Assembly (NCBI RefSeq): GCF_009602705.1
Contig: NZ_VSWH01000001.1
Coordinates: 2,604,001-2,668,000 of the forward strand
Source of the DNA: Chryseobacterium vaccae
GTDB lineage: Bacteria > Bacteroidota > Bacteroidia > Flavobacteriales > Weeksellaceae
Direction: 5' to 3'
Length of the DNA stretch: 64,000 bases
Under the pieces are notes generated by a model that was given only the letters and a program-made list of their open reading frames with translations, was not told where the DNA came from and did no database searches. Position 1 is the stretch's first letter. Each line of letters starts with the position of its first letter. The translations under genes and the position numbers were made by a program. Positions 1-64,000 of the stretch are shown here, piece by piece.

Positions 1-24
1 TCTTACAAAAACAAAAGACAGTCC

Positions 25-639
25 ATGAAAATAAAAAATTTTAACACTGAAGGTGTATTAATCATCGCCAATATGACAAAATGCAAGGAATACTATTCCG
101 ATAAGGAATTTGATTATGCCTATCCGGAAGGGCTATCCGAATTAATGATGAAAGGCATTGTTCATATCATCACAACACAGGAAACTGTTAAAAACCTGAG
201 TTTTGTTTTTAATAAAGCAGAAATTGACTTAGATAAATGGAAATACAGGGAATCATATAACTATCTGAATGTGGATGAAGGAGACAAAGTTCTTCTGGTT
301 CCTCACGGTACTTTTACAAGAATGTGCCGGGCCTGGGGCGAAAGCGATACATTAACTGATGAGGACGTTGATAATTTTGAATTTCTAAAGGGAATAATGA
401 CCAAACAGGGCAAAGAAATAACCTTTACTCCGAATTCTATACTGGAAAAAAGGCTTCAGCTCCGTGATGAAGATGAAAAGAAACTCTATGAACACTCACC
501 CCAGATCAACCTGGAAACCGGATTAAACAATATAGATATTTACACCAAAAATAAAAAAGAAATCACATTTATCATTACAAAAACAGACACCGTGGATTCA
601 GATAGAATTACCTTAAAACCGGTTGAACTGATAGGATAA
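25..639 (+). CDS. hypothetical cytosolic protein, 204 aa
   Basis: I do not recognise the family. The product has no signal peptide or membrane segment, is acidic and mixed alpha/beta in composition, and contains a notable RMCRAWGES segment near residues 100-108. The ATG at 25 is the first in the frame and follows an AT-rich leader without a Shine-Dalgarno sequence. The next gene starts 15 bases downstream, so both are probably on one transcript. The leader AACAAAAGACAG recurs just after the stop of the gene ending at 2809, which may mark an old duplication junction. A role as an immunity-type protein would be a guess from context only. Confidence 0.75.
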   Translation: MKIKNFNTEGVLIIANMTKCKEYYSDKEFDYAYPEGLSELMMKGIVHIITTQETVKNLSFVFNKAEIDLDKWKYRESYNYLNVDEGDKVLLVPHGTFTRMCRAWGESDTLTDEDVDNFEFLKGIMTKQGKEITFTPNSILEKRLQLRDEDEKKLYEHSPQINLETGLNNIDIYTKNKKEITFIITKTDTVDSDRITLKPVELIG

Positions 640-654
640 CGATAACAACAGTGT

Positions 655-1443
655 ATGAAAAACAGCATATTATTATTTATTTTAATCTTTTGCAGTATAA
701 AAACATGGGCATGTTCATGTATTTTTGAAAACATTGCTCAGGAATATATGGAAGCCGATTTCGTAGGTATTGTTTCTATTAAAAAAACTTATAACAATAA
801 AACGGTAGAGCTTGCCAAAGACTTTCAGCGAAGTACTTATAAAGCAGATTTAGCTTTTGAAAAAATTTATAAAGGAAATGAATTTGATGTTTTAAACATT
901 TATGGAAAAGCTAATGTGACAGATGATGAACCATTACTTTTCGGAGGCTGCGATTTATATGTTGAAAAAGGAGAAAAATACCTCGTAATCCTCAAGAAAA
1001 ACCAGAATAATGAGTATTGGGCGAGCATGTGCAGCCGGGTAATTTATTTATCTTCAGAACAAAATCCCTTAAGTGATGAATCAGAGAAAATTAATTCATA
1101 TTCAAATTTATTCTCAGGCATTGAAAAATATAAGGAACAGTTTTCCACGTTAAAGTTTGTCAATCTCTACGATAAGACCTTAAGACTGAATCATAAAACA
1201 AATAAGCTGGAATCAGATTTTACAAAACTAAAAATAGGAGATCCTTCCGACAAAATCGGGTTTTATAAAGTCATTTTAAATGATAAGATGAAAATTGACC
1301 ATATTGTCCCCATAAAAAAAGTAGGAACCAGAGATGAAGAAATTGAAGAAATAATCATGAAAAATTTAAGCTTTCCTCAATACGCACATTCTAAAAATAA
1401 ACCTGAGGAACTGTTGATATTGCTGTATTTCCAGGATTTTTAA
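655..1443 (+). CDS. exported TIMP/NTR-like protein
   Basis: A 262-aa exported protein. Cleavage of the signal peptide after WA (residues 18-19) would expose an N-terminal Cys-Ser-Cys (C20, C22). This is the layout of metalloproteinase inhibitors of the TIMP/netrin-module (NTR) fold, where the free N-terminal cysteine chelates zinc. Two further cysteines stand where TIMP partners are expected: C99 in GGCDLY before a KYLVILKK strand, and C126 in SMCSRV. Disulfides C20-C99 and C22-C126 would reproduce the TIMP pattern. A C-terminal region of about 110 residues after the module is unassigned. TWAC is a poor lipobox, so soluble periplasmic or surface location is more likely than lipidation. Protease inhibition is inference. 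Confidence 0.65.
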   Translation: MKNSILLFILIFCSIKTWACSCIFENIAQEYMEADFVGIVSIKKTYNNKTVELAKDFQRSTYKADLAFEKIYKGNEFDVLNIYGKANVTDDEPLLFGGCDLYVEKGEKYLVILKKNQNNEYWASMCSRVIYLSSEQNPLSDESEKINSYSNLFSGIEKYKEQFSTLKFVNLYDKTLRLNHKTNKLESDFTKLKIGDPSDKIGFYKVILNDKMKIDHIVPIKKVGTRDEEIEEIIMKNLSFPQYAHSKNKPEELLILLYFQDF

Positions 1444-1544
1444 ATATATCCGCAGATAACATTTTAGGTTAAGAACAATCTATTTCCTTTAGCTGTCAAT
1501 ATTTTTATACTAATTCTATAAAAATCTGTATCAAATTGAAGTTT

Positions 1545-2174
1545 ATGAAGAAACTACTCTACTTCTTATTACTTATAATTATTGTGGTAAGCTGTACTAC
1601 AATTTCAGCAGAACATCAATATAAAAATACAGATAAAGGAGAATTATACTTTCCCTCTTTCGACAGCAAAAAGTATAAAATTGACTCCATAAATACCGGC
1701 CCAAATGATTCGTTAAGAGAATTTACAAACAAGTGGTATTCTAGGCATTTATATACTTTAAAAGAACCTGTCTTATCCCACAAAAAAGACAAAAATTTAA
1801 ACATAATAAGATTTACGCATTTAGGAACCTGGTCAAATCCTTATTCTTATCGAATAGAACAAGTCGGATTAAAATTCATTTTAACTTATAATAAAACAAA
1901 TGGATTAGGTGGTTACGAACCTGGAACAAGGACCAGTCATAAAACAAAAGAAATAAGTCAGAAAGAATGGAATAAAATAATAACAAAAATGGATAAAATT
2001 AATTTTTGGAATATTCCAACTCATGGTTCAAATAAAATAACAGATGGTTCAGAATGGATTTTTGAAGCATTAATTGATGGAAAATATCATTTGGTAACAA
2101 GAAACAGTCCAGACCATTATAACGGAGAAGAATATGCTGAACTTTGCAAACTTGTTGAAAAAATAGGTAAATAA
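1545..2174 (+). CDS. hypothetical lipoprotein
   Basis: A 209-aa protein beginning MKKLLYF, with a hydrophobic stretch and lipobox VVSC at residues 15-18, so it is probably lipid-anchored. The frame is open back to a TTG at 1536, but the ATG at 1545 gives a canonical signal peptide and is preferred. The mature part is rich in Lys, Asn and Trp (KEWNKI, FWNIPT, GSEWIFEALIDGKYH). The last 60 residues look like a small beta-rich domain seen in Bacteroidota lipoproteins of unknown role. No catalytic motif was identified. Confidence 0.7.
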   Translation: MKKLLYFLLLIIIVVSCTTISAEHQYKNTDKGELYFPSFDSKKYKIDSINTGPNDSLREFTNKWYSRHLYTLKEPVLSHKKDKNLNIIRFTHLGTWSNPYSYRIEQVGLKFILTYNKTNGLGGYEPGTRTSHKTKEISQKEWNKIITKMDKINFWNIPTHGSNKITDGSEWIFEALIDGKYHLVTRNSPDHYNGEEYAELCKLVEKIGK

Positions 2175-2245
2175 AAAAATGCGAATAATATTGTATCAAT
2201 TTTGCATACCAACCAATATACACAGCAACATAACAGAAGAAACCA

Positions 2246-2809
2246 ATGACATTTTTATATACCGCAAGAGGAACATATGATCAAAATTATTCTGAAGACG
2301 GAATTTCCTGGAACAAGTATATTGAATGGTCTAAATTGACCCATCTGGCAGAACTTGTTTCACTTGATGGAATGCTCAATGAAATTTTAGTTGAGCCGGA
2401 CTTCGACAATGCTGATGACTGGAATTACATCCACGTGATTGGACAATATCAAACCGGCTTTTTTACCACACTTGATTTTGTATTGAAACGATTAAACAAA
2501 AAAGAAAAATTTAATCTTCTGGTAGTTATTTTAGAACCGGACCGAGAATGCAACAAAATAAATATCGACGGATTTGAATTTATAGGATATGATCTGCTTG
2601 ACCAGGATTTCAATATTAGTGCCTTAACGAATTGCGGTGGATTTTTTGACGAAACATTCCTGCCGAAAGACCTGAACGACAAAGGCCTTATTGACCAGTT
2701 TGAAAAAGCATATGATATAAAAAAACAACTTTTAGAAAACAACCCCAATGAACATCATGCAGACACCAATGTAATAGCAGTCTGGAGACACACAACCATT
2801 GGAAGATGA
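2246..2809 (+). CDS. hypothetical cytosolic protein, 187 aa
   Basis: Family not recognised. The protein is soluble with no signal peptide. A central hydrophobic strand (FNLLVVILEPD) followed by a Cys-containing NIDGFEFIGYDLLDQ segment suggests an alpha/beta fold. The pattern of a conserved strand followed by an FIGYDLLD-like segment is common in small Bacteroidota proteins of immunity-type arrays, but no family can be named. The ATG at 2246 is preceded by AACC. A perfect hairpin repeat lies 47 bases after the stop. Confidence 0.7.
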   Translation: MTFLYTARGTYDQNYSEDGISWNKYIEWSKLTHLAELVSLDGMLNEILVEPDFDNADDWNYIHVIGQYQTGFFTTLDFVLKRLNKKEKFNLLVVILEPDRECNKINIDGFEFIGYDLLDQDFNISALTNCGGFFDETFLPKDLNDKGLIDQFEKAYDIKKQLLENNPNEHHADTNVIAVWRHTTIGR

Positions 2810-2855
2810 AACAAAAGACAGCCAATAGAATTACGCAAAAATAGTCCCCATGCTA

Positions 2856-2877
2856 CGCAAAGTCTCCTGACTTTGCG
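2856..2877. repeat. perfect hairpin repeat, CGCAAAGTC/GACTTTGCG
   Basis: A 9-bp perfect inverted repeat closes a 4-base TCCT loop. It has no following T-run, so it is not a standard terminator. The same core (GCTRCRCAAAGTCTC) recurs at 3776-3799, 12680-12694 and, diverged, at 32941-32955, so this is a dispersed intergenic element. Confidence 0.75.
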
Positions 2878-2972
2878 CCAATAATTCCCGCTCACAGCTA
2901 AGGATTCCCGTAAGGCAGGCCTTTTTCTTTATTTTACTTTTGATTTTCAATTTTTAACAATCAAAATAAACA

Positions 2973-3533
2973 ATGAAAAGACAACTATTAATTTTTACCC
3001 TTCTGATTTTTGGATTCTCCTATTCTCAAAATGCACCTCAATTTGAAAATGATACGCTCACTACCTCAACAGGCTTTAAAGTATATGAAGGTTTAGATCT
3101 AAAAATCGGGACGGGTTCCATGAATGACGGGGATTTTAAATTTATCCGGACCAATGCTTCTTCGCTATTCAACTATTCTTCAACTACAGGATATCAGGGG
3201 CTGGCCAATCAGGCGAATTCTTTCAGAAGAAGTAATTCAGGACTGATCTTTAAAGTAAAGAAAATCATGCAGAGAGGAAACAAACGGAATGGTTTTGTTT
3301 ATTATGCTAAAATCGGAAGCGGCCTTATCAATTATGAAATAGATCTTGAAAATGCAATAAAATCAGGAGAATTAATCGTTCCGGAAGAATTTTTGCCCAA
3401 AGAAAAAATTCAAAATCTAAATACGGAAACAAAATACGACCGGTTAAAAAAAATCAAGGAATTAAAAGACTCAGGCGTTTTATCTGAAGATGAATTCCAA
3501 AAAGAAAAAGATAAAATAATGGCTGAAAAATAA
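2973..3533 (+). CDS. exported protein with C-terminal SHOCT domain
   Basis: A 186-aa protein with a signal peptide (MKRQLLIFTLLIFGFSYSQ, cleavage after about residue 19). The C-terminal 30 residues (YDRLKKIKELKDSGVLSEDEF then EKDKI) match the SHOCT short C-terminal domain: an L-KL-ELKD-G-LTEEEFE-K-K pattern thought to aid oligomerisation. The central part (about 40-130) is unassigned and includes a polar SSLFNYSSTTGYQGL segment. Spacing to neighbours is large on both sides, and a terminator follows, so it is likely a single-gene transcript. Confidence 0.75.
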   Translation: MKRQLLIFTLLIFGFSYSQNAPQFENDTLTTSTGFKVYEGLDLKIGTGSMNDGDFKFIRTNASSLFNYSSTTGYQGLANQANSFRRSNSGLIFKVKKIMQRGNKRNGFVYYAKIGSGLINYEIDLENAIKSGELIVPEEFLPKEKIQNLNTETKYDRLKKIKELKDSGVLSEDEFQKEKDKIMAEK

Positions 3534-3544
3534 ATTTTTGAGAT

Positions 3545-3573
3545 AACTGCCCCGGAAACGGAGCAGTTTTTTT
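3545..3573 (+). terminator. rho-independent terminator
   Basis: ACTGCYCC / GGAGCAGT stem (one G-U pair) with a short GAAAC-type loop, followed by seven T. It lies 12 bases after the stop of the SHOCT gene. Confidence 0.8.
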
Positions 3574-3681
3574 ATGTTTTACTGTACCATCCTCCGACTT
3601 AAGAATATACCTCCGAAGTCAGGAGATTTCGGAGAGCAAAAGAATATCCCCTATTTTTCATTTTTCTTTAATAGTTTTCGG

Positions 3682-3689
3682 TATATTTG
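3682..3689 (+). promoter_or_regulatory. candidate -7 box (TATATTTG)
   Basis: Perfect match to the Bacteroidota TAnnTTTG -7 consensus, 209 bases before the start of the first paralog. No TTG is found at the usual 17-23 base spacing upstream, so support is partial. Confidence 0.35.
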
Positions 3690-3783
3690 TCTTTCGGCTT
3701 ATGAATTACATAAAATGATTAAGCTTATAGAACTAATAACACGAAAACTGTAAATCATGAGCAACAACTAATTTCAGCTGCAC

Positions 3784-3799
3784 AAAGTCTCCCGGCTTT
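3784..3799. repeat. second copy of AAAGTC hairpin element
   Basis: AAAGTC-TCCC-GGCTTT: the same 4-base loop geometry as the copy at 2856, with a 6-bp stem including one G-U pair, and the same GC(T/A)GCAC lead-in. Confidence 0.6.
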
Positions 3800-3897
3800 A
3801 ATCTTATACAATAAAAGTAAATCCGTTAAAATTCGTTCTGAAGTCTTAGATTTCTGAAACCGGGATTTATAAATTCTCAATATTTAAAACAGGAAAA

Positions 3898-4461
3898 ATG
3901 TCTCATTTATGTGAAGTCATCATTATTGCTGTCCCTCCTTCAAACATGAAAGATGTATTTGACAGTATGCACAATAGTTTTACAAAGAATCATTTTGAAA
4001 TTGATGCAGGAGAATTTGATGCAATTGTTCTTTCCGACATTGATACTGATGATGGCGAGGATTATATATTTGAGTCTGAAAGAATCAATCCCGAATCAGA
4101 GGAAGAAAAAGATAATGCCATTGAAAGGCTTAGAAATCACAGAACCGGAGGGCTGATTTATTACAGTGGAATTGATGAGAAATTTGAAGGACTGGCTCCT
4201 TACAATCTTGCCGTTGAGTTTCTGTCATTAGATAATATGACCATTGAATGTATCTCCATCAGCTTAAGAAATTATGTATTCGATTCTCATGAAACTGCTT
4301 TTGAAAATCTGATTACAACCGTTTTAAATACAATGAATGTGATTGGTATTGCTAAAGGTTTAGACTACCCGTACGAATGGAGTGATCAGGAAGTTACTGA
4401 ACTGATGAAGGAAGGAAAACTTGAAACCGTCCACCCCCGGTTAGTCTATAAAAAAGAATAA
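3898..4461 (+). CDS. hypothetical protein, tandem paralog A
   Basis: A 187-aa soluble protein of unknown function. By my count it is about four-fifths identical to the next gene, from which it is separated by 19 bases. It starts with a hydrophobic strand (EVIIIAVPPS), then an acidic region (DIDTDDGEDY), a conserved ERLRNHRTGG turn, and an identical C-terminal third (HETAFENLITTVLN... then GLDYPYEW). The bases before both ATGs (AACAGGAAAA and AACAGAAAA) are also similar, so the duplicated unit includes the leader. Recent tandem duplication in an array of small proteins would fit diversifying immunity genes, but no family supports that. Confidence 0.75.
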   Translation: MSHLCEVIIIAVPPSNMKDVFDSMHNSFTKNHFEIDAGEFDAIVLSDIDTDDGEDYIFESERINPESEEEKDNAIERLRNHRTGGLIYYSGIDEKFEGLAPYNLAVEFLSLDNMTIECISISLRNYVFDSHETAFENLITTVLNTMNVIGIAKGLDYPYEWSDQEVTELMKEGKLETVHPRLVYKKE

Positions 4462-4480
4462 AAAACCTAAAAACAGAAAA

Positions 4481-5047
4481 ATGTCTCATTTAAGTGAAGT
4501 CATCATCATTGCCGTCCCTCCTTCAGACATGAAAGATGTATTTGACAGTATACACAATAGTTTTACAAAGAATCATTTTGAAATTGAAGAAGGAGATTTT
4601 GATGTAATTGTTCTTTGTGATATTGATACTGATGATGGTAAAGATTATATATTTGAGTCTGAAAGCATTTATCCCGCATCAAAGGAAGAAAAAGACAATG
4701 CCATTGAAAGGCTTAGAAATCACAGGACCGGAGGACTGCTTAATTACAGAGGAATTGAAGGAAAATTTGAAGGGTTGCCCCCTTATGATATTGGCGTTGA
4801 GTTTCGGTCATTAGATAATATGACCATTGAATATATTACCATCACGATAAGAGATTATATATTCGATCCTCATGAAACTGCTTTTGAAAACCTGATCACA
4901 ACCGTTTTAAATACAATGAATGTGATTGGTATTGCTAAAGGTTTAGACTACCCGTACGAATGGGATGAAGAAGAAATTACTGAGCTAATCAAGGAAGGAA
5001 AACTTGAAACCGTACATCCCCGGTTAGTCTATAAGAAAAAGTATTAA
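4481..5047 (+). CDS. hypothetical protein, tandem paralog B
   Basis: A 188-aa partner of the preceding gene, with the same order of segments. Differences cluster in the middle (residues 36-66, 86-125), while a run of about 30 residues ending in GLDYPYEW is identical. Many changes are conservative, which suggests both copies are under selection rather than one decaying. The following small gene starts 4 bases after the stop, so the pair and that gene are likely co-transcribed. Function unknown. Confidence 0.75.
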   Translation: MSHLSEVIIIAVPPSDMKDVFDSIHNSFTKNHFEIEEGDFDVIVLCDIDTDDGKDYIFESESIYPASKEEKDNAIERLRNHRTGGLLNYRGIEGKFEGLPPYDIGVEFRSLDNMTIEYITITIRDYIFDPHETAFENLITTVLNTMNVIGIAKGLDYPYEWDEEEITELIKEGKLETVHPRLVYKKKY

Positions 5048-5051
5048 AAAA

Positions 5052-5282
5052 ATGAAGAAACCTGATAAAATCATTAATTTAAATTTCAACAATACAGAAT
5101 ACAACGTTGAAGTGACCGTAAATCTCGACAAAATAGAAGGATTTCTATATTACACGTTTAAATTTGGCGAAGATCATTCTATTACCATTTCACAATTTGA
5201 TGGCGAAAAATGGGAAATAGCCAGTATGACGAAGAGTAATATCGCGGATAAATTAGGAAAGATCATTGAAGCAATATATTAA
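5052..5282 (+). CDS. small hypothetical protein, 76 aa
   Basis: Starts 4 bases after the previous stop and is probably translationally linked. It is a compact beta-rich small protein (NTEYNVEVTVNLDKIEG, FLYYTFKFGED, HSITISQFDGEKWEI) with a C-terminal helix (NIADKLGKIIEAIY). No family is recognised. The alternating strand pattern resembles small single-domain immunity or adaptor proteins, but this is only a resemblance. Confidence 0.65.
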   Translation: MKKPDKIINLNFNNTEYNVEVTVNLDKIEGFLYYTFKFGEDHSITISQFDGEKWEIASMTKSNIADKLGKIIEAIY

Positions 5283-5327
5283 AACGATCTTGAAAACAAT
5301 ATCATCTGAACGCATTAGATAAAAGAA

Positions 5328-5837
5328 ATGGAAAGAATTTCAAACAGCATGGAAGCCCTGATGAATGCGGCAGAAACTGAAATAGAAAGCTTCGATTTAA
5401 AACCCGGAGAAAAAATAATCGCTTATTTTTCTCGAATCCCATCCCTTGCTGGATTTCCATATAAAATAATTTTAACTGAAAATTCAGAGGGAACAATCCG
5501 TTCGGCATTCAGGCAGTGGGATACAGCGTACAACTTAACCCAATGGAATCTTGGAATTTACAACCTGGACAGACTGAGAATCATCACGGATGAAAAAATG
5601 CTTCCTGATACAGATACCGCAATACTGAAAGAAGAATTGTCGAGGTTAGAACAAATAAAGCTTCCTGAAAGCATCCGGAATGAAAAAGCCATAGTTCTGG
5701 ATGGTTCTGAATGGAAATTCGGTGTCAGTTTACGTAATAAAAACATTGATTACACCTGGAGAGCCTCAACACAAGATATCGATCTCTTTGTTCCCATCAT
5801 TGAACTGATGAGAAAACAGTATTCGGATCAACTTTAG
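5328..5837 (+). CDS. hypothetical protein, 169 aa
   Basis: Family not recognised. It is cytosolic, with an N-terminal helix (MEALMNAAETEIESF), then a beta-rich core (EKIIAYFSRIP, YKIILTE) containing three Trp residues in WDTAYNLTQWNLG, and a C-terminal helical end. A second strand set (AIVLDGSEWKFGVSLRNKNIDYTWRA) ends in FVPIIELMRKQYS. It sits between the paralog block and the SUKH gene with gaps of 45 and 30 bases, so it is probably part of the same transcript. Confidence 0.7.
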   Translation: MERISNSMEALMNAAETEIESFDLKPGEKIIAYFSRIPSLAGFPYKIILTENSEGTIRSAFRQWDTAYNLTQWNLGIYNLDRLRIITDEKMLPDTDTAILKEELSRLEQIKLPESIRNEKAIVLDGSEWKFGVSLRNKNIDYTWRASTQDIDLFVPIIELMRKQYSDQL

Positions 5838-5867
5838 CAAAAATTACAGATAACCAAGTATAAAAAT

Positions 5868-6638
5868 ATGAATAACAACGACATATTAAGCCAGATAGAG
5901 TACCTGAAAGATTGTAAAGGACTGCCAGGCAGCAGATTGGAAAATTTAGGACAACGTATTTATGACAAAATAAAAAGCATCATCCAGAATCCTAATCTAT
6001 TCATCACACATTTATATATTCCTCAGGGATCGGCAGAAAATGCTCAAATGTTAGAAAGTCAATTCAAACAATTGTTTAACAAAGAAATTGATGCTGAATT
6101 ATTATCATTCTATCACTGTTTTGATGGGTTTGAATTTCGGTATATCAATCCGGCGAAGGTTTGGGATGAATTTGATAAATACGAAATCACTGACTGGGAT
6201 GAATTTGATATAGATCCGGATACTTTGAGTTATGCCGATATGATTAAAAATGAAGCCTATGAAGAAGAAGTAAAAGATGAGTTTCATTCTTTAATAGGAT
6301 TGTACTTTGATGAACCAGCTTTCAATAACCGGCTGTCAGATCCAGATAAATTGAAAGATTTTTTATTTTATAATGAATCTATTGAGCTGAACGATTTAGG
6401 AATGAAGACTCTTATTCCGCCGGCTCTGCAATTATTTTCAGAGGGAAACAAAGTTCCACATCATCCTGATCACACTCATGTTTTTTACTTTGATTATTTT
6501 GAGTTCTGGAATCAGACTGTCTTTGGTAAAAAAGATCATAATATTGCTATGTATGCAGGAACAGATTATTCTGCTTCAATAGAAAACTGGGAATTTAATG
6601 AAGTTTTCCCGTTCATGCAGAAAAGATTAATCAAATAA
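5868..6638 (+). CDS. SMI1/KNR4 (SUKH) family protein
   Basis: A 256-aa protein with the SUKH core around residues 55-90: ESQFKQLFNKEIDAEL then LSFYHCFDGFEFRYINP. This matches the E--E--LG--LP-dl--fY---NG pattern of the superfamily. Many bacterial SUKH proteins are immunity proteins that neutralise secreted nuclease or deaminase toxins, acting in the cytosol. An acidic middle (WDEFDKYEITDWDEFDIDPD) and a C-terminal aromatic segment (HVFYFDYFEFWNQTVFG) complete the protein. No toxin gene is adjacent, so if it is an immunity protein it is an orphan. Confidence 0.75.
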   Translation: MNNNDILSQIEYLKDCKGLPGSRLENLGQRIYDKIKSIIQNPNLFITHLYIPQGSAENAQMLESQFKQLFNKEIDAELLSFYHCFDGFEFRYINPAKVWDEFDKYEITDWDEFDIDPDTLSYADMIKNEAYEEEVKDEFHSLIGLYFDEPAFNNRLSDPDKLKDFLFYNESIELNDLGMKTLIPPALQLFSEGNKVPHHPDHTHVFYFDYFEFWNQTVFGKKDHNIAMYAGTDYSASIENWEFNEVFPFMQKRLIK

Positions 6639-6706
6639 AACACGGGATTTGTATCAGACGAAAGGTATTTTTCAGAAAATGTTAACCTAATTAATTTTAA
6701 AAAAAT

Positions 6707-7216
6707 ATGTCAGCACTTTGGAATGTCCAGTTATTATCATTGGAAGATAAAAAATGTACGTTAAAAATTAAAAATGTACATAGTAATGACGGGAGTATCC
6801 CCACAGAACCCGTGTTTATGATTCAGATTATCCATGATGCCTGTTTACAGGGTTCACACCAGACTTTTGAATTTCCGAAAGGAACTCTTCTGACCGAGAT
6901 AAGCACCTCCCAATCCTGTGATAATGATTATCTTGAAAAAGTAGTTCACCAGTATATTGAATCTACTGAAATGATCAGTGAACAAAACGAAGAAAATATC
7001 GATTCAATAGTCTCGGAATCGTTAGAATCCAGAGGTCTGGAAATGTGTTCCGATGAATGGGAAGATGCTTACGAAATAGAAATTGAAAAATACAGCATTG
7101 AATCTGTTGTTGAAATCACCATGTCAGATCAAAAATATCTGGATCATTTACTTCCGATAGAGCATGAAGGTAAAATAATCAACAGACCCAACTGGGACAG
7201 TTTTGCCTGTTTATAA
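6707..7216 (+). CDS. hypothetical protein, 169 aa
   Basis: Family not recognised. Starts MSALWNVQLLSLE, followed by a beta-rich first half (KCTLKIKNVHS, PVFMIQIIHDACLQGS) and a very acidic second half (EQNEENIDSIVSESLES, DEWEDAYEIEIEKY). Four Cys residues are spread through the chain without a zinc-binding spacing. It is cytosolic and ends NRPNWDSFACL. A stub of another gene (MGTLHEID-stop) lies 29 bases after its stop. Confidence 0.7.
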   Translation: MSALWNVQLLSLEDKKCTLKIKNVHSNDGSIPTEPVFMIQIIHDACLQGSHQTFEFPKGTLLTEISTSQSCDNDYLEKVVHQYIESTEMISEQNEENIDSIVSESLESRGLEMCSDEWEDAYEIEIEKYSIESVVEITMSDQKYLDHLLPIEHEGKIINRPNWDSFACL

Positions 7217-7244
7217 TTTCAGAGAATCCGGGATCAGAGAATGA

Positions 7245-7271
7245 ATGGGAACCCTTCACGAAATAGATTAA
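7245..7271 (+). pseudogene. 5' stub of a paralog of the gene at 8469
   Basis: ATG GGA ACC CTT CAC GAA ATA GAT TAA encodes MGTLHEID and stops. The intact gene at 8469 begins MGTLHEVYQ with ATG GGA ACA CTA CAC GAA. The shared six codons, with only synonymous third-position changes, indicate a leftover 5' end of a deleted duplicate. Confidence 0.55.
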
Positions 7272-7290
7272 CTAAAAACCAGAAATTAAA

Positions 7291-7875
7291 ATGAAGTCTG
7301 TAATTTTATTGTTCACATTATTAAGCTGTTTTTCTGTCTCCGCACAAACAACAGGAAAGTCAGGAGCAGCAGACAGTGAGAAGCACCTGCAAACCTCCAG
7401 ATTTAGAAAACCGATGGAGGAACGTATTTTTGTAAAAATTCCCGACATAGAAAAATGGAAAATAACCTATGAAAACTATAAAAACAATCAGTATGTCGTT
7501 TTAGTAGCGAATACATTTGACACCCTAAAAAAGCCTTCCGAATACCTCAGTTTAACTTCAATGGCAGGGATGAAAAATCTCGATTTAACCAAAGCAATGA
7601 ATGATTCATACAAAAGGGCAAAAGACCAATCAAAAAATGCAGAATTGAACGTAATCGCGAAAGATTTAAAGGCCAAAGAACCGTGGATCATGTATTCGAT
7701 ACAAAACGCTGTGAATGAAGAATACAAATCTAAAGTATCACAAGTCTGGTACCTTACGCAGGGAGAAAACTTTTTCCACTCCTGTTTTATGTCAGTCAGA
7801 GATGACGCTTTTACAGAAGAGAAGAAAAAAGATATGATCAACGTTTTTAAAACAGCTAAAATAGTATACCGGTAA
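7291..7875 (+). CDS. exported hypothetical protein
   Basis: A 194-aa protein with a clear signal peptide (MKSVILLFTLLSCFSVSAQ, cleavage after about residue 19). The mature protein is basic and helical, with KIPDIEKWKITYENYKNNQ, a strand YVVLVANTFDT, and a C-terminal MINVFKTAKIVYR. It could be a periplasmic protein of the DUF4946/PsbP-like type, but I cannot confirm that. LLSC at residues 9-12 lies inside the hydrophobic core and is probably not a lipobox. The next gene starts 15 bases downstream. Confidence 0.7.
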   Translation: MKSVILLFTLLSCFSVSAQTTGKSGAADSEKHLQTSRFRKPMEERIFVKIPDIEKWKITYENYKNNQYVVLVANTFDTLKKPSEYLSLTSMAGMKNLDLTKAMNDSYKRAKDQSKNAELNVIAKDLKAKEPWIMYSIQNAVNEEYKSKVSQVWYLTQGENFFHSCFMSVRDDAFTEEKKKDMINVFKTAKIVYR

Positions 7876-7890
7876 GGAAATTTACTAACA

Positions 7891-8403
7891 ATGATGGGCA
7901 AAAAACAATTATTTCATATCATCTGGACCACGTATCAGGAATATCCTGTATGGGATAAAAATGGAAACTGGCAAAAGCTTGTGGATGCTTACACAGTGCT
8001 GCAGGATCATCATATAAACTGTAATTTATCCCATGAACTGCCAGCCGGATATATCAACAAAAGTTCCCGGGAGGAACGGCTTTTGCTCAATGAAAAATCG
8101 ATGGCCCAGTTAAAACTTGATATTGAAAAGGTTTGCCGGAAAAACGGAGACCGAATTATTGACGGGCTTGAAATCAAAATGCTCAACGTCAGAGAATCAA
8201 AAGTTGAAATACTGGCATTCTCTCCAACAGAATCAATCACTCAGAAAATTTCAAGATTAAAAAGCATCACCTCATCACTCTTACGCTCAAAATACCCTGA
8301 AGAATTTTTTGGAAAGGGAACCTGGGGAAAAGGATTTTGGTATTCAAATATTTTCAACAAAGAAGATCTGGCAGTTTCAATCATTAAAAACCACTGTCAA
8401 TAG
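7891..8403 (+). CDS. Y1 (IS200/RAYT-like) transposase-fold protein without catalytic residues
   Basis: A 170-aa protein whose layout follows IS200/IS605-type Y1 transposases. An N-terminal strand (LFHIIWTTYQEYPVW, compare HLVW-TK-R-PVF) leads to a helix, then the GLEIKMLNV strand. Where the HUH motif (DHVHLLIE) belongs it has ESKVEILAF, followed by the family-like SPTESITQKISRLKSITSSLLRS helix and a GKGFWYSNIF segment. Neither HUH histidine is present, and the Tyr of the terminal YI-NQ helix is replaced by Ile (SIIKNHCQ). It therefore cannot cleave DNA in the known way and may be a domesticated nucleic-acid-binding protein. No terminal repeats flank it. Confidence 0.65.
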   Translation: MMGKKQLFHIIWTTYQEYPVWDKNGNWQKLVDAYTVLQDHHINCNLSHELPAGYINKSSREERLLLNEKSMAQLKLDIEKVCRKNGDRIIDGLEIKMLNVRESKVEILAFSPTESITQKISRLKSITSSLLRSKYPEEFFGKGTWGKGFWYSNIFNKEDLAVSIIKNHCQ

Positions 8404-8468
8404 AGATTTCAATTCGGTTGAGATAAAATGGAACGGCAGTTTTATAAGTAAACTTTAATAATCCAAGA

Positions 8469-9155
8469 ATGGGAACACTACACGAAGTATATCAGCTTAC
8501 CCCGAAAGTCATTAGTTGCGGCGCCGTCTTAAAGGTCCGCAAAGACAGAGAGAATATCTTTTCGGAAAAATATGCTGTTGATCCAAGCCTTTATCATAAA
8601 GAGCAGATCATTTTTTCCAACATAAAAGTGACGCATTCCAGTGATGGAAAGATCAAAAATTATGCAATGTATGCTGCGGAAAGAATAATTGATTTTGAGA
8701 ATCCGGGGATATACGTATCCATAAAGGATGGCACCAAGTATGGCTTTGAAAAGGATTTTGATGAATTTCTCAGTGAAATGTCGCCCTATCTGGAAGACTC
8801 CATATTTTATGTAATCTGGGATTTTATCATCAACCGGTATGAAATTAAAAATGGAACATTAGAGCTCAGAATTACAAGAGATTTTGCCCGCTGGAAATAT
8901 AATTTTGAGGAATATGTACTGGACAGTTATGCTTCTTCCCCAAAGCTCATAGCTGATTTTTATGTTGAAGAAACCCATGACATGGTAGCACGGCATAATG
9001 AAATGATTGAAAACGGAGATGATCCTAAAGAATTGTATTACGAAATAGAGGACTATGAAGATTTATTAAGTAAAATTTCTAACTATAAAAATCACATTTC
9101 AACGGAGGAATTTAAAAAATTGGAAGGCTGGCTGAAAACCCAGATTAATGAATAA
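8469..9155 (+). CDS. hypothetical protein, 228 aa (MGTLHEVY family)
   Basis: Family not recognised. It is a soluble protein with an N-terminal beta-rich half (KVISCGAVLKVRKDRENIF, IIFSNIKVTHSSDGKIKNY) and an acidic helical C-terminus (DPKELYYEIEDYEDLLSKISNYKNHIS, then a KLEGWLKTQINE end). A central WDFIINRYEIKNGTLELRI strand pair is well formed. A truncated relative of its start is found at 7245, so the family was present in at least two copies here. Confidence 0.7.
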   Translation: MGTLHEVYQLTPKVISCGAVLKVRKDRENIFSEKYAVDPSLYHKEQIIFSNIKVTHSSDGKIKNYAMYAAERIIDFENPGIYVSIKDGTKYGFEKDFDEFLSEMSPYLEDSIFYVIWDFIINRYEIKNGTLELRITRDFARWKYNFEEYVLDSYASSPKLIADFYVEETHDMVARHNEMIENGDDPKELYYEIEDYEDLLSKISNYKNHISTEEFKKLEGWLKTQINE

Positions 9156-9179
9156 TATTAAATAAAAAATAAAACAAAA

Positions 9180-9731
9180 ATGAACGATACTTTTACGATA
9201 GATGATTTACAGGATATATGGCAGAAGGTAAGCATTCTCCATAGCGGACAAACCTACGGCGGGCAGCATAAAAACGAAAAAATTGAATACATCAACCATA
9301 TCGGCAGCGTTGTATTTGAAATCATGAACGCTTCTAAAAACACCCCTGATTTTAACACAGAACTTGCTGTAAAATGTGCATTTCTGCACGATACCATAGA
9401 AGATACCAGCTTCAGCACAGAAGATCTGGAAAAAGAATATGGCACACAGGTGAAAGAAGGCGTCCTTGCTTTAACGAAAAACACAGAACTTGAAAAGGAG
9501 CATCAGATGATAGACAGCTTAAACCGGATCAAAGCACAGCCCAAAGAGGTTTGGGCTGTTAAAATGGCCGACAGGATCTGTAATCTATATGCCCCACCCT
9601 ACTTCTGGAAACAGGCGAAGAAAGAAAAATATCTGGAAGAAGCCAAAGTGATCTATGAGCATTTAAAAGAAGGCAATGACTATCTGGCCCAAAGATTATC
9701 AGAAAAAATAGAAGCATATAAAGATAAATAA
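9180..9731 (+). CDS. HD-domain (p)ppGpp hydrolase-like protein (MESH1/SpoT type)
   Basis: A 183-aa single-domain HD protein. Residues follow the hydrolase half of RelA/SpoT and stand-alone MESH1-type enzymes: YINH (H40), FLHDTIED (H70, D71, E74, D75) and VKMADRICNL (D131). These bind Mn2+ and would remove pyrophosphate from (p)ppGpp or a related nucleotide. There is no synthetase, TGS or ACT domain. HSGQTYGGQ near residue 21 replaces the usual H-GQ-R motif. It is cytosolic. A toxSAS-antidote or alarmone-tuning role is possible, but no synthetase gene is adjacent. Confidence 0.8.
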   Translation: MNDTFTIDDLQDIWQKVSILHSGQTYGGQHKNEKIEYINHIGSVVFEIMNASKNTPDFNTELAVKCAFLHDTIEDTSFSTEDLEKEYGTQVKEGVLALTKNTELEKEHQMIDSLNRIKAQPKEVWAVKMADRICNLYAPPYFWKQAKKEKYLEEAKVIYEHLKEGNDYLAQRLSEKIEAYKDK

Positions 9732-9746
9732 AACAGGATAAAAGAT

Positions 9747-10448
9747 ATGGAGGCAATAGAAAACGGCATTTTTGAAAATTCGGAGGAAATTATCAACTGG
9801 ACCTATCCCGGAGCTACATTATATTATAAAGATTGTGATTTAGAACCAGCTATTGCCGAAAAATTCACCAAGGGTAAACTCATCAGAAACGGATATTATC
9901 TTGATGTAAGCTGTAGAGGCGGCGGAATGAAATTGAATACAAGATTTTTAATCGCTTCTGCAAAAGCAGCAAAACTCTATCAAGTAAATCCGGATAATGA
10001 AAGGTTTGGGCATTGCTGTATCAATGTCAACAGTTATTTCAAGGTGCTTGATGTGTATCATCTTGAAGGCAAAACTCAGATTTTTTTACTGCACATCCCT
10101 GCAAGAGGCTTAAAATATTTTGAGAGCATCAACTCAAACTGGGATGAAGACTTTATAGAAAAAGCAAGAAAAAGTCTGGATGATAAAATACACCAGGAGC
10201 CAATCAGTGATTTGCTGGAACCATCCTGGCTGGAAAGGACCAACTTCCCCGTCGGAATGGATGCACACAACCAGTTTTACCCCTTAGCTCCTGTACCTCC
10301 GGTTTCAAAAGCTGAGGAGGGTTTATATAACGGTATCAGAGCCCTGACAAAAGACGAAGGTGAAATTAATATTCCCCTTCCTTTTTTCAACGAACAGAAA
10401 GCGGAATCCAAAGTAGGCCTCTTTTTGAAAAAAATATTAAAAAAATAA
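9747..10448 (+). CDS. hypothetical protein, 233 aa
   Basis: Family not recognised. Starts 15 bases after the HD gene, so it is probably co-transcribed. It is soluble, with SCRGGGMKLNTRFLIASAKAAKLY in the first half, a HCCINVNSYFKVLDVYH strand set, and a C-terminal Pro-rich linker (FYPLAPVPPVSKAEEG) before a basic tail (KVGLFLKKILKK). Adjacent cysteines at HCC are notable. No motif points to a reaction. Confidence 0.7.
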   Translation: MEAIENGIFENSEEIINWTYPGATLYYKDCDLEPAIAEKFTKGKLIRNGYYLDVSCRGGGMKLNTRFLIASAKAAKLYQVNPDNERFGHCCINVNSYFKVLDVYHLEGKTQIFLLHIPARGLKYFESINSNWDEDFIEKARKSLDDKIHQEPISDLLEPSWLERTNFPVGMDAHNQFYPLAPVPPVSKAEEGLYNGIRALTKDEGEINIPLPFFNEQKAESKVGLFLKKILKK

Positions 10449-10503
10449 ATAAGGACAACAGCCAATCCGCAATAAAAATAACAATAACCAATACACAATA
10501 TCC

Positions 10504-11166
10504 ATGGGGTTTTTCAGCAGAAAAAAAACATTTAAAATCAGAGATGTAGAATTTTATTCTGAGGGTAATGATCATTATTCCAAAGGATTAAAACCTTCTA
10601 TTAAGAAAGAGTTAAAAATTTCAAAAAACAATCTTACATTAGAGCAGTTAAAACCCATTCTGCAATATCTTGTGGAATTTATTCAGGATGAAAAACCGGA
10701 TATTAAAAACGGAGAAAAAATAACCTGCTTCTCATGGTGTATTTTATTTCATGAAGATCAGGACTTTTTCGAAATTCTTGAAGTAATCCCGGAACAGCAG
10801 GGATTTGGCGAAGGGCTTAGCCGCACGCTTCATATACTGGAGCAGCAGCTTTCCGTTTGTAATCAGCTAAAAGTAGAACCGAATTTTCCTGATTTTGACG
10901 AGATCGTTACCGTAGATCCTTTACTAAAAACAGGGCTACAGGCCAATTTATTCCGCTGGAAAGGAGATTACCCGGATTCCGGGTGGGTAGCTATGAGCGA
11001 TAGCTTTAATGAAGAAACCATGTCTTTCGAAGAAATGACTGTAGGGCAGCTGATGACTTTAAGACCGGAAATCGTCCAGTTTACAGCTCTTCCAATGGGA
11101 TTTAAAGTGATTTGGGAAGGCAGTAATGCAAAAATAGGGTTTGACAAGCAATTGATAGAAAGCTAA
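10504..11166 (+). CDS. hypothetical protein, possible DUF2185/Imm33-like C-terminus
   Basis: A 220-aa cytosolic protein. Starts MGFFSRKKTFKIRDVEFY. The C-terminal part (DYPDSGWVAMSDSFNEE... then VGQLMTLRPEIVQFTALPMGFKVIWEG) resembles the SGW-----E ... L---P-i---l--p-G--f pattern of DUF2185-type (Imm33) immunity proteins. The N-terminal 130 residues have no assignment and include an acidic LEQLKPILQYLVEFIQDEKPD helix. The match is by eye only. Confidence 0.55.
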   Translation: MGFFSRKKTFKIRDVEFYSEGNDHYSKGLKPSIKKELKISKNNLTLEQLKPILQYLVEFIQDEKPDIKNGEKITCFSWCILFHEDQDFFEILEVIPEQQGFGEGLSRTLHILEQQLSVCNQLKVEPNFPDFDEIVTVDPLLKTGLQANLFRWKGDYPDSGWVAMSDSFNEETMSFEEMTVGQLMTLRPEIVQFTALPMGFKVIWEGSNAKIGFDKQLIES

Positions 11167-11248
11167 ACCCCATATAACAGGTATTGATTTCCGAGAGCAT
11201 TTTATGAAAACCTCCGGACCTCCATACCATTTAATTAAAAATGAAATC

Positions 11249-12286
11249 ATGAGTGAATTTTCAGGGTATGAAAAAATGCCCAACAGCTTAAAAAAATTAG
11301 GGTTGAACGAGAATGATTTTTCCCAGATGGAAAAATTAAAGTGGGTGGTGACCGAAAAAGTTCACGGCGCTAACTTCAGTTTCATCTATGAAAACGGTCA
11401 TTTAAAATTCGCCAAAAGAAAAGAATACCTTAACTGGGCCGACGATTTTTTCGGTTTTCAATTGGTTGTCAACAAACTGGAAGATAACATCCTGCGTCTT
11501 TTTGAACATATAAACAGCAAAATAACCGCAGAGAAATATATTATTTATGGTGAATTGTTCGGCGGTAAATATCCTCACCCGGAAGTCAGTCCTGTAAAAG
11601 ATGTGCATGCCATCCAAACCGGAGTATATTATACCCCGGCCATTGAATTCTGTGCTTTTGATATTGCAATTGAAACCGATGGCTCTGGTTCCAAATATTA
11701 TCTGGATTATGAAACCTCAGTCACCTATTTCAAGCAGTTCGGAATATTTCACGCACAGCCGTTATTCATTGGAAAATTCAATGAAGCGATGAATTTTAAC
11801 ATCAGAATGAACTCAACCGTTCCTAAAGAATTTAATCTTCCGGAACTGCAGGATAATTTAATTGAAGGCGTTGTGATAAAACCTTTTAACCAAACAGATC
11901 ATAGTCTCTTTTCAAGACCGGTCGTTAAATTGAAAAATCCGGAATTTGATGAAGAGGATAAATTTCATGAGGCCGAAAAGTGGTCTTTTATTCCTAATAT
12001 TTCCTCTAAAACAGAAGATTTATCTTTTATTGTAGAGGAACTGAGAAACTATGTTACTCTAAACCGATTAAAAAGTGCAATTTCCAAAATAGGTGAGCTG
12101 GATATGAACAACCAACTCCGGGTTTCTGAAATTAAAAAAGAATTTTTAGAAGATGTAATCACAGATTTTAATGAAAACAATGCCAATCTTTTAAACGATT
12201 TATCTCCCGATGACAAAGAATGGATCATCACAAGAGTGAATTCTGAGATTCATAAAATAATCACTGTGGATCCGGCAGATATTTAG
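11249..12286 (+). CDS. Rnl2-family RNA ligase
   Basis: A 345-aa ATP-dependent RNA ligase that joins 3'-OH and 5'-phosphate RNA ends, typically in nicked duplex RNA. Nucleotidyltransferase motifs are in order: motif I TEKVHGANF (nucleophile K37), motif III YIIYGELFGG (E102), motif IV EGVVIKP (E206, K211), motif V VVKLKN (K227, K229). The C-terminal 110 residues are helical, as in T4 Rnl2 (334 aa). The frame opens at an ATG at 11204, but starting at 11249 (MSEFSGYEKMP) aligns with T4 Rnl2, whose lysine is at 35. No partner kinase-phosphatase is adjacent. A role in repairing toxin-cleaved RNA is inference. Confidence 0.88.
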   Translation: MSEFSGYEKMPNSLKKLGLNENDFSQMEKLKWVVTEKVHGANFSFIYENGHLKFAKRKEYLNWADDFFGFQLVVNKLEDNILRLFEHINSKITAEKYIIYGELFGGKYPHPEVSPVKDVHAIQTGVYYTPAIEFCAFDIAIETDGSGSKYYLDYETSVTYFKQFGIFHAQPLFIGKFNEAMNFNIRMNSTVPKEFNLPELQDNLIEGVVIKPFNQTDHSLFSRPVVKLKNPEFDEEDKFHEAEKWSFIPNISSKTEDLSFIVEELRNYVTLNRLKSAISKIGELDMNNQLRVSEIKKEFLEDVITDFNENNANLLNDLSPDDKEWIITRVNSEIHKIITVDPADI

Positions 12287-12345
12287 CAACTGGCAGAAAC
12301 CTGCGGAAATGAAACAGTCTTTTTCTGTGAAAAAAAAATTAAATA

Positions 12346-12672
12346 ATGAACTTCACAATACAATTTCTGAAAGAAAAACAGTCTCAACTGATAGAGCAGT
12401 TGCGGAACGAAAATGCAAGCATACCCGAAACATTGCAGCAAAAGAAAGACATTGACAAAGCCATTGCCTGGCTGGAAAACATTGAGAAACATCATCTGGA
12501 ATATCCTACCCACTACGAATGGGTAGAGCTTCCATGGATGAAAACCGGCTACTTTACCGATTATCGCATTATGAATGATTGTGAAACGGACGACCGACAA
12601 TATTGGATTGAGTTTAAACCACCATTTACCGTTACGCCCTTGGACTTTTTGCTTATCAAAAAACCAAAATAA
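12346..12672 (+). CDS. small hypothetical protein, 108 aa
   Basis: Family not recognised. It has an N-terminal helix (FLKEKQSQLIEQLRNEN, then QQKKDIDKAIAWLENIEKHH) followed by an aromatic beta region (HYEWVELPWMKTGYF, RQYWIEFKPPFTVTP). It is cytosolic and begins 59 bases after the RNA ligase. An antisense open frame covers this gene, but its composition (Phe/Cys/Leu-rich) marks it as a shadow. A truncated hairpin element (GCTGCGCAAAGTCTC) follows its stop. Confidence 0.6.
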   Translation: MNFTIQFLKEKQSQLIEQLRNENASIPETLQQKKDIDKAIAWLENIEKHHLEYPTHYEWVELPWMKTGYFTDYRIMNDCETDDRQYWIEFKPPFTVTPLDFLLIKKPK

Positions 12673-12679
12673 AAAACTT

Positions 12680-12694
12680 GCTGCGCAAAGTCTC
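12680..12694. repeat. half copy of AAAGTC hairpin element
   Basis: GCTGCGCAAAGTCTC matches the left arm and loop start of the element at 2856. The right arm is missing, which suggests truncation. Confidence 0.45.
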
Positions 12695-12810
12695 TTCATA
12701 TAATAAACTGCTATTTTACACAAAAGCAAAACAGCATTCCATTCTAAATATTTGCACAACACGAGCTTTACACGTAGATTTGATCCTTTAGAAAATAAAA
12801 AACTAAGACT

Positions 12811-14154
12811 ATGGGACTATTTGATTTTTTCAAAAGTAAGAAGCAGGGAATTGAAAACACAAAATTTAATTCTGTTCAATTTCAGAACGAGATCTGTGCA
12901 TTGGCATTATGGAAATTGAAAGATCATAATCTACAGCCGGACGTTGCCATTTCTGAATTGAAAAAAGTAGGTTTAAATGATGAACAGGTCAATTTTATTC
13001 TTGAGAAAGTAAAGAAATTTATTCCTCAGGAGGGAAATACAGACCAGCCCCACTCTACCCATCCGGGAATAGATGATATTAAATTCAGAAGTGAAGAGTA
13101 TCAGAATGAAATAATAACCTACGCCCAAAATGTATATTTTCAGAACCATCATCAGTACGAAACAGTAAAAGATATCCTTCTGAAGGAAGGTCTGAATACC
13201 ATCCAGGCAGATGAAATCGTTAATAAACTTCAGGAAAGGAATGCACAGATGGTGAATGAATTTCAGGATAAGCTTGATTCCGGGGAAATTACTGAGATCA
13301 AAATTCAACCCAACCCTGATCACACCAAAGAAAACACAGGCCAAGATCAGGTGGACAGATATATTGCCTATGGAGCTTATCAGATGGACCGTGGAGATTT
13401 GGACAATGCTTTGGAACTTTTCGAAAAAGCTATTGAGCTGGATGAAAATGCAACCTTAGCCTATGCCAATATGGGAAAATTATATTCCTTAAAAAACGAC
13501 AATCTGAAGGCTTTGGAATTTGTTAATAAGGCCCTGGAAACTGAACCTTCCCATCCGCAGATACTGGACAATAAAGTTGATGTAGTATATGAATTATTGG
13601 TAGAACATCAGATCAGTGAATCTGAATTTATAGCCAATATTAAAGATGTTTTACAGCAAGATCCGGAAAACCCCAATGCTTTAATTTATATTATCCAGTT
13701 TTATTTAAGGAATAATCAGACGGATCATGCGATAGAATCTGTAGAAAAATTATTTCCAAAGTATTATTCTGAGGATATTACCATTCAGCTAATGATTGAT
13801 ACATTCAACAGGTTACCCGTTGAACAGGCTTTAAAGCAATTTGATATTCTTGAAAGTAAAGTCAATGACGAAGCGAAATATCAGCTACACTACAACAAAG
13901 GCTTATACTTAAAAGGAATCGGAAGATATGATGATGCTATCCGGGTTTATGATAATTTAAATAAAATTCAGGAGTTTTCATGGAGCTTTTACCAGATGGG
14001 AATCATGAAAAACCTGCAGGGAAAAACAGATGAATCTTTGGAACTGCTGAAAACAACGTTCCGTCTGGAGCCCGAACTTAAAGAAGATGCTAAGAATTTC
14101 CCACAGCTGCAAAATCTGTGGAATCACCCTGAGTTTATTGAAATAACAAAATAA
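12811..14154 (+). CDS. TPR protein with two N-terminal repeats
   Basis: A 447-aa cytosolic protein. Residues about 14-65 and 85-140 are two diverged copies of one helical module (FNSVQFQNEICALA / FRSEEYQNEIITYA, each ending in a GL(N)-DE-V/-QADEIV element). After a linker, tetratricopeptide repeats run from about 180 to 440, with clear units YIAYGAYQMDRGDLDNALEL and AYANMGKLYSLKNDNLKALE, then LHYNKGLYLKGIGRYDDAIR. TPRs mediate protein-protein contacts. It starts MGLFDFFKSKKQG, a basic amphipathic start seen in small stress-related proteins. The partner is unknown. Confidence 0.85.
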   Translation: MGLFDFFKSKKQGIENTKFNSVQFQNEICALALWKLKDHNLQPDVAISELKKVGLNDEQVNFILEKVKKFIPQEGNTDQPHSTHPGIDDIKFRSEEYQNEIITYAQNVYFQNHHQYETVKDILLKEGLNTIQADEIVNKLQERNAQMVNEFQDKLDSGEITEIKIQPNPDHTKENTGQDQVDRYIAYGAYQMDRGDLDNALELFEKAIELDENATLAYANMGKLYSLKNDNLKALEFVNKALETEPSHPQILDNKVDVVYELLVEHQISESEFIANIKDVLQQDPENPNALIYIIQFYLRNNQTDHAIESVEKLFPKYYSEDITIQLMIDTFNRLPVEQALKQFDILESKVNDEAKYQLHYNKGLYLKGIGRYDDAIRVYDNLNKIQEFSWSFYQMGIMKNLQGKTDESLELLKTTFRLEPELKEDAKNFPQLQNLWNHPEFIEITK

Positions 14155-14210
14155 GGTGTCATTATTTCGGAAAGTATAGATATTTTCATAGATTAACTCC
14201 ATTAATAACC

Positions 14211-14816
14211 ATGACAGAAAAAAAACAAAAACTTTGGGATTATTTTATTCTCTGCGCAAGAGTTCTACTTGCCTGGATCCTATTAGGCTACGGCTGGAGT
14301 AAATTGACAGAAGGACAGTTTGGAATTTCAGCAGAAGAAATGGCCATCCCCGTAAAGGATCTGGGACTATTCAAGCTTTCCTGGTATTTATTTGCTCAGG
14401 AACCGTTCAAAACATTTGTCGGGATCTCACAAATCATTGCCGGACTTCTTTTTCTTTATAACCGTACTGCTATTTTAGGAGCCTTGATAGCCATCCCGAT
14501 TCTTTTAAATATTCTGGTTATTGATATCACCTATGTTAAAATGACAGGGTTTTACTGGCGTCTTTCTTACTATTTATTACTAGACTTCTTAATTCTCTGG
14601 CATTATAAAGACAGGATGATTACAGCATTTAAAGCAATTTTTATGGGATTGACCACTCAATTCAAATATCCTTTCTGGGCCTATCTGATCTTACCCATAA
14701 TGGCGGTAGGACTTGAAATTTTAGGGATTCTTCCCAGGATGATAACAGGACTGATCGTAAATCCCTCAGAAACATTAGAAAGTTTTGGTAAAATTCTGGA
14801 ATTCATAAAAAAATAA
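14211..14816 (+). CDS. DoxX-like integral membrane protein
   Basis: A 201-aa inner-membrane protein with about five hydrophobic segments. The first (ARVLLAWILLGYGWSKLTEGQFG) shows the DoxX/DoxD pattern of a small polar Gly-Tyr-Lys turn, and later ones are VGISQIIAGLLFLYNRTAILG and LLDFLILWHYKDRM. The family has been linked to oxidoreductase partners and redox stress, but a specific role here is not shown. It lies 56 bases after the TPR gene and 52 bases before the L,D-transpeptidase. Confidence 0.7.
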   Translation: MTEKKQKLWDYFILCARVLLAWILLGYGWSKLTEGQFGISAEEMAIPVKDLGLFKLSWYLFAQEPFKTFVGISQIIAGLLFLYNRTAILGALIAIPILLNILVIDITYVKMTGFYWRLSYYLLLDFLILWHYKDRMITAFKAIFMGLTTQFKYPFWAYLILPIMAVGLEILGILPRMITGLIVNPSETLESFGKILEFIKK

Positions 14817-14868
14817 GATCAGTATATAATGATCAAAATTCTATGATGAATATTAAAAAATAGATACA

Positions 14869-15390
14869 ATGATAAAAGGAAAAACAATAGGGCTAATACT
14901 ATCCCTCCTATTTTTAGGACTGGTATTCTATTATTTTTATCCTGAAAATAAACTTCCGCCTAACATACAAATTGATAAACTCGTGGTTTATAAAGCCAAA
15001 AGAAAGCTATTGGCTTACTCAAACGGGCAGCTGGTAAAGACTTATACAATTTCATTGGGAGGGCAGCCAGTAGGACATAAAGAACTCGAAGGCGATAAAA
15101 AAACACCTGAAGGGCAATACTTCATCAATGCAAAAAACGCCAACAGCGGGTATCACAAAAACCTGGGTATTTCTTATCCCAATAAAGATGATATTAAAAA
15201 GGCCAAACAGCTTGGTAAGCCGGCAGGTGGTGACGTTAAAATACATGCACTGAAAAACGGAAGAGGCTTTATCGGAAAATTTCATCGCTGGTCCGACTGG
15301 ACATTAGGCTGCATCGCAGTAACTGACAAAGAAATAGATGAATTGTATCAGTCCGTAAAAATAGGAACACCAATTAATATTAAGCCGTAA
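14869..15390 (+). CDS. L,D-transpeptidase (YkuD domain)
   Basis: A 173-aa envelope protein with an N-terminal membrane anchor (residues 6-24). The YkuD catalytic domain occupies about 35-172: YKAKRKLLAYSNGQLVKTY, then GDKKTPEGQYFI, then KIHALKNGRGFIGK with H126, and the catalytic WTLGCIAVTD with Cys148. Such enzymes form 3-3 peptidoglycan cross-links or attach proteins. The usual HGC is TLGC here, a common variant in the ErfK/YafK-like branch. The protein is shorter than multi-domain LdtA types and lacks LysM. Confidence 0.85.
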   Translation: MIKGKTIGLILSLLFLGLVFYYFYPENKLPPNIQIDKLVVYKAKRKLLAYSNGQLVKTYTISLGGQPVGHKELEGDKKTPEGQYFINAKNANSGYHKNLGISYPNKDDIKKAKQLGKPAGGDVKIHALKNGRGFIGKFHRWSDWTLGCIAVTDKEIDELYQSVKIGTPINIKP

Positions 15391-15448
15391 CAGATTCCTT
15401 TTTTTGCACTTGTTTTTCTATTTTTACCATCACAAAAAATAAACAAGC

Positions 15449-16036
15449 ATGACCATAGAAGCCAAAATCGATGAAGCCTTCAGAAATACATTCCTGCTGC
15501 CAAGAGAAAAGACAGTCACGGATTTTTTTATAGATGTTTTACAGTCAAAATATAAATTCAGGGAAGATGACACAAAAATTGAAGTCATGGGATTGTATTA
15601 CTATGCTTCAAGTCCGTTAAGCTTTTTATTTGCCATGCCTCATTATGAATATTATTCACAGGATAAAACGACTCATATCGCAGAGCTTCATCTGAGAGAA
15701 CATTCGTTTGAAGATTATACATATATTGATATTGAGGAATTAGGCAGAAAAGTCCTGGATGAAAACAGGATTGATTATTCAGCGTATCTTGATGAAGATG
15801 ATGAGCTGGAACTTGCCAATTACTGGGAAAACCAAACCGACCTTGAACAAAACTTCCTAATGCACTGCTGGAAAAATGCAAAGGAAAAAACAGGGGCTAA
15901 GACTTTGGGGTTCCTGGAATCTTCAGACGGCTCCGATGGAACTTATGATGCAGATAACGGCTATGAACTTCCTTTTGAAATCGGTATCGACGAATATCTG
16001 CAATCCCATGGTTTTCATTTTAAAAAAGAAATTTAA
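15449..16036 (+). CDS. hypothetical protein, 195 aa
   Basis: Family not recognised. It is a soluble acidic protein, with TDFFIDVLQSKYKF near residue 24, a YYYASSPLSFLFAMPHYEYYS segment rich in Tyr, and EDDELELANYWENQTDL in the second half. The C-terminus has a DGSDGTYDADNGYELPFEIGI acidic loop. It precedes the DUF1801 gene by 23 bases and is probably in one transcript with it. Confidence 0.65.
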   Translation: MTIEAKIDEAFRNTFLLPREKTVTDFFIDVLQSKYKFREDDTKIEVMGLYYYASSPLSFLFAMPHYEYYSQDKTTHIAELHLREHSFEDYTYIDIEELGRKVLDENRIDYSAYLDEDDELELANYWENQTDLEQNFLMHCWKNAKEKTGAKTLGFLESSDGSDGTYDADNGYELPFEIGIDEYLQSHGFHFKKEI

Positions 16037-16059
16037 AAGTCAAAATACTGCCAGACACA

Positions 16060-16485
16060 ATGACAATCCAGGAACACATCAAAGAATATATTGCCGGCCA
16101 GCCTGAACCCAAACGTACCGATATGCAGGAGCTGCACCATATTGTTATGGAACTCATGCCGGAATGTAAATTATGGTTTCTGAATGGCAAAAACAGTGAA
16201 AATAAAACGGTATCCAATCCCAATATCGGATATGGACTTTACACCATACCCTATGCTGATGGAAAAAGCAGAGACTTCTATCAGATTGGGATGAGTGCGA
16301 ACAAAACAGGAATCTCTGTCTATATTTTAGGCATCAGCGACAAAACGTACCTGGCCAAAATGTATGGAGAAAAAATAGGTAAAGCAAACGTAACAGGATA
16401 TTGCATTAAGTTTAAAGCCCTGAAAGATATCAACCTTGAAATACTTAAAGCCGCAATACAGGACGGAGCAGAACAAAGCGCTTAA
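16060..16485 (+). CDS. DUF1801 (YdhG-like) family protein
   Basis: A 141-aa protein of the YdhG/DUF1801 fold, a small alpha/beta domain often seen singly in bacteria. Diagnostic parts: the N-terminal helix VIKEYIAGQP-like (EHIKEYIAGQPEPKR), HHIVMELMPECKLWFLNGK (the family's hydrophobic start of the core), and GMSANKTGISVYILG then KIGKANVTGYCIKF. No catalytic role is established for the family. The protein is cytosolic. Confidence 0.75.
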   Translation: MTIQEHIKEYIAGQPEPKRTDMQELHHIVMELMPECKLWFLNGKNSENKTVSNPNIGYGLYTIPYADGKSRDFYQIGMSANKTGISVYILGISDKTYLAKMYGEKIGKANVTGYCIKFKALKDINLEILKAAIQDGAEQSA

Positions 16486-16643
16486 AAAACAATTGTACTG
16501 TTTATCATAAACTGGATAAGGCTGCAGCTTCAATAATACTCCGCATACGATCATTCGCCAATCTGCACAGAACAATTTTAATTTCATGCTAACATTACAA
16601 TATGATGTAAATTAGAAGAATTGAACTTTCAAAAGAATACCCC

Positions 16644-17402
16644 ATGAAAATCAATAGTAAAAATATCGGCTTCCTGTTGCTTTCCTTTGTCATTCTAAGC
16701 TGCAGCCCTAAAAAAACTGACCATTTTAAAGCGAAAGAAGTATATAAATCTTCCGAACTGATCATTACCCAAATTTCAGAGAATGCATTTATTCATACGT
16801 CTTTTAAACAGACCAATGATTTTGGCAATGTTCCCTGTAACGGATTGGTGGTAAAAAATAATAATGAAGCGGTTGTTTTTGATACCCCTGTCAACGATAA
16901 AACATCAGAAGAGCTGATTAAATGGATCAACGGAGCCCTTCATTCTAAAATTAATGCCGTTGTTCCCACTCATTTTCATGATGACAGCATGGGCGGATTA
17001 CAGGCATTTCATAACCATCATATTCCCTCTTACGCTTATTCCAAAACCATTGAACTGGCTAAAGAAAACAACTTTACAGTTCCTGAAAACAGTTTTAAGG
17101 ATTCAGTCGTTTTAAAAGCAGGTCATGAAAAAACCATTGCAAAATTTTTCGGGGAAGGCCATACCAAAGATAATGTAGTCGGGTATTTACCGGAAGAACA
17201 TATCCTTTTCGGAGGCTGTCTGCTCAAAGAACTTGAAGCCGGTAAAGGATATCTTGGAGACGCTAACGTTTCCGCCTGGTCCAATACCGTTGAAAAAGTA
17301 AAAAAAGAATATCCCGATGTAAAGATTGTCATTCCGGGACATGGAGAATATGGAGATCAAAAACTATTGGATTATACGATTAACCTGTTCAAAACCCAAT
17401 AA
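16644..17402 (+). CDS. subclass B1 metallo-beta-lactamase, lipoprotein
   Basis: A 252-aa enzyme predicted to hydrolyse beta-lactams including carbapenems. The lipobox ILSC (residues 17-20) predicts a lipid anchor, unlike the soluble periplasmic type. Zinc ligands are all present: HFHDDSMGG (H110, H112, D114), the GEGHTKDN histidine, FGGCLLK with the B1-type Cys, and PGHGEYG with the final His. The HxHxDxxGG plus Cys pattern places it in B1. The Asn seen in many B1 enzymes after the Cys site is in DANVSAW. No transposon or integron is adjacent, so it looks chromosomal and resident. Substrate range is inferred from family. Confidence 0.9.
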   Translation: MKINSKNIGFLLLSFVILSCSPKKTDHFKAKEVYKSSELIITQISENAFIHTSFKQTNDFGNVPCNGLVVKNNNEAVVFDTPVNDKTSEELIKWINGALHSKINAVVPTHFHDDSMGGLQAFHNHHIPSYAYSKTIELAKENNFTVPENSFKDSVVLKAGHEKTIAKFFGEGHTKDNVVGYLPEEHILFGGCLLKELEAGKGYLGDANVSAWSNTVEKVKKEYPDVKIVIPGHGEYGDQKLLDYTINLFKTQ

Positions 17403-17493
17403 AAAAGGAAAGATATTGTATAACCATTTGTTTCAAATGAGTAAATGGGAACCCGGAAACTCATATCATCAAAAACACAAATCTATTTAACCA

Positions 17494-17904
17494 ATGAGCA
17501 CAGGCTGTCATACGGCTCCGGCCAATAAAAAAGAATACATAACCGATATTGGAAAAATTCTTGTTCACGAACATGGTAAAAAAAAGTATTATACACCGGA
17601 ACAGATAAAAACAGCCCATGAAAAAAGCAAATGGAATGAAGGTTTTGATTTTTCCTGCTGGGCTATGAGTGTATATTCTTCCCACTCTGATTTCACAAGC
17701 TACCATCAACAAATAGGGGAAACCTGTGACTATGCTGACATGAAAACAGAAATGCTGCAGGGCTTATCTGTATCAAGTGGATCTGAAATTCCGGATCTTC
17801 CCGATGCTGATATTGATTCCTCATGGCTGGATTTTGGAGAAGTATTCGGAAATATATTTGAAGGAATCGGAGATTTTATAGGCGCAATTTTTGACGGATT
17901 TTAA
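17494..17904 (+). CDS. hypothetical protein, 136 aa
   Basis: Family not recognised. The chain starts MSTGCHTAPANKKEYITDIG and contains four Cys residues. The central part (KKYYTPEQIKTAHEKSKW... then FSCWAMSVYSSHSDF) has an anonymous helical pattern. A C-terminal tail of about 26 residues (DSSWLDFGEVFGNIFEGIGD then FIGAIFDGF) is Gly/Phe/Ile-rich, acidic and amphipathic, and could lie on a membrane or pack in an oligomer. No signal peptide. It starts 91 bases after the beta-lactamase. Confidence 0.65.
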   Translation: MSTGCHTAPANKKEYITDIGKILVHEHGKKKYYTPEQIKTAHEKSKWNEGFDFSCWAMSVYSSHSDFTSYHQQIGETCDYADMKTEMLQGLSVSSGSEIPDLPDADIDSSWLDFGEVFGNIFEGIGDFIGAIFDGF

Positions 17905-17962
17905 GAACATGTTCAAATTTTTGAACCATTAAGATCCTTTTAAGTATTAAGATTAATTAAGG

Positions 17963-17981
17963 AAAAAATCAAAGATTTTTT
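17963..17981. repeat. A/T hairpin AAAAATC-AAA-GATTTTT
   Basis: Short A/T stem with a 3-base loop in the gap between two genes. On the plus strand it is followed by T, so it may act as a weak terminator. The same AAAATC-AAA-GATTTT unit recurs at 57773-57787, so it belongs to an intergenic repeat family. Confidence 0.45.
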
Positions 17982-18018
17982 TATAAGTATAATGTCTTAA
18001 AGCGAAGCCCGAATCACA

Positions 18019-18531
18019 ATGAAACAATTCATCAATTTTATCCTGATCATCATCATTTCAACTCTATCCGCAGGAGTTTACGGAATAGTACACGATCAGA
18101 TTACATACACCATTTCATCCGAATATTATACGCTTCTTAAATTCCAACAGTTCGGATTTGAAAACCTCAATCTGAATGTAAGGATAAAAGTAGGGATCAT
18201 CGGATTTCTGGCAACCTGGTGGGTAGGATTATTTTTAGGAATAGTTTATGCTTTCATCTCGTTATTTCTTGATGCGGAAAAAGTTCTGAAAGTAACCATA
18301 AAATCAATCCTGATCAATATCTGCATCACATTTATTTCAGGGATTTTGGGCTATGGGTTTTCCGTTTTATTTTTATCACCGGAAAATACTGACTGGTATA
18401 TTCCCACCGGAACTAAGAACATCCGGAGTTTTATCAATGTAGGTTCCATCCATAATTTCGGATATATAGGAGGAATTATAGGGTTAGCTGCAGGATTATT
18501 GTATCAAATAAAAAAGGCTAGAAATATTTAA
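18019..18531 (+). CDS. four-helix membrane protein of unknown function
   Basis: A 170-aa inner-membrane protein. Hydrophobic segments lie at about 3-22 (FINFILIIIISTLSAGVYGI), 58-88 (VGIIGFLATWWVGLFLGIVY and following), 96-120 (SILINICITFISGILGYGF) and 145-165 (FGYIGGIIGLAAGLLYQI). A short periplasmic or cytosolic loop contains TDWYIPTGTKNIRS. Its stop is only 3 bases before the GTG start of the next gene, so the two are probably a translationally linked pair. Confidence 0.7.
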   Translation: MKQFINFILIIIISTLSAGVYGIVHDQITYTISSEYYTLLKFQQFGFENLNLNVRIKVGIIGFLATWWVGLFLGIVYAFISLFLDAEKVLKVTIKSILINICITFISGILGYGFSVLFLSPENTDWYIPTGTKNIRSFINVGSIHNFGYIGGIIGLAAGLLYQIKKARNI

Positions 18532-18534
18532 TTA

Positions 18535-19077
18535 GTGGAAACAAAAATTACCATAGAAAACCTGCAGAATAAAGAAGTTTATATTGAAGATTTTAAAACC
18601 ACTTTTATCATCCTTAATGTAGAGAATACATTGCTGCGTTTTGATTTTAAAAACAAAAGGGAAGCCCTTCTAAAAAAGAAAGAATCCGGAAAACTAAAAG
18701 TGTATACAGAACATCCCCTGCTGATCAACCATAATCAAAGTAATCTGGATGTTTTTATCAATTCAAAGCCACAAAACCCTGATGTATTTATTGAAGAAAT
18801 CAAAAGAACCATTGAAACAGCTACAGGTGGCTGGCGAAATTGGGAAGATTATATAGAAATCAATGCCGGGATAAACGTACATACTTTTATTCAAAATATA
18901 AAAAACGGAAGTGGAAAATTTTTGAATGCCCCCTTTTCTGTGGTTGAAAATATTGAAAAAGTCTGCGAAAAACATCAGGTAAAACTAAAATCATTTGGAG
19001 AAAAAACCGTCTTTCATCACAAAATGATAATGATTAATAATCAATTTGTTATTGCAGAAGATTTCCGGTTATACTAA
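18535..19077 (+). CDS. hypothetical protein with GTG start, 180 aa
   Basis: The open frame begins directly after the upstream stop. The only sensible start is GTG at 18535, because the next Met lies near the C-terminus. It is a soluble protein with NLQNKEVYIEDFKTTFIILNVE at the start, an RTIETATGGWRNWEDYIEINAGINVH core and a FHHKMIMINNQFVIAEDF end. A tail-end strand HKMIMINNQFVIAEDFRL resembles a nucleotide-independent beta hairpin. No family is recognised. Coupling by a 3-base gap to the membrane protein suggests a joint role. Confidence 0.65.
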   Translation: METKITIENLQNKEVYIEDFKTTFIILNVENTLLRFDFKNKREALLKKKESGKLKVYTEHPLLINHNQSNLDVFINSKPQNPDVFIEEIKRTIETATGGWRNWEDYIEINAGINVHTFIQNIKNGSGKFLNAPFSVVENIEKVCEKHQVKLKSFGEKTVFHHKMIMINNQFVIAEDFRLY

Positions 19078-19158
19078 GCCTGTGAAAACTTCTTTCATAT
19101 TGATTTTTCAACTCATTTTTTACTTAACTTAGTTTTCTAATAACCCAATCTCAATATC

Positions 19159-20046
19159 ATGAAAATAGTAAATCTTCTGTTCATTCTTGTTTTTTCTGTC
19201 TGTTTCTCACAGGAAAACAACATCTTTGAAAGACTTACCACTTTAAAAAATAACGGAAAAATCTGGTACAATATTGACGGATACAGCGTAACCAGCGAAG
19301 TTTTTTCCAATACATTTGATGAAAAAGGGCTAAAAAAAGTATTCCGGAAACATCAGATCTCGGATTCTGATGCAAAAGTAAAGGACAATCAAATCAATTT
19401 CAACAACTTATTGGTGACAAAACAGCAAAAGGTTGCCGCAGATTTTTCCCAGACCAACCATTATTATTTTGTAGAAAATCCGGACAAAACCATCACTGTG
19501 GTCTGGTTTATCAAAATCGGAAAAACAGATCAGGAAACTGAAGAAAAACTCGTTAATGCCATCATGGAAAAGAAAGTTCCTGAAGAAAACTTTTCTCCAA
19601 TGAGTATCAGTTCGATCAATTTCGCCGGACGAAAAATTGAATTGGGAAACGGCTGTTACTGGACTTCCATCAATATTGTTCAATGTCCGTACGCCGGGGA
19701 AATGAACTGGAGTGTTCACAGAACCCTGGATGACGCAAAAGAAGCCGTAGAAAATCAGTTCAACATCACAAAATCGAAAAAAATGGGCAAAGTAGTATCC
19801 GAAGAAATGGTGGATATAGAATTTGAAGGCGTTCCTGTAAAAGCTAAAAAAATACTTTATGATTTTACAGGAGTTGCAGGAGTCTTAGCAGGAATGTCGG
19901 GAGGAAAAAATCTGACGGTTTATTATGTGGCCGCCGTAGTAAGGGATAAAAATGTAAGCTGCGTAATGAGCTACTGGAACAATGATGAAATCAATCCTGA
20001 AACCAAGCTTCCTGCACTCCTGGGGAAATTAATGTCTGTAAAATGA
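19159..20046 (+). CDS. exported hypothetical protein, 295 aa
   Basis: Signal peptide MKIVNLLFILVFSVCFSQ is cleaved after about residue 18. The mature protein is beta-rich, with repeated strands and a C-terminal hydrophobic segment (VAGVLAGMSGGKNLTVYYVAAVV then NVSCVMSYWNNDE). GNGCYWTSINIVQCPYAG holds two Cys that could form a disulfide. No family is recognised. Its stop overlaps the start of the next gene by 4 bases (ATGA), so translation of both is linked. Confidence 0.75.
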   Translation: MKIVNLLFILVFSVCFSQENNIFERLTTLKNNGKIWYNIDGYSVTSEVFSNTFDEKGLKKVFRKHQISDSDAKVKDNQINFNNLLVTKQQKVAADFSQTNHYYFVENPDKTITVVWFIKIGKTDQETEEKLVNAIMEKKVPEENFSPMSISSINFAGRKIELGNGCYWTSINIVQCPYAGEMNWSVHRTLDDAKEAVENQFNITKSKKMGKVVSEEMVDIEFEGVPVKAKKILYDFTGVAGVLAGMSGGKNLTVYYVAAVVRDKNVSCVMSYWNNDEINPETKLPALLGKLMSVK

Positions 20047-20606
20047 AAAACATCTTAAAAATATTTTTAATCTTTATTACAGCGCTGGCTTTTATCTTTA
20101 CCGCATTTTTCTTTTTAAAATTTAATAAAGTTGAATACCAAAGCTCTGTGTCGAATTCAACGGCTGTAAAGAAACTCAATAAAAAAGTATTTGCCCCAGG
20201 ATTTTTAAATACAGGTTCTTCAGCAATCAGTACTGACTTCAGTTTTGACCGTGAAGCAAAAAATGATACCATAGGCTTTAGTTTTCACCCTTCTCTACAT
20301 GAGAATTCAGAAAACAGACTTAGCCTGAATTTCAATAGTGGAGACGGATATTCCGGGCTAAATATAGAGGTCATGAAAATAGGCAGCTGGTTTTCTTCCT
20401 CCATTGAAACCTACACAGACAACGTAAAACCTTTTGATTTTCTGGACAGGGATCAATATTCTATCAAAAAGCAAAAACTCATTCTAAATAAACCGGAATA
20501 TAAGAAAGGCGACAGTATCTTTGGAAAAATAGAACTAGAGATACAATCGAATATTAATGATTCTGTTTATCAGGCCGGGGGATATTTCAGAGGAAAAATT
20601 GAATAA
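20043..20606 (+). CDS. membrane-anchored hypothetical protein, 187 aa
   Basis: The start overlaps the upstream stop in ATGA. A single N-terminal membrane anchor (ILKIFLIFITALAFIFTAFF, residues 4-24) is followed by a periplasmic beta-rich domain (SAISTDFSFDREAKND, ENRLSLNFNSGDGYSGL, then KGDSIFGKIELEI). There are no Cys after the anchor and no lipobox. The paired gene upstream encodes an exported protein, so both products are likely in the periplasm together. Function unknown. Confidence 0.7.
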   Translation: MKNILKIFLIFITALAFIFTAFFFLKFNKVEYQSSVSNSTAVKKLNKKVFAPGFLNTGSSAISTDFSFDREAKNDTIGFSFHPSLHENSENRLSLNFNSGDGYSGLNIEVMKIGSWFSSSIETYTDNVKPFDFLDRDQYSIKKQKLILNKPEYKKGDSIFGKIELEIQSNINDSVYQAGGYFRGKIE

Positions 20607-20629
20607 TATACGGCTTACATTTAAATCTT

Positions 20630-21310
20630 ATGGAACAACAAATCGTAGAACTCATACCCGTTGTTGAAATCTCAATATCCAATGAGGAAACAGAACTTCC
20701 TGAAACCGGGCCTTATTGGAAATACCAGCAGGAATGGGAAAATTATAATAACGCCTGTAATCAGATTGCCGGATTTTCAGGAGCACTGAAGGCCTACCTC
20801 TCAGGTTCTTCACTTTATGAACCCCATTCGATCTCTCATCAGGATCTTCTTAATCTTCTTAAAGTTGAAATGGAAAAGCAGGATGATGAAGAAAAGAGCC
20901 CTGAAGAACTGACACGTTCTTTCTATGGCGGCTATATTCTGAAAATCAACGGACGGGACATTTTGTTTCCTCAGTGCTGCTCTGATTTAACCGACATTAC
21001 AGAGTGGGAGGACTTAATTGATGATCAGGAGAATACGTATTTCTATTGCGGCCACCCCTCACCGAAAGTTACCCAAATAGATGATGATATTCTTTTTGAT
21101 TTTGTGAATTCTGAAATTCAGGAAAGCTTTTGTCCTCCTGTACCTTTTGATGAAGTCAGAATAAGCAGATCAGCACTTAAAGCCGCTGTTGAAAAAGCAA
21201 AGAATGAACTGAAAGATTTTTCCGGTCACCTGGAAAAAGTAAATAGAGAAAATAATCTGGGCATTAAAAACATTGCAGAAATACTGGTTTATGGAGAATT
21301 TCAGGATTAA
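20630..21310 (+). CDS. hypothetical protein, 226 aa
   Basis: Family not recognised. It is a soluble acidic protein. ETGPYWKYQQEWENYNNACNQ is followed by FSGALKAYLSG, then a short GGYILKINGRDILFPQCCSDL strand pair with adjacent cysteines, and YFYCGHPSP. The C-terminal 50 residues form a long helix (ALKAAVEKAKNELKDFSGHL). The gene end overlaps the start of the next gene by 20 bases. The ILFPQCCSDL segment resembles Bacteroidota immunity-type proteins that bind by a Cys/Pro loop, but no family is established. Confidence 0.65.
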   Translation: MEQQIVELIPVVEISISNEETELPETGPYWKYQQEWENYNNACNQIAGFSGALKAYLSGSSLYEPHSISHQDLLNLLKVEMEKQDDEEKSPEELTRSFYGGYILKINGRDILFPQCCSDLTDITEWEDLIDDQENTYFYCGHPSPKVTQIDDDILFDFVNSEIQESFCPPVPFDEVRISRSALKAAVEKAKNELKDFSGHLEKVNRENNLGIKNIAEILVYGEFQD

Positions 21311-21869
21311 AATTTCACAGAAAGTACCTGTTTTTATAATCGTATTTTTCCCCATATTTCTATGGGCGCAAAATAATCAGCAGATAAAAACAGACAACAT
21401 CTATCCGAAAGAAAAAATCGAGGTCTCTTTAATTGGTGTAAAAGGCTTTAATGATGAAACACCCCATTATAACCTAACGATTTATAAAAACAAAAAAATA
21501 ATCTTAAAAGATCAGGTTTATAGCAAAGTAGGAGAAATTCAGTTTGAAGATTTTAATGGTGACGGAATAAAAGACCTTCTTGTTCAGAATATTTCAGATG
21601 TACGAAGCAACTGGACCTATTATCTTTATGTATTCGACAACAGAAATAAAACGTTTAAGAAAATTCTGGATTTTGAATCCGTTAAAAATCCTGTATACAA
21701 TCCGAAATATCAATGGGTTGAAAGTTATGTGGTTTCAGGAACAAATTATCTGAACTTATATAAAATCACCGGCGACAAGGTCAAAGATTTAAAGTACATC
21801 ATTGAGGACCGTGAATCGGTGAATTTTGAACAGGAATATAAAAAGGCTGTTAAAAAACTGATAAAATAA
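21291..21869 (+). CDS. exported protein with FG-GAP-like motif
   Basis: A 192-aa protein. The ATG at 21291 gives a signal peptide (VPVFIIVFFPIFLWAQ) and overlaps the previous gene by 20 bases; an ATG at 21273 is also in frame but less likely. The mature domain contains EIQFEDFNGDGIKDLLVQN, matching the D-N-DG-xD calcium-binding loop of FG-GAP/XAC2610-type periplasmic domains. The remainder (YLYVFDNRNKTFKKILDFE) fits the same beta-rich fold. Role unknown. Confidence 0.7.
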   Translation: MENFRIKISQKVPVFIIVFFPIFLWAQNNQQIKTDNIYPKEKIEVSLIGVKGFNDETPHYNLTIYKNKKIILKDQVYSKVGEIQFEDFNGDGIKDLLVQNISDVRSNWTYYLYVFDNRNKTFKKILDFESVKNPVYNPKYQWVESYVVSGTNYLNLYKITGDKVKDLKYIIEDRESVNFEQEYKKAVKKLIK

Positions 21870-21921
21870 AATAGAGTATATCTTTTTTCTGTAATTTTCT
21901 ACCCCGAAAAGCACGATCATC

Positions 21922-22008
21922 ATGCTCAAAAACAAAAGTCTTTTAAAAAAAATTGGTACGGAATTTCTTATGGGAATCATAGGAATAATTGGTACTTCAT
22001 TTCAGTAA
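21922..22008 (+). other. possible 28-aa hydrophobic peptide or 5' gene stub
   Basis: An ATG frame encodes MLKNKSLLKKIG followed by TEFLMGIIGIIGTSFQ and a stop. A basic N-terminus plus a short hydrophobic part resembles a signal-peptide remnant or a small membrane peptide. Chance occurrence in AT-rich DNA cannot be excluded. Confidence 0.25.
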
Positions 22009-22091
22009 TGCTTGTTCCTGAAAAAATTTAAGTATAAAAAAATTGTGGCTTATCTTTATCGTTGAAAAGCTTTAATTAAAAACAATCACCA

Positions 22092-22733
22092 ATGACCGAA
22101 GAACAAAAAATTAAAACGAGAGAACGCAATAACCAGTTAATCGAAAGCCGGCAATACCGATTCAATTCCTGGTTGCCCATTCTGGAAGATCCCAATACCA
22201 GAACCATAGAAGAAATAAAAGGCAGAATGGGTGTGATGAATGCCCTGATTAATATTTCATTTGAGGCTCCTGTCACCATCATCAGAAAATGGATCGATCA
22301 AAACGGACTGACTCAGCATCTTTCCAACTGGGAACATGAAATCCTGCTAAAAGACAATGACGAATTAACAGAGTATGAAATTAATTCCCTGAGATGGTAT
22401 CTTGAAGGCCTTTGGGCTTTAATGTGGACAACCGGACTGGTGGACCATCTTGATGAAACCCAATGGTGCAGCGATGAAATGGCCTCTATGCTTCCTAACC
22501 TAGAAGAAAATGACAGCAATGAAAAAATAAACCAACTATCAACCTTAAAAACCGATGATGAAATTTACGAAATGCTGGATCTATATTACCGATTGCACTG
22601 GTACTGCGTAGATGAAAGACTTAAAGGGCAGCAGGCAAAGATCAATGAAGGCCTGGTATACGAAAGAAGAAAAGCTTTGGAATGGCTGATCAATAAAGAA
22701 TCCGACTGGGATGATATTGAAATGAGTACCTGA
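22092..22733 (+). CDS. DUF4272 family protein
   Basis: A 213-aa cytosolic protein matching DUF4272: an N-terminal R-RN-lI--- start, a central WEHEILLKDNDELTEYEINSLRWYLEGLWALMW-like segment typical of the family, a LDLYYRLHWYCVDERLKGQ block, and a C-terminal ERRKALEWLINKESDWDDIEM with the family's WD-(V/I)---T ending. DUF4272 proteins are frequent in immunity-type loci and have no proven activity. It is transcribed after a 220-base gap. Confidence 0.8.
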   Translation: MTEEQKIKTRERNNQLIESRQYRFNSWLPILEDPNTRTIEEIKGRMGVMNALINISFEAPVTIIRKWIDQNGLTQHLSNWEHEILLKDNDELTEYEINSLRWYLEGLWALMWTTGLVDHLDETQWCSDEMASMLPNLEENDSNEKINQLSTLKTDDEIYEMLDLYYRLHWYCVDERLKGQQAKINEGLVYERRKALEWLINKESDWDDIEMST

Positions 22734-22768
22734 AATACCTCTCTTTATTATCCATTTTGAACATAAAA

Positions 22769-22838
22769 ATAACCTATGAAAAACTTTTTAATCCTTCTCT
22801 TTTTCACCACTTCACTCTCCTGCTTTTCCCAGAAAAAA
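22769..22838 (+). repeat. 70-base direct repeat, copy 1
   Basis: Covers the leader (ATAACC), the start codon and the signal-peptide region. It is identical to 23650-23719 and part of the tandem duplication of the two genes here. Confidence 0.8.
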
Positions 22839-23549
22839 GATACCGCCTCCTATTATTATCGCAGATATGAGCCAACAAAAAATGAATTAATAGAATGCGG
22901 ACTAAAACAGAAAAAAAATAAAGAATTATTTGACCAGCTGTCTGAAGAAGCAAAAAATACCGATTTTAAAAAATTAACGTCTGTCATTATTAATGATTTA
23001 AAAAATTCTGATTTCAAAGGAGAGGTTATATTATTCTATGTTAACTACATCAATACCATATGTGGTCATGATGATGATTATAGATTTAACTGTGTCATGG
23101 AGCATAACACCACTGATCCATTTTATAATAACAGATCCTGGACCTATAATGATTTCATTTCTTTATCGAAAATTCTCAATACAAAAATAATTGTCCCCAG
23201 TAAAAAAAATTTCGGATTTAGTAATTCCAACAGGTTATTCGGAGAAGATATGAAAGAGGCAATAAGCCGGTATAAAGAATTCAAAACCGGTCTGGTGAAG
23301 GATAAAGAAGTACATCAGGAAAACAAAAAATTCTTTTATCTCTCTGAAAAAAAGAAGAATAAAAATTGGCTATTACAAACTGATCTTATCTACAATAAGG
23401 TATTAAATTATTCTTATGATACACTTTACTTCGAATTTAAGAACCTTCCGGATTATAAAGTTCAGGTAACTGTCATGATCAATTTCATACCTATTTCAAA
23501 AACCTATGAATATAATAACGGAGAATGGAGCTTAATTGATACTCAATAA
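22776..23549 (+). CDS. exported hypothetical protein, tandem paralog C
   Basis: A 257-aa protein with signal peptide MKNFLILLFFTTSLSCFSQ; SLSC could also be a lipobox, so lipidation is possible. The mature part is Lys/Asn-rich, with a conserved KKNKELFDQLSEEAKNTDF block, a CGHDDDYRFNC-type Cys pair that may form a disulfide, and a C-terminal beta region (YSYDTLYFEFKNLPDYKVQV). The next gene is a duplicate. Two segments are almost identical at DNA level and the rest has diverged, which looks like patchy conversion. Confidence 0.75.
   Translation: MKNFLILLFFTTSLSCFSQKKDTASYYYRRYEPTKNELIECGLKQKKNKELFDQLSEEAKNTDFKKLTSVIINDLKNSDFKGEVILFYVNYINTICGHDDDYRFNCVMEHNTTDPFYNNRSWTYNDFISLSKILNTKIIVPSKKNFGFSNSNRLFGEDMKEAISRYKEFKTGLVKDKEVHQENKKFFYLSEKKKNKNWLLQTDLIYNKVLNYSYDTLYFEFKNLPDYKVQVTVMINFIPISKTYEYNNGEWSLIDTQ
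22907..23043 (+). repeat. 137-base near-identical block, copy 1
   Basis: Matches 23788-23924 with only two differences by my alignment, at the third identical-length codon after GATTTA. Surrounding sequence is clearly more diverged. Confidence 0.75.
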
Positions 23550-23581
23550 AAAACCAATATTAAACATCAACTTTTATTGCC

Positions 23582-23652
23582 TTGAAAATTAAATACAGCT
23601 TTTATTATTTCATCCCTGATTTTCTTCCAAACCTCCTGTAAAGATCAATATA
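23582..23652 (+). pseudogene. remnant lipoprotein leader (frameshifted)
   Basis: TTG AAA ATT AAA TAC begins a basic-hydrophobic leader (KIKYSFYY) that loses frame. In the shifted frame it continues ISSLIFFQTSCKDQY, a lipobox-like ending. Together they read as a broken lipoprotein start similar to MKLNTVFYL...LSCKEK at 24465, left between the two duplicated genes. Confidence 0.4.
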
Positions 23653-23719
23653 ACCTATGAAAAACTTTTTAATCCTTCTCTTTTTCACCACTTCACTCTC
23701 CTGCTTTTCCCAGAAAAAA
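23650..23719 (+). repeat. 70-base direct repeat, copy 2
   Basis: Identical to 22769-22838. It contains the leader, ATG and signal-peptide codons of the second paralog. Confidence 0.8.
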
Positions 23720-24430
23720 AGAGATACCCTTTCCTATTATAACAGCTATGAACCCACAAAAGCTGAGTTGAGAAAATGTGAGAAAATACAGAAAAAAAAT
23801 AAAGAATTATTTGACCAGCTGTCTGAAGAAGCAAAAAATACCGATTTTAAAAAATTAACGTCTGTCATTATTAATGATTTAAGTAATTCTGATTTCAAAG
23901 GAGAGGTTATATTATTCTATGTTACCTACAGCAATACAGTATGTGGTAATATGGATGATGACAAATTCATTTGTGAAAAAGAATATAATACAACCAATCC
24001 GTTTTACAGCGGCCGGAACTGGACGTATGATGATCTTATTTCCTTGTCGAAAGTTCTCAACGAAAAAATTATTGTTCCCAGTGAAAAAAATTTCGGATTC
24101 AGTATTTCCAACAGATTATTTGGCGCAGACCAGGAGAAAGAATTTAGTCCGTATAAAGAATTCAAAATCGGTATGGTGAAGGATCAGGAAGTAAACAAAG
24201 GGAACGAAAAATTCTTTTACCTCACCGAAAAAAAACAGGATAAAGACCTAGTGTTACAAACTAATTTTATCTACAATAAAGTATTAAATTATTCCTATGA
24301 TACGCTTTATTTCAAATTTAGAAATCTACCCGGCTATAAAGTACAGGTAACAATAATGATCAATTCGGGTTCCATTTCAAAAACCTATGAATATGATAGC
24401 GGAGAATGGCTTTTAACTGACACAGAATAA
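23657..24430 (+). CDS. exported hypothetical protein, tandem paralog D
   Basis: A 257-aa duplicate of the preceding gene with the same signal peptide, Cys pair (CGNMDDDKFIC) and C-terminal beta region. Differences are spread through the middle (FSPYKEFKIGMVKDQEVNKG) and the ends of the Cys loop. The duplicated unit includes 7 bases of the leader. Whether the copies bind different partners is unknown. The two genes are separated by a broken leader of a third gene, so duplication and deletion both happened here. Confidence 0.75.
   Translation: MKNFLILLFFTTSLSCFSQKKRDTLSYYNSYEPTKAELRKCEKIQKKNKELFDQLSEEAKNTDFKKLTSVIINDLSNSDFKGEVILFYVTYSNTVCGNMDDDKFICEKEYNTTNPFYSGRNWTYDDLISLSKVLNEKIIVPSEKNFGFSISNRLFGADQEKEFSPYKEFKIGMVKDQEVNKGNEKFFYLTEKKQDKDLVLQTNFIYNKVLNYSYDTLYFKFRNLPGYKVQVTIMINSGSISKTYEYDSGEWLLTDTE
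23788..23924 (+). repeat. 137-base near-identical block, copy 2
   Basis: Counterpart of 22907-23043, encoding the KKNKELFDQLSEEAKNTDF region and following. Confidence 0.75.
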
Positions 24431-24464
24431 ATCAACAACTTTTATTTCATCCTCCGATATTTCT

Positions 24465-25187
24465 ATGAAACTCAATACCGTTTTTTATCTATCTCTCCTG
24501 TTCTTCATTCTGCTTTCCTGTAAAGAAAAGATTGGGAATGAAGAAAACTTTGTGATCTATCAGGTAGATCCTCAAAAACAAAACATCCGGATGTATTGGA
24601 AAGACGGTAAAAATGAAATTATCAGAAGCCTCAATAATCTGGAAAATTATACAGCTTCCCAAAATGAAAAGTTAATCTTCGCCATGAACGGAGGCATGTT
24701 TGATCCCGATTATGCTCCCAAAGGCCTTTATATTGAGAATTTTAAAACCCTCCACCCTATAGACACCTCAAAAGGAAACGGAAACTTTTATCTTCCACCC
24801 AATGGAGTATTTTATATCACCAAAAATAATAAACCGGAAATTACTGAAACTAAAAAATTCATTCCATCCCCGGAAATTAAATATGCTACCCAATCTGGCC
24901 CCATGCTTCTTATCAAAGGGAAAATAAACCCGGCTTTTCAGCAGCATTCTAAAAATCTGAATATAAGAAACGGTGTCGGAATTAAGGAAAACGGGGAAAT
25001 CATTTTTGCGATGTCCAAAAAAGAGGTTAATTTTTATGATTTTGCTTCACTTTTTAAAGAAATGGGCTGTCAGAATGCTTTATATCTTGACGGATTTGTT
25101 TCAAGAACTTACCTTCCTGAAAAGAAATGGATTCAAAAAGACGGGGATTTCGGAGTAATGATCGGAATAACCGAACCTGGCCATTAG
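24465..25187 (+). CDS. phosphodiester glycosidase-family lipoprotein (NAGPA/DUF2233)
   Basis: A 240-aa lipoprotein with lipobox LLSC at about residues 16-19. The NAGPA-like domain occupies about 50-238: FAMNGGMFDPDYAPKGLYIE, then NGVFYI, TQSGPMLLIKGKINP, NGVGIKENGEIIFAMS and ALYLDGFVSRTYLP. The family includes the uncovering enzyme that removes GlcNAc from phosphodiesters, and bacterial members are probably phosphodiester glycosidases acting on envelope or extracellular polymers. The conserved N-G-F(M) turn and LYLDG loop are intact. Start ATG at 24465; leader typical. Confidence 0.8.
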   Translation: MKLNTVFYLSLLFFILLSCKEKIGNEENFVIYQVDPQKQNIRMYWKDGKNEIIRSLNNLENYTASQNEKLIFAMNGGMFDPDYAPKGLYIENFKTLHPIDTSKGNGNFYLPPNGVFYITKNNKPEITETKKFIPSPEIKYATQSGPMLLIKGKINPAFQQHSKNLNIRNGVGIKENGEIIFAMSKKEVNFYDFASLFKEMGCQNALYLDGFVSRTYLPEKKWIQKDGDFGVMIGITEPGH

Positions 25188-25302
25188 AACATCCTGTAAA
25201 ATATTTTTTCAATATTGTATTTTTCATACCATCTTTTTTACTAATTTCGACGAGGCTTATCAAGCATAATACTGCGAAATTCAACCCGTTAACCAGATCA
25301 CC

Positions 25303-25686
25303 ATGCCTCACTTTGTTATAGACTGTTCACAGGATATTATTCAGCTGAAAACGCCTGATGAAATGATGAATGTCGTTTACAAAACCACAGAATCTACCGG
25401 ATTATTTGCCGTAAATGATATCAAAGTAAGATTACAGCCCTATCAGTATTACCGGCTCGGAGGAGATAAAAAGAATTTTATCCACATTTTCGGATACATC
25501 ATGGAAGGACGGAGTACGGAACAGAAAGCAGATCTTTCACAAAAAATTATCACCAGCCTCACGGAATTATTTCCGGATATCTCATTTTTATCCATCAGCA
25601 TTAATGATTTTGAAACCGCAACCTACTGCAATAAATCATTGATAAACCCTGAAAATTATGATCACAACCGTCATTTTGAACTGTAA
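25303..25686 (+). CDS. 5-carboxymethyl-2-hydroxymuconate isomerase-like (tautomerase superfamily)
   Basis: A 127-aa protein of the CHMI family, which has Pro2 as catalytic base (MPHFVIDCSQDI). It continues with VRLQPYQYYRLGGDKKNFIHIFGYIMEGRS and SQKIITSLTELFPDISFLSISINDFE, the usual order of strands and helices. The HpaF-type enzyme isomerises 5-carboxymethyl-2-hydroxymuconate in homoprotocatechuate breakdown. No other hpa genes are nearby, so the true substrate is uncertain. Confidence 0.75.
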   Translation: MPHFVIDCSQDIIQLKTPDEMMNVVYKTTESTGLFAVNDIKVRLQPYQYYRLGGDKKNFIHIFGYIMEGRSTEQKADLSQKIITSLTELFPDISFLSISINDFETATYCNKSLINPENYDHNRHFEL

Positions 25687-25729
25687 ATAATTTCACCAAA
25701 ATAAAATCCAACCACAAAATACAATACTT

Positions 25730-26233
25730 ATGAACCTTAAAACATTAATCACTCACACTGTACAGTACAACAATTGGGTAGTCAATAAATACATCGACTG
25801 GCTGGCCACAAAATCTGATGCACAGCTCAATCAGGAAACCCCTTCAAGCTTTCCGACTATCCTTAAAACCCTGCATCATATCTGGCAAACTCAGGAATAT
25901 TGGTGGAGCCATATCTCCGAAGGCAACGATTTTGATTTTGAAGCCACCACAGCGGCAGTCACAAAGGATGAAGTTTTCAATGCCATCAAAGATAATTCCA
26001 GGAAATTAATGGAATATGTTGAAGGGCTTTCAGAAGAAGATCTTGCCCAAAACGTGAAGATAGAATCCCAATGGTTTCAGTGTGATTTCTCCAAATATGA
26101 ATACATTCAGCATGCCATCATCCACGGCACTTATCACAGAGGACAAATTGTAACCATGGGAAGAAATATCGGTATTACAGATGCGCCTATGACAGATTAC
26201 AACTTCTGGAATATTTATAAAGATCAGAAATAA
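25730..26233 (+). CDS. DinB/YfiT-type protein
   Basis: A 167-aa four-helix bundle of the DinB (DUF664-like) superfamily. Conserved metal-site residues are seen: LHHIWQTQEYWWSHI with a His, and HAIIHGTYHRGQIVTMGRNIG with the two late His. Many members are thiol transferases or unassigned metal-dependent enzymes. The N-terminal VQYNNWVVNKYIDWL is typical. Located between the CHMI and Arr genes with small gaps (43 and 13 bases), it is likely in the same transcript as Arr. Confidence 0.8.
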   Translation: MNLKTLITHTVQYNNWVVNKYIDWLATKSDAQLNQETPSSFPTILKTLHHIWQTQEYWWSHISEGNDFDFEATTAAVTKDEVFNAIKDNSRKLMEYVEGLSEEDLAQNVKIESQWFQCDFSKYEYIQHAIIHGTYHRGQIVTMGRNIGITDAPMTDYNFWNIYKDQK

Positions 26234-26246
26234 AAATAGTAATACA

Positions 26247-26663
26247 ATGAATTCCGATACCATTCAGGATCCTGTTATTTATTATCACGGAACCAAGGCA
26301 GATCTGAAAACAGGTGATCTTATTGAACCCGGTTTCAATTCCAACTACGGAACCAACAGAAAAGCGAAATACATTTACCTTACCGCTACGCTGGAAGCTG
26401 CAACCTGGGGCGCGGAACTGTCACAGGGAGAGGGAAAAGAAAGGATTTATATCGTTGAACCTACCGATCCCATTGAAGATGATCCCAACCTTACCGATAA
26501 AAAATTTCCGGGTAATCCTACAAAATCTTACCGTTCGCTGCATCCGTTCAGAGTAATAGGAGAAGTTATGGAATGGCAGGGGCACTCTGAAGAACAGCTT
26601 CAAACAATGAAAAACCATCTTGAAGAACTAAAAAGACAGGGCATTGAAGCTATTGAAGATTGA
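26247..26663 (+). CDS. arr: rifampin ADP-ribosyltransferase
   Basis: A 138-aa enzyme of the Arr family that transfers ADP-ribose from NAD+ to the C23 hydroxyl of rifamycins. The catalytic triad matches Arr-ms (H19/Y49/D84) with a constant offset of 5: H14 in YHGTK, Y44 in YIYLTATLEAATWG and D79 in IEDDPN. Full family length. It follows the DinB gene by 13 bases on the same strand and shows no attC site or mobile element, so it appears resident. Activity is inferred from family. Confidence 0.9.
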   Translation: MNSDTIQDPVIYYHGTKADLKTGDLIEPGFNSNYGTNRKAKYIYLTATLEAATWGAELSQGEGKERIYIVEPTDPIEDDPNLTDKKFPGNPTKSYRSLHPFRVIGEVMEWQGHSEEQLQTMKNHLEELKRQGIEAIED

Positions 26664-26916
26664 TATTACCAATAAATAACCAGCAAAAACGGGATAGCTT
26701 TTTGAACTCAAAGAAATATTGATGCGGAAATATAGCCAAACTCCCGATATTCCCTATTTTTGCAGAGGCCGGATCATCCCCTGTGCTGTAAAGGCAGTAC
26801 CGAATTTACAGGTTATCCTGAAAATGACGGAGAACACGATGAGACATAAACAGGATTAAAAATTAAAACCAATTATCCCAACTTAAAAAAACTAAAAAGC
26901 TAACCATAAAAATTCA
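26664..26916. other. intergenic stretch with a candidate -7 box
   Basis: No gene is supported. A TATTTTTG box lies at 26755-26762, without a TTG at the usual spacing. One open frame (about 26759-26845) ends in an acidic PENDGEHDET-like reading and may be a decayed gene tail, but this is weak. Confidence 0.4.
26755..26762 (+). promoter_or_regulatory. candidate -7 box (TATTTTTG)
   Basis: Matches the TAnnTTTG consensus, 155 bases before the gluzincin lipoprotein gene. The -33 element is not visible. Confidence 0.3.
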
Positions 26917-27921
26917 ATGAAAAGCATTATTTCGATCTTATCCCTGTTGGCCGTTTTTTCCTGTGCAACCCGGGCAGCCTATGATCAGAATTTTAATTAC
27001 AACAGGCTGGAACAGGTAAAAGACAGTGTAAAAGTAGGGAACATTGTCATCCTTAATTCATTTAAGCATCAGATGCTTGCCCATAAAAAAGGTCAGTACG
27101 ATTCGGCAAGAATCATCAACAATGTTTATAAACCCCATCAAAAACTTTGGGATAGCTGCTATGCAGTGATTTTCGGGGATGAAAATGCCCAAAAGTTCAA
27201 TACCACTAAGGGGATGGCTGAATGGAATAACAGCCTGTATCTGAAAAACAGACAGATGTTTGAAGAGAAAACCAACATTCTTTTAAACATTAATCTGAAA
27301 AAAACATTTAAGAAAACGCTTGTCAGATTCAGCAAGCTGGTTCCCTATCAGCCTAAGGCAAGAATAAGTTTAATTTTTACCCCTATTACAGGAATTGCTT
27401 TCGGCGGATGCAACAACGAACAGTTTGCCTTAGAACTTAATAATAAAGGAATAGAAATTCCTTCTGTTCTTAAAATGGACCTTCCTCACGAATTAAACCA
27501 TATGGCTTATGAAAAATCCAGAAATGCTGATCCGGATCATGCCTCTGCCCTGAACCAGACCATTGATGAAGGATTTGCCTGCTATTTTACCTATGTATTC
27601 TTTGAAGGAAAACTTGAAAAACATGAAACTGTACACCTGACTAAAAAAGAGTGGGACTGGTTTATTCAGCATGAAAAAGAACTTTTCACCCAATTAAAAG
27701 CATACTTTACCGATACTTCAGGAAAAAATCCTTTATTGCAGAACGATAAAGTCAAACTGTTTCCAGATGCCCCGGGAAATATCAATTACTGGATGGGATT
27801 CAGAATTATCGAAAAATATGTGGAAAAGAACGGCAAGGATTCCTGGAAAGACATTTATCATCTAACAGCCAAAGATCTGTTGAAAAAAAGTGGCTATGAA
27901 AAATACATAGAAAGCTTATAA
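26917..27921 (+). CDS. putative zinc metallopeptidase lipoprotein (HExxH, gluzincin type)
   Basis: A 334-aa lipoprotein with lipobox VFSC (about residues 13-16). HELNH at 191-195 gives the two His ligands and catalytic Glu. E218 in IDEGFACYF, 23 residues later, is the third ligand expected of gluzincins. Sequence around the site (DLPHELNHMAYEKS then DEGFACYF) resembles the DUF2268/DUF5700-type predicted Zn-dependent proteases of Bacteroidota. The substrate is unknown. The following genes encode exported proteins, so the product is probably in the periplasm. Confidence 0.75.
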   Translation: MKSIISILSLLAVFSCATRAAYDQNFNYNRLEQVKDSVKVGNIVILNSFKHQMLAHKKGQYDSARIINNVYKPHQKLWDSCYAVIFGDENAQKFNTTKGMAEWNNSLYLKNRQMFEEKTNILLNINLKKTFKKTLVRFSKLVPYQPKARISLIFTPITGIAFGGCNNEQFALELNNKGIEIPSVLKMDLPHELNHMAYEKSRNADPDHASALNQTIDEGFACYFTYVFFEGKLEKHETVHLTKKEWDWFIQHEKELFTQLKAYFTDTSGKNPLLQNDKVKLFPDAPGNINYWMGFRIIEKYVEKNGKDSWKDIYHLTAKDLLKKSGYEKYIESL

Positions 27922-27980
27922 ATTTCACAAAAAATAAATTGAGGATTAAAAAATTATCCAAAAACCATATAACAATACCC

Positions 27981-28808
27981 ATGAAAACAATTTTAAGTAG
28001 TGCTCTGCTACTGATTTTAAGTCATACGAATGCACAGATCATCGCCGGAAAAATACTTTCTGATGAGAACAAACCTGTCCCTTATGCCCGGATAGGCGTA
28101 GACCAAGAGAAACTTGGCGCGATAGCAGATGAAGCAGGCAGCTACTCCATTGATCTTACGAATGCAGACAAAAACAAAATGATCACCGTTCAGATGGGCG
28201 GATATGTTAACTTTAATCAGAAAATAGAGGATTTCATTCAGGCCAAAAGTCATGATATTCTCCTTCGCGAAAAAATTACCGAGCTGCAGCCTGTGGCCAT
28301 CAATCCTAAAAAATACACCAATAAAAACTGGGGGACTACCGCCAAAACAAAAAAAATTCTGTTCGGATACAATCCGGCAAGAACCAAAGAGGATCAGTCG
28401 AAAGAATTGGCTGTATTGTTTAATAACAGAAAAAAAATAAAGCTTCAGAAAATCAACCTTAATGTTGTTGATATCAAAACGGATCAACCTATTTTGCTTA
28501 CCTTTAATGTCTATTCAAAAAACGATAAATTTCCGGGACAATCCATCATTACAGAGGATCTGAGCGTAGAACTGACCAAAGATCAGATTGTGGATAACAC
28601 ATTCTCTTTTGACGTAAGCGATAAAAACATCTGGGTTGATAAACAGGATTTCTTCGTATCGATGCAGGTGATGAACGGATTCGACGGCTGGATTTACTTA
28701 AGCGGAGCCTTACTTAAAAGCATGTATTACAGAAAATTTTACAGCCCCTGGATGAAAACCACTATTGCCGGACCAGCCATACATATTGATCTGAAAGTAG
28801 AGAAATAA
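27981..28808 (+). CDS. exported carboxypeptidase-regulatory-like protein
   Basis: A 275-aa protein. The ATG at 27981 gives a good signal peptide (MKTILSSALLLILSHTNAQ); an upstream TTG in frame is rejected. Residues about 20-95 (IIAGKILSDENKPVPYARIGV then SYSIDLTNADKNKMITVQMGGY) match the CarboxypepD_reg-like beta sandwich common at the start of Bacteroidota surface proteins. The C-terminal part has FNVYSKNDKFPGQS strands. No TonB barrel is present. It lies between the peptidase and a hydrolase, with a 59-base gap after the former. Confidence 0.75.
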   Translation: MKTILSSALLLILSHTNAQIIAGKILSDENKPVPYARIGVDQEKLGAIADEAGSYSIDLTNADKNKMITVQMGGYVNFNQKIEDFIQAKSHDILLREKITELQPVAINPKKYTNKNWGTTAKTKKILFGYNPARTKEDQSKELAVLFNNRKKIKLQKINLNVVDIKTDQPILLTFNVYSKNDKFPGQSIITEDLSVELTKDQIVDNTFSFDVSDKNIWVDKQDFFVSMQVMNGFDGWIYLSGALLKSMYYRKFYSPWMKTTIAGPAIHIDLKVEK

Positions 28809-28820
28809 AAAATCCATCAT

Positions 28821-29807
28821 ATGAGAAAAATAGTATCCGGACTTTCTCTGTTTGTTTTTTTCTGGGCGTTTTCACAGTCACAAGCTTCTTATGAACGGTT
28901 CAGCCATTATTCAGTATTCAAAAAGAATGATACGATTAACTATTATGTCTATTCGCCTGAGAAAATCACAGATACTACCGGAATCCTGTTGTTCATTCAT
29001 GGTTCCGGTGCTTTTCCGATGTTCAGCGTAACCAAAGAAAAAGGAGTCGTTTCTGAAGTTTCCACCATGCCGTTTGATCTGGAAAAGCTGCCAAAGGATT
29101 ATGCCTTTATTATGGTTTCAAAAAAATGTGTCCCTTTTGTAACGGTGAATAAAGAATATCGTGCTCCAAAATGCTTTTATGAAAACGAATCTTTAAGCTA
29201 CAGGACCTGGCAGTATGATCAGGTGATTAAAGATGTGATCCGCAAAAAGATCAAACATCCTAAAAAAATAGTGACGATTGGGCATTCGGAAGGAAGTGAT
29301 GTTGTAGCTAAATTAGGAACCATTAATAAAAAGATAACCCATATTGGTTTCTGGTCCGGAAGCGGAAGCACACAATATCATGATTTTGCGCTGATGATCA
29401 GAAAAGAAGCCAATGAAGGGAAAATTGACGAAAATACAGCATTGAAAAAATTAGACAGCCTATATACAAAACTGGGAGAAATAGAAGCTTCGCCGAATAT
29501 CAGTACTTTCTGGCAGAACAACACCTACAAAAGATGGCATGAATTTTCAGAACCCGCCGTGGAAAACCTTTTAAAAATCAACATTCCTATTTTTGCGGCT
29601 ATCGGTTCCAAAGATCAGGCGGTTCCCATTGAGTCTACCCTGCTGATCCGGTCGGAATTCATCAGAAAACATAAAAAGAATTTAACCTTTAAAATTTACC
29701 CTGAATATGATCATGGATTTGAAACGGTTCCAACAAATCCGGATGAAGAACCAGAAGATAGATGGATGAGCGTTTTTGAGGAATTTATGGAATGGGTGGG
29801 AAAATAA
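28821..29807 (+). CDS. exported alpha/beta hydrolase
   Basis: A 328-aa protein with signal peptide (MRKIVSGLSLFVFFWAFSQSQA). The alpha/beta hydrolase domain shows LLFIHGSGAFP (oxyanion region), IGHSEGSDVVAKLG with nucleophile S156 in G-H-S-E-G, AAIGSKDQAVP (acid) and YPEYDHGFE (histidine). It starts 12 bases after the previous gene. It resembles Bacteroidota hydrolases of the dienelactone or peptidase S9 type; the substrate cannot be stated. Confidence 0.8.
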   Translation: MRKIVSGLSLFVFFWAFSQSQASYERFSHYSVFKKNDTINYYVYSPEKITDTTGILLFIHGSGAFPMFSVTKEKGVVSEVSTMPFDLEKLPKDYAFIMVSKKCVPFVTVNKEYRAPKCFYENESLSYRTWQYDQVIKDVIRKKIKHPKKIVTIGHSEGSDVVAKLGTINKKITHIGFWSGSGSTQYHDFALMIRKEANEGKIDENTALKKLDSLYTKLGEIEASPNISTFWQNNTYKRWHEFSEPAVENLLKINIPIFAAIGSKDQAVPIESTLLIRSEFIRKHKKNLTFKIYPEYDHGFETVPTNPDEEPEDRWMSVFEEFMEWVGK

Positions 29808-29945
29808 AATTACAGAAGGAAAAGTCGGAAGAGAAAGGATTAAAGCGGTGACCTATCAATTAAACCTTTAAAACTATTTTGGCTCGAATTTACGTTATTA
29901 TACTACATGTTGTAACTTAAATCTTCAATTTTCAGACCTGTTAAA

Positions 29946-29993
29946 ATGAAAAAGAGCCTGCTGATCCTATTTGCGTTTATTTCAACTCATTAA
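29946..29993 (+). pseudogene. signal-peptide stub (MKKSLLILFAFISTH-stop)
   Basis: A 15-codon frame reads like the first half of a Bacteroidota signal peptide, then stops. The stop overlaps the ATG at 29993 (TAATG). It is best read as the 5' end of a deleted exported-protein gene. Confidence 0.45.
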
Positions 29994-30043
29994 TGATTAC
30001 ATTGAAAAAGAATATGTTCCTGTTAATTCAAAATAATAAAGCG

Positions 30044-30793
30044 ATGAAAATATTTCCCTTACTATTTATATTCTTTTCATGTTTTTTTTCTGCACAGATA
30101 AAATATCCTGAGTATATTATTTCAGATAAAAATATCTCAGAACAGAAACTTGAAACAACCGAAGACATTTATTTCTTTTATCATAAAAACATTCAATATA
30201 TCGGAGATCTGAAATCACCTATTGAACTGAATTACAATAATTATCCCAAAGAAAATCCTATTCTCAAAAATAATTATAAACGGCCTGATGATGAACTGCA
30301 CAAGCAATTCAAAAATGAATATAAAAACGTAAAAATAGTTGTAGATATCCGACAATCTACCCCATTAACAATAACCAGAACTGATACTACTAAAATATCT
30401 CCGGAAGTTTTAGAGGCAGAAATAGACAGATTGATCGAAGGCAAAGAACCTACTATTAAAATTCCTACGATAACAACCTATTATGACGGTTATCCCGTAA
30501 CCATTCACAATCTTGAAGATCAGGACATTATGCTAGGATTTGGCAATCATATCCCATTAATATTTGAAGCTTTAGATAAAGAAAATAACTGGCAGGAAAT
30601 TTCCGGTATAAGAAAATATAGCTGTGGAAATGGAATTCAGTATATCATGTTAAAACCTAACCAGATTGCCACTGTTTTTGAGCCTAAAATTAAAGGAAAC
30701 TTTAAAACAAAATTCAGATACAGATTAAAAAATATGATTTCAAATGAATTTGAAGGAAGTATTAATGAAGATTATTTTAAAACTAACCCATAA
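30044..30793 (+). CDS. exported hypothetical protein, 249 aa
   Basis: ATG at 30044 gives the signal peptide MKIFPLLFIFFSCFFSAQ; the frame is open upstream to 29993, but that extension (MITLKKNMFLL...) is unlikely. The mature part contains EKQLETTEDIYFFYHK, a Lys/Pro-rich middle, and a beta-rich end with a C-terminal KFRYRLKNMISNEFEGS. FSCFFS could be read as a lipobox variant. No family is recognised. It is followed closely by another lipoprotein gene. Confidence 0.7.
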   Translation: MKIFPLLFIFFSCFFSAQIKYPEYIISDKNISEQKLETTEDIYFFYHKNIQYIGDLKSPIELNYNNYPKENPILKNNYKRPDDELHKQFKNEYKNVKIVVDIRQSTPLTITRTDTTKISPEVLEAEIDRLIEGKEPTIKIPTITTYYDGYPVTIHNLEDQDIMLGFGNHIPLIFEALDKENNWQEISGIRKYSCGNGIQYIMLKPNQIATVFEPKIKGNFKTKFRYRLKNMISNEFEGSINEDYFKTNP

Positions 30794-30803
30794 CCAATCC
30801 GCC

Positions 30804-31541
30804 ATGCACTTCACCAAATACTTAATACCACTTTTAGGAATCCTCTTGCTTATCTCCTGCTCCGGACCTGTTCCTGCCTCAAAAATTACAGATATTTCTG
30901 ATATAAAAGCAGAAATCGACCTCTATCAGAGCTTAACAGACCAGGCAGACAATATCATGTCGGTAGCTTTATACGATAAAAAGGATAAGAAAATCGGCAG
31001 TGATTCAATTACCATATGGGTCAACCGGAAAAAAGCGGAGTATATAGTCATACAGCAGCTTTACTACACCAAAAGCTATCAATACCGGCTTGAAAATATT
31101 CCTCCGGAAAATGAGCAGTATCAGGTTGAAATCCAGCTGGCCAACGGTAAAAAATTCGCTTTGGGCAATATTCCGGCCTTGAAATTAAGCGATCCTTCCC
31201 GCATCACCACCACCGAAAGCACAACCAGTCAGGATTTCTCCGTACGCTGGTCTGAACTTCATGATGTGAATAAACTCTATATCTCAAAAACTTTTGATAA
31301 AAAAGACAAAGAAAACCCTAATATAACCATTGCTACACCGGGAAAAACCGACACTTTGAATATCGGGAAAGACGGCAGTTATTCAATTCCAAAAGAAAAG
31401 CTTCTTAAATCCGGTGAAAAACTGAGCATCATAAGCCTTGAATTTACTGCCAAAAAAACAGGGAATACTAATCCCCTTCTGCTGAAAGGAAGTTATATAA
31501 AGATCAATGGCAGCCATGATAACCCGGTATATTTCAAATAA
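30804..31541 (+). CDS. hypothetical lipoprotein
   Basis: A 245-aa lipoprotein. ATG at 30804 gives MHFTKYLIPLLGILLLISC with lipobox LISC at residues 16-19, preferred over the upstream in-frame ATG at 30744 that would overlap the previous gene by 50 bases. The mature part is beta-rich (VEIQLANGKKFALGNIPALKL, TTTSQDFSVRW, LSIISLEFTAKKTG), typical of surface lipoproteins, without a known family. It precedes a WD-like protein. Confidence 0.7.
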   Translation: MHFTKYLIPLLGILLLISCSGPVPASKITDISDIKAEIDLYQSLTDQADNIMSVALYDKKDKKIGSDSITIWVNRKKAEYIVIQQLYYTKSYQYRLENIPPENEQYQVEIQLANGKKFALGNIPALKLSDPSRITTTESTTSQDFSVRWSELHDVNKLYISKTFDKKDKENPNITIATPGKTDTLNIGKDGSYSIPKEKLLKSGEKLSIISLEFTAKKTGNTNPLLLKGSYIKINGSHDNPVYFK

Positions 31542-31593
31542 AATAATTATCTTACCCCATATTATCCCTAAACAGGACAAAATACACGACTTC

Positions 31594-32838
31594 ATGCAAA
31601 ACACTACAATCCAAAAAGAATGGTTCTCAGAAGGAGAACACTATGCAACAGCAATCAATGAAATGGTAGAATTCGGCGAAAAGAACGGCTGGGAAAACTG
31701 GAAAGGTGAAGAACCACAGGATAAAAGAGACCGTTTGGGAACCGAAGTTTTTGAGTTATTGAAAACTGCCAACCTGAATAATGACACAGAACGTTTCAGA
31801 GAACAGTTTCCTCCTGCCCACACTCCCATGATTCCTTTAATGAAAGAGAAATCCCAGAGTATCGAACAGATGTGTTTTATTGAGAATGAAAAAATAGTTT
31901 TCGTAACCGGAGCCCACTATGAAAAGAGACAGGCCTACCTTCTTGATCATGATCAAATCACTCCGCTTAACGAAGACATCCATGCCATAGGAAAATCTAA
32001 ACAGGGAAATATCTTCGCCACAGCCCGTGATGAGACTATTTCATTGTATAAAAACTGGGACGGCGAACTGATTCAGGAGTTCTCATTTGACCAAACGATA
32101 GATTCCGGTATTACAGAAATGATCCCGTTCAATGACGGAAGCAAAGTCCTGATCGTTTCTTCAAACGGTATTTACCTGGTTTCAAAAAACAGCGAGAAAC
32201 TGATCCATCCTATCAATGAAGATGACGAAGAAGACTGGTCACCGGATATCGATATGGAAAATGCAACCCTTTCCCATGATAACACCTACATTGTTGTAGG
32301 AGATCAGGATTATGACCACAGAATACTGGATGCTGAAGGGAACAGTATAGGATCAGTAGGACCTCAGTCTTCTTATCCCCATTTCTGTCTGTTTTCTAAA
32401 GACGACAGCCAGCTGATTACCAATTCCTGCCATTTCTATAACGGAATTACCATTGCCATCAATTCAGATCAGTATGAAAGCGCAGCCATTGAAGCTTACA
32501 CAGAAAGTGATGATCTTATCTACATTGATGAAGGAATGAGAGTATACGCAGGAGCTTCCACAAAAGATTATTACATTCTTGGCGATGCATATGGATATAT
32601 CAAAGCTTTTGATAAAAACGGAAACCAGCTGTGGAGACACTTTTTAGGATCCACCATCAGCGGAATGGTACTTTCTGATAACGAAGAAACCCTTTGGGTA
32701 GGTTCATGTTCCGGAATGCTGCACAAACTGAAACTCGGAAAAGGGCACCGAGATACCCACACCATTGGCAACGGGAAACATTATGAAGATTTCAGGCTGC
32801 TGATCTGGAATAACGAACCGCAAGTCTGGAAATGGTAA
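31594..32838 (+). CDS. WD40/quinoprotein-like beta-propeller protein
   Basis: A 414-aa cytosolic protein. ATG at 31594 (MQNTTIQKEWFSEGEHY) is chosen; an in-frame ATG at 31507 overlaps the previous gene. After an N-terminal helical part, repeats of the propeller type follow: IVFVTGAHYEKRQAYLLD, GNIFATARDETISLYKNWDG, HDNTYIVVGDQDYDHRILDAEGN and DYYILGDAYGYIKAFDKNGNQLWRHFLG, ending in ETLWVGSCSGMLHKLKLG. These give about six to seven blades. No signal peptide; probably a protein-binding scaffold. Confidence 0.7.
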   Translation: MQNTTIQKEWFSEGEHYATAINEMVEFGEKNGWENWKGEEPQDKRDRLGTEVFELLKTANLNNDTERFREQFPPAHTPMIPLMKEKSQSIEQMCFIENEKIVFVTGAHYEKRQAYLLDHDQITPLNEDIHAIGKSKQGNIFATARDETISLYKNWDGELIQEFSFDQTIDSGITEMIPFNDGSKVLIVSSNGIYLVSKNSEKLIHPINEDDEEDWSPDIDMENATLSHDNTYIVVGDQDYDHRILDAEGNSIGSVGPQSSYPHFCLFSKDDSQLITNSCHFYNGITIAINSDQYESAAIEAYTESDDLIYIDEGMRVYAGASTKDYYILGDAYGYIKAFDKNGNQLWRHFLGSTISGMVLSDNEETLWVGSCSGMLHKLKLGKGHRDTHTIGNGKHYEDFRLLIWNNEPQVWKW

Positions 32839-33198
32839 TTTCCTGAAATACAACAAAAACATCTGCTGATCTGTGGGAATTTTTATATGCTCGCAGATCC
32901 GGCAGATAAAGCAGATCTCTTAATTTCACCATATTGCAGAGCTACACAAAGCCTCAAATCTATTTTCAAAATGTATAAACCAATTTGAATCTGCATAATT
33001 CTTAGCTGAAAATAGCTGAGAACCTTGGGTTTTCTTGCGCCTTAAAAACAGTATACTATATAAAGCCTTGCGCATTGCACTTACCAACATTCATTTCAAT
33101 TTCCCACAGATCCCGCTGATCACATATATTTTTACAGTCCAACGGGCTATACATACTGATTTTTTGTAATTTAGTTTTTTAAAGACAAAATAATTTCC
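32839..33198. other. intergenic stretch, 360 bases, with inverted repeats
   Basis: No gene. It contains an imperfect inverted-repeat pair (32861-32880 and 33101-33120), GCAGAT repeats at about 32893-32920, a diverged AAAGYCTC hairpin arm (32941-32955) and a TTGCGCCTTAAAAACAG element (33034-33073) similar, in inverse orientation, to 57726-57774. Confidence 0.55.
32861..33120. repeat. inverted-repeat-bounded intergenic element, MITE-like
   Basis: Left end ATCTGCTGATCTGTGGGAA and right end TTCCCACAGATCCCGCTGAT are near reverse complements, including a perfect ATCTGTGGGAA arm of 11 bases, about 220 bases apart. No transposase lies inside and no target duplication was seen. Confidence 0.45.
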
Positions 33199-33978
33199 AT
33201 GGAAAAATATGCAGTATCCTCAGACGGACAGAAAATTTATTATCAGGAAGCAGGAAGCGGAAATCCAACTATCATCTTTATCCACGGATGGTTAGGCAAC
33301 AGTGAATGGTGGAAAGAGCAGCTGGAATATTTCAATGATCAGTATCATATGGTAACCGTGGATCTTGCCGGACATGGAAAATCAGATGCTTCAAGACAGG
33401 ACTGGACCAGCACTCGGTACGCTGACGATATTAAAGCTGTGGCTGACAGTATCAATTCTTCGGAGATTATACTTGTAGGGCATTCTATGTCCGGGGCATA
33501 TGTTCTTGAAGCTGCCTTACAACTTCCAAAAGTAAAATCACTGATCCTGATAGATACTTTGAAAAATCTGGATGAATATTTTTCAGAAGAGCAGGCAGAA
33601 CAGTTCCTATTTACCCATTACAGGAGCGATTTTAAAAATGCGGTAGAAAATATTCTTCCTCAATACCTGTTTGCGGAAAAAACACCTGCAGCAGTAAAAG
33701 AAAGACTCCAAAGCGAATTCTTACAGAACGAACCGGAAATGGCGATCAGCCTTCTGATGCCTTTATATAAAACAGATTTCAGAGACATTGCCAAACAGGT
33801 TCAGATTCCGGTAAGAGCCATTAATTCTGATAATTCTCCTACCCACCTTGAAAATAACCGGAAATATGTAAAAGATTACGATTATGTAACCATTACTGAA
33901 ACCGGCCATTATCCGATGCTGGAGAAACCGGAAGAATTCAACCGCATACTGGACAAGGTTATTAAAGAATTACGCTAA
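33199..33978 (+). CDS. alpha/beta hydrolase
   Basis: A 259-aa cytosolic alpha/beta hydrolase. The family residues are visible: [14 protein letters not shown] (oxyanion strand), [28 protein letters not shown] with nucleophile S96, and [15 protein letters not shown] with catalytic H237. No signal peptide. The lid region after residue 130 ([14 protein letters not shown] type) is helical. It starts after a 360-base intergenic gap, suggesting its own promoter. Substrate unknown. Confidence 0.8.
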
Positions 33979-33989
33979 ACGATATAAAA

Positions 33990-34343
33990 ATGCAGAATAC
34001 AAGAGTTTATGAGATGGCTTTTTCCGGTGTATATCCTCACTACATTCAAAAAGCAGAGAAAAAAGGCCGTACAAAAGATGAAGTTCATGAAATCATATTC
34101 TGGCTGACCGGATATGATGAAAAGAGCCTGCAGAATATTCTGGATAACAAAACCAATTTTAAAACATTTTTTGAACAGGCACCACAAATCAATCCGAATG
34201 TTTCCCTGATTAAAGGCGTTATCTGTGGATATCGTGTAGAGGATATTGAAGATGAATTAATGAGAAATATCCGGTATCTGGATAAACTCATTGACGAACT
34301 GGCCAAGGGGAAAAGGATGGAGAAAATATTAAGAACACCCTGA
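33990..34343 (+). CDS. DUF2200 family protein
   Basis: A 117-aa protein matching DUF2200: [32 protein letters not shown] is the family start, with [18 protein letters not shown] following and [40 protein letters not shown] at the end. The protein is helical, cytosolic and of unknown function. It is separated from the hydrolase by 11 bases and probably co-transcribed with it. Confidence 0.85.
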
Positions 34344-34360
34344 TAAGGTATTAAAAAACT

Positions 34361-35119
34361 ATGATAGAAAAAGCTTATATCCATGAATACGGCAATAAAA
34401 AACTGGAACCTGAACATCAGGACGTAATCGATGTATTAGAAAAAAGAAATATCGGATACGAACTTTTCACAGATAAAAAGATTTTCAGAAATCAACTGAA
34501 TATCGACCGTACCACGTTTGTTGCCGGAAATCATTTTGTTTTTTCTTCAATTTTCAAAAAATATAAAATTAATCCGCCTTCAGATTGTTATCCCCAATGT
34601 CTGCATCAGTATCTCCAGCGAAATATATGGACAACCACCATCCATGAACTTTCAAGAAATATAGACGGAGAGCTTGCCCCCGTTTTTGTTAAACCAAAAT
34701 CTGATACAAAGCTTTTCACCGGATTCAGAATGGAATCGGTTTCTGATTTTTACCTCTTATCTGAATTTTCAAAAAACACGGAACTCTACTGTTCACAATT
34801 AGTAGACTGGAAAGCAGAATACAGGGTTTTTGTCAACAATTCAAAGATTGTCGGCATACAATTATACAACGGTGATGATAAATATAAACTTGATATGGAA
34901 GTCATCCGGAATGCAATAAATGATCTGGAAAATTCGAAAGAAAAAACCAGAGGATATGGTATTGACTTTGGTATTTTATCTAACGGAAGTACGGCATTAG
35001 TTGAATGGAATGACGGGTATGCCTTGGGATCTTATGGTCTCGATAAGGAAATATACACCGATTTATTACTGGAAAGATGGTTAGAAATTGCAGACGCAAT
35101 ATTTCCACCGGAAAGTTAA
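34361..35119 (+). CDS. ATP-grasp domain protein (DUF4343)
   Basis: A 252-aa cytosolic protein of the DUF4343 ATP-grasp type. Landmarks: the strand AYIHEYG at the start, VFVKPKSDTKLFTGFRM (glycine/Lys loop that grips ATP), AEYRVFVNNSKIVGIQLYNG, and GYGIDFGILSNGSTALVEWNDGYALGSYG near the end with acidic metal-binding positions (D, E, N). Such proteins may be ATP-dependent ligases that conjugate amino acids. It lies 17 bases after the DUF2200 gene. Confidence 0.8.
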   Translation: MIEKAYIHEYGNKKLEPEHQDVIDVLEKRNIGYELFTDKKIFRNQLNIDRTTFVAGNHFVFSSIFKKYKINPPSDCYPQCLHQYLQRNIWTTTIHELSRNIDGELAPVFVKPKSDTKLFTGFRMESVSDFYLLSEFSKNTELYCSQLVDWKAEYRVFVNNSKIVGIQLYNGDDKYKLDMEVIRNAINDLENSKEKTRGYGIDFGILSNGSTALVEWNDGYALGSYGLDKEIYTDLLLERWLEIADAIFPPES

Positions 35120-35140
35120 AATCCGCTATAAAAAACCATT

Positions 35141-35878
35141 ATGAATATAGAGCAGAATTATAATCATCAGGGATACGTTTACTTAGAGCAGTTTTTCTCT
35201 GAAGAAGAACTGCAGCCTCTGGAAAAGATTCTCCATACCTTTCATCGGGCTTGGCTGAAAGATAATGACGCAGATTATAAAGCCGGAGCGATCAACAGTC
35301 ACAGCATTACCTCAGCTCAACAAATTACCAGACAGGAAAGGCTGGATCTATTCAAATTTATTTCTCAGGAAAAGATTTCACAACTTATCCACACTCTTTT
35401 TCCCGGAAAAGCCATATTTCTCAATACCCAGTTATTTTTTGATCCGTTGAACGGTAAACAGAGCAATTACTGGCACCGTGACATTCAGTATACAGGAATG
35501 ACCATTGAAGAACAGAAGAAAAATATGATCACCCAAAATGTCCTTCATTTCAGAATTCCCCTAAAAGCAGAATCCGGCATTGAATTGATTCCCGGGACTC
35601 ACAGAGAATGGGATCAGGAAGTAGAACAGGAAACCAGACTTTCAATAAATAACAGAAAGCCAGGGGATGATCTGGAAAGAGGAAAGAAAATCTCGTTAAA
35701 CAGAGGTGATCTGCTTGTTTTTTCCGCCAATATGATTCACAGAGGACTTTACGGGAACGATCGGTTTACCTTCGATATTATTTTCTGTGATGACACCCCT
35801 GAATTCAGGGATTTTATTGATTTTAAGAATCATCCTGCAAAAGAAGAATTACCTTTGTTAAATACGGATTTATTTTAA
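35141..35878 (+). CDS. phytanoyl-CoA dioxygenase (PhyH) family protein
   Basis: A 245-aa Fe(II)/2-oxoglutarate-dependent oxygenase fold. The HxD motif is YWHRDIQY (H112, D114) and the distal His is in NMIHRGLYG (H200), followed by an Arg that would bind 2-oxoglutarate. FRIPLKAESGIELIPGTHREW is the classic PhyH segment. Residues YWHRDIQYTGM are well conserved. The protein is cytosolic and likely a small-molecule hydroxylase with unknown substrate. It lies 21 bases after the ATP-grasp gene. Confidence 0.85.
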   Translation: MNIEQNYNHQGYVYLEQFFSEEELQPLEKILHTFHRAWLKDNDADYKAGAINSHSITSAQQITRQERLDLFKFISQEKISQLIHTLFPGKAIFLNTQLFFDPLNGKQSNYWHRDIQYTGMTIEEQKKNMITQNVLHFRIPLKAESGIELIPGTHREWDQEVEQETRLSINNRKPGDDLERGKKISLNRGDLLVFSANMIHRGLYGNDRFTFDIIFCDDTPEFRDFIDFKNHPAKEELPLLNTDLF

Positions 35879-35979
35879 CCATCATTTCTCTATTCAGAAA
35901 TTTAATATTTAGATTTGAATTGTTCAATGATGCAAGTTCATTCAGATCCTAAAAAACAGATTATCCATTCAAAATTTAT

Positions 35980-36936
35980 ATGAAAAACATACAGAGAGAA
36001 GACATTCAGATTCTCAGCAGGTACAGCGATCTCACTGAAAAAGAAGTCGCTGAGATTCTGGAAAAACATATTTACACCGATAAAAGCTCCTGGCAGAAAT
36101 TTCTTCAGTTATTTTTAATGACCCTTGGAATTGGTTTTACCGTATCCGGAATCATTTTTTTCTTTGCCTACAACTGGGCAGATTTACCCAAGTTTGCAAA
36201 AATCGGACTGACAGAAGGGTTGGTTATTGCTGCAACTGCACTTACCTTTCTTCCTAAAATCAATCCTAATATCCGGAAAATTATTCTTACCGGGGCAGCC
36301 GCTTTGGTTGGGGTTCTATTTGCCGTATTCGGGCAGATCTATCAGACCGGAGCCAATGCTTACGATTTCTTTTTAGCATGGACTATTTTTATCACTCTGT
36401 GGGTCATTATCTCTGATTTTGCTCTTTTATGGCTGATCTATATCATTTTAATCAATACCACTTTTGTTTTGTATACCCAGCAGGTGGGCAATGATCAGGG
36501 GCCGATTTATGTTTTTACCATTCTGTTTTTGTTGAATGGGATGATATTAGTATCGGGCATTCTGATTTCCATGTACAAAAAAGCAGTTATACCCAGCTGG
36601 TTTACAAACGTTCTTTCATTAGCTGTTGCCAGCTTTGCCACCTGTGGAATCGTTATCGGAATTTTTGATAATCAGACCTCAGCACTAGCTATTCTGGCTG
36701 TACCTGTCGTAGTAGTCTATGCCTTAGGAATCCTATATGCATTGAAAGTAAAAAACATCTTTTATCTTGCCGTCATCCCGCTCAGTATTGTCATCATCAT
36801 AACCGTCCTCATCTTCCGGATTACAGGAGAAAATGTAGCTTCATTTTTATTTGTTTCCCTGTTTATATTAGGAAGCATTACACTGGTTATTAAAAATCTG
36901 CTCAACCTTCAAAAAAAGTGGAAAAATGAGAAATAA
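35980..36936 (+). CDS. DUF2157 membrane protein
   Basis: A 318-aa integral membrane protein. The N-terminal cytosolic part (IQREDIQILSRYSDLTEKEVAEILEKH) and following segment WQKFLQLFLMTLGIGFTVSGIIFFFAYNWADLPKFAKIGL are diagnostic of DUF2157. Eight or nine membrane helices follow. In Bacteroidota this gene is usually followed by a DUF4401 and a GDYXXLXY gene, as here. The end overlaps the next start by 11 bases. Function unknown, probably a membrane complex. Confidence 0.85.
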   Translation: MKNIQREDIQILSRYSDLTEKEVAEILEKHIYTDKSSWQKFLQLFLMTLGIGFTVSGIIFFFAYNWADLPKFAKIGLTEGLVIAATALTFLPKINPNIRKIILTGAAALVGVLFAVFGQIYQTGANAYDFFLAWTIFITLWVIISDFALLWLIYIILINTTFVLYTQQVGNDQGPIYVFTILFLLNGMILVSGILISMYKKAVIPSWFTNVLSLAVASFATCGIVIGIFDNQTSALAILAVPVVVVYALGILYALKVKNIFYLAVIPLSIVIIITVLIFRITGENVASFLFVSLFILGSITLVIKNLLNLQKKWKNEK

Positions 36937-37996
36937 AGAAAATATAAAAGAGTTGATGGATGCTCTCCGGACATCAACTGAAAGGGAAATCCATTTTGAT
37001 GAAGAAGCTATTGTTTCAGTCTATCAGAAAAAAGAAACGGACCAGTCATTAGCCATCAAAATATTATCTATTTTCGGAGGGATACTCGCCTGTCTGGCAT
37101 TTATCGGATTTCTTTTCTTAGCCCAGATATTCAGTTCAAAAGAAGGAATTATTCTATTTGGAGGAATCTGTATTGCAGGTTCTGCGGTTCTCAGCAGGTT
37201 TTCAAAGAAAGTAATAACAGACACTCTATCTGTTTCATTTTATGTTGCGGGATTTTCACTTCTCGGGTTTGGTCTTTCCAGTCACGATAACACCATGCAG
37301 CTTACCTTTATAGGCATTGCATTATGTGTATTGCTTCTGGTTCACAATTATATTCTTTCCTTCATTTCTGTACTCATTCTCAATGGAAGTATACTGTCAC
37401 TTATTATCACCAACGATTTATATGATCTAACCTATATATTCATTACAGTTCAGGCACTCATCGTCACCTTTATTTTTCTTAACGAAGCAAAGATCATCAC
37501 CGCCAACAGAATTCTCTCCGGATTATACGATCCCGTTTGTATAGGAATGACGTTATCATTCATAGCCGGGCTGGGCTATATTGGATTTGAAGATGAATTA
37601 TCCATACCAGTGCTGACACTCTACAACGGGTTATCCTCGGCAGTGATCATTCTGGCTGTTCTGTATGTAGTCTCTGTTTTATTAAAAAAATTACAGGTTA
37701 CCCATTCCCGTTTCAAGATCATCATTTATGTATTGACCGCTTTAATTTTATTGCCAACAACATTATCTCCGGCAATATCCGGCGCCATTCTTGTTATTTT
37801 ACTAAGCTTCCTTGTCAACAATAAAACCGGATGGGTACTGGCTTGTGTAGCTCTGATTTCTTTCATCGGAAAATTGTATTACGATCTTCAGTTTACACTG
37901 CTGACTAAATCCATCCTTTTATTTTCTTCGGGGATCATGTTCCTGGCAATTTATGCATTCATCCACAAAAAACTGATTTCCCATGAAAAAATATAA
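36926..37996 (+). CDS. DUF4401 membrane protein
   Basis: A 356-aa membrane protein with an N-terminal cytosolic segment (TEREIHFDEEAIVSVYQ) and about ten membrane helices (IKILSIFGGILACLAFIGFLFLA first). It overlaps the DUF2157 gene by 11 bases and the GDYXXLXY gene by 14, so all three are translationally coupled. The family is known only as the partner of DUF2157. No catalytic motif. Confidence 0.85.
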   Translation: MRNKENIKELMDALRTSTEREIHFDEEAIVSVYQKKETDQSLAIKILSIFGGILACLAFIGFLFLAQIFSSKEGIILFGGICIAGSAVLSRFSKKVITDTLSVSFYVAGFSLLGFGLSSHDNTMQLTFIGIALCVLLLVHNYILSFISVLILNGSILSLIITNDLYDLTYIFITVQALIVTFIFLNEAKIITANRILSGLYDPVCIGMTLSFIAGLGYIGFEDELSIPVLTLYNGLSSAVIILAVLYVVSVLLKKLQVTHSRFKIIIYVLTALILLPTTLSPAISGAILVILLSFLVNNKTGWVLACVALISFIGKLYYDLQFTLLTKSILLFSSGIMFLAIYAFIHKKLISHEKI

Positions 37997-38468
37997 ATGG
38001 CTCATCATTCTTTTCAATCTCATCCTGTTATTGGGATACTTTAATTATTCGGTTATCAAAAAAGAAGATTTGCTTAAAAATGGGCAGCTGATTTTACTGG
38101 AACTTGCCCCTGTAGATCCGCGGTCACTGATGCAGGGTGATTATATGAGTTTAAGATATGCTATTGTCAACACTATCGGAACAGAAGGTATTCTGAAGCG
38201 CGGTTACTGCGTAGTAACTCTTGATAAAAACGGGGTGGCTCATAGAGGACGGTTTCAGGAAAACAAAACCCCGTTGAAAGCTGGTGAATACCTTATTAAT
38301 TACACCTCTGATGACTGGAATGTCAATATCGGTGCAGAATCTTTTTTTTTCCAGGAAGGACATGCCAAAAAATATGAAACAGCAGCGTACGGCGGTATAA
38401 AAATTGATGGAAACGGAAACAGTTTACTCATAGGGCTTTATGATAAAAATCTCAAAAAGATCAACTAA
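37983..38468 (+). CDS. GDYXXLXY domain protein
   Basis: A 161-aa protein with one N-terminal membrane anchor (KWLIILFNLILLLGYF). The defining motif GDYMSLRY (about residues 52-59, after MQ) matches GDYxxLxY. It is anchored to the periplasmic face and probably part of the membrane module with the two upstream genes. It overlaps the DUF4401 gene by 14 bases, and its stop is directly followed by the next ATG. Confidence 0.85.
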   Translation: MKKYKWLIILFNLILLLGYFNYSVIKKEDLLKNGQLILLELAPVDPRSLMQGDYMSLRYAIVNTIGTEGILKRGYCVVTLDKNGVAHRGRFQENKTPLKAGEYLINYTSDDWNVNIGAESFFFQEGHAKKYETAAYGGIKIDGNGNSLLIGLYDKNLKKIN

Positions 38469-39011
38469 ATGAATCAGTGGAATTATTTTTTCGGAGCCAT
38501 TATGCTGGATTCCGATTACAAGGGTTTTCTTGATTTTCTTCAAAACAGGATGAAAGCTAAGGACTACTATTATTTTCATCCCGATATATTTTCTACATCT
38601 ACCCTGGAAATTCCTTACTGCTATGAAAACGCTCTGATTTCTTTCGGAAGAACAGCCAAATGGTTTCTTCAGTATGAATACGACCTTCATCACTTCATCC
38701 GGGAATTTGAAGACATTTTAAATCACCTGGATTTTGAATATGCACAGGTAAGAGCAGGAACCGTTTATTCAGAATATTCATTTTTCTGGATGAATAAGAA
38801 AAAGCTGGGAAAATATAAAACAAGGATCCAGGAAACAGAAGATCATTTTAAAGAATATAACATCCGTTTTTATGAAAATGAACATTTCTTTTTCGGATTA
38901 GGTGATATTGAATTATCTACAGGCTGGTGTGAAAGAAAAAATGATGATGCGGAAGATTTTGATATTCAGTATCCGGACTTTAAATATCCTGTTGAGCAGA
39001 TTAACCGTTAA
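38469..39011 (+). CDS. hypothetical cytosolic protein, 180 aa
   Basis: The ATG begins immediately after the previous stop (TAA-ATG), so translation is coupled. The product is soluble, rich in Phe, Tyr and Glu, with KGFLDFLQNRMKAKDYYYFH and EYDLHHFIREFEDILNHLDFEYAQ segments, an EENLHFFFGL-like end and no membrane segments. Family not recognised. As the fourth gene of the DUF2157 unit it may be a cytosolic accessory, but it is not a usual partner. Confidence 0.65.
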   Translation: MNQWNYFFGAIMLDSDYKGFLDFLQNRMKAKDYYYFHPDIFSTSTLEIPYCYENALISFGRTAKWFLQYEYDLHHFIREFEDILNHLDFEYAQVRAGTVYSEYSFFWMNKKKLGKYKTRIQETEDHFKEYNIRFYENEHFFFGLGDIELSTGWCERKNDDAEDFDIQYPDFKYPVEQINR

Positions 39012-39120
39012 AACGCTTCTCCATCTCAAAAAACTTCCCGAAATTAGCGGCCTGTACGTTAAATAGAAAATAGTGAAATAAAAAAATTAAAGTAAACATA
39101 CAGCAAAACTTAGGATAAGT

Positions 39121-39240
39121 TTTCTTCGGGGCAGGGTGAAATTCCCTACCGGCGGTTACAGTCCGCGACTCCTTTCTTCTGAAGGGACTGATCTGGTGAA
39201 ATTCCGGAACCGACAGTTAAAGTCTGGATGGGAGAAGAAA
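39121..39240 (+). ncRNA. FMN riboswitch (RFN element)
   Basis: The conserved core is clear: TTCTTCGGGGCAGGGTGAAA, a CCCTACCGGCGGTTACAGT block, CCGCGACTC, ACTGATCTGGTGAAATTCCG, CCGACAGTTAAAGTCTGGA and TGGGAGAAGA, with the closing P1 stem between TTCTTC and GAGAAGAA. It binds flavin mononucleotide and represses ribB downstream when FMN is plentiful. It follows the previous gene by about 110 bases. Confidence 0.95.
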
Positions 39241-39333
39241 ATGAAACGGTCAGTAAGATTCCTTACGGGCTTATTGTGCCGTATTTCATTTCCATGTACC
39301 GAAGACTATTTTACCTTTTAAAAGTAAAATAAC
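39241..39333 (+). promoter_or_regulatory. expression platform of FMN riboswitch
   Basis: The stretch after the aptamer holds a long-range stem (ATGAAA-CGG with CCG-TA-TTTCAT), an inner GTAAG-ATTC-CTTAC hairpin and a last ATTTTAC/GTAAAAT hairpin (39308-39330) ending 3 bases before the ribB ATG. No U-run terminator is visible, so control by hiding the start region (translation) is more likely than termination. Inference. Confidence 0.55.
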
Positions 39334-39978
39334 ATGGAAAAATTATTAGAACAATTTGGAGCAACCTCCACAGAACGTGTAGAAAACGCACTTCTTAAAT
39401 TACAACAGGGAAAAGGAATTCTTTTAGTAGATGATGAAAACCGCGAAAACGAAGGCGATATCATCTTTCCCGCATCCACCATTACAGAACAGGATATGGC
39501 ACTGCTGATCCGCGAATGCAGCGGTATTGTCTGCCTATGTATTTCGGAAGAAAAAAGCAGGCACCTGAACCTCCGTCCTATGGTGGAAAATAACAACTCT
39601 AAAAATCAAACCGCTTTTACCATTTCTATTGAAGCCAGAGAAGGCGTAGAATCTGGTGTTTCGGCTAAAGACCGTGTAACCACCATCAGAACTGCGGTGG
39701 CAGCAGACGCACAGGCTGCTCATATTGCAAGCCCGGGACATGTTTTCCCTCTGATTGCTAAACAAAACGGTGTTTTCGAAAGACGCGGACATACCGAAGG
39801 CAGTGTAGATCTTGTAAAGCTCGCCAATCTCGGTGATGATGCCGTACTCTGCGAACTGACCAATGAAGACGGATCAATGGCCCGACTTCCGGAAATCGTT
39901 GATTTTGCCATCAAAAGAGAAATGAGTGTTGTAACCATTGAAGATATTCATGCTTACCGCACAATGATCAGCAACTAA
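39334..39978 (+). CDS. ribB: 3,4-dihydroxy-2-butanone 4-phosphate synthase
   Basis: A 214-aa enzyme converting ribulose 5-phosphate to formate and 3,4-dihydroxy-2-butanone 4-phosphate for riboflavin synthesis. Family residues: [18 protein letters not shown] with the acidic metal site near the start, [10 protein letters not shown], and the end block [22 protein letters not shown] and [14 protein letters not shown]. Length equals that of stand-alone RibB (E. coli 217 aa); there is no GTP cyclohydrolase II (RibA) half. It is controlled by the FMN riboswitch upstream and followed by a hairpin with U-run. No other rib genes are adjacent. Confidence 0.95.
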
Positions 39979-40291
39979 AGACAGGAAGCCTGAAAAGAAG
40001 GCTGAATAACAAATACCTTATATTTAACGTACAGAATGGCCGTTCGGTTTACCGGATGGCTATTTTTAACCTCAGTTCGGAATTAAAGTTTCTGATTTAG
40101 ATAATTTGATTTTACGGAGGCCTTCAATACTATAACTAAAGGTAACTTCCGGCCTCCTTCTTCCATCTTCCAGTCTTTAATCCTGGCTTCTTTACCCAAA
40201 CTCAGCTTTTTTATTAGAAATTTCTCATTAAAAAATAGATTATGTTAAAATTAACTCTTGTTTTTATTTAACTTTAACAAAAAATTTGGCC
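39979..40291. other. intergenic stretch, 313 bases
   Basis: Contains the ribB terminator (40036-40067) and a second hairpin-like pair GGAGGCC/GGCCTCC at about 40118-40162 with a large loop. No gene seen; the promoter of the following T9SS cargo gene should lie in the last 100 bases. Confidence 0.5.
40036..40067 (+). terminator. rho-independent terminator after ribB
   Basis: GCCGTTCGG/CCGGATGGC stem (two wobble pairs) with a TTTA loop, followed by TATTTTT. It ends the riboflavin transcript. Confidence 0.65.
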
Positions 40292-41272
40292 ATGAAAAAA
40301 ACTCTACTTTTAGCACTCACAGCTTTCGGGCTTTGCTCTGCACAAACTACCATTACCAAAGCATTTAACGACCCTGTTGTGGGCGAAACGGTAAATAATG
40401 TGATCATCAACGGAACGGTGGATAATTCTGCTACCGGTAACAATGTAGTATTCAGCAATGCTTCTCTCACACAAGGTGCTGCATCTCCAACGGTATATTC
40501 GGCTCCTGATGCAGGGGAAATCACCACTTATCCCGGTTCTACCATAAAAATGACAGGAGGCGGTAACACTATTTTATTTAAACAAACGGCTTCTAAACTG
40601 GAAATTACCGGACTTATTACGCCTGATGCCACCTTAAATTTCGCAGCAAACAACGGAACTTATATATCTTATCCTGCAGCTTTTGGTTATACGGAAACCG
40701 ATACAGCACAGGGAACTTTCTCTTCATCAGCAGCTTCCGGAAATTTCAGCGGGAATGTCAATATTTCAGCAGATGCCTCCGGAACCCTGATCATTGGCCC
40801 CAATACCTATACGAATGTCTTAAGAATAAAATCAATTCAGGTTTTTAACCTTACAGTAGGTCCTTTCCCGGCCGGAACCATCACCAATACTTCTTACCTG
40901 TATTACAACGGTACCAACAAGGCTCCTTTATTATCTTATACCAGTGCCAACATCAACGTTCCTGCCCTTAACATGAACCAGACTACTACAGCGGCACAGG
41001 CGTTAAGCCTGACTTTCCTGGGTACGAAGGAAACGGTAAAAAAAGACAGCTTCAAAGTCTATCCGAATCCTGCACAGGACTTCATCGGATTTATAGGGGA
41101 AAATGCAAATTACTCTACTGCTAAAATATACAGTTTAGACGGAAAACTAATCAAAACATCGGATATCCAATCCGGAAAAGTACAGATTTCTGAGCTTCCG
41201 GCATCTTCTTATTTCATAGAAGTTTCTGGAAAAGATGCTAAGAAAGAAAGTACAAAATTCATTAAAAAATAA
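40292..41272 (+). CDS. T9SS cargo protein with C-terminal sorting domain
   Basis: A 326-aa secreted protein. The signal peptide (MKKTLLLALTAFGLCSAQ) is followed by a beta-rich domain (30-245) with Gly/Thr/Ser-rich repeats (NNVIINGTVDNSATGNNVV, then TINGLITPDAT type). A type A T9SS C-terminal domain starts near residue 250 (KVYPNPAQDFIGF, then IYSLDGKLI and PASSYFIEVSGKDAKK) and ends in KFIKK. The TTG at 40286 is in frame but ATG at 40292 is preferred. Likely a surface-attached or released protein; ligand unknown. Confidence 0.8.
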   Translation: MKKTLLLALTAFGLCSAQTTITKAFNDPVVGETVNNVIINGTVDNSATGNNVVFSNASLTQGAASPTVYSAPDAGEITTYPGSTIKMTGGGNTILFKQTASKLEITGLITPDATLNFAANNGTYISYPAAFGYTETDTAQGTFSSSAASGNFSGNVNISADASGTLIIGPNTYTNVLRIKSIQVFNLTVGPFPAGTITNTSYLYYNGTNKAPLLSYTSANINVPALNMNQTTTAAQALSLTFLGTKETVKKDSFKVYPNPAQDFIGFIGENANYSTAKIYSLDGKLIKTSDIQSGKVQISELPASSYFIEVSGKDAKKESTKFIKK

Positions 41273-41300
41273 AACTTTTTCTCAACAAACTTGTTTAAAT

Positions 41301-41387
41301 TTAACCACAAGGCACAAAAGCTCTTTTTCCATAGTAATGATCAACTTTAAATAAAGTATCTCAATCTTTTGTGGCTTTTGTGGTTTA
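41301..41387. repeat. inverted-repeat element, TTAACCACAA family
   Basis: TTAACCACAAGGCACAAAAG at 41301-41320 faces TTTTGTGGCTTTTGTGGTTT at about 41367-41386 across a 46-base gap. The left arm motif TTAACCACAAAAG also appears at about 57587, so it is a dispersed element. Confidence 0.5.
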
Positions 41388-41413
41388 ATAAAAAAGGTTA
41401 AACAGCTTTAACT

Positions 41414-41453
41414 AAAAAATCCGTTCAGAGCATTTTTCTGAACGGATTTTTTT
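41414..41453. terminator. bidirectional terminator
   Basis: AATCCGTTCAG/CTGAACGGATT perfect 11-bp stem with a 9-base loop, an A-run before and a T-run after. It serves both the T9SS cargo gene (plus) and the barrel gene ending at 41476 (minus). Confidence 0.85.
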
Positions 41454-41475
41454 ATGAATTAATTTGTAATAAACA

Positions 41476-43560
41476 TCAGAAAGTAGCTGCCGGAGCTGTG
41501 TCATTATTCAGCTTTCTCTGAATTTCTGTTTTCTTACCTTTTGAGAAATCAAAGCTTACTCCTAAAACAAACATGGATTTGTTATTCATAATCTTTGTAT
41601 CAACATTGTAGTTCACTAAACTTTGCGGAAGACTTTTTGTTTTATAATGCGAAGGCATTCCTATCCAGTACATTCCTGTGGTAAATGTCCAGCTCTTCAG
41701 TTTATAATTGGCAAAAATGTGATTTTTGTTCTCATTGGTCATAAGGAAAGCTCCGCTTAAAGTATACACCGGAATATTGAACATATACTGTATACTGAAA
41801 GACTTATATTCTGAAGACGCTACTAAATAATTGGAAAGATAATTATTTTTGATAAGCTCTCCTGATGCTGTCCTGATCATTTCTGATACCGGAGCTATCA
41901 TTCCTTTTAAAACCAAAAGGCTATTCCCGAAAGGTTTGTAAGATCCTGTAAGCTGCAGACCGTATTTTTGTCCGTTTTTAGCATTTTCATAAGTCAGTGC
42001 ATAACCTCCGAAAGTATCATCCTGAACATAATACTGATTGATGATCCTATCTGTATAAACGTAAAACAGGGACGCATTGAAATCAAAATATTTATTATTC
42101 AGGGAATAAATTAAATTATTGGAAAATACCTGCTGTGACTTTAAAAAAGGATTACCTCTTCGTACAATATTCGGAGCCTGCTGTACAACGTTACTGCTGA
42201 GCGCATTGCTTCCGGGACTTACCGGAGTATAACTTCCCGTAAATCTCAGGCTCTGATTATTTTTCAGCTGATACCCTAAAATAAGTCTTGGGGTAAAAGA
42301 CCATTCATTAAAAGTATTCTCAGCGCTTTTATTGTGAATATTAGTAAGCCCGGCACCAAGCCTGTAAGTGAATTTATCCTTCTTTCCTGAAAATTCAGAA
42401 TAGAAATACTGTTCCATATAATTAACGTTGTACTGTGAATATCCTGCAAGATTATTCAGATCATTGGAAATAGAAGAACCCGAAATACGGTAGCCGGATG
42501 ATAATTTCCCCGCTTTAAAATCATGGGTGTGAGCTAATTCACCTACAAAATTAGTTTGTTCTGTTTTCAGGATCATATCATTATCATACACAGAATTCCC
42601 TGATGAGATTACCCACTCCTTCGCAAATTCTGTAATATCCGTATTGTAATGAGAACCTACTGCATTAATGCTCAGCTCATCTTTACTGCCTATCTTTTTA
42701 GAATAATACAGATCCAGCTTAGGATTGATATAATCTGAACCGTAATTCTTGAACATCTCATGCTTTTCCTCTGCATTGTCTTTTCTAAATAAACTCTCCC
42801 CTTTTGTTTTTGAAAAGCTGCTTACGAGATCCATATTCAGTTTAGCCTGAAAGGTGTAGTTATCAGGAACCATGCGGGTGTAACGCAATGCAATATTCTG
42901 TGTGGTATATCCGAAATGGTCTGTCCTTTTTTCTTCCGAACGGTAATGCTGTCCGTTCAGATCATAATCATAAATACTTTCTACCTTCCTGTTGTCATAA
43001 TCTCTCAGACTAAGGGAGTATTCGAGACCAAAATCATTTTTCCCTTTTGTGTAGTTAGCATAGGCTGAAGCGTTCACAAATCCGGTATTCAGTGCAGAAG
43101 TAACATCGGCGCCTAAAAGGTAGCCAGTTTCTGTAGATCTCGTCAGAATATTCACCACAGTATCAGCTCTCGTTGCCCAGCGTGAAGGCGGAATGTCATA
43201 ATATTCCACTTTTACCACCTCATTGGGGGCTATACTTCGGATCTGAAGGTCTGTAGCTTCAACCCCATTAATAAGAAACAGCGTTGTTCCTCCTTTTGTG
43301 CTCGTGATAGTATTGGAAATAGGGTCCAGCTGCAGTTCCGGAAGAGTGCGGAGAAGATCTTTGGCATAACGGGCTTTTTCCAGCGCTTCTTTATCAAAAG
43401 TATAGACCGCTTTATCCGCAAATTGCTTTTTCCGCTGGGATTTCAGAATGACCTCTTGGATCTCTTTTGTTTTTGAAGTATCTACTGTATCCTTTTTTGC
43501 TTCCTGCGAGAACATGAAAATACTGCTAAGAAAACAAAGGGTATAGATTGTTTTTTTCAT
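41476..43560 (-). CDS. TonB-receptor-like outer-membrane beta-barrel protein
   Basis: A 694-aa outer-membrane protein. After the signal peptide (MKKTIYTLCFLSSIFMFSQ) comes a plug-like region (EVILKSQRKKQFADKAVYTFD, then TLFLINGVEATDLQIRSIAPNEVVKVEYYDIPPSRWATRADTV in the usual plug style). The rest (about 150-690) is many amphipathic strands ending in FVLGVSFDF. No carboxypeptidase-regulatory domain. It belongs to the OMP beta-barrel-3 (OMP_b-brl_3) group of TonB-dependent-like proteins. The lack of an SusD partner argues against glycan import. Confidence 0.8.
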   Translation of the reverse strand: MKKTIYTLCFLSSIFMFSQEAKKDTVDTSKTKEIQEVILKSQRKKQFADKAVYTFDKEALEKARYAKDLLRTLPELQLDPISNTITSTKGGTTLFLINGVEATDLQIRSIAPNEVVKVEYYDIPPSRWATRADTVVNILTRSTETGYLLGADVTSALNTGFVNASAYANYTKGKNDFGLEYSLSLRDYDNRKVESIYDYDLNGQHYRSEEKRTDHFGYTTQNIALRYTRMVPDNYTFQAKLNMDLVSSFSKTKGESLFRKDNAEEKHEMFKNYGSDYINPKLDLYYSKKIGSKDELSINAVGSHYNTDITEFAKEWVISSGNSVYDNDMILKTEQTNFVGELAHTHDFKAGKLSSGYRISGSSISNDLNNLAGYSQYNVNYMEQYFYSEFSGKKDKFTYRLGAGLTNIHNKSAENTFNEWSFTPRLILGYQLKNNQSLRFTGSYTPVSPGSNALSSNVVQQAPNIVRRGNPFLKSQQVFSNNLIYSLNNKYFDFNASLFYVYTDRIINQYYVQDDTFGGYALTYENAKNGQKYGLQLTGSYKPFGNSLLVLKGMIAPVSEMIRTASGELIKNNYLSNYLVASSEYKSFSIQYMFNIPVYTLSGAFLMTNENKNHIFANYKLKSWTFTTGMYWIGMPSHYKTKSLPQSLVNYNVDTKIMNNKSMFVLGVSFDFSKGKKTEIQRKLNNDTAPAATF

Positions 43561-43828
43561 ATCAGAAATTAGTTTTATACTATTAGGACAACTGAACTCC
43601 TATATTTGCTACATTCGGTTTTTACAATAAATAGCCAGGTAGGAAGATTAAAAAAAATAAGACCTTCATTTTTAATTCCTTATTTATCTCTTTACCTAAA
43701 CCCGCCAACAACCCTCAATTCAACATTCATATTATTATTTGAAAGTTAAAAATGAAATCATATTAAAATACTTTTAGTTCTCTGCCCGTTTTTTGCTGGT
43801 ATTTTTTTACACCACAAAATATACCGTC

Positions 43829-44581
43829 ATGAAAAAATTTCTTATTCTGATTCCGTGTTTTCTGTTTTTGAAAACCAGTGCGCAGGAATCCGAAACCATT
43901 CCTGCAGACAAAATGAATATCATTAAGACCAACGTGACTGCTTATGCGTTCAGAAATATCAACCTTTCCTATGAAAGAGCCATCAACCAATGGTTTTCGC
44001 TCAATATAGGATTCGGAACCATGCTGCAGGGAAAAGTTCCTTTTATCAATGCTTTTTTAAAGGATGAAGATGAAAAACGATTTCAGAATTTACGGGTAAA
44101 AGCGACCAATTTCACTATAGAGCCAAGGTTTTATATAGGAAAAGGTTATGGCAGGGGTTTTTATTTTGCCCCTTATTACCGGTTTTCTGATGTTTCCTCC
44201 AACACTTTTGATTTTTATTACGATTATAATGCTCCAGGTGGCACTACCTACCAGATTCCGCTCAAAGGTCAGGGAAGTACCAGTGGCAACAGCGGCGGAC
44301 TGATGGTAGGCGCGCAGTTTTTCCTCACCAAAAGCCAGAATCTTGTTCTTGATTTCTGGATTGCAGGAGCTCATTACGGCAGCGGAACGGGTGATTTCAC
44401 CATGACTTCAGATTATATTCTTACTCCCGATATGCAGGCACAGCTAAAAAAAGAAATTGAAAACCTGGATCTCCCGTTTGTAGATTACACCGTAGAAACG
44501 AATCCTAACGGTGCAAAAGTAAAAGTAGACGGGCCATGGGCAGGTTTCAGAAGCGGAATTTCCCTGGGATACAGATTTTAA
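43829..44581 (+). CDS. DUF3575-like outer-membrane protein
   Basis: A 250-aa protein with signal peptide (MKKFLILIPCFLFLKTSAQ). ATG at 43829 is preferred over the upstream frame start at 43793. DUF3575 traits: IIKTNVTAYAFRNINLSYERAINQWFSLNIGFGTMLQG, then IEPRFYIGKGYGRGFYFAPYYRF and GPWAGFRSGISLGYRF at the end, a strand of the membrane barrel with terminal Phe. A middle segment (DYNAPGGTTYQIPLKGQG) is a loop. It is divergent from the barrel gene, leaving a 268-base gap with no gene. Confidence 0.75.
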   Translation: MKKFLILIPCFLFLKTSAQESETIPADKMNIIKTNVTAYAFRNINLSYERAINQWFSLNIGFGTMLQGKVPFINAFLKDEDEKRFQNLRVKATNFTIEPRFYIGKGYGRGFYFAPYYRFSDVSSNTFDFYYDYNAPGGTTYQIPLKGQGSTSGNSGGLMVGAQFFLTKSQNLVLDFWIAGAHYGSGTGDFTMTSDYILTPDMQAQLKKEIENLDLPFVDYTVETNPNGAKVKVDGPWAGFRSGISLGYRF

Positions 44582-44674
44582 AGTAATTGGTGTGAATACA
44601 ATCAATACTATTCTTTTTGGATACACTCTATTTCTGGATGAAATTTGTATATTGGCGCTCAATATACCAGGAAA

Positions 44675-45559
44675 ATGATAGAACTGATACAACAAAATAA
44701 ACTTGAAGAGTTTAAAGAAGCTTTGAAAAATTCAGAAGAGCTTCAGATCCACAGATATCTTTATGAAATATTAAATAACAACTCTGTTGAGGTCAATGAG
44801 GATAGTTTTCCCTGTGACAGATACCAGATTGAATTTTTAGAAGGACTTCAGCTTTACAAAGCCCTTGAAAAATCTGAGATCAATGAAGATCATTTGAAAC
44901 AATATGCTATTCTTTTGGTTCATCTGGCATTCATCACGAGTACCCATATTCAGTATCTTGCCACTGAAGCCATGAATCAGAATTTTTATCTTTCAGATCT
45001 CGAGCATATTGACAATTTCAGGGTTTTACCTGAAATCAGAGAAAGTATTCAGGAATTGATCCATCTTCTGAAAAACAACCCAGGGGAAGAAAAATCCATC
45101 GCCAATCTTGCCGTCGCAAAGGCGAAAATAAGCAACTCCATTGGTAATACTCTTGAAAAGTATGAGATAGGAGAAGATATGCTTCAATTCGCTGAGAGTT
45201 TTGAAAAAGTGGGCGAAACCGAGACAGCCATAAGAATTCACCAGGGAATTATGAACGATTTTGAATGTGAATCTGTAAAATTAAGCTCCGGTATCATTCC
45301 TGAAATAAATCATGTGGATGACCGCCCTGAGGTAGAAATGGAGATTTTTAACAAGGCTAAAATTAATTTTGAAAGATTAACAGGTCAGAAAATACAGGAA
45401 CCCAACAGAGTTCATGTTACAGAAAGAAAAGAGGCAGAGAATTTAGCTGAAGCTGCTCCGCCACATGATCAGACAGAGTCACCTGAGCCGGATTATTCAC
45501 CCTCTCCTTCCCAGCCCGGATTACTGGGCAAAATAAAAAGATTTTTTGGCAAAAACTAA
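44675..45559 (+). CDS. hypothetical helical protein with basic tail
   Basis: A 294-aa cytosolic protein. ATG at 44675 (MIELIQQNKLEEFKEALK) is chosen; a TTG at 44645 is in frame. The body is helical-repeat-like (LYKALEKSEINEDHLKQYAIL, LAVAKAKISNSIGNTLEKYE, AESFEKVGETETAIRIHQG), recalling TPR helices. A Pro/Ser-rich linker (ESPEPDYSPSPSQPG) ends in LLGKIKRFFGKN, a basic amphipathic tail that could contact membranes. Family not recognised. The MFS gene starts 14 bases after the stop. Confidence 0.65.
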   Translation: MIELIQQNKLEEFKEALKNSEELQIHRYLYEILNNNSVEVNEDSFPCDRYQIEFLEGLQLYKALEKSEINEDHLKQYAILLVHLAFITSTHIQYLATEAMNQNFYLSDLEHIDNFRVLPEIRESIQELIHLLKNNPGEEKSIANLAVAKAKISNSIGNTLEKYEIGEDMLQFAESFEKVGETETAIRIHQGIMNDFECESVKLSSGIIPEINHVDDRPEVEMEIFNKAKINFERLTGQKIQEPNRVHVTERKEAENLAEAAPPHDQTESPEPDYSPSPSQPGLLGKIKRFFGKN

Positions 45560-45573
45560 TCCTCATCCGATAT

Positions 45574-46866
45574 ATGAACACATCATCTATAACCAGCGGG
45601 CAGAGGATCAAAGCCATTATTGGCGGCTCCATCGGAAATCTTGTGGAATGGTATGACTGGTATGCATATGCAGCCTTTGCTATCTATTTTTCCCATTCAT
45701 TTTTTCCTGATTCCGATCTGAATGCACAGTTGATGAATACAGCGGGAATATTTGCCGTAGGTTTTCTGATGCGTCCTATCGGAGGCTGGATATTCGGAAG
45801 TATTGCGGATAAAATCGGAAGAAAAAAAGCGATGACGCTTTCTGTACTGCTGATGTCTTTTGGGTCATTACTTATTGCCCTTACCCCTACGTACCATTCA
45901 ATAGGAATTCTTGCACCAATGCTGTTGCTCCTCGCCAGACTGCTTCAGGGGCTGAGTGTTGGCGGAGAATACGGGGTTTCTGCTACTTACCTCAGCGAAA
46001 TGGCATCTGAGAACAGACGGGGATTTTATTCAAGCTTCCAGTATGTAACCCTGATTGGCGGCCAGCTTATTGCTCTCGGCGTTCAGCTGGTCCTTCAGAA
46101 ATTAATTCTTACAGAAGCTCAGCTGGAAGAATGGGGTTGGAGAATTCCTTTTGTGATTGGAGCTGTACTTTCGGTTGTTGCTTTATACCTCAGATCAAAT
46201 TTACATGAAACGGAAGCTTTTGAGAATAAAAAAGAAACCAGCGAAAAAAAGAAAGGGACCGTAAAGGAATTATTAAAGCATCCTAAAGCACTTCTCACCG
46301 TTATTGGTTTAACATTAGGCGGAACACTGGCTTTTTATACATATACCACCTATATGCAGAAGTTTCTGGTGAATACGGTTCACCTTACTAAAGAGCAGTC
46401 AACGCTGATCTCTTTTGTCTCCTTATTTATATTTGCCTGCCTTCAGCCTGTGTTCGGAGGATTATCAGACAGGATCGGAAGAAGACCACTGTTATTGGCC
46501 TTCGGTATTTTAGGAACCTTGTTTACAGTTCCTCTTTTAACAGCATTAAGCAATACGACTTCTATGCTCACTGCATTTTTCCTGATCATGGCTGCTCTTA
46601 TTATTGTAAGCGGATACACTTCGATTAATGCAGTGGTAAAAGCAGAGCTGTTCCCTTCTGAGATCAGGGCACTTGGCGTAGGTCTCCCTTATGCTGTTAC
46701 AGTAGCTGTTTTCGGAGGAACCGCGGAATATATTGCCCTTTGGTTTAAGAAGATAGGATCAGAGCATTATTTTTACTGGTATATCACGGGATGTATTTTA
46801 TTTTCGCTGATTGTGTATGCTACCATGAAAGATACCAAGGAAAACTCAGCATTGGATAAAGATTGA
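45574..46866 (+). CDS. MFS transporter, MHS family
   Basis: A 430-aa, 12-helix inner-membrane transporter. Signature: SIGNLVEWYDWYAYAAFAIYFSHSFFP at the first helix (MHS-type motif), ADKIGRKKAMTLSVLLMS (loop 2-3), LLQGLSVGGEYGVSATYLSEMA and RRGFYSSFQYVTLIGGQL, then WGWRIPFVIGA and SDRIGRRPLLLAFGILG. This family moves metabolites such as alpha-ketoglutarate, shikimate or proline/betaine with H+. Closest by eye to KgtP/ProP-type. Substrate not determined. Preceded by the 44675 gene. Confidence 0.9.
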   Translation: MNTSSITSGQRIKAIIGGSIGNLVEWYDWYAYAAFAIYFSHSFFPDSDLNAQLMNTAGIFAVGFLMRPIGGWIFGSIADKIGRKKAMTLSVLLMSFGSLLIALTPTYHSIGILAPMLLLLARLLQGLSVGGEYGVSATYLSEMASENRRGFYSSFQYVTLIGGQLIALGVQLVLQKLILTEAQLEEWGWRIPFVIGAVLSVVALYLRSNLHETEAFENKKETSEKKKGTVKELLKHPKALLTVIGLTLGGTLAFYTYTTYMQKFLVNTVHLTKEQSTLISFVSLFIFACLQPVFGGLSDRIGRRPLLLAFGILGTLFTVPLLTALSNTTSMLTAFFLIMAALIIVSGYTSINAVVKAELFPSEIRALGVGLPYAVTVAVFGGTAEYIALWFKKIGSEHYFYWYITGCILFSLIVYATMKDTKENSALDKD

Positions 46867-47183
46867 GTTTAAAGAAAGGAAAATGGGAGTTACAAATATG
46901 GTTTTTATAGCTGTCACTAGCGCAAAACTTGGCACTAAGCCGTTTCAAAGTTTAATACCGTAAGCTTACTTAAGGAGTTAAAAAAATCTAGTATTTTTTA
47001 TTAAAGTTGAAAATAAATCTGCGTTATCTGCTGCATATTAGTTGACGAGAATAACCTTTTTACTTAAGCATCAATCGTTATAGGTTTCAGAAACCTTCAT
47101 TTATTTATGACGCAAACCTCTACTGATCTACAAGAGAATAAAAACCGTTCGCCGCAGAAAATCTGCAGCGAACGGTATATTTT
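46867..47183. other. intergenic stretch, 317 bases
   Basis: Between convergent genes. It contains a bidirectional terminator at 47144-47176 and decayed repeat-like sequence (GCGCAAAACTTGGCACTAAGCC; ATCTGCGTTATCTGCTGC). No gene seen. Confidence 0.55.
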
Positions 47184-47185
47184 TT
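47138..47185. terminator. bidirectional terminator
   Basis: ACCGTTCGC-(C)-GCAGA/TCTGC-(A)-GCGAACGGT stem with an A-run on one side and a T-run on the other. It ends the small minus-strand gene and possibly reads from the MFS side. Confidence 0.75.
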
Positions 47186-47399
47186 AATGATAAGCTTGTT
47201 TAAATTTTTCAATCATGCTGTCCAGAGTATGTCGCTGGACATACACGCTCTTTACCTCTTCATACCTTGGCGATTTATAGAAAACTTCATGAAAATCCAT
47301 ACTTCCGTTTCCTACTTTTACTACTTTTTGTACTTCGATATTCAATTTTCTCAATTCATCTTTAAAGACTTTAAATTCGTCTTGGATACTGGTGCTCAT
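47184..47399 (-). CDS. small hypothetical protein, 71 aa
   Basis: A 71-aa soluble protein: IQDEFKVFKDELRKLNIEVQKVVKVGNGSMDFHEVFYKSPRYEEVKS with a basic-acidic helix at the start and VYVQRHTLDSMIEKFKQAYH at the end. It reads like a compact Bacteroidota-specific small protein, and the terminator just beyond its stop supports it as a real transcript. An antisense frame on the other strand has poor composition and is ignored. Function unknown. Confidence 0.65.
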   Translation of the reverse strand: MSTSIQDEFKVFKDELRKLNIEVQKVVKVGNGSMDFHEVFYKSPRYEEVKSVYVQRHTLDSMIEKFKQAYH

Positions 47400-47625
47400 T
47401 TATATTGTTGGATTTAAGTTAAAAAATACTATTTATGTTCATACCCCTTTCCAAGCTAGGGTTATTTATCAAATTTTAATTAAAGTTAATAAATTTATCA
47501 ATACAACATAGTACTTTCACAATATTTTATTGTTTTTTTTACCATTAAAAGATGTTTTTATTTTTTTTGATACACATTCCGTATTTTTGACAGTATTAAA
47601 AACAACAACAAAACTAACGGAAACC

Positions 47626-47670
47626 ATGATTATCAAAGCATTTTTATTTTATTTTTTTAGTTCAGTCTGA
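47626..47670 (+). pseudogene. signal-peptide-like stub, 14 codons
   Basis: ATG ATT ATC AAA GCA TTT encodes MIIKAFLFYFFSSV and a stop. It looks like a truncated leader of an exported protein. It is preceded by a TATTTTTG -7-like box and an AACGGAAACC leader. Chance occurrence is possible. Confidence 0.3.
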
Positions 47671-47787
47671 CTAATTCATTACGACAGCTCCCTATGAATA
47701 CTATATTATAAAAATCCTATGACATTGCTTTATAACGGGAGTTTAAAGGCGGAAAAAATATTTTTTCAAAAAAAATTGAAAAAGTTT

Positions 47788-47812
47788 TGTAACATTTTAA
47801 AAAGGTTCGTCT
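47788..47812 (+). promoter_or_regulatory. candidate ECF sigma-factor promoter
   Basis: TGTAAC (47788-47793) and CGTCT (47808-47812) resemble an ECF -35/-10 pair, 14 bases apart, with the hydrolase ATG at 47848. Because the operon encodes an ECF sigma factor, it is probably autoregulated. The spacing is a little short for known ECF classes, so confidence is moderate. Confidence 0.45.
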
Positions 47813-47847
47813 CTAAAAGACAAATAAATCTTAAAACTTTAGAAATC

Positions 47848-48699
47848 ATGAAAAAATTCACATTCCTTCTTATCCTTCTGTTATTTTTTGCTGCAGCATG
47901 CAATGTATTTGGTCAGGAAAAAACCTATCCGTTTGAGATAAAGAAAACCGGAACCGGAAAGCAGGCGCTTATTTTGATTCCCGGCTTTGCTTCTTCCGGA
48001 GAGGTATGGAAAGACACCACTTCGAAATTTGAAAAAAATTTCACTTGCTATACGCTAACAATGTCTGGATTTGCAGGAACAAAACCACAGCCAGATGCCA
48101 GTTTTAAAGATTGGGAAAATGGAATTGCCGCCTACATCAAAAATAATAAGATAGAAAAACCGATGATCATTGGACACAGTATGGGAGGCGGTCTCGCTTT
48201 GGCCATTGCCGCTGATTATCCGGAACTGCCGGGCAAAATTGTCGTTGTAGATGCTCTTCCCTGTCTGGCCGCCCTATCCAATCCCAATTTTATATCCAAA
48301 GAAAACAACGACTGCTCAGCAATGATCAATACCCTAACCGCTATGTCCGATGAACAATTCCGTGCAATGCAGGCTCAGGCTATCCCAAGCCTTCTGGCAG
48401 ATACTTCCATGCAGGAAACCGTTATCGGATGGAGTATAAAATCAGACCGGAAAACTTTTGCCGGAATGTATTGTGATTTTTCCAATACGGATTTAAGGGA
48501 GAAAATCAAATCCATACAATGCCCTTCCCTTATTTTACTGGAATCTTACTTTATCAATTTCAAACCGGCTATTGAGGGACAGTATAAAAATTTAAAAAAT
48601 GCTGACTTTCAATATGCATCCAAAGGATTACATTTTATTATGTATGATGATAAAGACTGGTATCTGAATCAGCTGAATAATTTCTTATCTGCGAAATAA
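47848..48699 (+). CDS. exported alpha/beta hydrolase, first gene of ECF operon
   Basis: A 283-aa protein. ATG at 47848 (MKKFTFLLILLLFF) gives a signal peptide; a frame extending to 47719 is an artefact. AAAC at residues 17-20 (before NVFGQ) could be a lipobox, so lipidation is possible. The domain: LILIPGFASSGEVW, IIGHSMGGGLALAIAADYP with nucleophile S111, and a late His. The stop overlaps the next ATG (TAATG), coupling translation to the sigma factor. Its substrate is unknown; its linkage to a sigma factor suggests an envelope function. Confidence 0.8.
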   Translation: MKKFTFLLILLLFFAAACNVFGQEKTYPFEIKKTGTGKQALILIPGFASSGEVWKDTTSKFEKNFTCYTLTMSGFAGTKPQPDASFKDWENGIAAYIKNNKIEKPMIIGHSMGGGLALAIAADYPELPGKIVVVDALPCLAALSNPNFISKENNDCSAMINTLTAMSDEQFRAMQAQAIPSLLADTSMQETVIGWSIKSDRKTFAGMYCDFSNTDLREKIKSIQCPSLILLESYFINFKPAIEGQYKNLKNADFQYASKGLHFIMYDDKDWYLNQLNNFLSAK

Positions 48700-49169
48700 T
48701 GATATTTGAGAATATATACGAACTCTACTGGCAGAAAATATTCCGGCTGTGCATGGGATACATCAATAACGCAGAGCTCGCCCGGGATCTGGCTCAGGAA
48801 ACGTTTATTATTGTATGGCAGCAGCTTCCGAAATTCAGAAATGAATCCAGCATCGGAACATGGATTTTCAGAATTGCCTCCAATAATTGTCTCCGCCAGA
48901 TTGAAAAGGAGAAAAAATTCGCTAAAACAGAACTTCCCATAAACCTGGAAGAAAAGAAACAGGAATCTCTGGAACCCCAGATCCAGCTGCTCTACCGGTT
49001 TATTTCCGAATTACCGGAAACGGACAGGATCATTATCTCTCTGGAACTTGAAGAAATAAAACAGGTAGAAATTGCCCAGATTACCGGACTCTCAGAATCT
49101 AACGTCCGGGTAAAAATTCACAGGATAAAAGAAAAATTAACGCAAAAGTTTAAAGAAAATGGCTACTGA
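48699..49169 (+). CDS. ECF RNA polymerase sigma factor
   Basis: A 156-aa sigma-70-type factor with the two ECF regions. Region 2: NIYELYWQKIFRLCMGYINNAELARDLAQETFIIVWQQLPKFR, then GTWIFRIASNNCLRQIEKEK. Region 4: LPETDRIIISLELEEIKQVEIAQITGLSESNVRVKIHRIKEKL, with the helix-turn-helix around the QITGLSESNVRVKIHR part. It is translationally coupled on both sides (TAATG upstream, 11-base overlap downstream). Typical of ECF-containing operons of Bacteroidota. Confidence 0.92.
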   Translation: MIFENIYELYWQKIFRLCMGYINNAELARDLAQETFIIVWQQLPKFRNESSIGTWIFRIASNNCLRQIEKEKKFAKTELPINLEEKKQESLEPQIQLLYRFISELPETDRIIISLELEEIKQVEIAQITGLSESNVRVKIHRIKEKLTQKFKENGY

Positions 49170-49752
49170 TATTGATTTCAAAAATATATGGAAACAACAG
49201 GCTTCCAACAAACCCAATATGGAAGAACTCCTTGGCAGACTGAAAAAATTCAGAAATGAAAACCTACGCAGGCTGATTCTTACTAATATTGCCCTGATCG
49301 CCACCTGCCTCGGCATTGCATTGATCTGGTTCCGCTACCAGCCTCAAATGATGACTACAAAAATCGGAATCGTACTTGTTATCCTGGCAATGGTTATTTT
49401 TCTGCTTGCCTATAACCGAATGTTCATGTTTTTTTACAAAACTGATACTACTCAATCCAACAGTGAGTATCTGCAAAGCCTGTATGCTGTGAAGAATAAG
49501 CAGAAGTTTATGCAAACGACTATGCTCAATCTTTATTTCATCATGCTGTTTCTGGGAATCTGTCTGTATATGTATGAATACACTTCATTGATGAAATTTT
49601 CTTCCGCTGTATTAGCTTATGGAGCTGTTTTGGCCTGGCTTGGTTTCAATTGGTTCTATATAAGGCCTAAAACGGTAAGAAAACAACAGGAAAAACTGAA
49701 TGGACTGATCAGCAAATTTGAAGAGCTCAACAATCAGTTTAAAGAATTATAA
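49159..49752 (+). CDS. membrane protein, probable regulatory partner of the ECF factor
   Basis: A 197-aa protein overlapping the sigma gene by 11 bases. The N-terminus (DIDFKNIWKQQASNKPNMEELLGRLKKFRNE) is cytosolic; four membrane helices follow at about 36-54, 66-92, 117-140 and 146-172. A cytosolic tail (KTVRKQQEKLNGLISKFEELNNQFKEL) is coiled-coil-like. This position is where an anti-sigma factor is expected, but no classic anti-sigma (FecR, zinc-finger) motif is visible, so a partner role is inferred from context. Confidence 0.65.
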   Translation: MATDIDFKNIWKQQASNKPNMEELLGRLKKFRNENLRRLILTNIALIATCLGIALIWFRYQPQMMTTKIGIVLVILAMVIFLLAYNRMFMFFYKTDTTQSNSEYLQSLYAVKNKQKFMQTTMLNLYFIMLFLGICLYMYEYTSLMKFSSAVLAYGAVLAWLGFNWFYIRPKTVRKQQEKLNGLISKFEELNNQFKEL

Positions 49753-49822
49753 ATCAGGCAGTATTCATTATATGGTATTTTTTATTTATTTTTAAAATTG
49801 AAAAATTTAAATCGAAAATACT

Positions 49823-51607
49823 ATGAAAAAATTATTATTTCTTCTTATTTCCGGGGGATTATGCACGAGTTTTTATTCACAGAAGTTGGAATTCCAGGAA
49901 TGTGGAACGGATGAACTGATGAAAAAGCACTATGAAAGGTTTCCCGAAGAGAAAGCCCGTGATGATGCTTTCAATCTTGAGCTCTCCAAACTGATCAAAA
50001 GTGGAAAACTTGCATCCAAATTCAATAAAAATCAAGTCTATGAAATTCCGGTTGTAGTACATGTTGTTGGAGATGGCAGCGCCATAGGAACTCCTAATAA
50101 TAAATCTGATGCGGATATTATAGCGTGGATTAATTATACCAACGGCGTTTTTGCAGGAAGCTCATCCAGCGGAATGGCAGGAACCAGTGCTGTGCTTCCG
50201 GTAAAATTTGTTTTTGCCCAAATAGACCCCAGCTGTAATGCTACCAACGGAATCAACAGAATCAATGCTTCCCATCTTCCGAAATACGTAAGCGGCGGTG
50301 TCAACAATGATAATACCACTAATGCTGTAACCGCATCGGACATCACAGCTCTCGGAATGTGGGATACCGGCAAATATTATAACATATATGTCGTAAAAAG
50401 ACTGGCTTCTAACTCCGGATTACTGAATGGCTTTGCGTATTACCCGGGAGGAACCAATGATTATTCTTTCATGTCGACCAGTGCCTCAGCTGTAAATGCC
50501 CAAACTTTGGCCCATGAATTCGGACACGCTTTAGGCCTGCGCCATACCCATGAGGGCTACAATACCTCTACCGGAGACTGCCCAACCAACACAGATTGTA
50601 CCCTTCAGGGAGATCTTGTATGTGATACTGAGCCGATGAAAAGTCTTTACCACTCTTCTGTTCCCAATACCTGCCAGACCGGGCAGATCAATCCATGCAC
50701 CAGCCAGGTGTATGCCGGTGGTGAAAAAAATGTGATGGCTTACACGTTCTGTTTCCGAAATTTATTTACACAAGGACAGACAGACCGTGCTACAGCGCAG
50801 CTTCTGCAGTACAGACAATCATTAATCAATTCTCCGGTAGCATCTTCAGCAATTCCGGCTAACAGTTCTGTATTAGCCACAGCTTGCGTTCCTGCTTCTA
50901 TCACCACGCCGGGGAACTTTAATATCGGAGTGACTGGTGTACAATTCGGGAACATTAATAACTATTCTTCTCATTATAAACAGGCAGCTAATAACTTTTA
51001 TGAAAACTTTACCGGAACGTATTGTTTAGGAACATCAAAAACCACTATTCCATCAGGAACATCTACTGCTCTTACTGTGATGCCGGGCTTAAGTAATCCG
51101 CATATCATTAAAGCTTATATTGATTACAATAATGACGGACAGTTCAATGAAACAACTGAATTGGTTCTTAATCAGAGCAACATAAGCAATGGTTCTTCGG
51201 CTACAGCTTCCGTAACTCCACCTGCCACTGCAGTACTCAATACTCCGCTAAGAATGAGGGTAATTGGTGATTACAACGGTACAGCAGTTACCGCCTGCTA
51301 TACTCCAAGATATGGACAGGTAGAAGATTATTCGGTGATTATCAGTCAGAATAATTCATTATCTGCAAAGGATACAGCCAGAAAAAATACGGTTGATATT
51401 TTTAAAGATGAGAATTTTGTGTATGTAAGAAGTGATATCAAAATAAATTCTCTGCACATTTATGATGCTTCAGGAAGGCTTCTTACGAATCAAAATGGTA
51501 TTAAAGCTACAGAATACAGATTCCCGGTCAGTCAAAAGAATAGTATCGTGACTGTAACAGCCGTTCTGGAAGATGGAAAAGTACTGACTAAAAAACTGAA
51601 GTTCTAA
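49823..51607 (+). CDS. secreted M43 metalloprotease with GEVED and T9SS domains
   Basis: A 594-aa extracellular protein. The signal peptide (MKKLLFLLISGGLCTSFYSQ) is followed by a propeptide-like helical part. The M43 (pappalysin-type) catalytic domain spans about 70-340, with LAHEFGHALGLRHTHEG (HEFGH at 231-235, then H241 as the third zinc ligand) and many Cys-rich loops (CPTNTDCTLQGDLVCDTEP). A GEVED domain with AYIDYNNDGQFNETTEL and YGQVEDYSVII lies about 400-510. A T9SS C-terminal domain (LHIYDASGRLL and following) closes it. Zinc-dependent proteolysis outside the cell is inferred from family. Confidence 0.92.
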   Translation: MKKLLFLLISGGLCTSFYSQKLEFQECGTDELMKKHYERFPEEKARDDAFNLELSKLIKSGKLASKFNKNQVYEIPVVVHVVGDGSAIGTPNNKSDADIIAWINYTNGVFAGSSSSGMAGTSAVLPVKFVFAQIDPSCNATNGINRINASHLPKYVSGGVNNDNTTNAVTASDITALGMWDTGKYYNIYVVKRLASNSGLLNGFAYYPGGTNDYSFMSTSASAVNAQTLAHEFGHALGLRHTHEGYNTSTGDCPTNTDCTLQGDLVCDTEPMKSLYHSSVPNTCQTGQINPCTSQVYAGGEKNVMAYTFCFRNLFTQGQTDRATAQLLQYRQSLINSPVASSAIPANSSVLATACVPASITTPGNFNIGVTGVQFGNINNYSSHYKQAANNFYENFTGTYCLGTSKTTIPSGTSTALTVMPGLSNPHIIKAYIDYNNDGQFNETTELVLNQSNISNGSSATASVTPPATAVLNTPLRMRVIGDYNGTAVTACYTPRYGQVEDYSVIISQNNSLSAKDTARKNTVDIFKDENFVYVRSDIKINSLHIYDASGRLLTNQNGIKATEYRFPVSQKNSIVTVTAVLEDGKVLTKKLKF

Positions 51608-51636
51608 GACTCATGAACCATTAGATCATTTATAAA

Positions 51637-51670
51637 AAATAAGTTCTGTGCTGCACAGGACTTATTTTTG
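51637..51670 (+). terminator. rho-independent terminator
   Basis: AAATAAGTTCTGTG/CACAGGACTTATTT long stem (one bulge) followed by TTTTG. It ends the metalloprotease transcript. Confidence 0.75.
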
Positions 51671-51720
51671 TTATTTTCGTCTGTAACAAATTTGTCCTGT
51701 GAAAATATAAATAGAAAAAA

Positions 51721-52596
51721 ATGACTCTTCAAAAAACTCAGGCTATATTGACCGATTTTCTATCTTTTTTAAAGAGACCTGATGATATACAACTAAAGCC
51801 TCCCCTCAAAGAACGTTACAGGATGATCTTTACCTTATTGTCTTTGGAACTTATCCTCAATCTGACTTTGATTAGCTTTTTAAATTATGGAATACAAAAG
51901 TTCATCACTTTAAAAACTGACCGGTTGGAATATAGTGAAACCTTTATATCTTCTATAATCTGGTTTGTCATCATAGTTCCTTTGGCTGAAGAAGCTGCTT
52001 TCAGATATATTCTGAGGTATAACAGGCTGTTTTCCAAAATTATTAAAAGAGACAAGTGGAACCGTATATTTCCTTTTGCAGTCTATAGTCTCAGTATCTT
52101 CTTCGGCCTCATCCATATTTTCAATTATAATAATGATACGGCTCTTTTTTATATACTATCTCCGTTAATTATTTTCAGCCAGTTATTTGGCGGCTTTATT
52201 CTCAGCTTTATCAGGGTAAGGCTAGATTTTTCTTATGCTTATTTTTACCATACGCTTTGGAATTTTCTTTTTATTGTACCCATTCCCTATATCACTTTGC
52301 TTTTTACCAATCCACATATGGATACCGGAGCCGGGCAAAGTTATAATCTGGAAATTAAAGAACGTTTATTTTTCAATAAGCAGGATAAGCAATCCATCAA
52401 AATAGACTCTTCTGCAGGTAAAATATATAAAATTGAATCTAAACAATATTCATTTCAGCATATTTTAGATACTGTTTATGGCCGTAATACATACTATACT
52501 GATGATTTTCTCCTTGACATGAAATTCAGATCCCGAAACGGTGTTTCGAAGGAGGATTTTAAAAAGATCCTGGAAAAGGAATATGACATTGAATAG
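51721..52596 (+). CDS. CPBP-family intramembrane metalloprotease
   Basis: A 291-aa membrane protein of the CPBP (CAAX-protease and bacteriocin-processing, Abi) family. Motif 1 is LAEEAAFRYILRYNRL (E90, E91, R95), motif 2 FGLIHIFNY (H132), and later FYHTLWNFLFI with His and Asn, all in membrane helices. The C-terminal third (after about 205) is a non-membrane extension with YNLEIKERLFFNKQD and a KIYKIESKQYSFQHIL part, longer than usual. Such proteins may act in prenyl processing, immunity to bacteriocins or phage defence. Convergent with the ABC transporter gene. Confidence 0.85.
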   Translation: MTLQKTQAILTDFLSFLKRPDDIQLKPPLKERYRMIFTLLSLELILNLTLISFLNYGIQKFITLKTDRLEYSETFISSIIWFVIIVPLAEEAAFRYILRYNRLFSKIIKRDKWNRIFPFAVYSLSIFFGLIHIFNYNNDTALFYILSPLIIFSQLFGGFILSFIRVRLDFSYAYFYHTLWNFLFIVPIPYITLLFTNPHMDTGAGQSYNLEIKERLFFNKQDKQSIKIDSSAGKIYKIESKQYSFQHILDTVYGRNTYYTDDFLLDMKFRSRNGVSKEDFKKILEKEYDIE

Positions 52597-52618
52597 AGTC
52601 GAATTAATGTATTCCCGT

Positions 52619-54376
52619 TTATGCTTCTTTTTCTTCTTCCAACTCTACTTCGTGACGCAGCTGGGCTTTGTATAGAGTGGCATAATATCCGTTCTTATCA
52701 AGAAGTTCCAGATGTTTTCCCTCTTCCACAATTTTCCCATGTTCCATGACGATGATCTTATCTGCTTTTTCAATGGTTGAAAGCCTGTGTGCAATAATAA
52801 TGGAAGTTCTGTTTTTCGTGATTTTTTCAGTAGCCCGCTGGATTAGTTTTTCACTTTCATGATCAATAGATGATGTTGCTTCATCCAAGATAAGAATTTT
52901 AGGATCAGACAGGTAGGCTCTGAGGAAAGATAAAAGCTGTCTCTGCCCTAAAGATATAGAAGAACCTCTTTCACTCACAACATACTCATACCCGCCCGGA
53001 AGTTGTTCAATAAACTGATCCACTTCAATTTCTTTTGCACCTGCCTTTATTTTTTCCAGTGTAATGCTACTGTCTCCAAAGGCAAGATTTTCAAAAATAC
53101 TTCCATGGAACAGGAAAACATCCTGCAATACGACCCCGATGTGACTTCTCAGGTTATACAGTTCATAATCTTTCAGATCTACATTATCAATCAGGATCTT
53201 TCCGGAATTGATATCATAAAGCCTTGTAATTAAGCTGATGATGGTAGATTTTCCAGCTCCCGTAGCTCCTACAATCGCCACCGTTTCTCCCGGATTTACT
53301 TTAAAATCGATCCCTTTCAATACTTCCTGTTTTTCATCGTAGGCAAAGTGTACCTTCTGGAACTCTATTTTTCCGTCAAAATGGTCTTTTTTCACGGTCC
53401 CAGTATTCGGCATTGAATTCTCTTCATCCATCAGTCCCAGTACTCTTTCCGCACCTACAATACCTCGCTGGATATTATTAAAACGGTCAGCAATCTGCCT
53501 TAAAGGACGAATCAGCATAGAAATATACTGAATAAAAGCAATCACTACCCCGGCACTTATTGTAATATATCCTCCATAGAACAGAATAAATCCGATGAAA
53601 AGTGACGAAATAAGTTCTACCACAGGGAAAAATAATGAGAAAATAAAAACAGTCCTTAAAAGGGCTCCTTTCAGGGTAATATTGATATCATCAAACTTTT
53701 TAAATTCTGATTCCTGTCTGTTGAAAACCTGAATAATAGACATCCCTGCAAGCCTTTCTTGAACAAAAGAGTTCTGATTAGATGTCCAGTTTCTCTCATC
53801 TCCGAAAGCCTTTTTCAGCCTTTTCTGGAAAAATCGGGTAATCACTACCATTAAAGGAAGAATTGCCAGGGTGATATAGCTCAGATGTACATTGGTACTG
53901 AACATCATCACCAGAACAAAAATAATTCTGAGGATATCCCCAAAAACCATCAGAAATCCATCTGTATATACTGTAGCAATAGTTTCCACATCCCCTACAG
54001 CACGTGTTACCAGCTGTCCGATAGGAGTTTTATCAAAAAAAGAAGTCTTGAAATAGATTAGCTTGGCGTATAACCTCTGTCTTATATCACGGATAACATT
54101 CTGAGAAATATAGTTGGAAAAATAGACCAGAAAAAAGTTCAGAACAGTTTCTGCAAATACCAGCCCTACCAATATATAAATATGTTTCATCATCAAAGCT
54201 TTGTCTTTAAGCTTGGTAATGTCATTATCCACCACTTCCATGGTAAGATAAGGTCTATAGGTAGAAACGATGGATAGTATAACGGAAATTACTAATGTAA
54301 GGATGAACCAGGAACGGAATTTCATCCCGATAAAGAACAGCCTCCTTATAATCCCCCAAGTATCTTGTTTTTTCAT
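52619..54376 (-). CDS. ABC exporter, fused permease-ATPase (MsbA-like)
   Basis: A 585-aa half-transporter. The first about 320 residues form a six-helix type-1 exporter membrane domain (FRSWFILTLVISVILSIVS, VELISSLFIGFILFYGGYI). The ATPase domain shows Walker A GATGAGKST, ABC signature SISLGQRQLL (for LSGGQ), Walker B ILILDEATSS and H-loop IIAHRLST, with Q-loop VLQDVFLF. The SLGQ form of the signature is common. It may export lipids or peptides. Length is as in MsbA/LmrA. Confidence 0.92.
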   Translation of the reverse strand: MKKQDTWGIIRRLFFIGMKFRSWFILTLVISVILSIVSTYRPYLTMEVVDNDITKLKDKALMMKHIYILVGLVFAETVLNFFLVYFSNYISQNVIRDIRQRLYAKLIYFKTSFFDKTPIGQLVTRAVGDVETIATVYTDGFLMVFGDILRIIFVLVMMFSTNVHLSYITLAILPLMVVITRFFQKRLKKAFGDERNWTSNQNSFVQERLAGMSIIQVFNRQESEFKKFDDINITLKGALLRTVFIFSLFFPVVELISSLFIGFILFYGGYITISAGVVIAFIQYISMLIRPLRQIADRFNNIQRGIVGAERVLGLMDEENSMPNTGTVKKDHFDGKIEFQKVHFAYDEKQEVLKGIDFKVNPGETVAIVGATGAGKSTIISLITRLYDINSGKILIDNVDLKDYELYNLRSHIGVVLQDVFLFHGSIFENLAFGDSSITLEKIKAGAKEIEVDQFIEQLPGGYEYVVSERGSSISLGQRQLLSFLRAYLSDPKILILDEATSSIDHESEKLIQRATEKITKNRTSIIIAHRLSTIEKADKIIVMEHGKIVEEGKHLELLDKNGYYATLYKAQLRHEVELEEEKEA

Positions 54377-54591
54377 TGTTCGAATTGAAGAAAAGAATTA
54401 AAAATTCTATGCAAAAATAAGACTTTATAATTTGTCTGCCTTTACAACTTCAGCAAATCCTCATAGAAAATTTTAGATAGGCATCATTTACAATATGAAT
54501 AGTTTTGGCTTTTTCCGGATTTCCTACCTTAGATTGACTCCGGCCTGAAAATGTGATTCGTTAATCTATAATCTTCAATATGCTGGTTTGT

Positions 54592-54887
54592 TCAGCGAAT
54601 CTTCTTCCAGCGTCTGCCAAAGTACCATCCGACTAGTAAAGCCACAATAGCAGAAAAAATCCAGCCCAGAATATTCACCAGAGTGAATGAATGGAAATCA
54701 ATATCCTGCGAATAGTGATTGGGATCCTGTATGACACCTGCTATTCCGTACGTAAGACCAAATATAAACTGTAGCCCGAAACACAGAGCAATTCCTAAAA
54801 AACCATAAAGCCATTTCTTCTTTCCGAAACGGGCTGCCAGCTTCTCGTAATAAAAAATATGGCTACAGCAATAAGTCCAGAAATCAT
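54592..54887 (-). pseudogene. small membrane protein gene with a -1 frameshift
   Basis: ATG at 54887 reads MISGLIAVAIFF then goes out of frame at a T6 run. In the neighbouring frame it continues YYEKLAARFGKKKWLYGFLG, then IALCFGLQFIFGLTYGIAGV, then a loop QDPNHYSQDIDFH, a helix TLVNILGWIFSAIVALLVGW and a basic end RRWKKIR. One extra T would restore about 98 aa. It lies downstream of truA in the same direction. It may be a single-base error in the assembly, a recent pseudogene or a slippery-site gene. Confidence 0.75.
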
Positions 54888-54897
54888 AGATTTGGGT

Positions 54898-55629
54898 TTA
54901 AAATTCGTATCCTACATCCACCAGATAGAGCCCATGTCCTGGAGCAGAGGTTCCTGCGGCATTACGGTTTTTATCTTCAATAACTTTACGCAGATCTTCC
55001 GGCTTTATTTTTCCGGTACCAATCTCCACCATGGTTCCAACGATAGCCCGGACCATATTTCTAAGGAAACGATTCGCCGAAACCGTAAATTTCAGTTCTG
55101 TCCCGTTCTGCTCCCACTCCGCTTTGTAGATCTTACAGATATTGGTTTTATTATCAGTTTTCAACTTGGCAAAACTTGTAAAATCTTCATATTCAAAAAG
55201 AATCTTACAGGCTTCATTCATTTTATTAATGTCAAGAGGTCTTTTCCAGTGCTGCCATGCCGACTCTTGGGTAAAAGGATTTTTAGCAAGGGAAATATAA
55301 TATTCGTAGGTTCTGTAAGTAGCATCAAAACGTGCATGGAAATCATCCTGTACGAGAAAGATTCTTTTCACCGCAATATCAGGAGGCAGGAAGCTGTTCA
55401 ACTTGTGCGGAAGATTTTCGTCCAGCACTTTTTCTGTGTCAAAATGGGCAAATATTTTTTTAGCATGAACTCCGGTATCTGTTCTTCCGGCTCCTGTGGT
55501 TTTAATTTCTTCCCTCAGAATCGTGGAAAGTGCTTTCTCCAGCTCTTCCTGTACAGAAACAGCGTCCGGCTGTATCTGATAGCCGAAATAATTTTTTCCG
55601 TTGTAAGAAAATTCTATAAAGTATCTCAA
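54898..55629 (-). CDS. truA: tRNA pseudouridine synthase A
   Basis: A 243-aa enzyme making pseudouridine at tRNA positions 38-40. The catalytic Asp51 is in GAGRTDTGVHA. Other family blocks: FSYNGKNYFGYQIQPDAVSVQEELEKAL, FHARFDATYRTYEYYI and SANRFLRNMVRAIVGTMVEIGTGK. Full length. A CAAAAATA box on the plus strand at 55648-55655 reads TATTTTTG on the minus strand and may be its -7 box. An overlapping plus-strand frame is a shadow. Confidence 0.95.
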   Translation of the reverse strand: MRYFIEFSYNGKNYFGYQIQPDAVSVQEELEKALSTILREEIKTTGAGRTDTGVHAKKIFAHFDTEKVLDENLPHKLNSFLPPDIAVKRIFLVQDDFHARFDATYRTYEYYISLAKNPFTQESAWQHWKRPLDINKMNEACKILFEYEDFTSFAKLKTDNKTNICKIYKAEWEQNGTELKFTVSANRFLRNMVRAIVGTMVEIGTGKIKPEDLRKVIEDKNRNAAGTSAPGHGLYLVDVGYEF

Positions 55630-55647
55630 TGTATTTCAATAACTCCA

Positions 55648-55655
55648 CAAAAATA
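55648..55655 (-). promoter_or_regulatory. candidate -7 box of truA
   Basis: TATTTTTG on the minus strand, 19-26 bases before the truA start at 55629. No clear -33 TTG. Confidence 0.35.
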
Positions 55656-55697
55656 CTTTAATTTCACGAAATAATTGTTGAAAAGTCTTTGAGAATC

Positions 55698-55731
55698 TTG
55701 CATCAAATCCCTGCAAAAATTCCTATTTTTG
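55698..55731 (+). promoter_or_regulatory. promoter of lpxK operon (TTG-N23-TATTTTTG)
   Basis: TTG at 55698-55700 and TATTTTTG at 55724-55731 match the flavobacterial -33/-7 consensus with 23 bases between them. The start codon at 55739 follows only 7 bases after the -7 box, so the transcript leader is very short. Confidence 0.6.
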
Positions 55732-55738
55732 CAATCGT

Positions 55739-56764
55739 ATGAAAAGATGGTACCTTTATCCTTTCTCCCTTGGTTATCATTTGGTAACGGGTATCCGAAA
55801 CACAATGTATGATCTGGGAATTTTTAAGTCAACAAAGTTCAAAACACCGATAATTAATGTCGGGAACCTTTCCGTGGGCGGAAGCGGAAAATCGCCTATG
55901 GTGATGTATCTTGCCCAATACCTGTCCAAACATTACAGGACCGGTGTTCTTTCACGTGGTTACGGAAGATTAACCAAAGGCTATGAAGTAACCAATTACG
56001 ACAGTAATTATAAAATGGTGGGCGATGAAGCCATGCAGCTTTTTGAGCGTTTTAAAAACCGCTTTGTAATCGCTGTTTCGGAGAAAAGAGTTCCGGGAGC
56101 CCAAAAGGTAATTGAAGATATGGACCTTGATGTTCTTGTTCTGGATGATGCCTTCCAGCACAGAGCCATTAAGGCCGGGTTCAATATTCTGATGACGGAT
56201 TTTAACGACCCGTTTTTTAAAGACCATCTTCTTCCTGCCGGAGACTTAAGAGAATCCAGGGCCGGTTCCAAAAGAGCAGACATCATTATGGTCAGCAAAT
56301 GTCCTGATGAACTGACGGAGGAAACAAAAAGATATTACATTTCAAGGATCAGACCTTCTCATAACCAAAAAGTTTTCTTTTCATCCATTGGTTATGATGA
56401 AAACGTATACGGAAAAGATAAAATGCTTCCGGACAATAATCTGAATTATTATGACATTCTGCTGATCACAGGAATTGCCAATCCAAAACCTCTTCTTGAG
56501 CATCTGGCAAAATTTTCACAAAGGGTGAAGCATCTGAAATTCAGGGATCATCATAATTTCACGGACGATGATATTAAAAAAATCAACGCAGAATACAAAA
56601 AACTGGGCGAATATAAACTGATCCTGACGACGGAGAAAGATTATGTACGTCTGAAAACTTTTGACTATCTTAGAGAAATTGTTTACTACTGGCCTATCAA
56701 TGTCATTATTGATAAAAAGGAAGAATTCAATCAAATCATCTTAGATTATGTTAGAAAAAATTAA
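55739..56764 (+). CDS. lpxK: tetraacyldisaccharide 4'-kinase
   Basis: A 341-aa lipid A enzyme that phosphorylates the 4' position of the tetraacyl-disaccharide using ATP. The Walker A-like loop VGNLSVGGSGKSP has K51-S52, and the Walker B-type acidic block is VLDDAFQHR (about 136-144). The N-terminal YPFSLGYHLVTGIR contacts the membrane. Length is typical. The end overlaps the next start by 17 bases, so it is co-transcribed with the purine nucleoside phosphorylase, an unusual pairing. Confidence 0.95.
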   Translation: MKRWYLYPFSLGYHLVTGIRNTMYDLGIFKSTKFKTPIINVGNLSVGGSGKSPMVMYLAQYLSKHYRTGVLSRGYGRLTKGYEVTNYDSNYKMVGDEAMQLFERFKNRFVIAVSEKRVPGAQKVIEDMDLDVLVLDDAFQHRAIKAGFNILMTDFNDPFFKDHLLPAGDLRESRAGSKRADIIMVSKCPDELTEETKRYYISRIRPSHNQKVFFSSIGYDENVYGKDKMLPDNNLNYYDILLITGIANPKPLLEHLAKFSQRVKHLKFRDHHNFTDDDIKKINAEYKKLGEYKLILTTEKDYVRLKTFDYLREIVYYWPINVIIDKKEEFNQIILDYVRKN

Positions 56765-57569
56765 GCAGACCTCAGATTTCATTAAAAGTATTATTAAGGA
56801 AACTCCTGATTTCGCAATCGTATTAGGTTCAGGGCTTGGAAAGCTACAAGACGAAGTACAAGCCATTCATACACTGGAATACCATGAAATCCCCAATTTC
56901 CCGCAGACTACCGTTGCCGGACATGGAGGAAAATTAATCTATGGAATCTTAGAAGGGAAAAAAGTTCTGATGATGAGCGGCCGTTTTCATTACTATGAAG
57001 GCCATTCTATGGAAACCGTAACATTTCCGATACGTGTTTTTCATCTGCTGGGAATTAAAAACCTTATCCTTTCCAATGCTTCGGGCGGAGTAAATCCGAA
57101 TTACAGTGTAGCAGAGATTGTGATTTTAAAAGATCACATTAATATGATGCCTGAGCATCCGCTTCGTGGCAGAAATATTGATTCTTTCGGACCACGTTTT
57201 GTGGATATGAGTGAGCCTTATAACAAAAAAATGATTGAGGTCGCTGAAAAAGCGGCTAAAGAAAATAATATTAAAATTCACCAGGGTGTTTACGTAGGGC
57301 TGCAAGGGCCAACCTTTGAAACTCCGGCAGAATATGGAATGATTAAGGCCATTGGTGGAGATATGGTAGGGATGAGCACCGTTCCGGAAGTCATCATTGC
57401 CAGACATATGAGCATGGATGTTTTCTGTATTTCCATCATTACAGACCTTGGCGGTCCGGATATTGCCTATTCCGTTTCCCACGAAGAAGTCTTGAATGCA
57501 GCCAATAAAGCCATGCCGAATGTAATTACCGTTGTGAAAGGACTTATCAGAAATTATTCAGTAACTTAA
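56748..57569 (+). CDS. purine nucleoside phosphorylase (trimeric, PNP-I type)
   Basis: A 273-aa trimeric-type PNP that splits purine nucleosides with phosphate. Family blocks: ALVLGSGLG-like FAIVLGSGLGKL, TVAGHGGKLIYG, SGRFHYYEGHS, LSNASGGVN, then GVYVGLQGPTFETPAE and VGMSTVPEVIIARH. The position of human Asn243 (SLITNKV) is D233 in SIITDLGG. In the human enzyme Asn-to-Asp at this site is known to admit 6-aminopurines, so adenosine use is possible here. The His of SVSHEEVL is conserved. Confidence 0.92.
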   Translation: MLEKIKQTSDFIKSIIKETPDFAIVLGSGLGKLQDEVQAIHTLEYHEIPNFPQTTVAGHGGKLIYGILEGKKVLMMSGRFHYYEGHSMETVTFPIRVFHLLGIKNLILSNASGGVNPNYSVAEIVILKDHINMMPEHPLRGRNIDSFGPRFVDMSEPYNKKMIEVAEKAAKENNIKIHQGVYVGLQGPTFETPAEYGMIKAIGGDMVGMSTVPEVIIARHMSMDVFCISIITDLGGPDIAYSVSHEEVLNAANKAMPNVITVVKGLIRNYSVT

Positions 57570-57725
57570 AATTTATCGGGAATTTTTTAACCACAAAAGA
57601 TTAACACTTAAGATTTCTTTTAAGAGACAAACTGTACGTTAGGAAGTGCTCTATGATTTTTATTGGCTCTGAACATCAATTTGCGTCATTGCCAATACCT
57701 GTAAGAGAAGTAGGGAGAATTGGAA

Positions 57726-57774
57726 AGCGCAAGGATTCAAGTTTTTGATCTAAAACTGCTTTTAAGGTGCAAAA
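57726..57774. repeat. GCGCAAGG repeat, inverse of 33030-33073
   Basis: AGCGCAAGGATT...CTGCTTTTAAGGTGCAA resembles the reverse complement of 33030-33073 (GCGCAAGGCTTT...CTGTTTTTAAGGCGCAAG). A shared, diverged intergenic element. Confidence 0.5.
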
Positions 57775-57787
57775 AATCAAAGATTTT
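57773..57787. repeat. A/T hairpin AAAATC-AAA-GATTTT, second copy
   Basis: Matches the hairpin at 17963-17981 with a 6-bp stem and 3-base loop. Confidence 0.45.
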
Positions 57788-58074
57788 AACAAATTTTGCT
57801 CACTGATATTTTTTTATTCTGATTAGGCAGATTTCATGCAGCCTTTCTAAAAAACAGAGATAAAATATCGAATTTGAACTATTTTTTACGTCCGCTTCAT
57901 CAAATCAACGCAGTTGATTCCCTCCTTTGCCTCCTAATATAAGCAATATTAAAATAAAACCTTTACGAATTATTTTATTAGTGCATTAGTGGCTAAAAAT
58001 ATCAATAGAAATTTTCAATTTCATAAATTTTTCTTAATTCATCAAAAATCGATTTCCGGTTGCCATTCATTGTT

Positions 58075-58082
58075 TAGATTTG
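58075..58082 (+). promoter_or_regulatory. candidate -7 box (TAGATTTG)
   Basis: Perfect TAnnTTTG match, 19 bases before the thioredoxin-like start at 58102. A TTG is present 13 bases upstream, which is shorter than the usual 17-23 spacing. Confidence 0.4.
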
Positions 58083-58101
58083 TACCATGAAATTGTAAGA
58101 G

Positions 58102-58617
58102 ATGAGAAAGTTGTTATTAATTTTTATGATAGGTATTTTTGGAATAAGCTATTCCCAAGAAGCTCCTGCTGTCCTTAAGAAAGGATTTTCTAAAGAAGCT
58201 TTGAAGCAGAAACTGGAAAATGAAGAGGGAAAAACGATTACCATTCAACAGATTTTGGATCAGCACAAAGGAAAAGTTTTAGTCATTGATTTCTGGGCCG
58301 GATGGTGCAGAGACTGTTTGCAGGCACTGCCAAAAGCAGAAGAACTGGAAAAGAATAACCCCAATGTAGATTTTGTGTTTCTGTCGCTGGAAAAATCAAA
58401 AGAGAGCTTTGATAAAAGTCTTGTGAGGTTTAATATGAAGGATAAAGACAATTATTGGTTTGCTACAGGATGGAAAAATGATTTCAATAATTATATTGAT
58501 CTTAACTGGATTCCGAGATATATGATCATCAACCAGAAGTCCGGCATTGCCAAATATTACGCTATTTCCCCGGAAGATCCTGAAATCCAGCAAACCATAA
58601 ATAGCCTTTTAAAGTAA
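58102..58617 (+). CDS. exported thioredoxin-like protein (WCRDC)
   Basis: A 171-aa protein with a signal peptide (MRKLLLIFMIGIFGISYSQ). The thioredoxin fold of the TlpA/ResA type is seen: VLVIDFWAGWCRDCLQALPKAEEL with the redox pair C69-C72, then VDFVFLSLEKSKESF and NWIPRYMIINQKSGIAK with the cis-Pro. WCRDC differs from the usual WCxPC. It should act in the periplasm, reducing or oxidising disulfides. It stands alone after a 532-base gap, with its own promoter. Confidence 0.85.
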   Translation: MRKLLLIFMIGIFGISYSQEAPAVLKKGFSKEALKQKLENEEGKTITIQQILDQHKGKVLVIDFWAGWCRDCLQALPKAEELEKNNPNVDFVFLSLEKSKESFDKSLVRFNMKDKDNYWFATGWKNDFNNYIDLNWIPRYMIINQKSGIAKYYAISPEDPEIQQTINSLLK

Positions 58618-58638
58618 TCGATATTTTATTTTTCAACC

Positions 58639-59094
58639 ATGATCATAAGAGAAGCAACAGAACAGGATTTAGAAATTCTTTTAACATTTGAACAGGGCAT
58701 TGTCACAGCGGAAAGACCATTCAACAGTACCCTTATTGATGGGGAAATTCATTACTATGACCTGACCCATTTTATGAAATCTCCTGATGCTGTTTTAATC
58801 ATTGCGGAAGAGGATAATGAAATCGTTGCATCGGGATACGCTCTCATTAAAAATACCGATAAGAATTATTATCATTTTAAAACTTATGCTTATCTGGGTT
58901 TTATGTATGTAAAACCGGAGTATCGGGGAAAAGGAATCAACAAGCTGATTACTGACGAACTGATTAGTTGGTCGAAATCAAGAAATATTTCAGAGATCAG
59001 ACTGGATGTTTATGCTCAGAACGAACCTGCTATAAAAGCCTATGAAAAAGCAGGATTTGAGCCGCTTCTCCTCACGATGAGACTGAAAAGCTAG
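58639..59094 (+). CDS. GNAT-family N-acetyltransferase
   Basis: A 151-aa acetyl-CoA-dependent transferase. The GNAT core is visible: IIREATEQDLEILLTFEQG start, IVASGYALIKNTD strand, then the acetyl-CoA loop YLGFMYVKPEYRGKGINKLITDELISWSK (R-x-x-G-K-G) and IRLDVYAQNEPAIKAYEKAGFEP. The acceptor is unknown. The start is 21 bases after the thioredoxin-like gene, so co-transcription is likely. Confidence 0.88.
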   Translation: MIIREATEQDLEILLTFEQGIVTAERPFNSTLIDGEIHYYDLTHFMKSPDAVLIIAEEDNEIVASGYALIKNTDKNYYHFKTYAYLGFMYVKPEYRGKGINKLITDELISWSKSRNISEIRLDVYAQNEPAIKAYEKAGFEPLLLTMRLKS

Positions 59095-59234
59095 AAAACA
59101 AGAAGATAAAAGCCGGAAGATGATGATGTTTTACAAATTCCTATCCTCTTTTATTTGAAAATATTTTAATTGTAAAATACAGATCCCATAATCTTCCCAC
59201 TCCCCCCTATTCATCTCTCTTCCCTCTAAAATCC

Positions 59235-59242
59235 TATCTTTG
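59235..59242 (+). promoter_or_regulatory. candidate -7 box (TATCTTTG) of dinB
   Basis: TAnnTTTG match ending 4 bases before the ATG at 59247, so the transcript would be nearly leaderless. No -33 TTG is visible. Confidence 0.4.
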
Positions 59243-59246
59243 TACT

Positions 59247-60338
59247 ATGGACCTGCCGCTTCGTAAGATTATTCATGTAGATATGGATGCATTTTATGCT
59301 TCCGTGGAACAGCATGACAATCCGGAGCTTAAAGGCAAGCCCATTGCAGTTGGCGGCCAGCACCGCGGAGTAGTTGCTGCCGCGAGCTATGAAGCCAGAA
59401 AATACGGAGTTCGTTCTGCAATGCCCAGTAAGACTGCCCGGGAAAGATGCCCGCATCTTATTTTTGTTTCGCCCCGCTTTGCCCGATACAAAGAAATTTC
59501 CAGAAAGATCAGAGAAATTTTTTATGAATACACTGATCTGGTGGAGCCGCTGTCTCTGGATGAGGCTTATCTGGACGTTACTGAAAATAAAAAGGGAATG
59601 GAATCTGCCAACCTGATTGCCCGTGAAATCCGTCAGAAAATTTTTGAACAGACCGGATTAACGGCTTCTGCAGGAATTTCAGTCAATAAATTTTTAGCGA
59701 AAGTAGCTTCTGACATCAATAAACCCAATGGCCAGAAAACCATTCATCCAGATAAAGTGGAAAACTTTCTGGAAGAACTTCCTGTTGAAAAATTTTACGG
59801 CGTAGGTAAGGTTACAGCTAACAAAATGTTTGGTTTAGGGATTTACAAAGGAAAAGATTTAAAGAAAAGATCCCTGGAAGAACTGGACCGGCTTTTCGGA
59901 AAATCCGGCAGGCATTACTATAATGTGGTGCGTGGCATTCACACTTCCGAGGTAAAACCTCATCGAATCCAGAAAAGTGTCGCTGTTGAAAGGACTTTTT
60001 TTGAAGATCTTTTTGATGAACAGCAAATTGATGAAAAGCTTGAAAATTTAGGACAGGAACTCCATCAGCGGTTACAGAAAAACAATATTCTGGGAAGAAC
60101 TCTCACTTTAAAAATAAAATACCGGGATTTCTCTATGTTCACCAGAAGTATCACAAAAGAGGAGTATTTTTCTTCTCCGAAACAGTACTTCAATACCGGT
60201 AAAAAACTCTGGGAACTCCGTCCTTATAATAAACCAGTAAGATTATTGGGATTGTCTCTTTCTCATCTTAATACGGAAGAAAAAAAGCAGATTTCTATTC
60301 AACTAAAAATCCCGTTTGAAGAGTTTGAAAATCAGTAG
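59247..60338 (+). CDS. dinB: DNA polymerase IV (Y-family)
   Basis: A 363-aa translesion polymerase. Catalytic acids: HVDMDAFYASVEQ near the start and EPLSLDEAYLDVTENK with the second acidic pair. The thumb, a helix-hairpin-helix part (KFYGVGKVTANKMFGLGIYKGKD) and the little finger (AVERTFFEDLFD...) follow. Length matches Dpo4/DinB. The beta-clamp-binding C-terminus is short (KIPFEEFENQ). Stress- or damage-induced repair DNA synthesis. Confidence 0.95.
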   Translation: MDLPLRKIIHVDMDAFYASVEQHDNPELKGKPIAVGGQHRGVVAAASYEARKYGVRSAMPSKTARERCPHLIFVSPRFARYKEISRKIREIFYEYTDLVEPLSLDEAYLDVTENKKGMESANLIAREIRQKIFEQTGLTASAGISVNKFLAKVASDINKPNGQKTIHPDKVENFLEELPVEKFYGVGKVTANKMFGLGIYKGKDLKKRSLEELDRLFGKSGRHYYNVVRGIHTSEVKPHRIQKSVAVERTFFEDLFDEQQIDEKLENLGQELHQRLQKNNILGRTLTLKIKYRDFSMFTRSITKEEYFSSPKQYFNTGKKLWELRPYNKPVRLLGLSLSHLNTEEKKQISIQLKIPFEEFENQ

Positions 60339-60380
60339 TGAAAATTTTTCACTATCTTGTATTGGCCAAATTCATCATTT

Positions 60381-61853
60381 ATGAACCCAACAATGATCCA
60401 ATTTTTCCACTGGTATTCCGAAGGGGATAGCAAACTGTGGAAAGAAGCTGAAAAACAAGCCAAATTTCTTTCAAGCCTAGGAATAACTTCTGTATGGCTT
60501 CCGCCGGCTTATAAGGGTAATAGCGGTGGCTATTCTGTTGGATATGATGTTTACGATCTTTATGACCTTGGGGAATTCAACCAGAAAGGAAGCATTTCCA
60601 CGAAATATGGTACTAAAAACGAATATATAAAGGCTATCAAAGCTTTAAAAAAGCACCATATAGAAATCATTGTAGATATTGTACTGGGACATAAAGCAGG
60701 AGGTGACGAACTGGAAAAGTTCAAAGCGGTAAAAGTAGATGAAAACAACAGGGAAAAGATGATTTCTGATATTACTGAGATTGAATCTTATACCAAGTTT
60801 ACTTTTCCCGGGCGGAACAAAAAATATTCTGATTTTGAATGGAATTTCACCTGTTTTAGCGGTGTAGATTATGCTGAAGGTATGGAATCCCACATTTTCA
60901 AGATACAGTCTGAATATGGAAACGACTGGGAAGAAATGATTGATGATGAAAAGGGCAATTACGATTACCTGATGTATAATGACATTGAGCATCGCAATCC
61001 TTTTGTACGTGAAGAGCTGAATCATTGGGCAAAATGGTATTTTGATCAGACTGATTTCGACGGGGTAAGGCTGGATGCATTAAAACATATTTCTTTTGAT
61101 TTTTATAAAGAGTGGCTTACGATGCTCCGCTCCAATTCCGAAAAGAATATTTTCGCGGTAGGTGAATACTGGGCTCCCGGCCATCTGCATCTTCTCCAGA
61201 AATATATCGAAGTCACGGAAGGCTGTATGAGTCTTTTTGACAGTTCACTCCAGAATAATTTCTATAATGCCTCAAAAGAAGGAGGTTCTTATGATCTTCG
61301 GAAAATTTTTGAAGGTTCTCTCACAGAAGCAGACCCAATGCACTCGGTAAGTCTTGTTGATAATCACGACACACAACCTTTACAGGATCTTGAAGCCCCG
61401 GTAGAAGCCTGGTTTAAGCCCATTGCCTATGCCCTGATCTTACTGCGGAAAGATGGTTATCCCTGTATTTTTTATCCTGATTTATATGGCGCTCATTATA
61501 TCGATAAAGACAGCGCCGGAAATGATCAGGAAATATTTTTATCTAAAGTGGAAGGTATTGAAGAACTCCTTCAAGCCAGAAAGAATCATGCTTACGGAGA
61601 GCAGCGGGATTATTTTGAAGACGCCAATTGTCTTGGATGGATACGCACAGGTGATGAAGAACATCCAGGGTGTGCCGTGGTTCTGAGCAATAAAGACGCT
61701 TATAACAAGCCTATGGAAATGGGAAAAGACTATGCCGGAAAAAAATGTAAAGATCTGCTTAAAAGATTCAAAGATGTGGTTGTTATTGATGAAAACGGAT
61801 GGGGAAATTTCCCGGTTCCCGCAGGAAATGTAAGTGTCTGGATCCCTGAATAA
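60381..61853 (+). CDS. cytosolic alpha-amylase (GH13)
   Basis: A 490-aa enzyme (from ATG at 60381; a TTG at 60357 is in frame but less likely). GH13 motifs: IVDIVLGHKAGGD, GVRLDALKHI (nucleophile D232), VGEYWAPG (acid/base E262) and VDNHDTQPL (D330). The N-terminal MIQFFHWYSEGDSKLWKEA and GITSVWLPPAYKG are typical of the non-secreted GH13_5 type, and no signal peptide is present. It hydrolyses alpha-1,4-glucans. The C-terminal beta domain ends in GNVSVWIPE. Confidence 0.93.
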   Translation: MNPTMIQFFHWYSEGDSKLWKEAEKQAKFLSSLGITSVWLPPAYKGNSGGYSVGYDVYDLYDLGEFNQKGSISTKYGTKNEYIKAIKALKKHHIEIIVDIVLGHKAGGDELEKFKAVKVDENNREKMISDITEIESYTKFTFPGRNKKYSDFEWNFTCFSGVDYAEGMESHIFKIQSEYGNDWEEMIDDEKGNYDYLMYNDIEHRNPFVREELNHWAKWYFDQTDFDGVRLDALKHISFDFYKEWLTMLRSNSEKNIFAVGEYWAPGHLHLLQKYIEVTEGCMSLFDSSLQNNFYNASKEGGSYDLRKIFEGSLTEADPMHSVSLVDNHDTQPLQDLEAPVEAWFKPIAYALILLRKDGYPCIFYPDLYGAHYIDKDSAGNDQEIFLSKVEGIEELLQARKNHAYGEQRDYFEDANCLGWIRTGDEEHPGCAVVLSNKDAYNKPMEMGKDYAGKKCKDLLKRFKDVVVIDENGWGNFPVPAGNVSVWIPE

Positions 61854-61862
61854 AGGTAAAAA

Positions 61863-61905
61863 TGATAAAAAACTAAGGCATCCATAGAGACCACGTATGC
61901 CTTAG
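61863..61905 (-). terminator. terminator of the Cys-rich peptide gene
   Basis: CTAAGGCAT/ATGCCTTAG 9-bp perfect stem with a 15-base loop, followed on the minus strand by TTTTTATCA. It lies after the stop of the Cys-rich peptide and may also serve the amylase gene. Confidence 0.6.
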
Positions 61906-61936
61906 CTGATTCTTTAAACCATCTATTTTAATGATT

Positions 61937-62104
61937 CTAGCACTGAATACCTCGGCAGTTCATAAAATCGCTGGCCCACTCACAACAAAAGTTTTCCTCG
62001 TTATAGGTACAGCATACCCGGTTACCCCAGCGGTCTCCTGCTTTGAGATTTTTTAGTTTCTCCCTTTCAATTTTTCGTACATGTAAAAGGTTTTTTGTTT
62101 TCAT
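61937..62104 (-). CDS. Cys-rich bacteriocin-like small peptide, 55 aa
   Basis: A 55-aa peptide too short for usual gene finders. Leader-like N-terminus MKTKNLLHVRKIEREKLKNL followed by KAG, resembling the LKNLKGG double-glycine leader with AG in place of GG. The remainder has six Cys in paired spacing (VCCTYNEENFCCEW, then FMNCRGIQC), suited to three disulfides. Similar Chryseobacterium small proteins are annotated as bacteriocin-like. The gene has its own terminator. Export genes are not adjacent, and antimicrobial action is inference. Confidence 0.7.
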   Translation of the reverse strand: MKTKNLLHVRKIEREKLKNLKAGDRWGNRVCCTYNEENFCCEWASDFMNCRGIQC

Positions 62105-62227
62105 AATGATCTATTTTTATGATTTAATTAAATATACATAAAATATCACCAACCTTTGAATAAAACTAACCAACGACATTCTTTTATCTGTCTATTTCAA
62201 AAGATAGCAGATCTATGCTGAGTATTT

Positions 62228-63571
62228 TTAAAGCTTGATTTTCCGGAGACTCAGAATTTCAGGCCTTTCAGATTCATCGGATACATGTCCGGTTCTGGCA
62301 AATTCTGCCCAGAGTGCACGGATTTTTTTCCCGTTTTCGTGGATATATTCCCAGGAAACATTTTTCAATAATTCTGCAGGCTTCCAAGCTGATTCATTTC
62401 CGAAAATTAGGGGAAGATCAATGCAGTGTGCTGCCCCGATCTGGTTTTCCTTTAATTTTGAATGAATTCTGAAGAGATAAACGTTTCCGCCTGCCTTGGC
62501 AAAATCTTCAGCAAAGTGCTCAGCCGGTTTTCCATAAATAAATTCTGTAGTTTTCTGGACCGTTTTATCAAGAATTTTCAATCCAAAACCTTTTCCGAAA
62601 TATTTATTTAAAGCTTCGGAGGTTTTAAGATAAAATGCGGTTTCATCATTATTCAAACCGATCAGAACATCATATTTTCCGACACCTGATTTCCACTTTT
62701 CCACGGCTTCACTTTCATTACATAAAGGAGGAAAACCATATTGTGTTCCGAAGGGCATTGCCGCTTTCAGGCCGTATTTTATCACAGAAGGTACATATTT
62801 TCCGTACTCGTCCATCATTTTATAGATATCCGGTTCATCCTTCAATCCTTCTGTTTTCTTCAGAAATTCGGCAGACATTTTCTGTCTTTTGTGACGTAAC
62901 CCTAAAGGAGCACTTTGAATAATAACCTTTTGAAAAAGGTTTTCCACTCCATCAGAAATCATAAGATGTGCTATAGCATCACCTCCTGAAGACTGTCCTA
63001 AAAGCGTAATATTTTCGGCATCGCCTCCAAAGTCAGAAATGTAATTTTTAACCCATTTCAACGCTTCTATGATATCAAAAAGGCCCAGATTCGGTGGTCT
63101 TGTTTCATCACCTCCTAAAAAACCGAAAAGTCCAAGTCTGTAAGAAACATTCACCACAATAATGTTCTGCTCCCTCACCCACTCTCCTGCATCAGCGGTA
63201 GGAAGATCTCCGCAGCCGATCTCATGCGAACCGCCATGAATCCAAACGACAACTGCAAGCTTTTGATTTTCGGTAAAATTTTCAGGTCGGATCACTGAAA
63301 GATACTGTGTTGATTCGTCCGGATTAAAATCATCAATCTGGGTAGGGCCAATCATCTTTTCTACCAGCAGACTAATCTTCTGGGGACATACCGGAGTTTT
63401 ATCCGGAAGTATAATATCAGACCCTGAAGGTTCTACAGGAACAGGTCTCTGATATCTTTTCGAAAAGGCATAACGGATACTTTTGGCCTTAATAATACCA
63501 TTTTCTTTTAAAGCAGTGATTCTTCCAAAACGGGTTTCAAAAATATGGCTTCCATTCTGTTGTGGTCTCAT
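62228..63571 (-). CDS. type-B carboxylesterase
   Basis: A 447-aa esterase of the cholinesterase/carboxylesterase group. HGGSHEIG (112-119) is the oxyanion region; the nucleophile S194 is in LLGQSSGGDAIAH (G-Q-S-S-G, a variant of GESAG); a late HCIDLPLIFGNE holds the catalytic His. The start (ETRFGRITALKENG) is the family start. The protein has no signal peptide and is shorter than the 500-550 aa norm, with the C-terminal helices reduced. Substrate unknown. Confidence 0.85.
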   Translation of the reverse strand: MRPQQNGSHIFETRFGRITALKENGIIKAKSIRYAFSKRYQRPVPVEPSGSDIILPDKTPVCPQKISLLVEKMIGPTQIDDFNPDESTQYLSVIRPENFTENQKLAVVVWIHGGSHEIGCGDLPTADAGEWVREQNIIVVNVSYRLGLFGFLGGDETRPPNLGLFDIIEALKWVKNYISDFGGDAENITLLGQSSGGDAIAHLMISDGVENLFQKVIIQSAPLGLRHKRQKMSAEFLKKTEGLKDEPDIYKMMDEYGKYVPSVIKYGLKAAMPFGTQYGFPPLCNESEAVEKWKSGVGKYDVLIGLNNDETAFYLKTSEALNKYFGKGFGLKILDKTVQKTTEFIYGKPAEHFAEDFAKAGGNVYLFRIHSKLKENQIGAAHCIDLPLIFGNESAWKPAELLKNVSWEYIHENGKKIRALWAEFARTGHVSDESERPEILSLRKIKL

Positions 63572-63669
63572 GATAAAACTGAAAAATTTTCTTATTTTAA
63601 ATATAATAAATAAAAAATTTACCGAATGTCATGATCTGTAAAAGTTATTTATGAAACGGCTACTTGCTA

Positions 63670-63999
63670 TTAATTAAGACTTTTATATTCGCTTGGAGAA
63701 ATTCCTACTTTGGTTTTGAATAGTCTTGTAAAGTGCTGCGGATATTTAAATCCCAGATCATAAGAAATCTCGCTGATGGATTTGGAAGGACTCACAATCA
63801 GCTCTTTAGCCATTTCTATGAGCTTATTATGAATAAACTCCTGTGCGGAAATTCCTAATTCTTTTTTAATCAGATCCCCGAAATAATTAGCAGAAAGATT
63901 GAGCTGTTCTGCAAAATAATGCACCATCGGGAAGCCTATCGTTTTAGGATTATCGGATGTAAAGTAATCATCCACCAGTTTTTCAAATTTTCCGATCAC
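63670..63999 (-). CDS. AraC-family transcription regulator, 3' part (cut by window edge)
   Basis: About 109 C-terminal residues are visible. The helix-turn-helix pair is clear: LSANYFGDLIKKELGISAQEFIHNKLIEMAKELIVSPSKSISEISYDLGFKYPQHFTRLFKTKVGISPSEYKS. The window ends inside the gene, and the GTG at 63999 is only an edge artefact. It could control the esterase, which starts 98 bases downstream on the same strand. Confidence 0.85.
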   Translation of the reverse strand: MIGKFEKLVDDYFTSDNPKTIGFPMVHYFAEQLNLSANYFGDLIKKELGISAQEFIHNKLIEMAKELIVSPSKSISEISYDLGFKYPQHFTRLFKTKVGISPSEYKSLN

Positions 64000-64000
64000 C

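Follow-up and report, generated by a model that had tools for sequence, protein, structure and literature searches.

The window analysed here is a 64,000-nt stretch of the Chryseobacterium vaccae genome (contig NZ_VSWH01000001.1, positions 2,604,001 to 2,668,000, forward strand), and all positions and offsets are relative to its first letter. Between 25 and 39011, 52 genes were called by codon score (a 108-aa plus-strand ORF at 12346–12672 is not one of them), and all 52 lay on the plus strand, with a mean length of 678 nt and a median gap of 42 nt between genes, in line with the first-pass annotation, which had described an array on one strand with genes averaging less than 700 nt. The limits that it had given, 25 to 39978, were redrawn: the one-strand region begins at groEL, offset −14475, 14.5 kb ahead of the window, and 39334–39978 is ribB. 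The upstream border is groES-groEL (offsets −16827 to −14475, outside the window; groEL is L004:3900–5525), the downstream border consists of an FMN riboswitch and the ribB gene under it, and the interval from groEL to ribB is the true span of the one-way row, with variable genes between two housekeeping genes. In a congener (G150), two blocks of 200 kb had 20 and 24 genes in their longest co-directional runs, so the run in the window exceeds this background. Features of the window are listed in Table 1.

Table 1. Features of the window (arrays, the 48 homologous groEL-ribB intervals that were read; G numbers, congeneric genomes)
Feature	Position	Strand	Remarks
Distal zone of the array, without tails	25..39011	+	all 52 called genes on +
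Tandem duplicate genes (187 and 188 aa)	3898..5047	+	89% over 300 nt; single copy in G099
ORF with weak Y1_Tnp (IS200-like) match	7891..8403	+	25.1 bits (cut-off 23)
Imm33-like domain protein	10504..11166	+	sole Pfam immunity match among window genes scanned
T4 Rnl2-type RNA ligase	11204..12286	+	
Subclass B1 metallo-beta-lactamase	16644..17402	+	11 differences in 232 aa from PDB chain 9gx8_A (counted by eye)
Spacer	21870..22091	+	G099 holds an extra 107-aa gene here
Tandem duplicate genes (257 aa each)	22776..24430	+	82% over 300 nt and 96% over 79 nt
DinB-family gene	25730..26233	+	41/48 arrays; most widespread array member
Arr rifampin ADP-ribosyltransferase	26247..26663	+	28/48 arrays; missing from G034
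Spacer with 133-bp internal remnant	26664..26916	+	78% to a gene present in G099
Spacer with 36-bp 5' stub	29808..29992	+	89% to a gene of G034
Alpha/beta hydrolase and DUF2200 genes	33199..34343	+	28/48 and 31/48 arrays, respectively
DUF2157, DUF4401 and GDYXXLXY trio	35980..38468	+	9/48 arrays
FMN riboswitch	39118..39243	+	part of the downstream border
ribB (DHBP synthase)	39334..39978	+	housekeeping gene; downstream border

Both resistance enzymes named in the first-pass annotation (B1 beta-lactamase and Arr) were confirmed, the B1 gene occurring in 7/48 arrays, at differing places. Its list of single-domain proteins stood for DUF4272 and DUF2200, and for DUF1801 with a score just under the cut-off, but not for SUKH: no Pfam SUKH match was obtained among the window genes scanned, the sole match lay upstream of the window and below the cut-off, and the gene at 5868–6638, one homologue of which carries the name SMI1/KNR4 in a source, gave no match in a solved-structure search. 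The claim that no transposase is present has to be qualified by the ORF with a weak IS200-like match, which scored 22 bits, below the cut-off, in the genome search. Both tandem duplications (3898/4481 and 22776/23657) were found as described, and of the supposed leftover 5' stubs one was a stub and the other an internal remnant. The spacer that holds an extra gene in G099 is homologous to that genome over 71 nt at one end and 96 nt at the other, with a differing middle.

For comparison within the genus, 117 genomes with ribB were considered; groEL lay on another contig in 7, and 3 were not among the groEL matches listed. Judgement was possible for 107 genomes; in 106 of them the two genes shared a strand at a distance of 3.5–68.7 kb, and these 106 were used. 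The remaining exclusion, G003, has its groEL 1.2 Mb from ribB, and yet carries behind it two copies of the groEL 3' end of the kind described below (tails). The G080 interval includes about 44 kb of mixed-strand genes, flanked on either side by tails. From these genomes 48 arrays were read, a non-random set chosen by nearness, size and assembly, and all array statistics were computed without phylogenetic correction. Co-oriented genes made up 1113/1162 in the 48 arrays, and 21 of the 49 minus-strand genes belonged to one small HTH-like family. The genes fell into 388 families, of which 226 occurred a single time. Collinearity held for 93% of shared gene pairs, gene order was conserved inside the genus, and indels were scattered over the whole length of the array. 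The earlier description as an accretion array was therefore borne out by the comparison between congeneric genomes, with conserved flanks and variable content that turns over by one to several genes.

The array is polar, with mostly unique, AT-rich genes at the groEL end and shared genes at the ribB end. From the groEL to the ribB side the share of genes seen once dropped from 0.55 to 0.08, and mean gene GC by array fifths rose from 0.308 to 0.367, the GC trend being positive in 43/45 arrays (three gene-poor arrays being omitted). On the groEL side, 20 genes, longer ones for the most part, were scanned singly; 7 had PADLOC matches at 1e-10, and by this similarity several groEL-proximal genes are probably anti-phage genes. 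On the ribB side, 1 of 61 genes matched at 1e-5 (one gene per family, three from the window), and the clustering of defence genes is absent from the zone of the window.

Behind groEL, 76 extra matches to its 3' end plus terminator (tails) were found in 32/48 arrays, all on the groEL strand, with at least one copy, in G004, represented by two matches; the genome of the window (G000) and 15 other arrays had none. The tails lay on the groEL side of the arrays, usually just behind one inserted gene: they started a median of 45 nt behind a stop codon (516 nt for random positions), and 45/70 tail intervals held a single gene. The shared boundary sequences that had been suggested are thus present in the groEL-proximal part of the array, outside the window. 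In a scan of 7 whole genomes, all 26 extra copies fell inside the groEL-ribB interval. Similar sequence preceded the tail in 13 groups, in 8 of which the junction point was kept within 6 bp across species, and 34/38 tails fitted the groEL end of another species better than that of the resident. That other array genes undergo this process as well was considered and rejected, as free 3' copies were found for 2/1087 genes, both the first gene after groEL. In a 400-kb control (G150), 7 free partial 3' copies occurred at 5 genes, comprising one clean case (a release-factor-like gene with the same gene, insert and tail pattern as groEL), three tandem relatives, and a fifth gene whose weak matches lay for the most part past the stop codon. 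Carriage of such cassettes on plasmids or phages was also rejected: nine records, 3 of plasmids and 6 of phages, resembled the tail query at 69–79% identity, none of them over 80% of its length, and where there was annotation the match fell in a groEL gene (4/9 were without annotation at the match site).

We favour, with moderate confidence, a reading in which the groEL 3' end is the point of gene entry, through groEL-anchored recombination, and the array is later reworked by exchange and deletion. Incoming DNA from a related species would recombine within groEL and put one new gene immediately after an unbroken groEL, reading the same way. The former 3' end of the resident groEL would be displaced, along with its terminator, to the far side of the newcomer, where it would form a tail lacking its 5' part; anchoring in groEL would therefore account for both the fixed gene orientation and the displaced tail. 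Repeated rounds would give groEL, gene, tail, gene, tail. Since the groEL of a recipient matches it at either end, a gene-plus-tail unit could then spread to other species through homologous recombination of the ordinary kind, and units could also be lost when tails cross over with one another. Retained genes would drift away from groEL as their tails decay and their base composition nears the genomic value, and they would be thinned out by deletions and by collinear exchange with other arrays. The window is the tail-free distal part, for which we infer the same entry process, and would be the old end of a polar array.

Conserved flanks, common orientation, polarity, the position of the tails and their confinement to this locus, gene-tail junctions recurring in other species, and the lack of a tyrosine recombinase in 25 intervals are observed and speak for this reading; recombination itself is the proposed route. 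Among same-family pairs, the unit was more alike than the groEL bodies in 4/11 (e.g., G171/G150, 97% against 90%) and no more alike in 7/11, which counts against groEL entry (one groEL body comparison, with the minimum identity of 0.295, was out of register). Also against it count the lack of extra tails in G000 and 15 other arrays, the distant groEL of G003, the mixed-strand insert of G080, the weak fall of tail score with distance (rho −0.24), the mild clustering of tail junctions at −116 (p 0.02; 52 independent junctions), and the GC trend in the distal 70% of the arrays, which is not significant (28/43, p 0.066). The ends of new genes lie a short way past the stop codon, which is not what random end-joining alone predicts.

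Because the tails stop near a kelch-family gene (48 before and 3 after, in arrays having both), the zone of the window may have another origin, namely as an ordinary variable region next to a separate groEL-anchored insertion zone, with content exchanged by homologous recombination between conserved neighbours and direction kept by selection (a cost of antisense transcription or read-through). The conserved order and near absence of defence matches in the distal zone agree with two separate zones, as do the indels all along the array, and we rate this as a serious but rather unlikely alternative, since orientation is identical on both sides, the unique-gene share and GC shift gradually, and tails occur at a long distance from groEL in certain arrays (to 23 kb in G150, at 15 kb in G175, at 11 kb in G113, and one weak tail in G034 at 38 kb).

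Genomic islands use the 3' ends of tRNA and housekeeping genes as attachment sites, and a site-specific recombinase, encoded elsewhere or lost, might likewise use the groEL 3' end, the tails being displaced halves. The derivation of tails from groEL only, their restriction to this locus, the clustered junctions, the large insert of G080, and the tyrosine recombinases found elsewhere in each genome examined would all suit such an enzyme. No tyrosine recombinase (PF00589) was found inside the 25 groEL-ribB intervals searched, however, and no serine recombinase inside 20; the left edges of the 52 independent junctions range over 200 bp, which speaks against one recombinase core, and the release-factor-like gene of G150 repeats the pattern at a different gene. 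We consider a recombinase of this kind improbable.

The array was compared with known systems. Integron arrays consist of single-gene cassettes, each followed by a repeated element, and grow in a polar fashion in one direction with AT-rich newcomers. The present array shares the single-gene units with a repeated element, the polarity, the single direction and the AT-rich newcomers, and differs in that neither intI nor another tyrosine recombinase was found in the 25 intervals, order is conserved between species, and the repeated element is the 3' end, of variable length, of a housekeeping gene. The minimal mobile elements of Neisseria, in which different whole genes lie between the same conserved flanks without mobility genes, resemble it in these respects, and differ from it in the dozens of units, the polarity and the displaced tails of one flank found here.

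Also among the closest known systems are the T6SS immunity-gene arrays of Vibrio cholerae, with sequential displacement and addition at one end behind a conserved anchor, for which homology-facilitated illegitimate recombination without an integrase was proposed and which their authors liken to integrons (Kirchberger et al. 2017, PMC5361080). Growth at one end, downstream displacement of old pieces and a common direction are found in both, and the variable left edges of the tails would be compatible with one-sided homology and illegitimate joining. The anchor is a T6SS gene there and a chaperonin gene here, where the displaced piece is a groEL tail with terminator; up to six or seven immunity genes there contrast with unrelated genes in intervals of up to 69 kb here, and T6SS effector-immunity modules were not found in the genes scanned.

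Two further systems were compared: the rAID systems of Bacteroidales, long rows of short (about 100–300 codons), co-oriented genes of GC below 41% with a recurring intergenic sequence and an adjoining tyrosine recombinase (PMC12247911), and heterogeneous polyimmunity loci, with co-oriented, closely spaced, strain-variable immunity genes of one or several families in tandem and no toxin genes between them (Zhang et al. 2012, PMC3482391). The array matches the first in gene size, orientation and GC (0.31–0.37), and the second in orientation, spacing, variability and absence of intervening toxin genes. Its own recurring sequence is the groEL 3' end, on the groEL side only. It departs from rAID systems in its host, which belongs to another class of Bacteroidota, and in having neither the recombinase nor orphan-immunity content, and from polyimmunity loci in its few immunity families, not in tandem, among mixed enzymes and membrane proteins, with anti-phage-like genes near groEL. 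Readings as an integron, a rAID system or a polyimmunity locus failed on recombinase or content. An array of orphan immunity genes against interbacterial toxins, as the first-pass annotation had proposed, is very improbable: small co-oriented genes of low GC and variable content, the Imm33-like protein and single immunity-associated kinds (DUF4272 according to that annotation, ankyrin, the weak upstream SUKH match) would fit it, but the one Pfam immunity match among the window genes scanned stands amid many enzymes, lipoproteins and membrane proteins, no recombinase was found in the intervals searched, groEL-proximal genes with matches look like anti-phage systems, and the PADLOC result on the ribB side, an indirect test because PADLOC is an anti-phage library, points the same way.

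A wider proposal is put forward tentatively, at somewhat less than even confidence: the groEL 3' end would be the working entry port of a recombinase-free, integron-like system in which cassettes of one gene and a groEL tail, the tail also acting as terminator, circulate among species by homologous recombination. An essential and conserved gene would in this way offer the whole genus a docking site at which new genes, chiefly anti-phage ones, are tried, and the distal array would hold a rough time-ordered record of those retained. If so, long polar one-direction arrays like those of integrons could grow without an integrase, anchored on the 3' end of a housekeeping gene, which would account for dozens of unrelated genes pointing one way and leave a trail of gene gain within one genus; groEL tails would be a simple marker for newly gained genes without a known function, of which several are probably anti-phage.

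No paper on this groEL locus came up in word searches of a single open library, judged from titles and the opening lines of abstracts. In the window itself, simple scans showed neither promoters nor terminators to be commoner than in shuffled sequence. Across all arrays, a Bacteroidota-type promoter pattern was in excess on the plus strand, occurring in 46/602 spacers, compared with 15 on the reverse strand and 10.3 in shuffles.

The first-pass annotation described a one-strand gene run from 25 to 39978 of the window, which itself spans C1:2604001-2668000 of the source genome. The single strand stood for the 52 called genes, 52/52 of them on the plus strand, averaging 678 nt with a median gap of 42 nt; the end gene proved to be ribB, preceded by an FMN riboswitch, and the start lies upstream of the window at groEL, to which the one-strand region extends on this two-contig assembly. 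The upstream stretch has one interruption, a minus-strand gene of 85 aa; its family, judged HTH-like by eye, is present in 21/48 of the homologous groEL-ribB intervals read (hereafter arrays). In background sequence of a congener (G150, two 200-kb blocks, 170 and 171 genes), the longest co-directional runs were 20 and 24 genes.

A ribB search at E 1e-90 was positive in 117/173 congeneric genomes, and groEL was on the same contig in 107 of those 117, among the matches listed. Strand and order of the two genes were the same in 106/107, including the source genome, at a distance of 3.5-68.7 kb (median 23.9 kb); the exception, G003, has 1.2 Mb between them, with two displaced groEL ends and some array-type genes still behind its groEL. 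The 48 arrays contained 1162 called genes, 1113 of them on the plus and 49 on the minus strand, in 388 families at 35% identity, with 226 singletons and 7 families in at least 24 arrays. Order was kept in 93% of 16,871 shared gene pairs (Kendall tau median 0.83 over 676 array pairs), and few families, such as the beta-lactamase, change place. Between the source genome and its near relatives G099 and G034, genes were gained or lost singly or several at a time in spacers over the whole length, with two order breaks across three comparisons.

Flanked by unrelated genes, 199/602 distinct spacers form one similarity group, and their common sequence is the groEL 3' end (mostly 50-250 nt) with stop codon and intrinsic terminator, hereafter a tail; the terminator folds well (z -2.95, -5.74 and -4.81; two native copies, one displaced copy). 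A profile search gave 76 extra tail matches in 32/48 arrays, all on the groEL strand, at a median distance of 2.3 kb from groEL. For 73 measurable tails, the median distance from tail start to preceding stop codon was 45 nt, versus 516 for random positions, and two started within an ORF. Between consecutive tails (n=70 intervals) there was exactly one gene in 45, none in 8 and more than one in 17. In seven whole genomes, all 26 extra copies lay in the groEL-ribB interval, besides one weak 47-bp match in G113 that spans the post-terminator part only. Extra copies occur within a few kb of groEL in 5/22 congeners without this ribB, and among 124 genomes of other genera of the family, more than one tail match was found in 11 and zero in 3.

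From these observed patterns we infer a recombination route, which fits the homology-anchored insertion that PMC5361080 proposes for V. cholerae T6SS arrays. Incoming groEL would pair with resident groEL, with the new gene coming after it, and the far end of the incoming DNA would join within the resident groEL end, displacing the old tail; since the anchor lies in groEL, the orientation of the new gene would be fixed. A tailed gene could then be moved by an ordinary double crossover involving groEL and the tail. Another species' groEL end was a better fit than the resident one in 34/38 tails. Pre-tail sequence was common between arrays in 13 tail groups, with the junction point within 6 bp in 8/13, and differing or being groEL itself in the other 5. 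The gene family was the same in 11/13 compared pairs, and the unit (gene plus tail) was more alike than the groEL bodies in 4/11, with 97.2% over 872 nt versus 90.1% for G171/G150 and 97.6 versus 94.0 for G017/G138 among them, and was not in 7/11. A single recombinase core would give one tail left edge; instead, the 52 independent junctions fall across 200 bp and cluster mildly at -116 (p 0.02), and neither a tyrosine recombinase (0/25 intervals) nor a serine recombinase (0/20) was found between groEL and ribB.

In G150 the groEL pattern recurs at another essential gene, a release-factor-1-like one (named by eye): an inserted ORF comes after it, and then a displaced copy of the gene's own 3' end, at least 155 bp long at 95%. 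It was the only clean additional case in 300 control genes, and the insertion route may therefore be general, with groEL as its main site.

Along the array from groEL towards ribB, the fraction of genes found in a single array drops from 0.55 in the first tenth to 0.08 in the last, and mean gene GC by fifths rises from 0.308 to 0.367. The GC trend is positive in 43/45 arrays, is not significant in the distal 70% alone (28/43, p 0.066), and is weak in the window (rho 0.33, p 0.018, 52 genes). A proximal set of 61 genes, each from a different family (41 immediately preceding a tail, 20 lying first behind groEL), matched 174 PADLOC families at 1e-5, versus one for 61 ribB-side genes; single scans outweigh this joint count because proximal genes are longer (mean 292 versus 230 aa) and many models match one protein. 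Scanned singly at 1e-10, 7/20 proximal genes, picked mostly for length, matched (GmrSD/Nsn-like, GajA-like ATPase, PDC-M29A, ApeA/PDC-S58, DRT8, PDC-S21, SoFic) and 13/20 did not; SduA, an oligonucleotide cyclase and bSEFIR came from the joint scan and are absent among those 20. PADLOC and Pfam names denote model matches, and functions are predicted.

The window's zone has no recognisable groEL tails and few defence matches, and its neighbours are collinear. We read it as an aged part of the array, in which tails decayed while genes were kept, exchanged and deleted. It may instead be a separate zone, its one direction kept by selection, since tails end near a kelch-family gene, with 48 before and 3 after it in arrays having both.

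Pfam families in the window include RNA ligase, TPR, DoxX, YkuD, DUF1801 (below cut-off), B1 beta-lactamase, DUF4272, NAGPA, CHMI, DinB, Arr, GldB/DUF2268, DLH, alpha/beta hydrolase, DUF2200, R2K ATP-grasp, PhyH and DUF2157/DUF4401/GDYXXLXY, with none for about 24 genes. Taken as a set, the genes do not make up a single system, nor are they immunity genes, and the earlier suggestion of a possible orphan immunity array is not supported for the window.

Coordinates of features (window positions unless a contig is named; negative values lie upstream of the window)
Feature	Position	Remark
groES-groEL	-16827 to -14475	upstream border
HTH-like gene, minus strand	-12366 to -12109	L004:7634-7891
Called one-strand genes	25-39011	plus strand
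Palindrome-like spacer sequences	2857-2877, 3781-3800, 12684-12696, 32945-32955	variants of CAAAGTCTCCnGACTTTG
Gene with Flavobacterium homologues	5868-6638	closest homologues found 73-74% identity; one labelled SMI1/KNR4 by source
Y1_Tnp-like ORF	7891-8403	170 aa, weak match
B1 metallo-beta-lactamase	16644-17402	nearly identical to solved structure 9gx8
ribB	39334-39978	FMN riboswitch before it
Release-factor-1-like locus	G150:C1 about 1018081-1020893	L081:18081-19166, L082:739-893
Mixed-strand block	G080:C4 about 33000-70000	L101-L103

The one-strand rule is broken chiefly by the minus-strand HTH-like family, which usually lies between the tail zone and the remaining array. In G080, a congener outside the 48, the interval measures 56.7 kb, and about 44 kb of it is taken up by mixed-strand genes, several long ORFs among them, between the first tail and three further tails; this is possibly a prophage or other mobile element using the groEL site, and no tyrosine recombinase was found in that interval. 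A perfect inverted repeat, CCTTGTCAAGGTTTAAAACCTTGACAAGG, stands directly before tails starting at about -116, in spacers near groEL in G030, G002, G032 and G004. Within the window, the Y1_Tnp-like ORF, where the histidine pair usual for this enzyme type could not be made out by eye, is perhaps a domesticated relative, and the Flavobacterium homologues in the table would fit transfer between families. The beta-lactamase carries a lipoprotein-like signal (by eye) and occurs in 7/48 arrays at differing positions. The 12-mer core of the palindrome-like sequence, CAAAGTCTCCCG, occurs in 20/602 distinct spacers.
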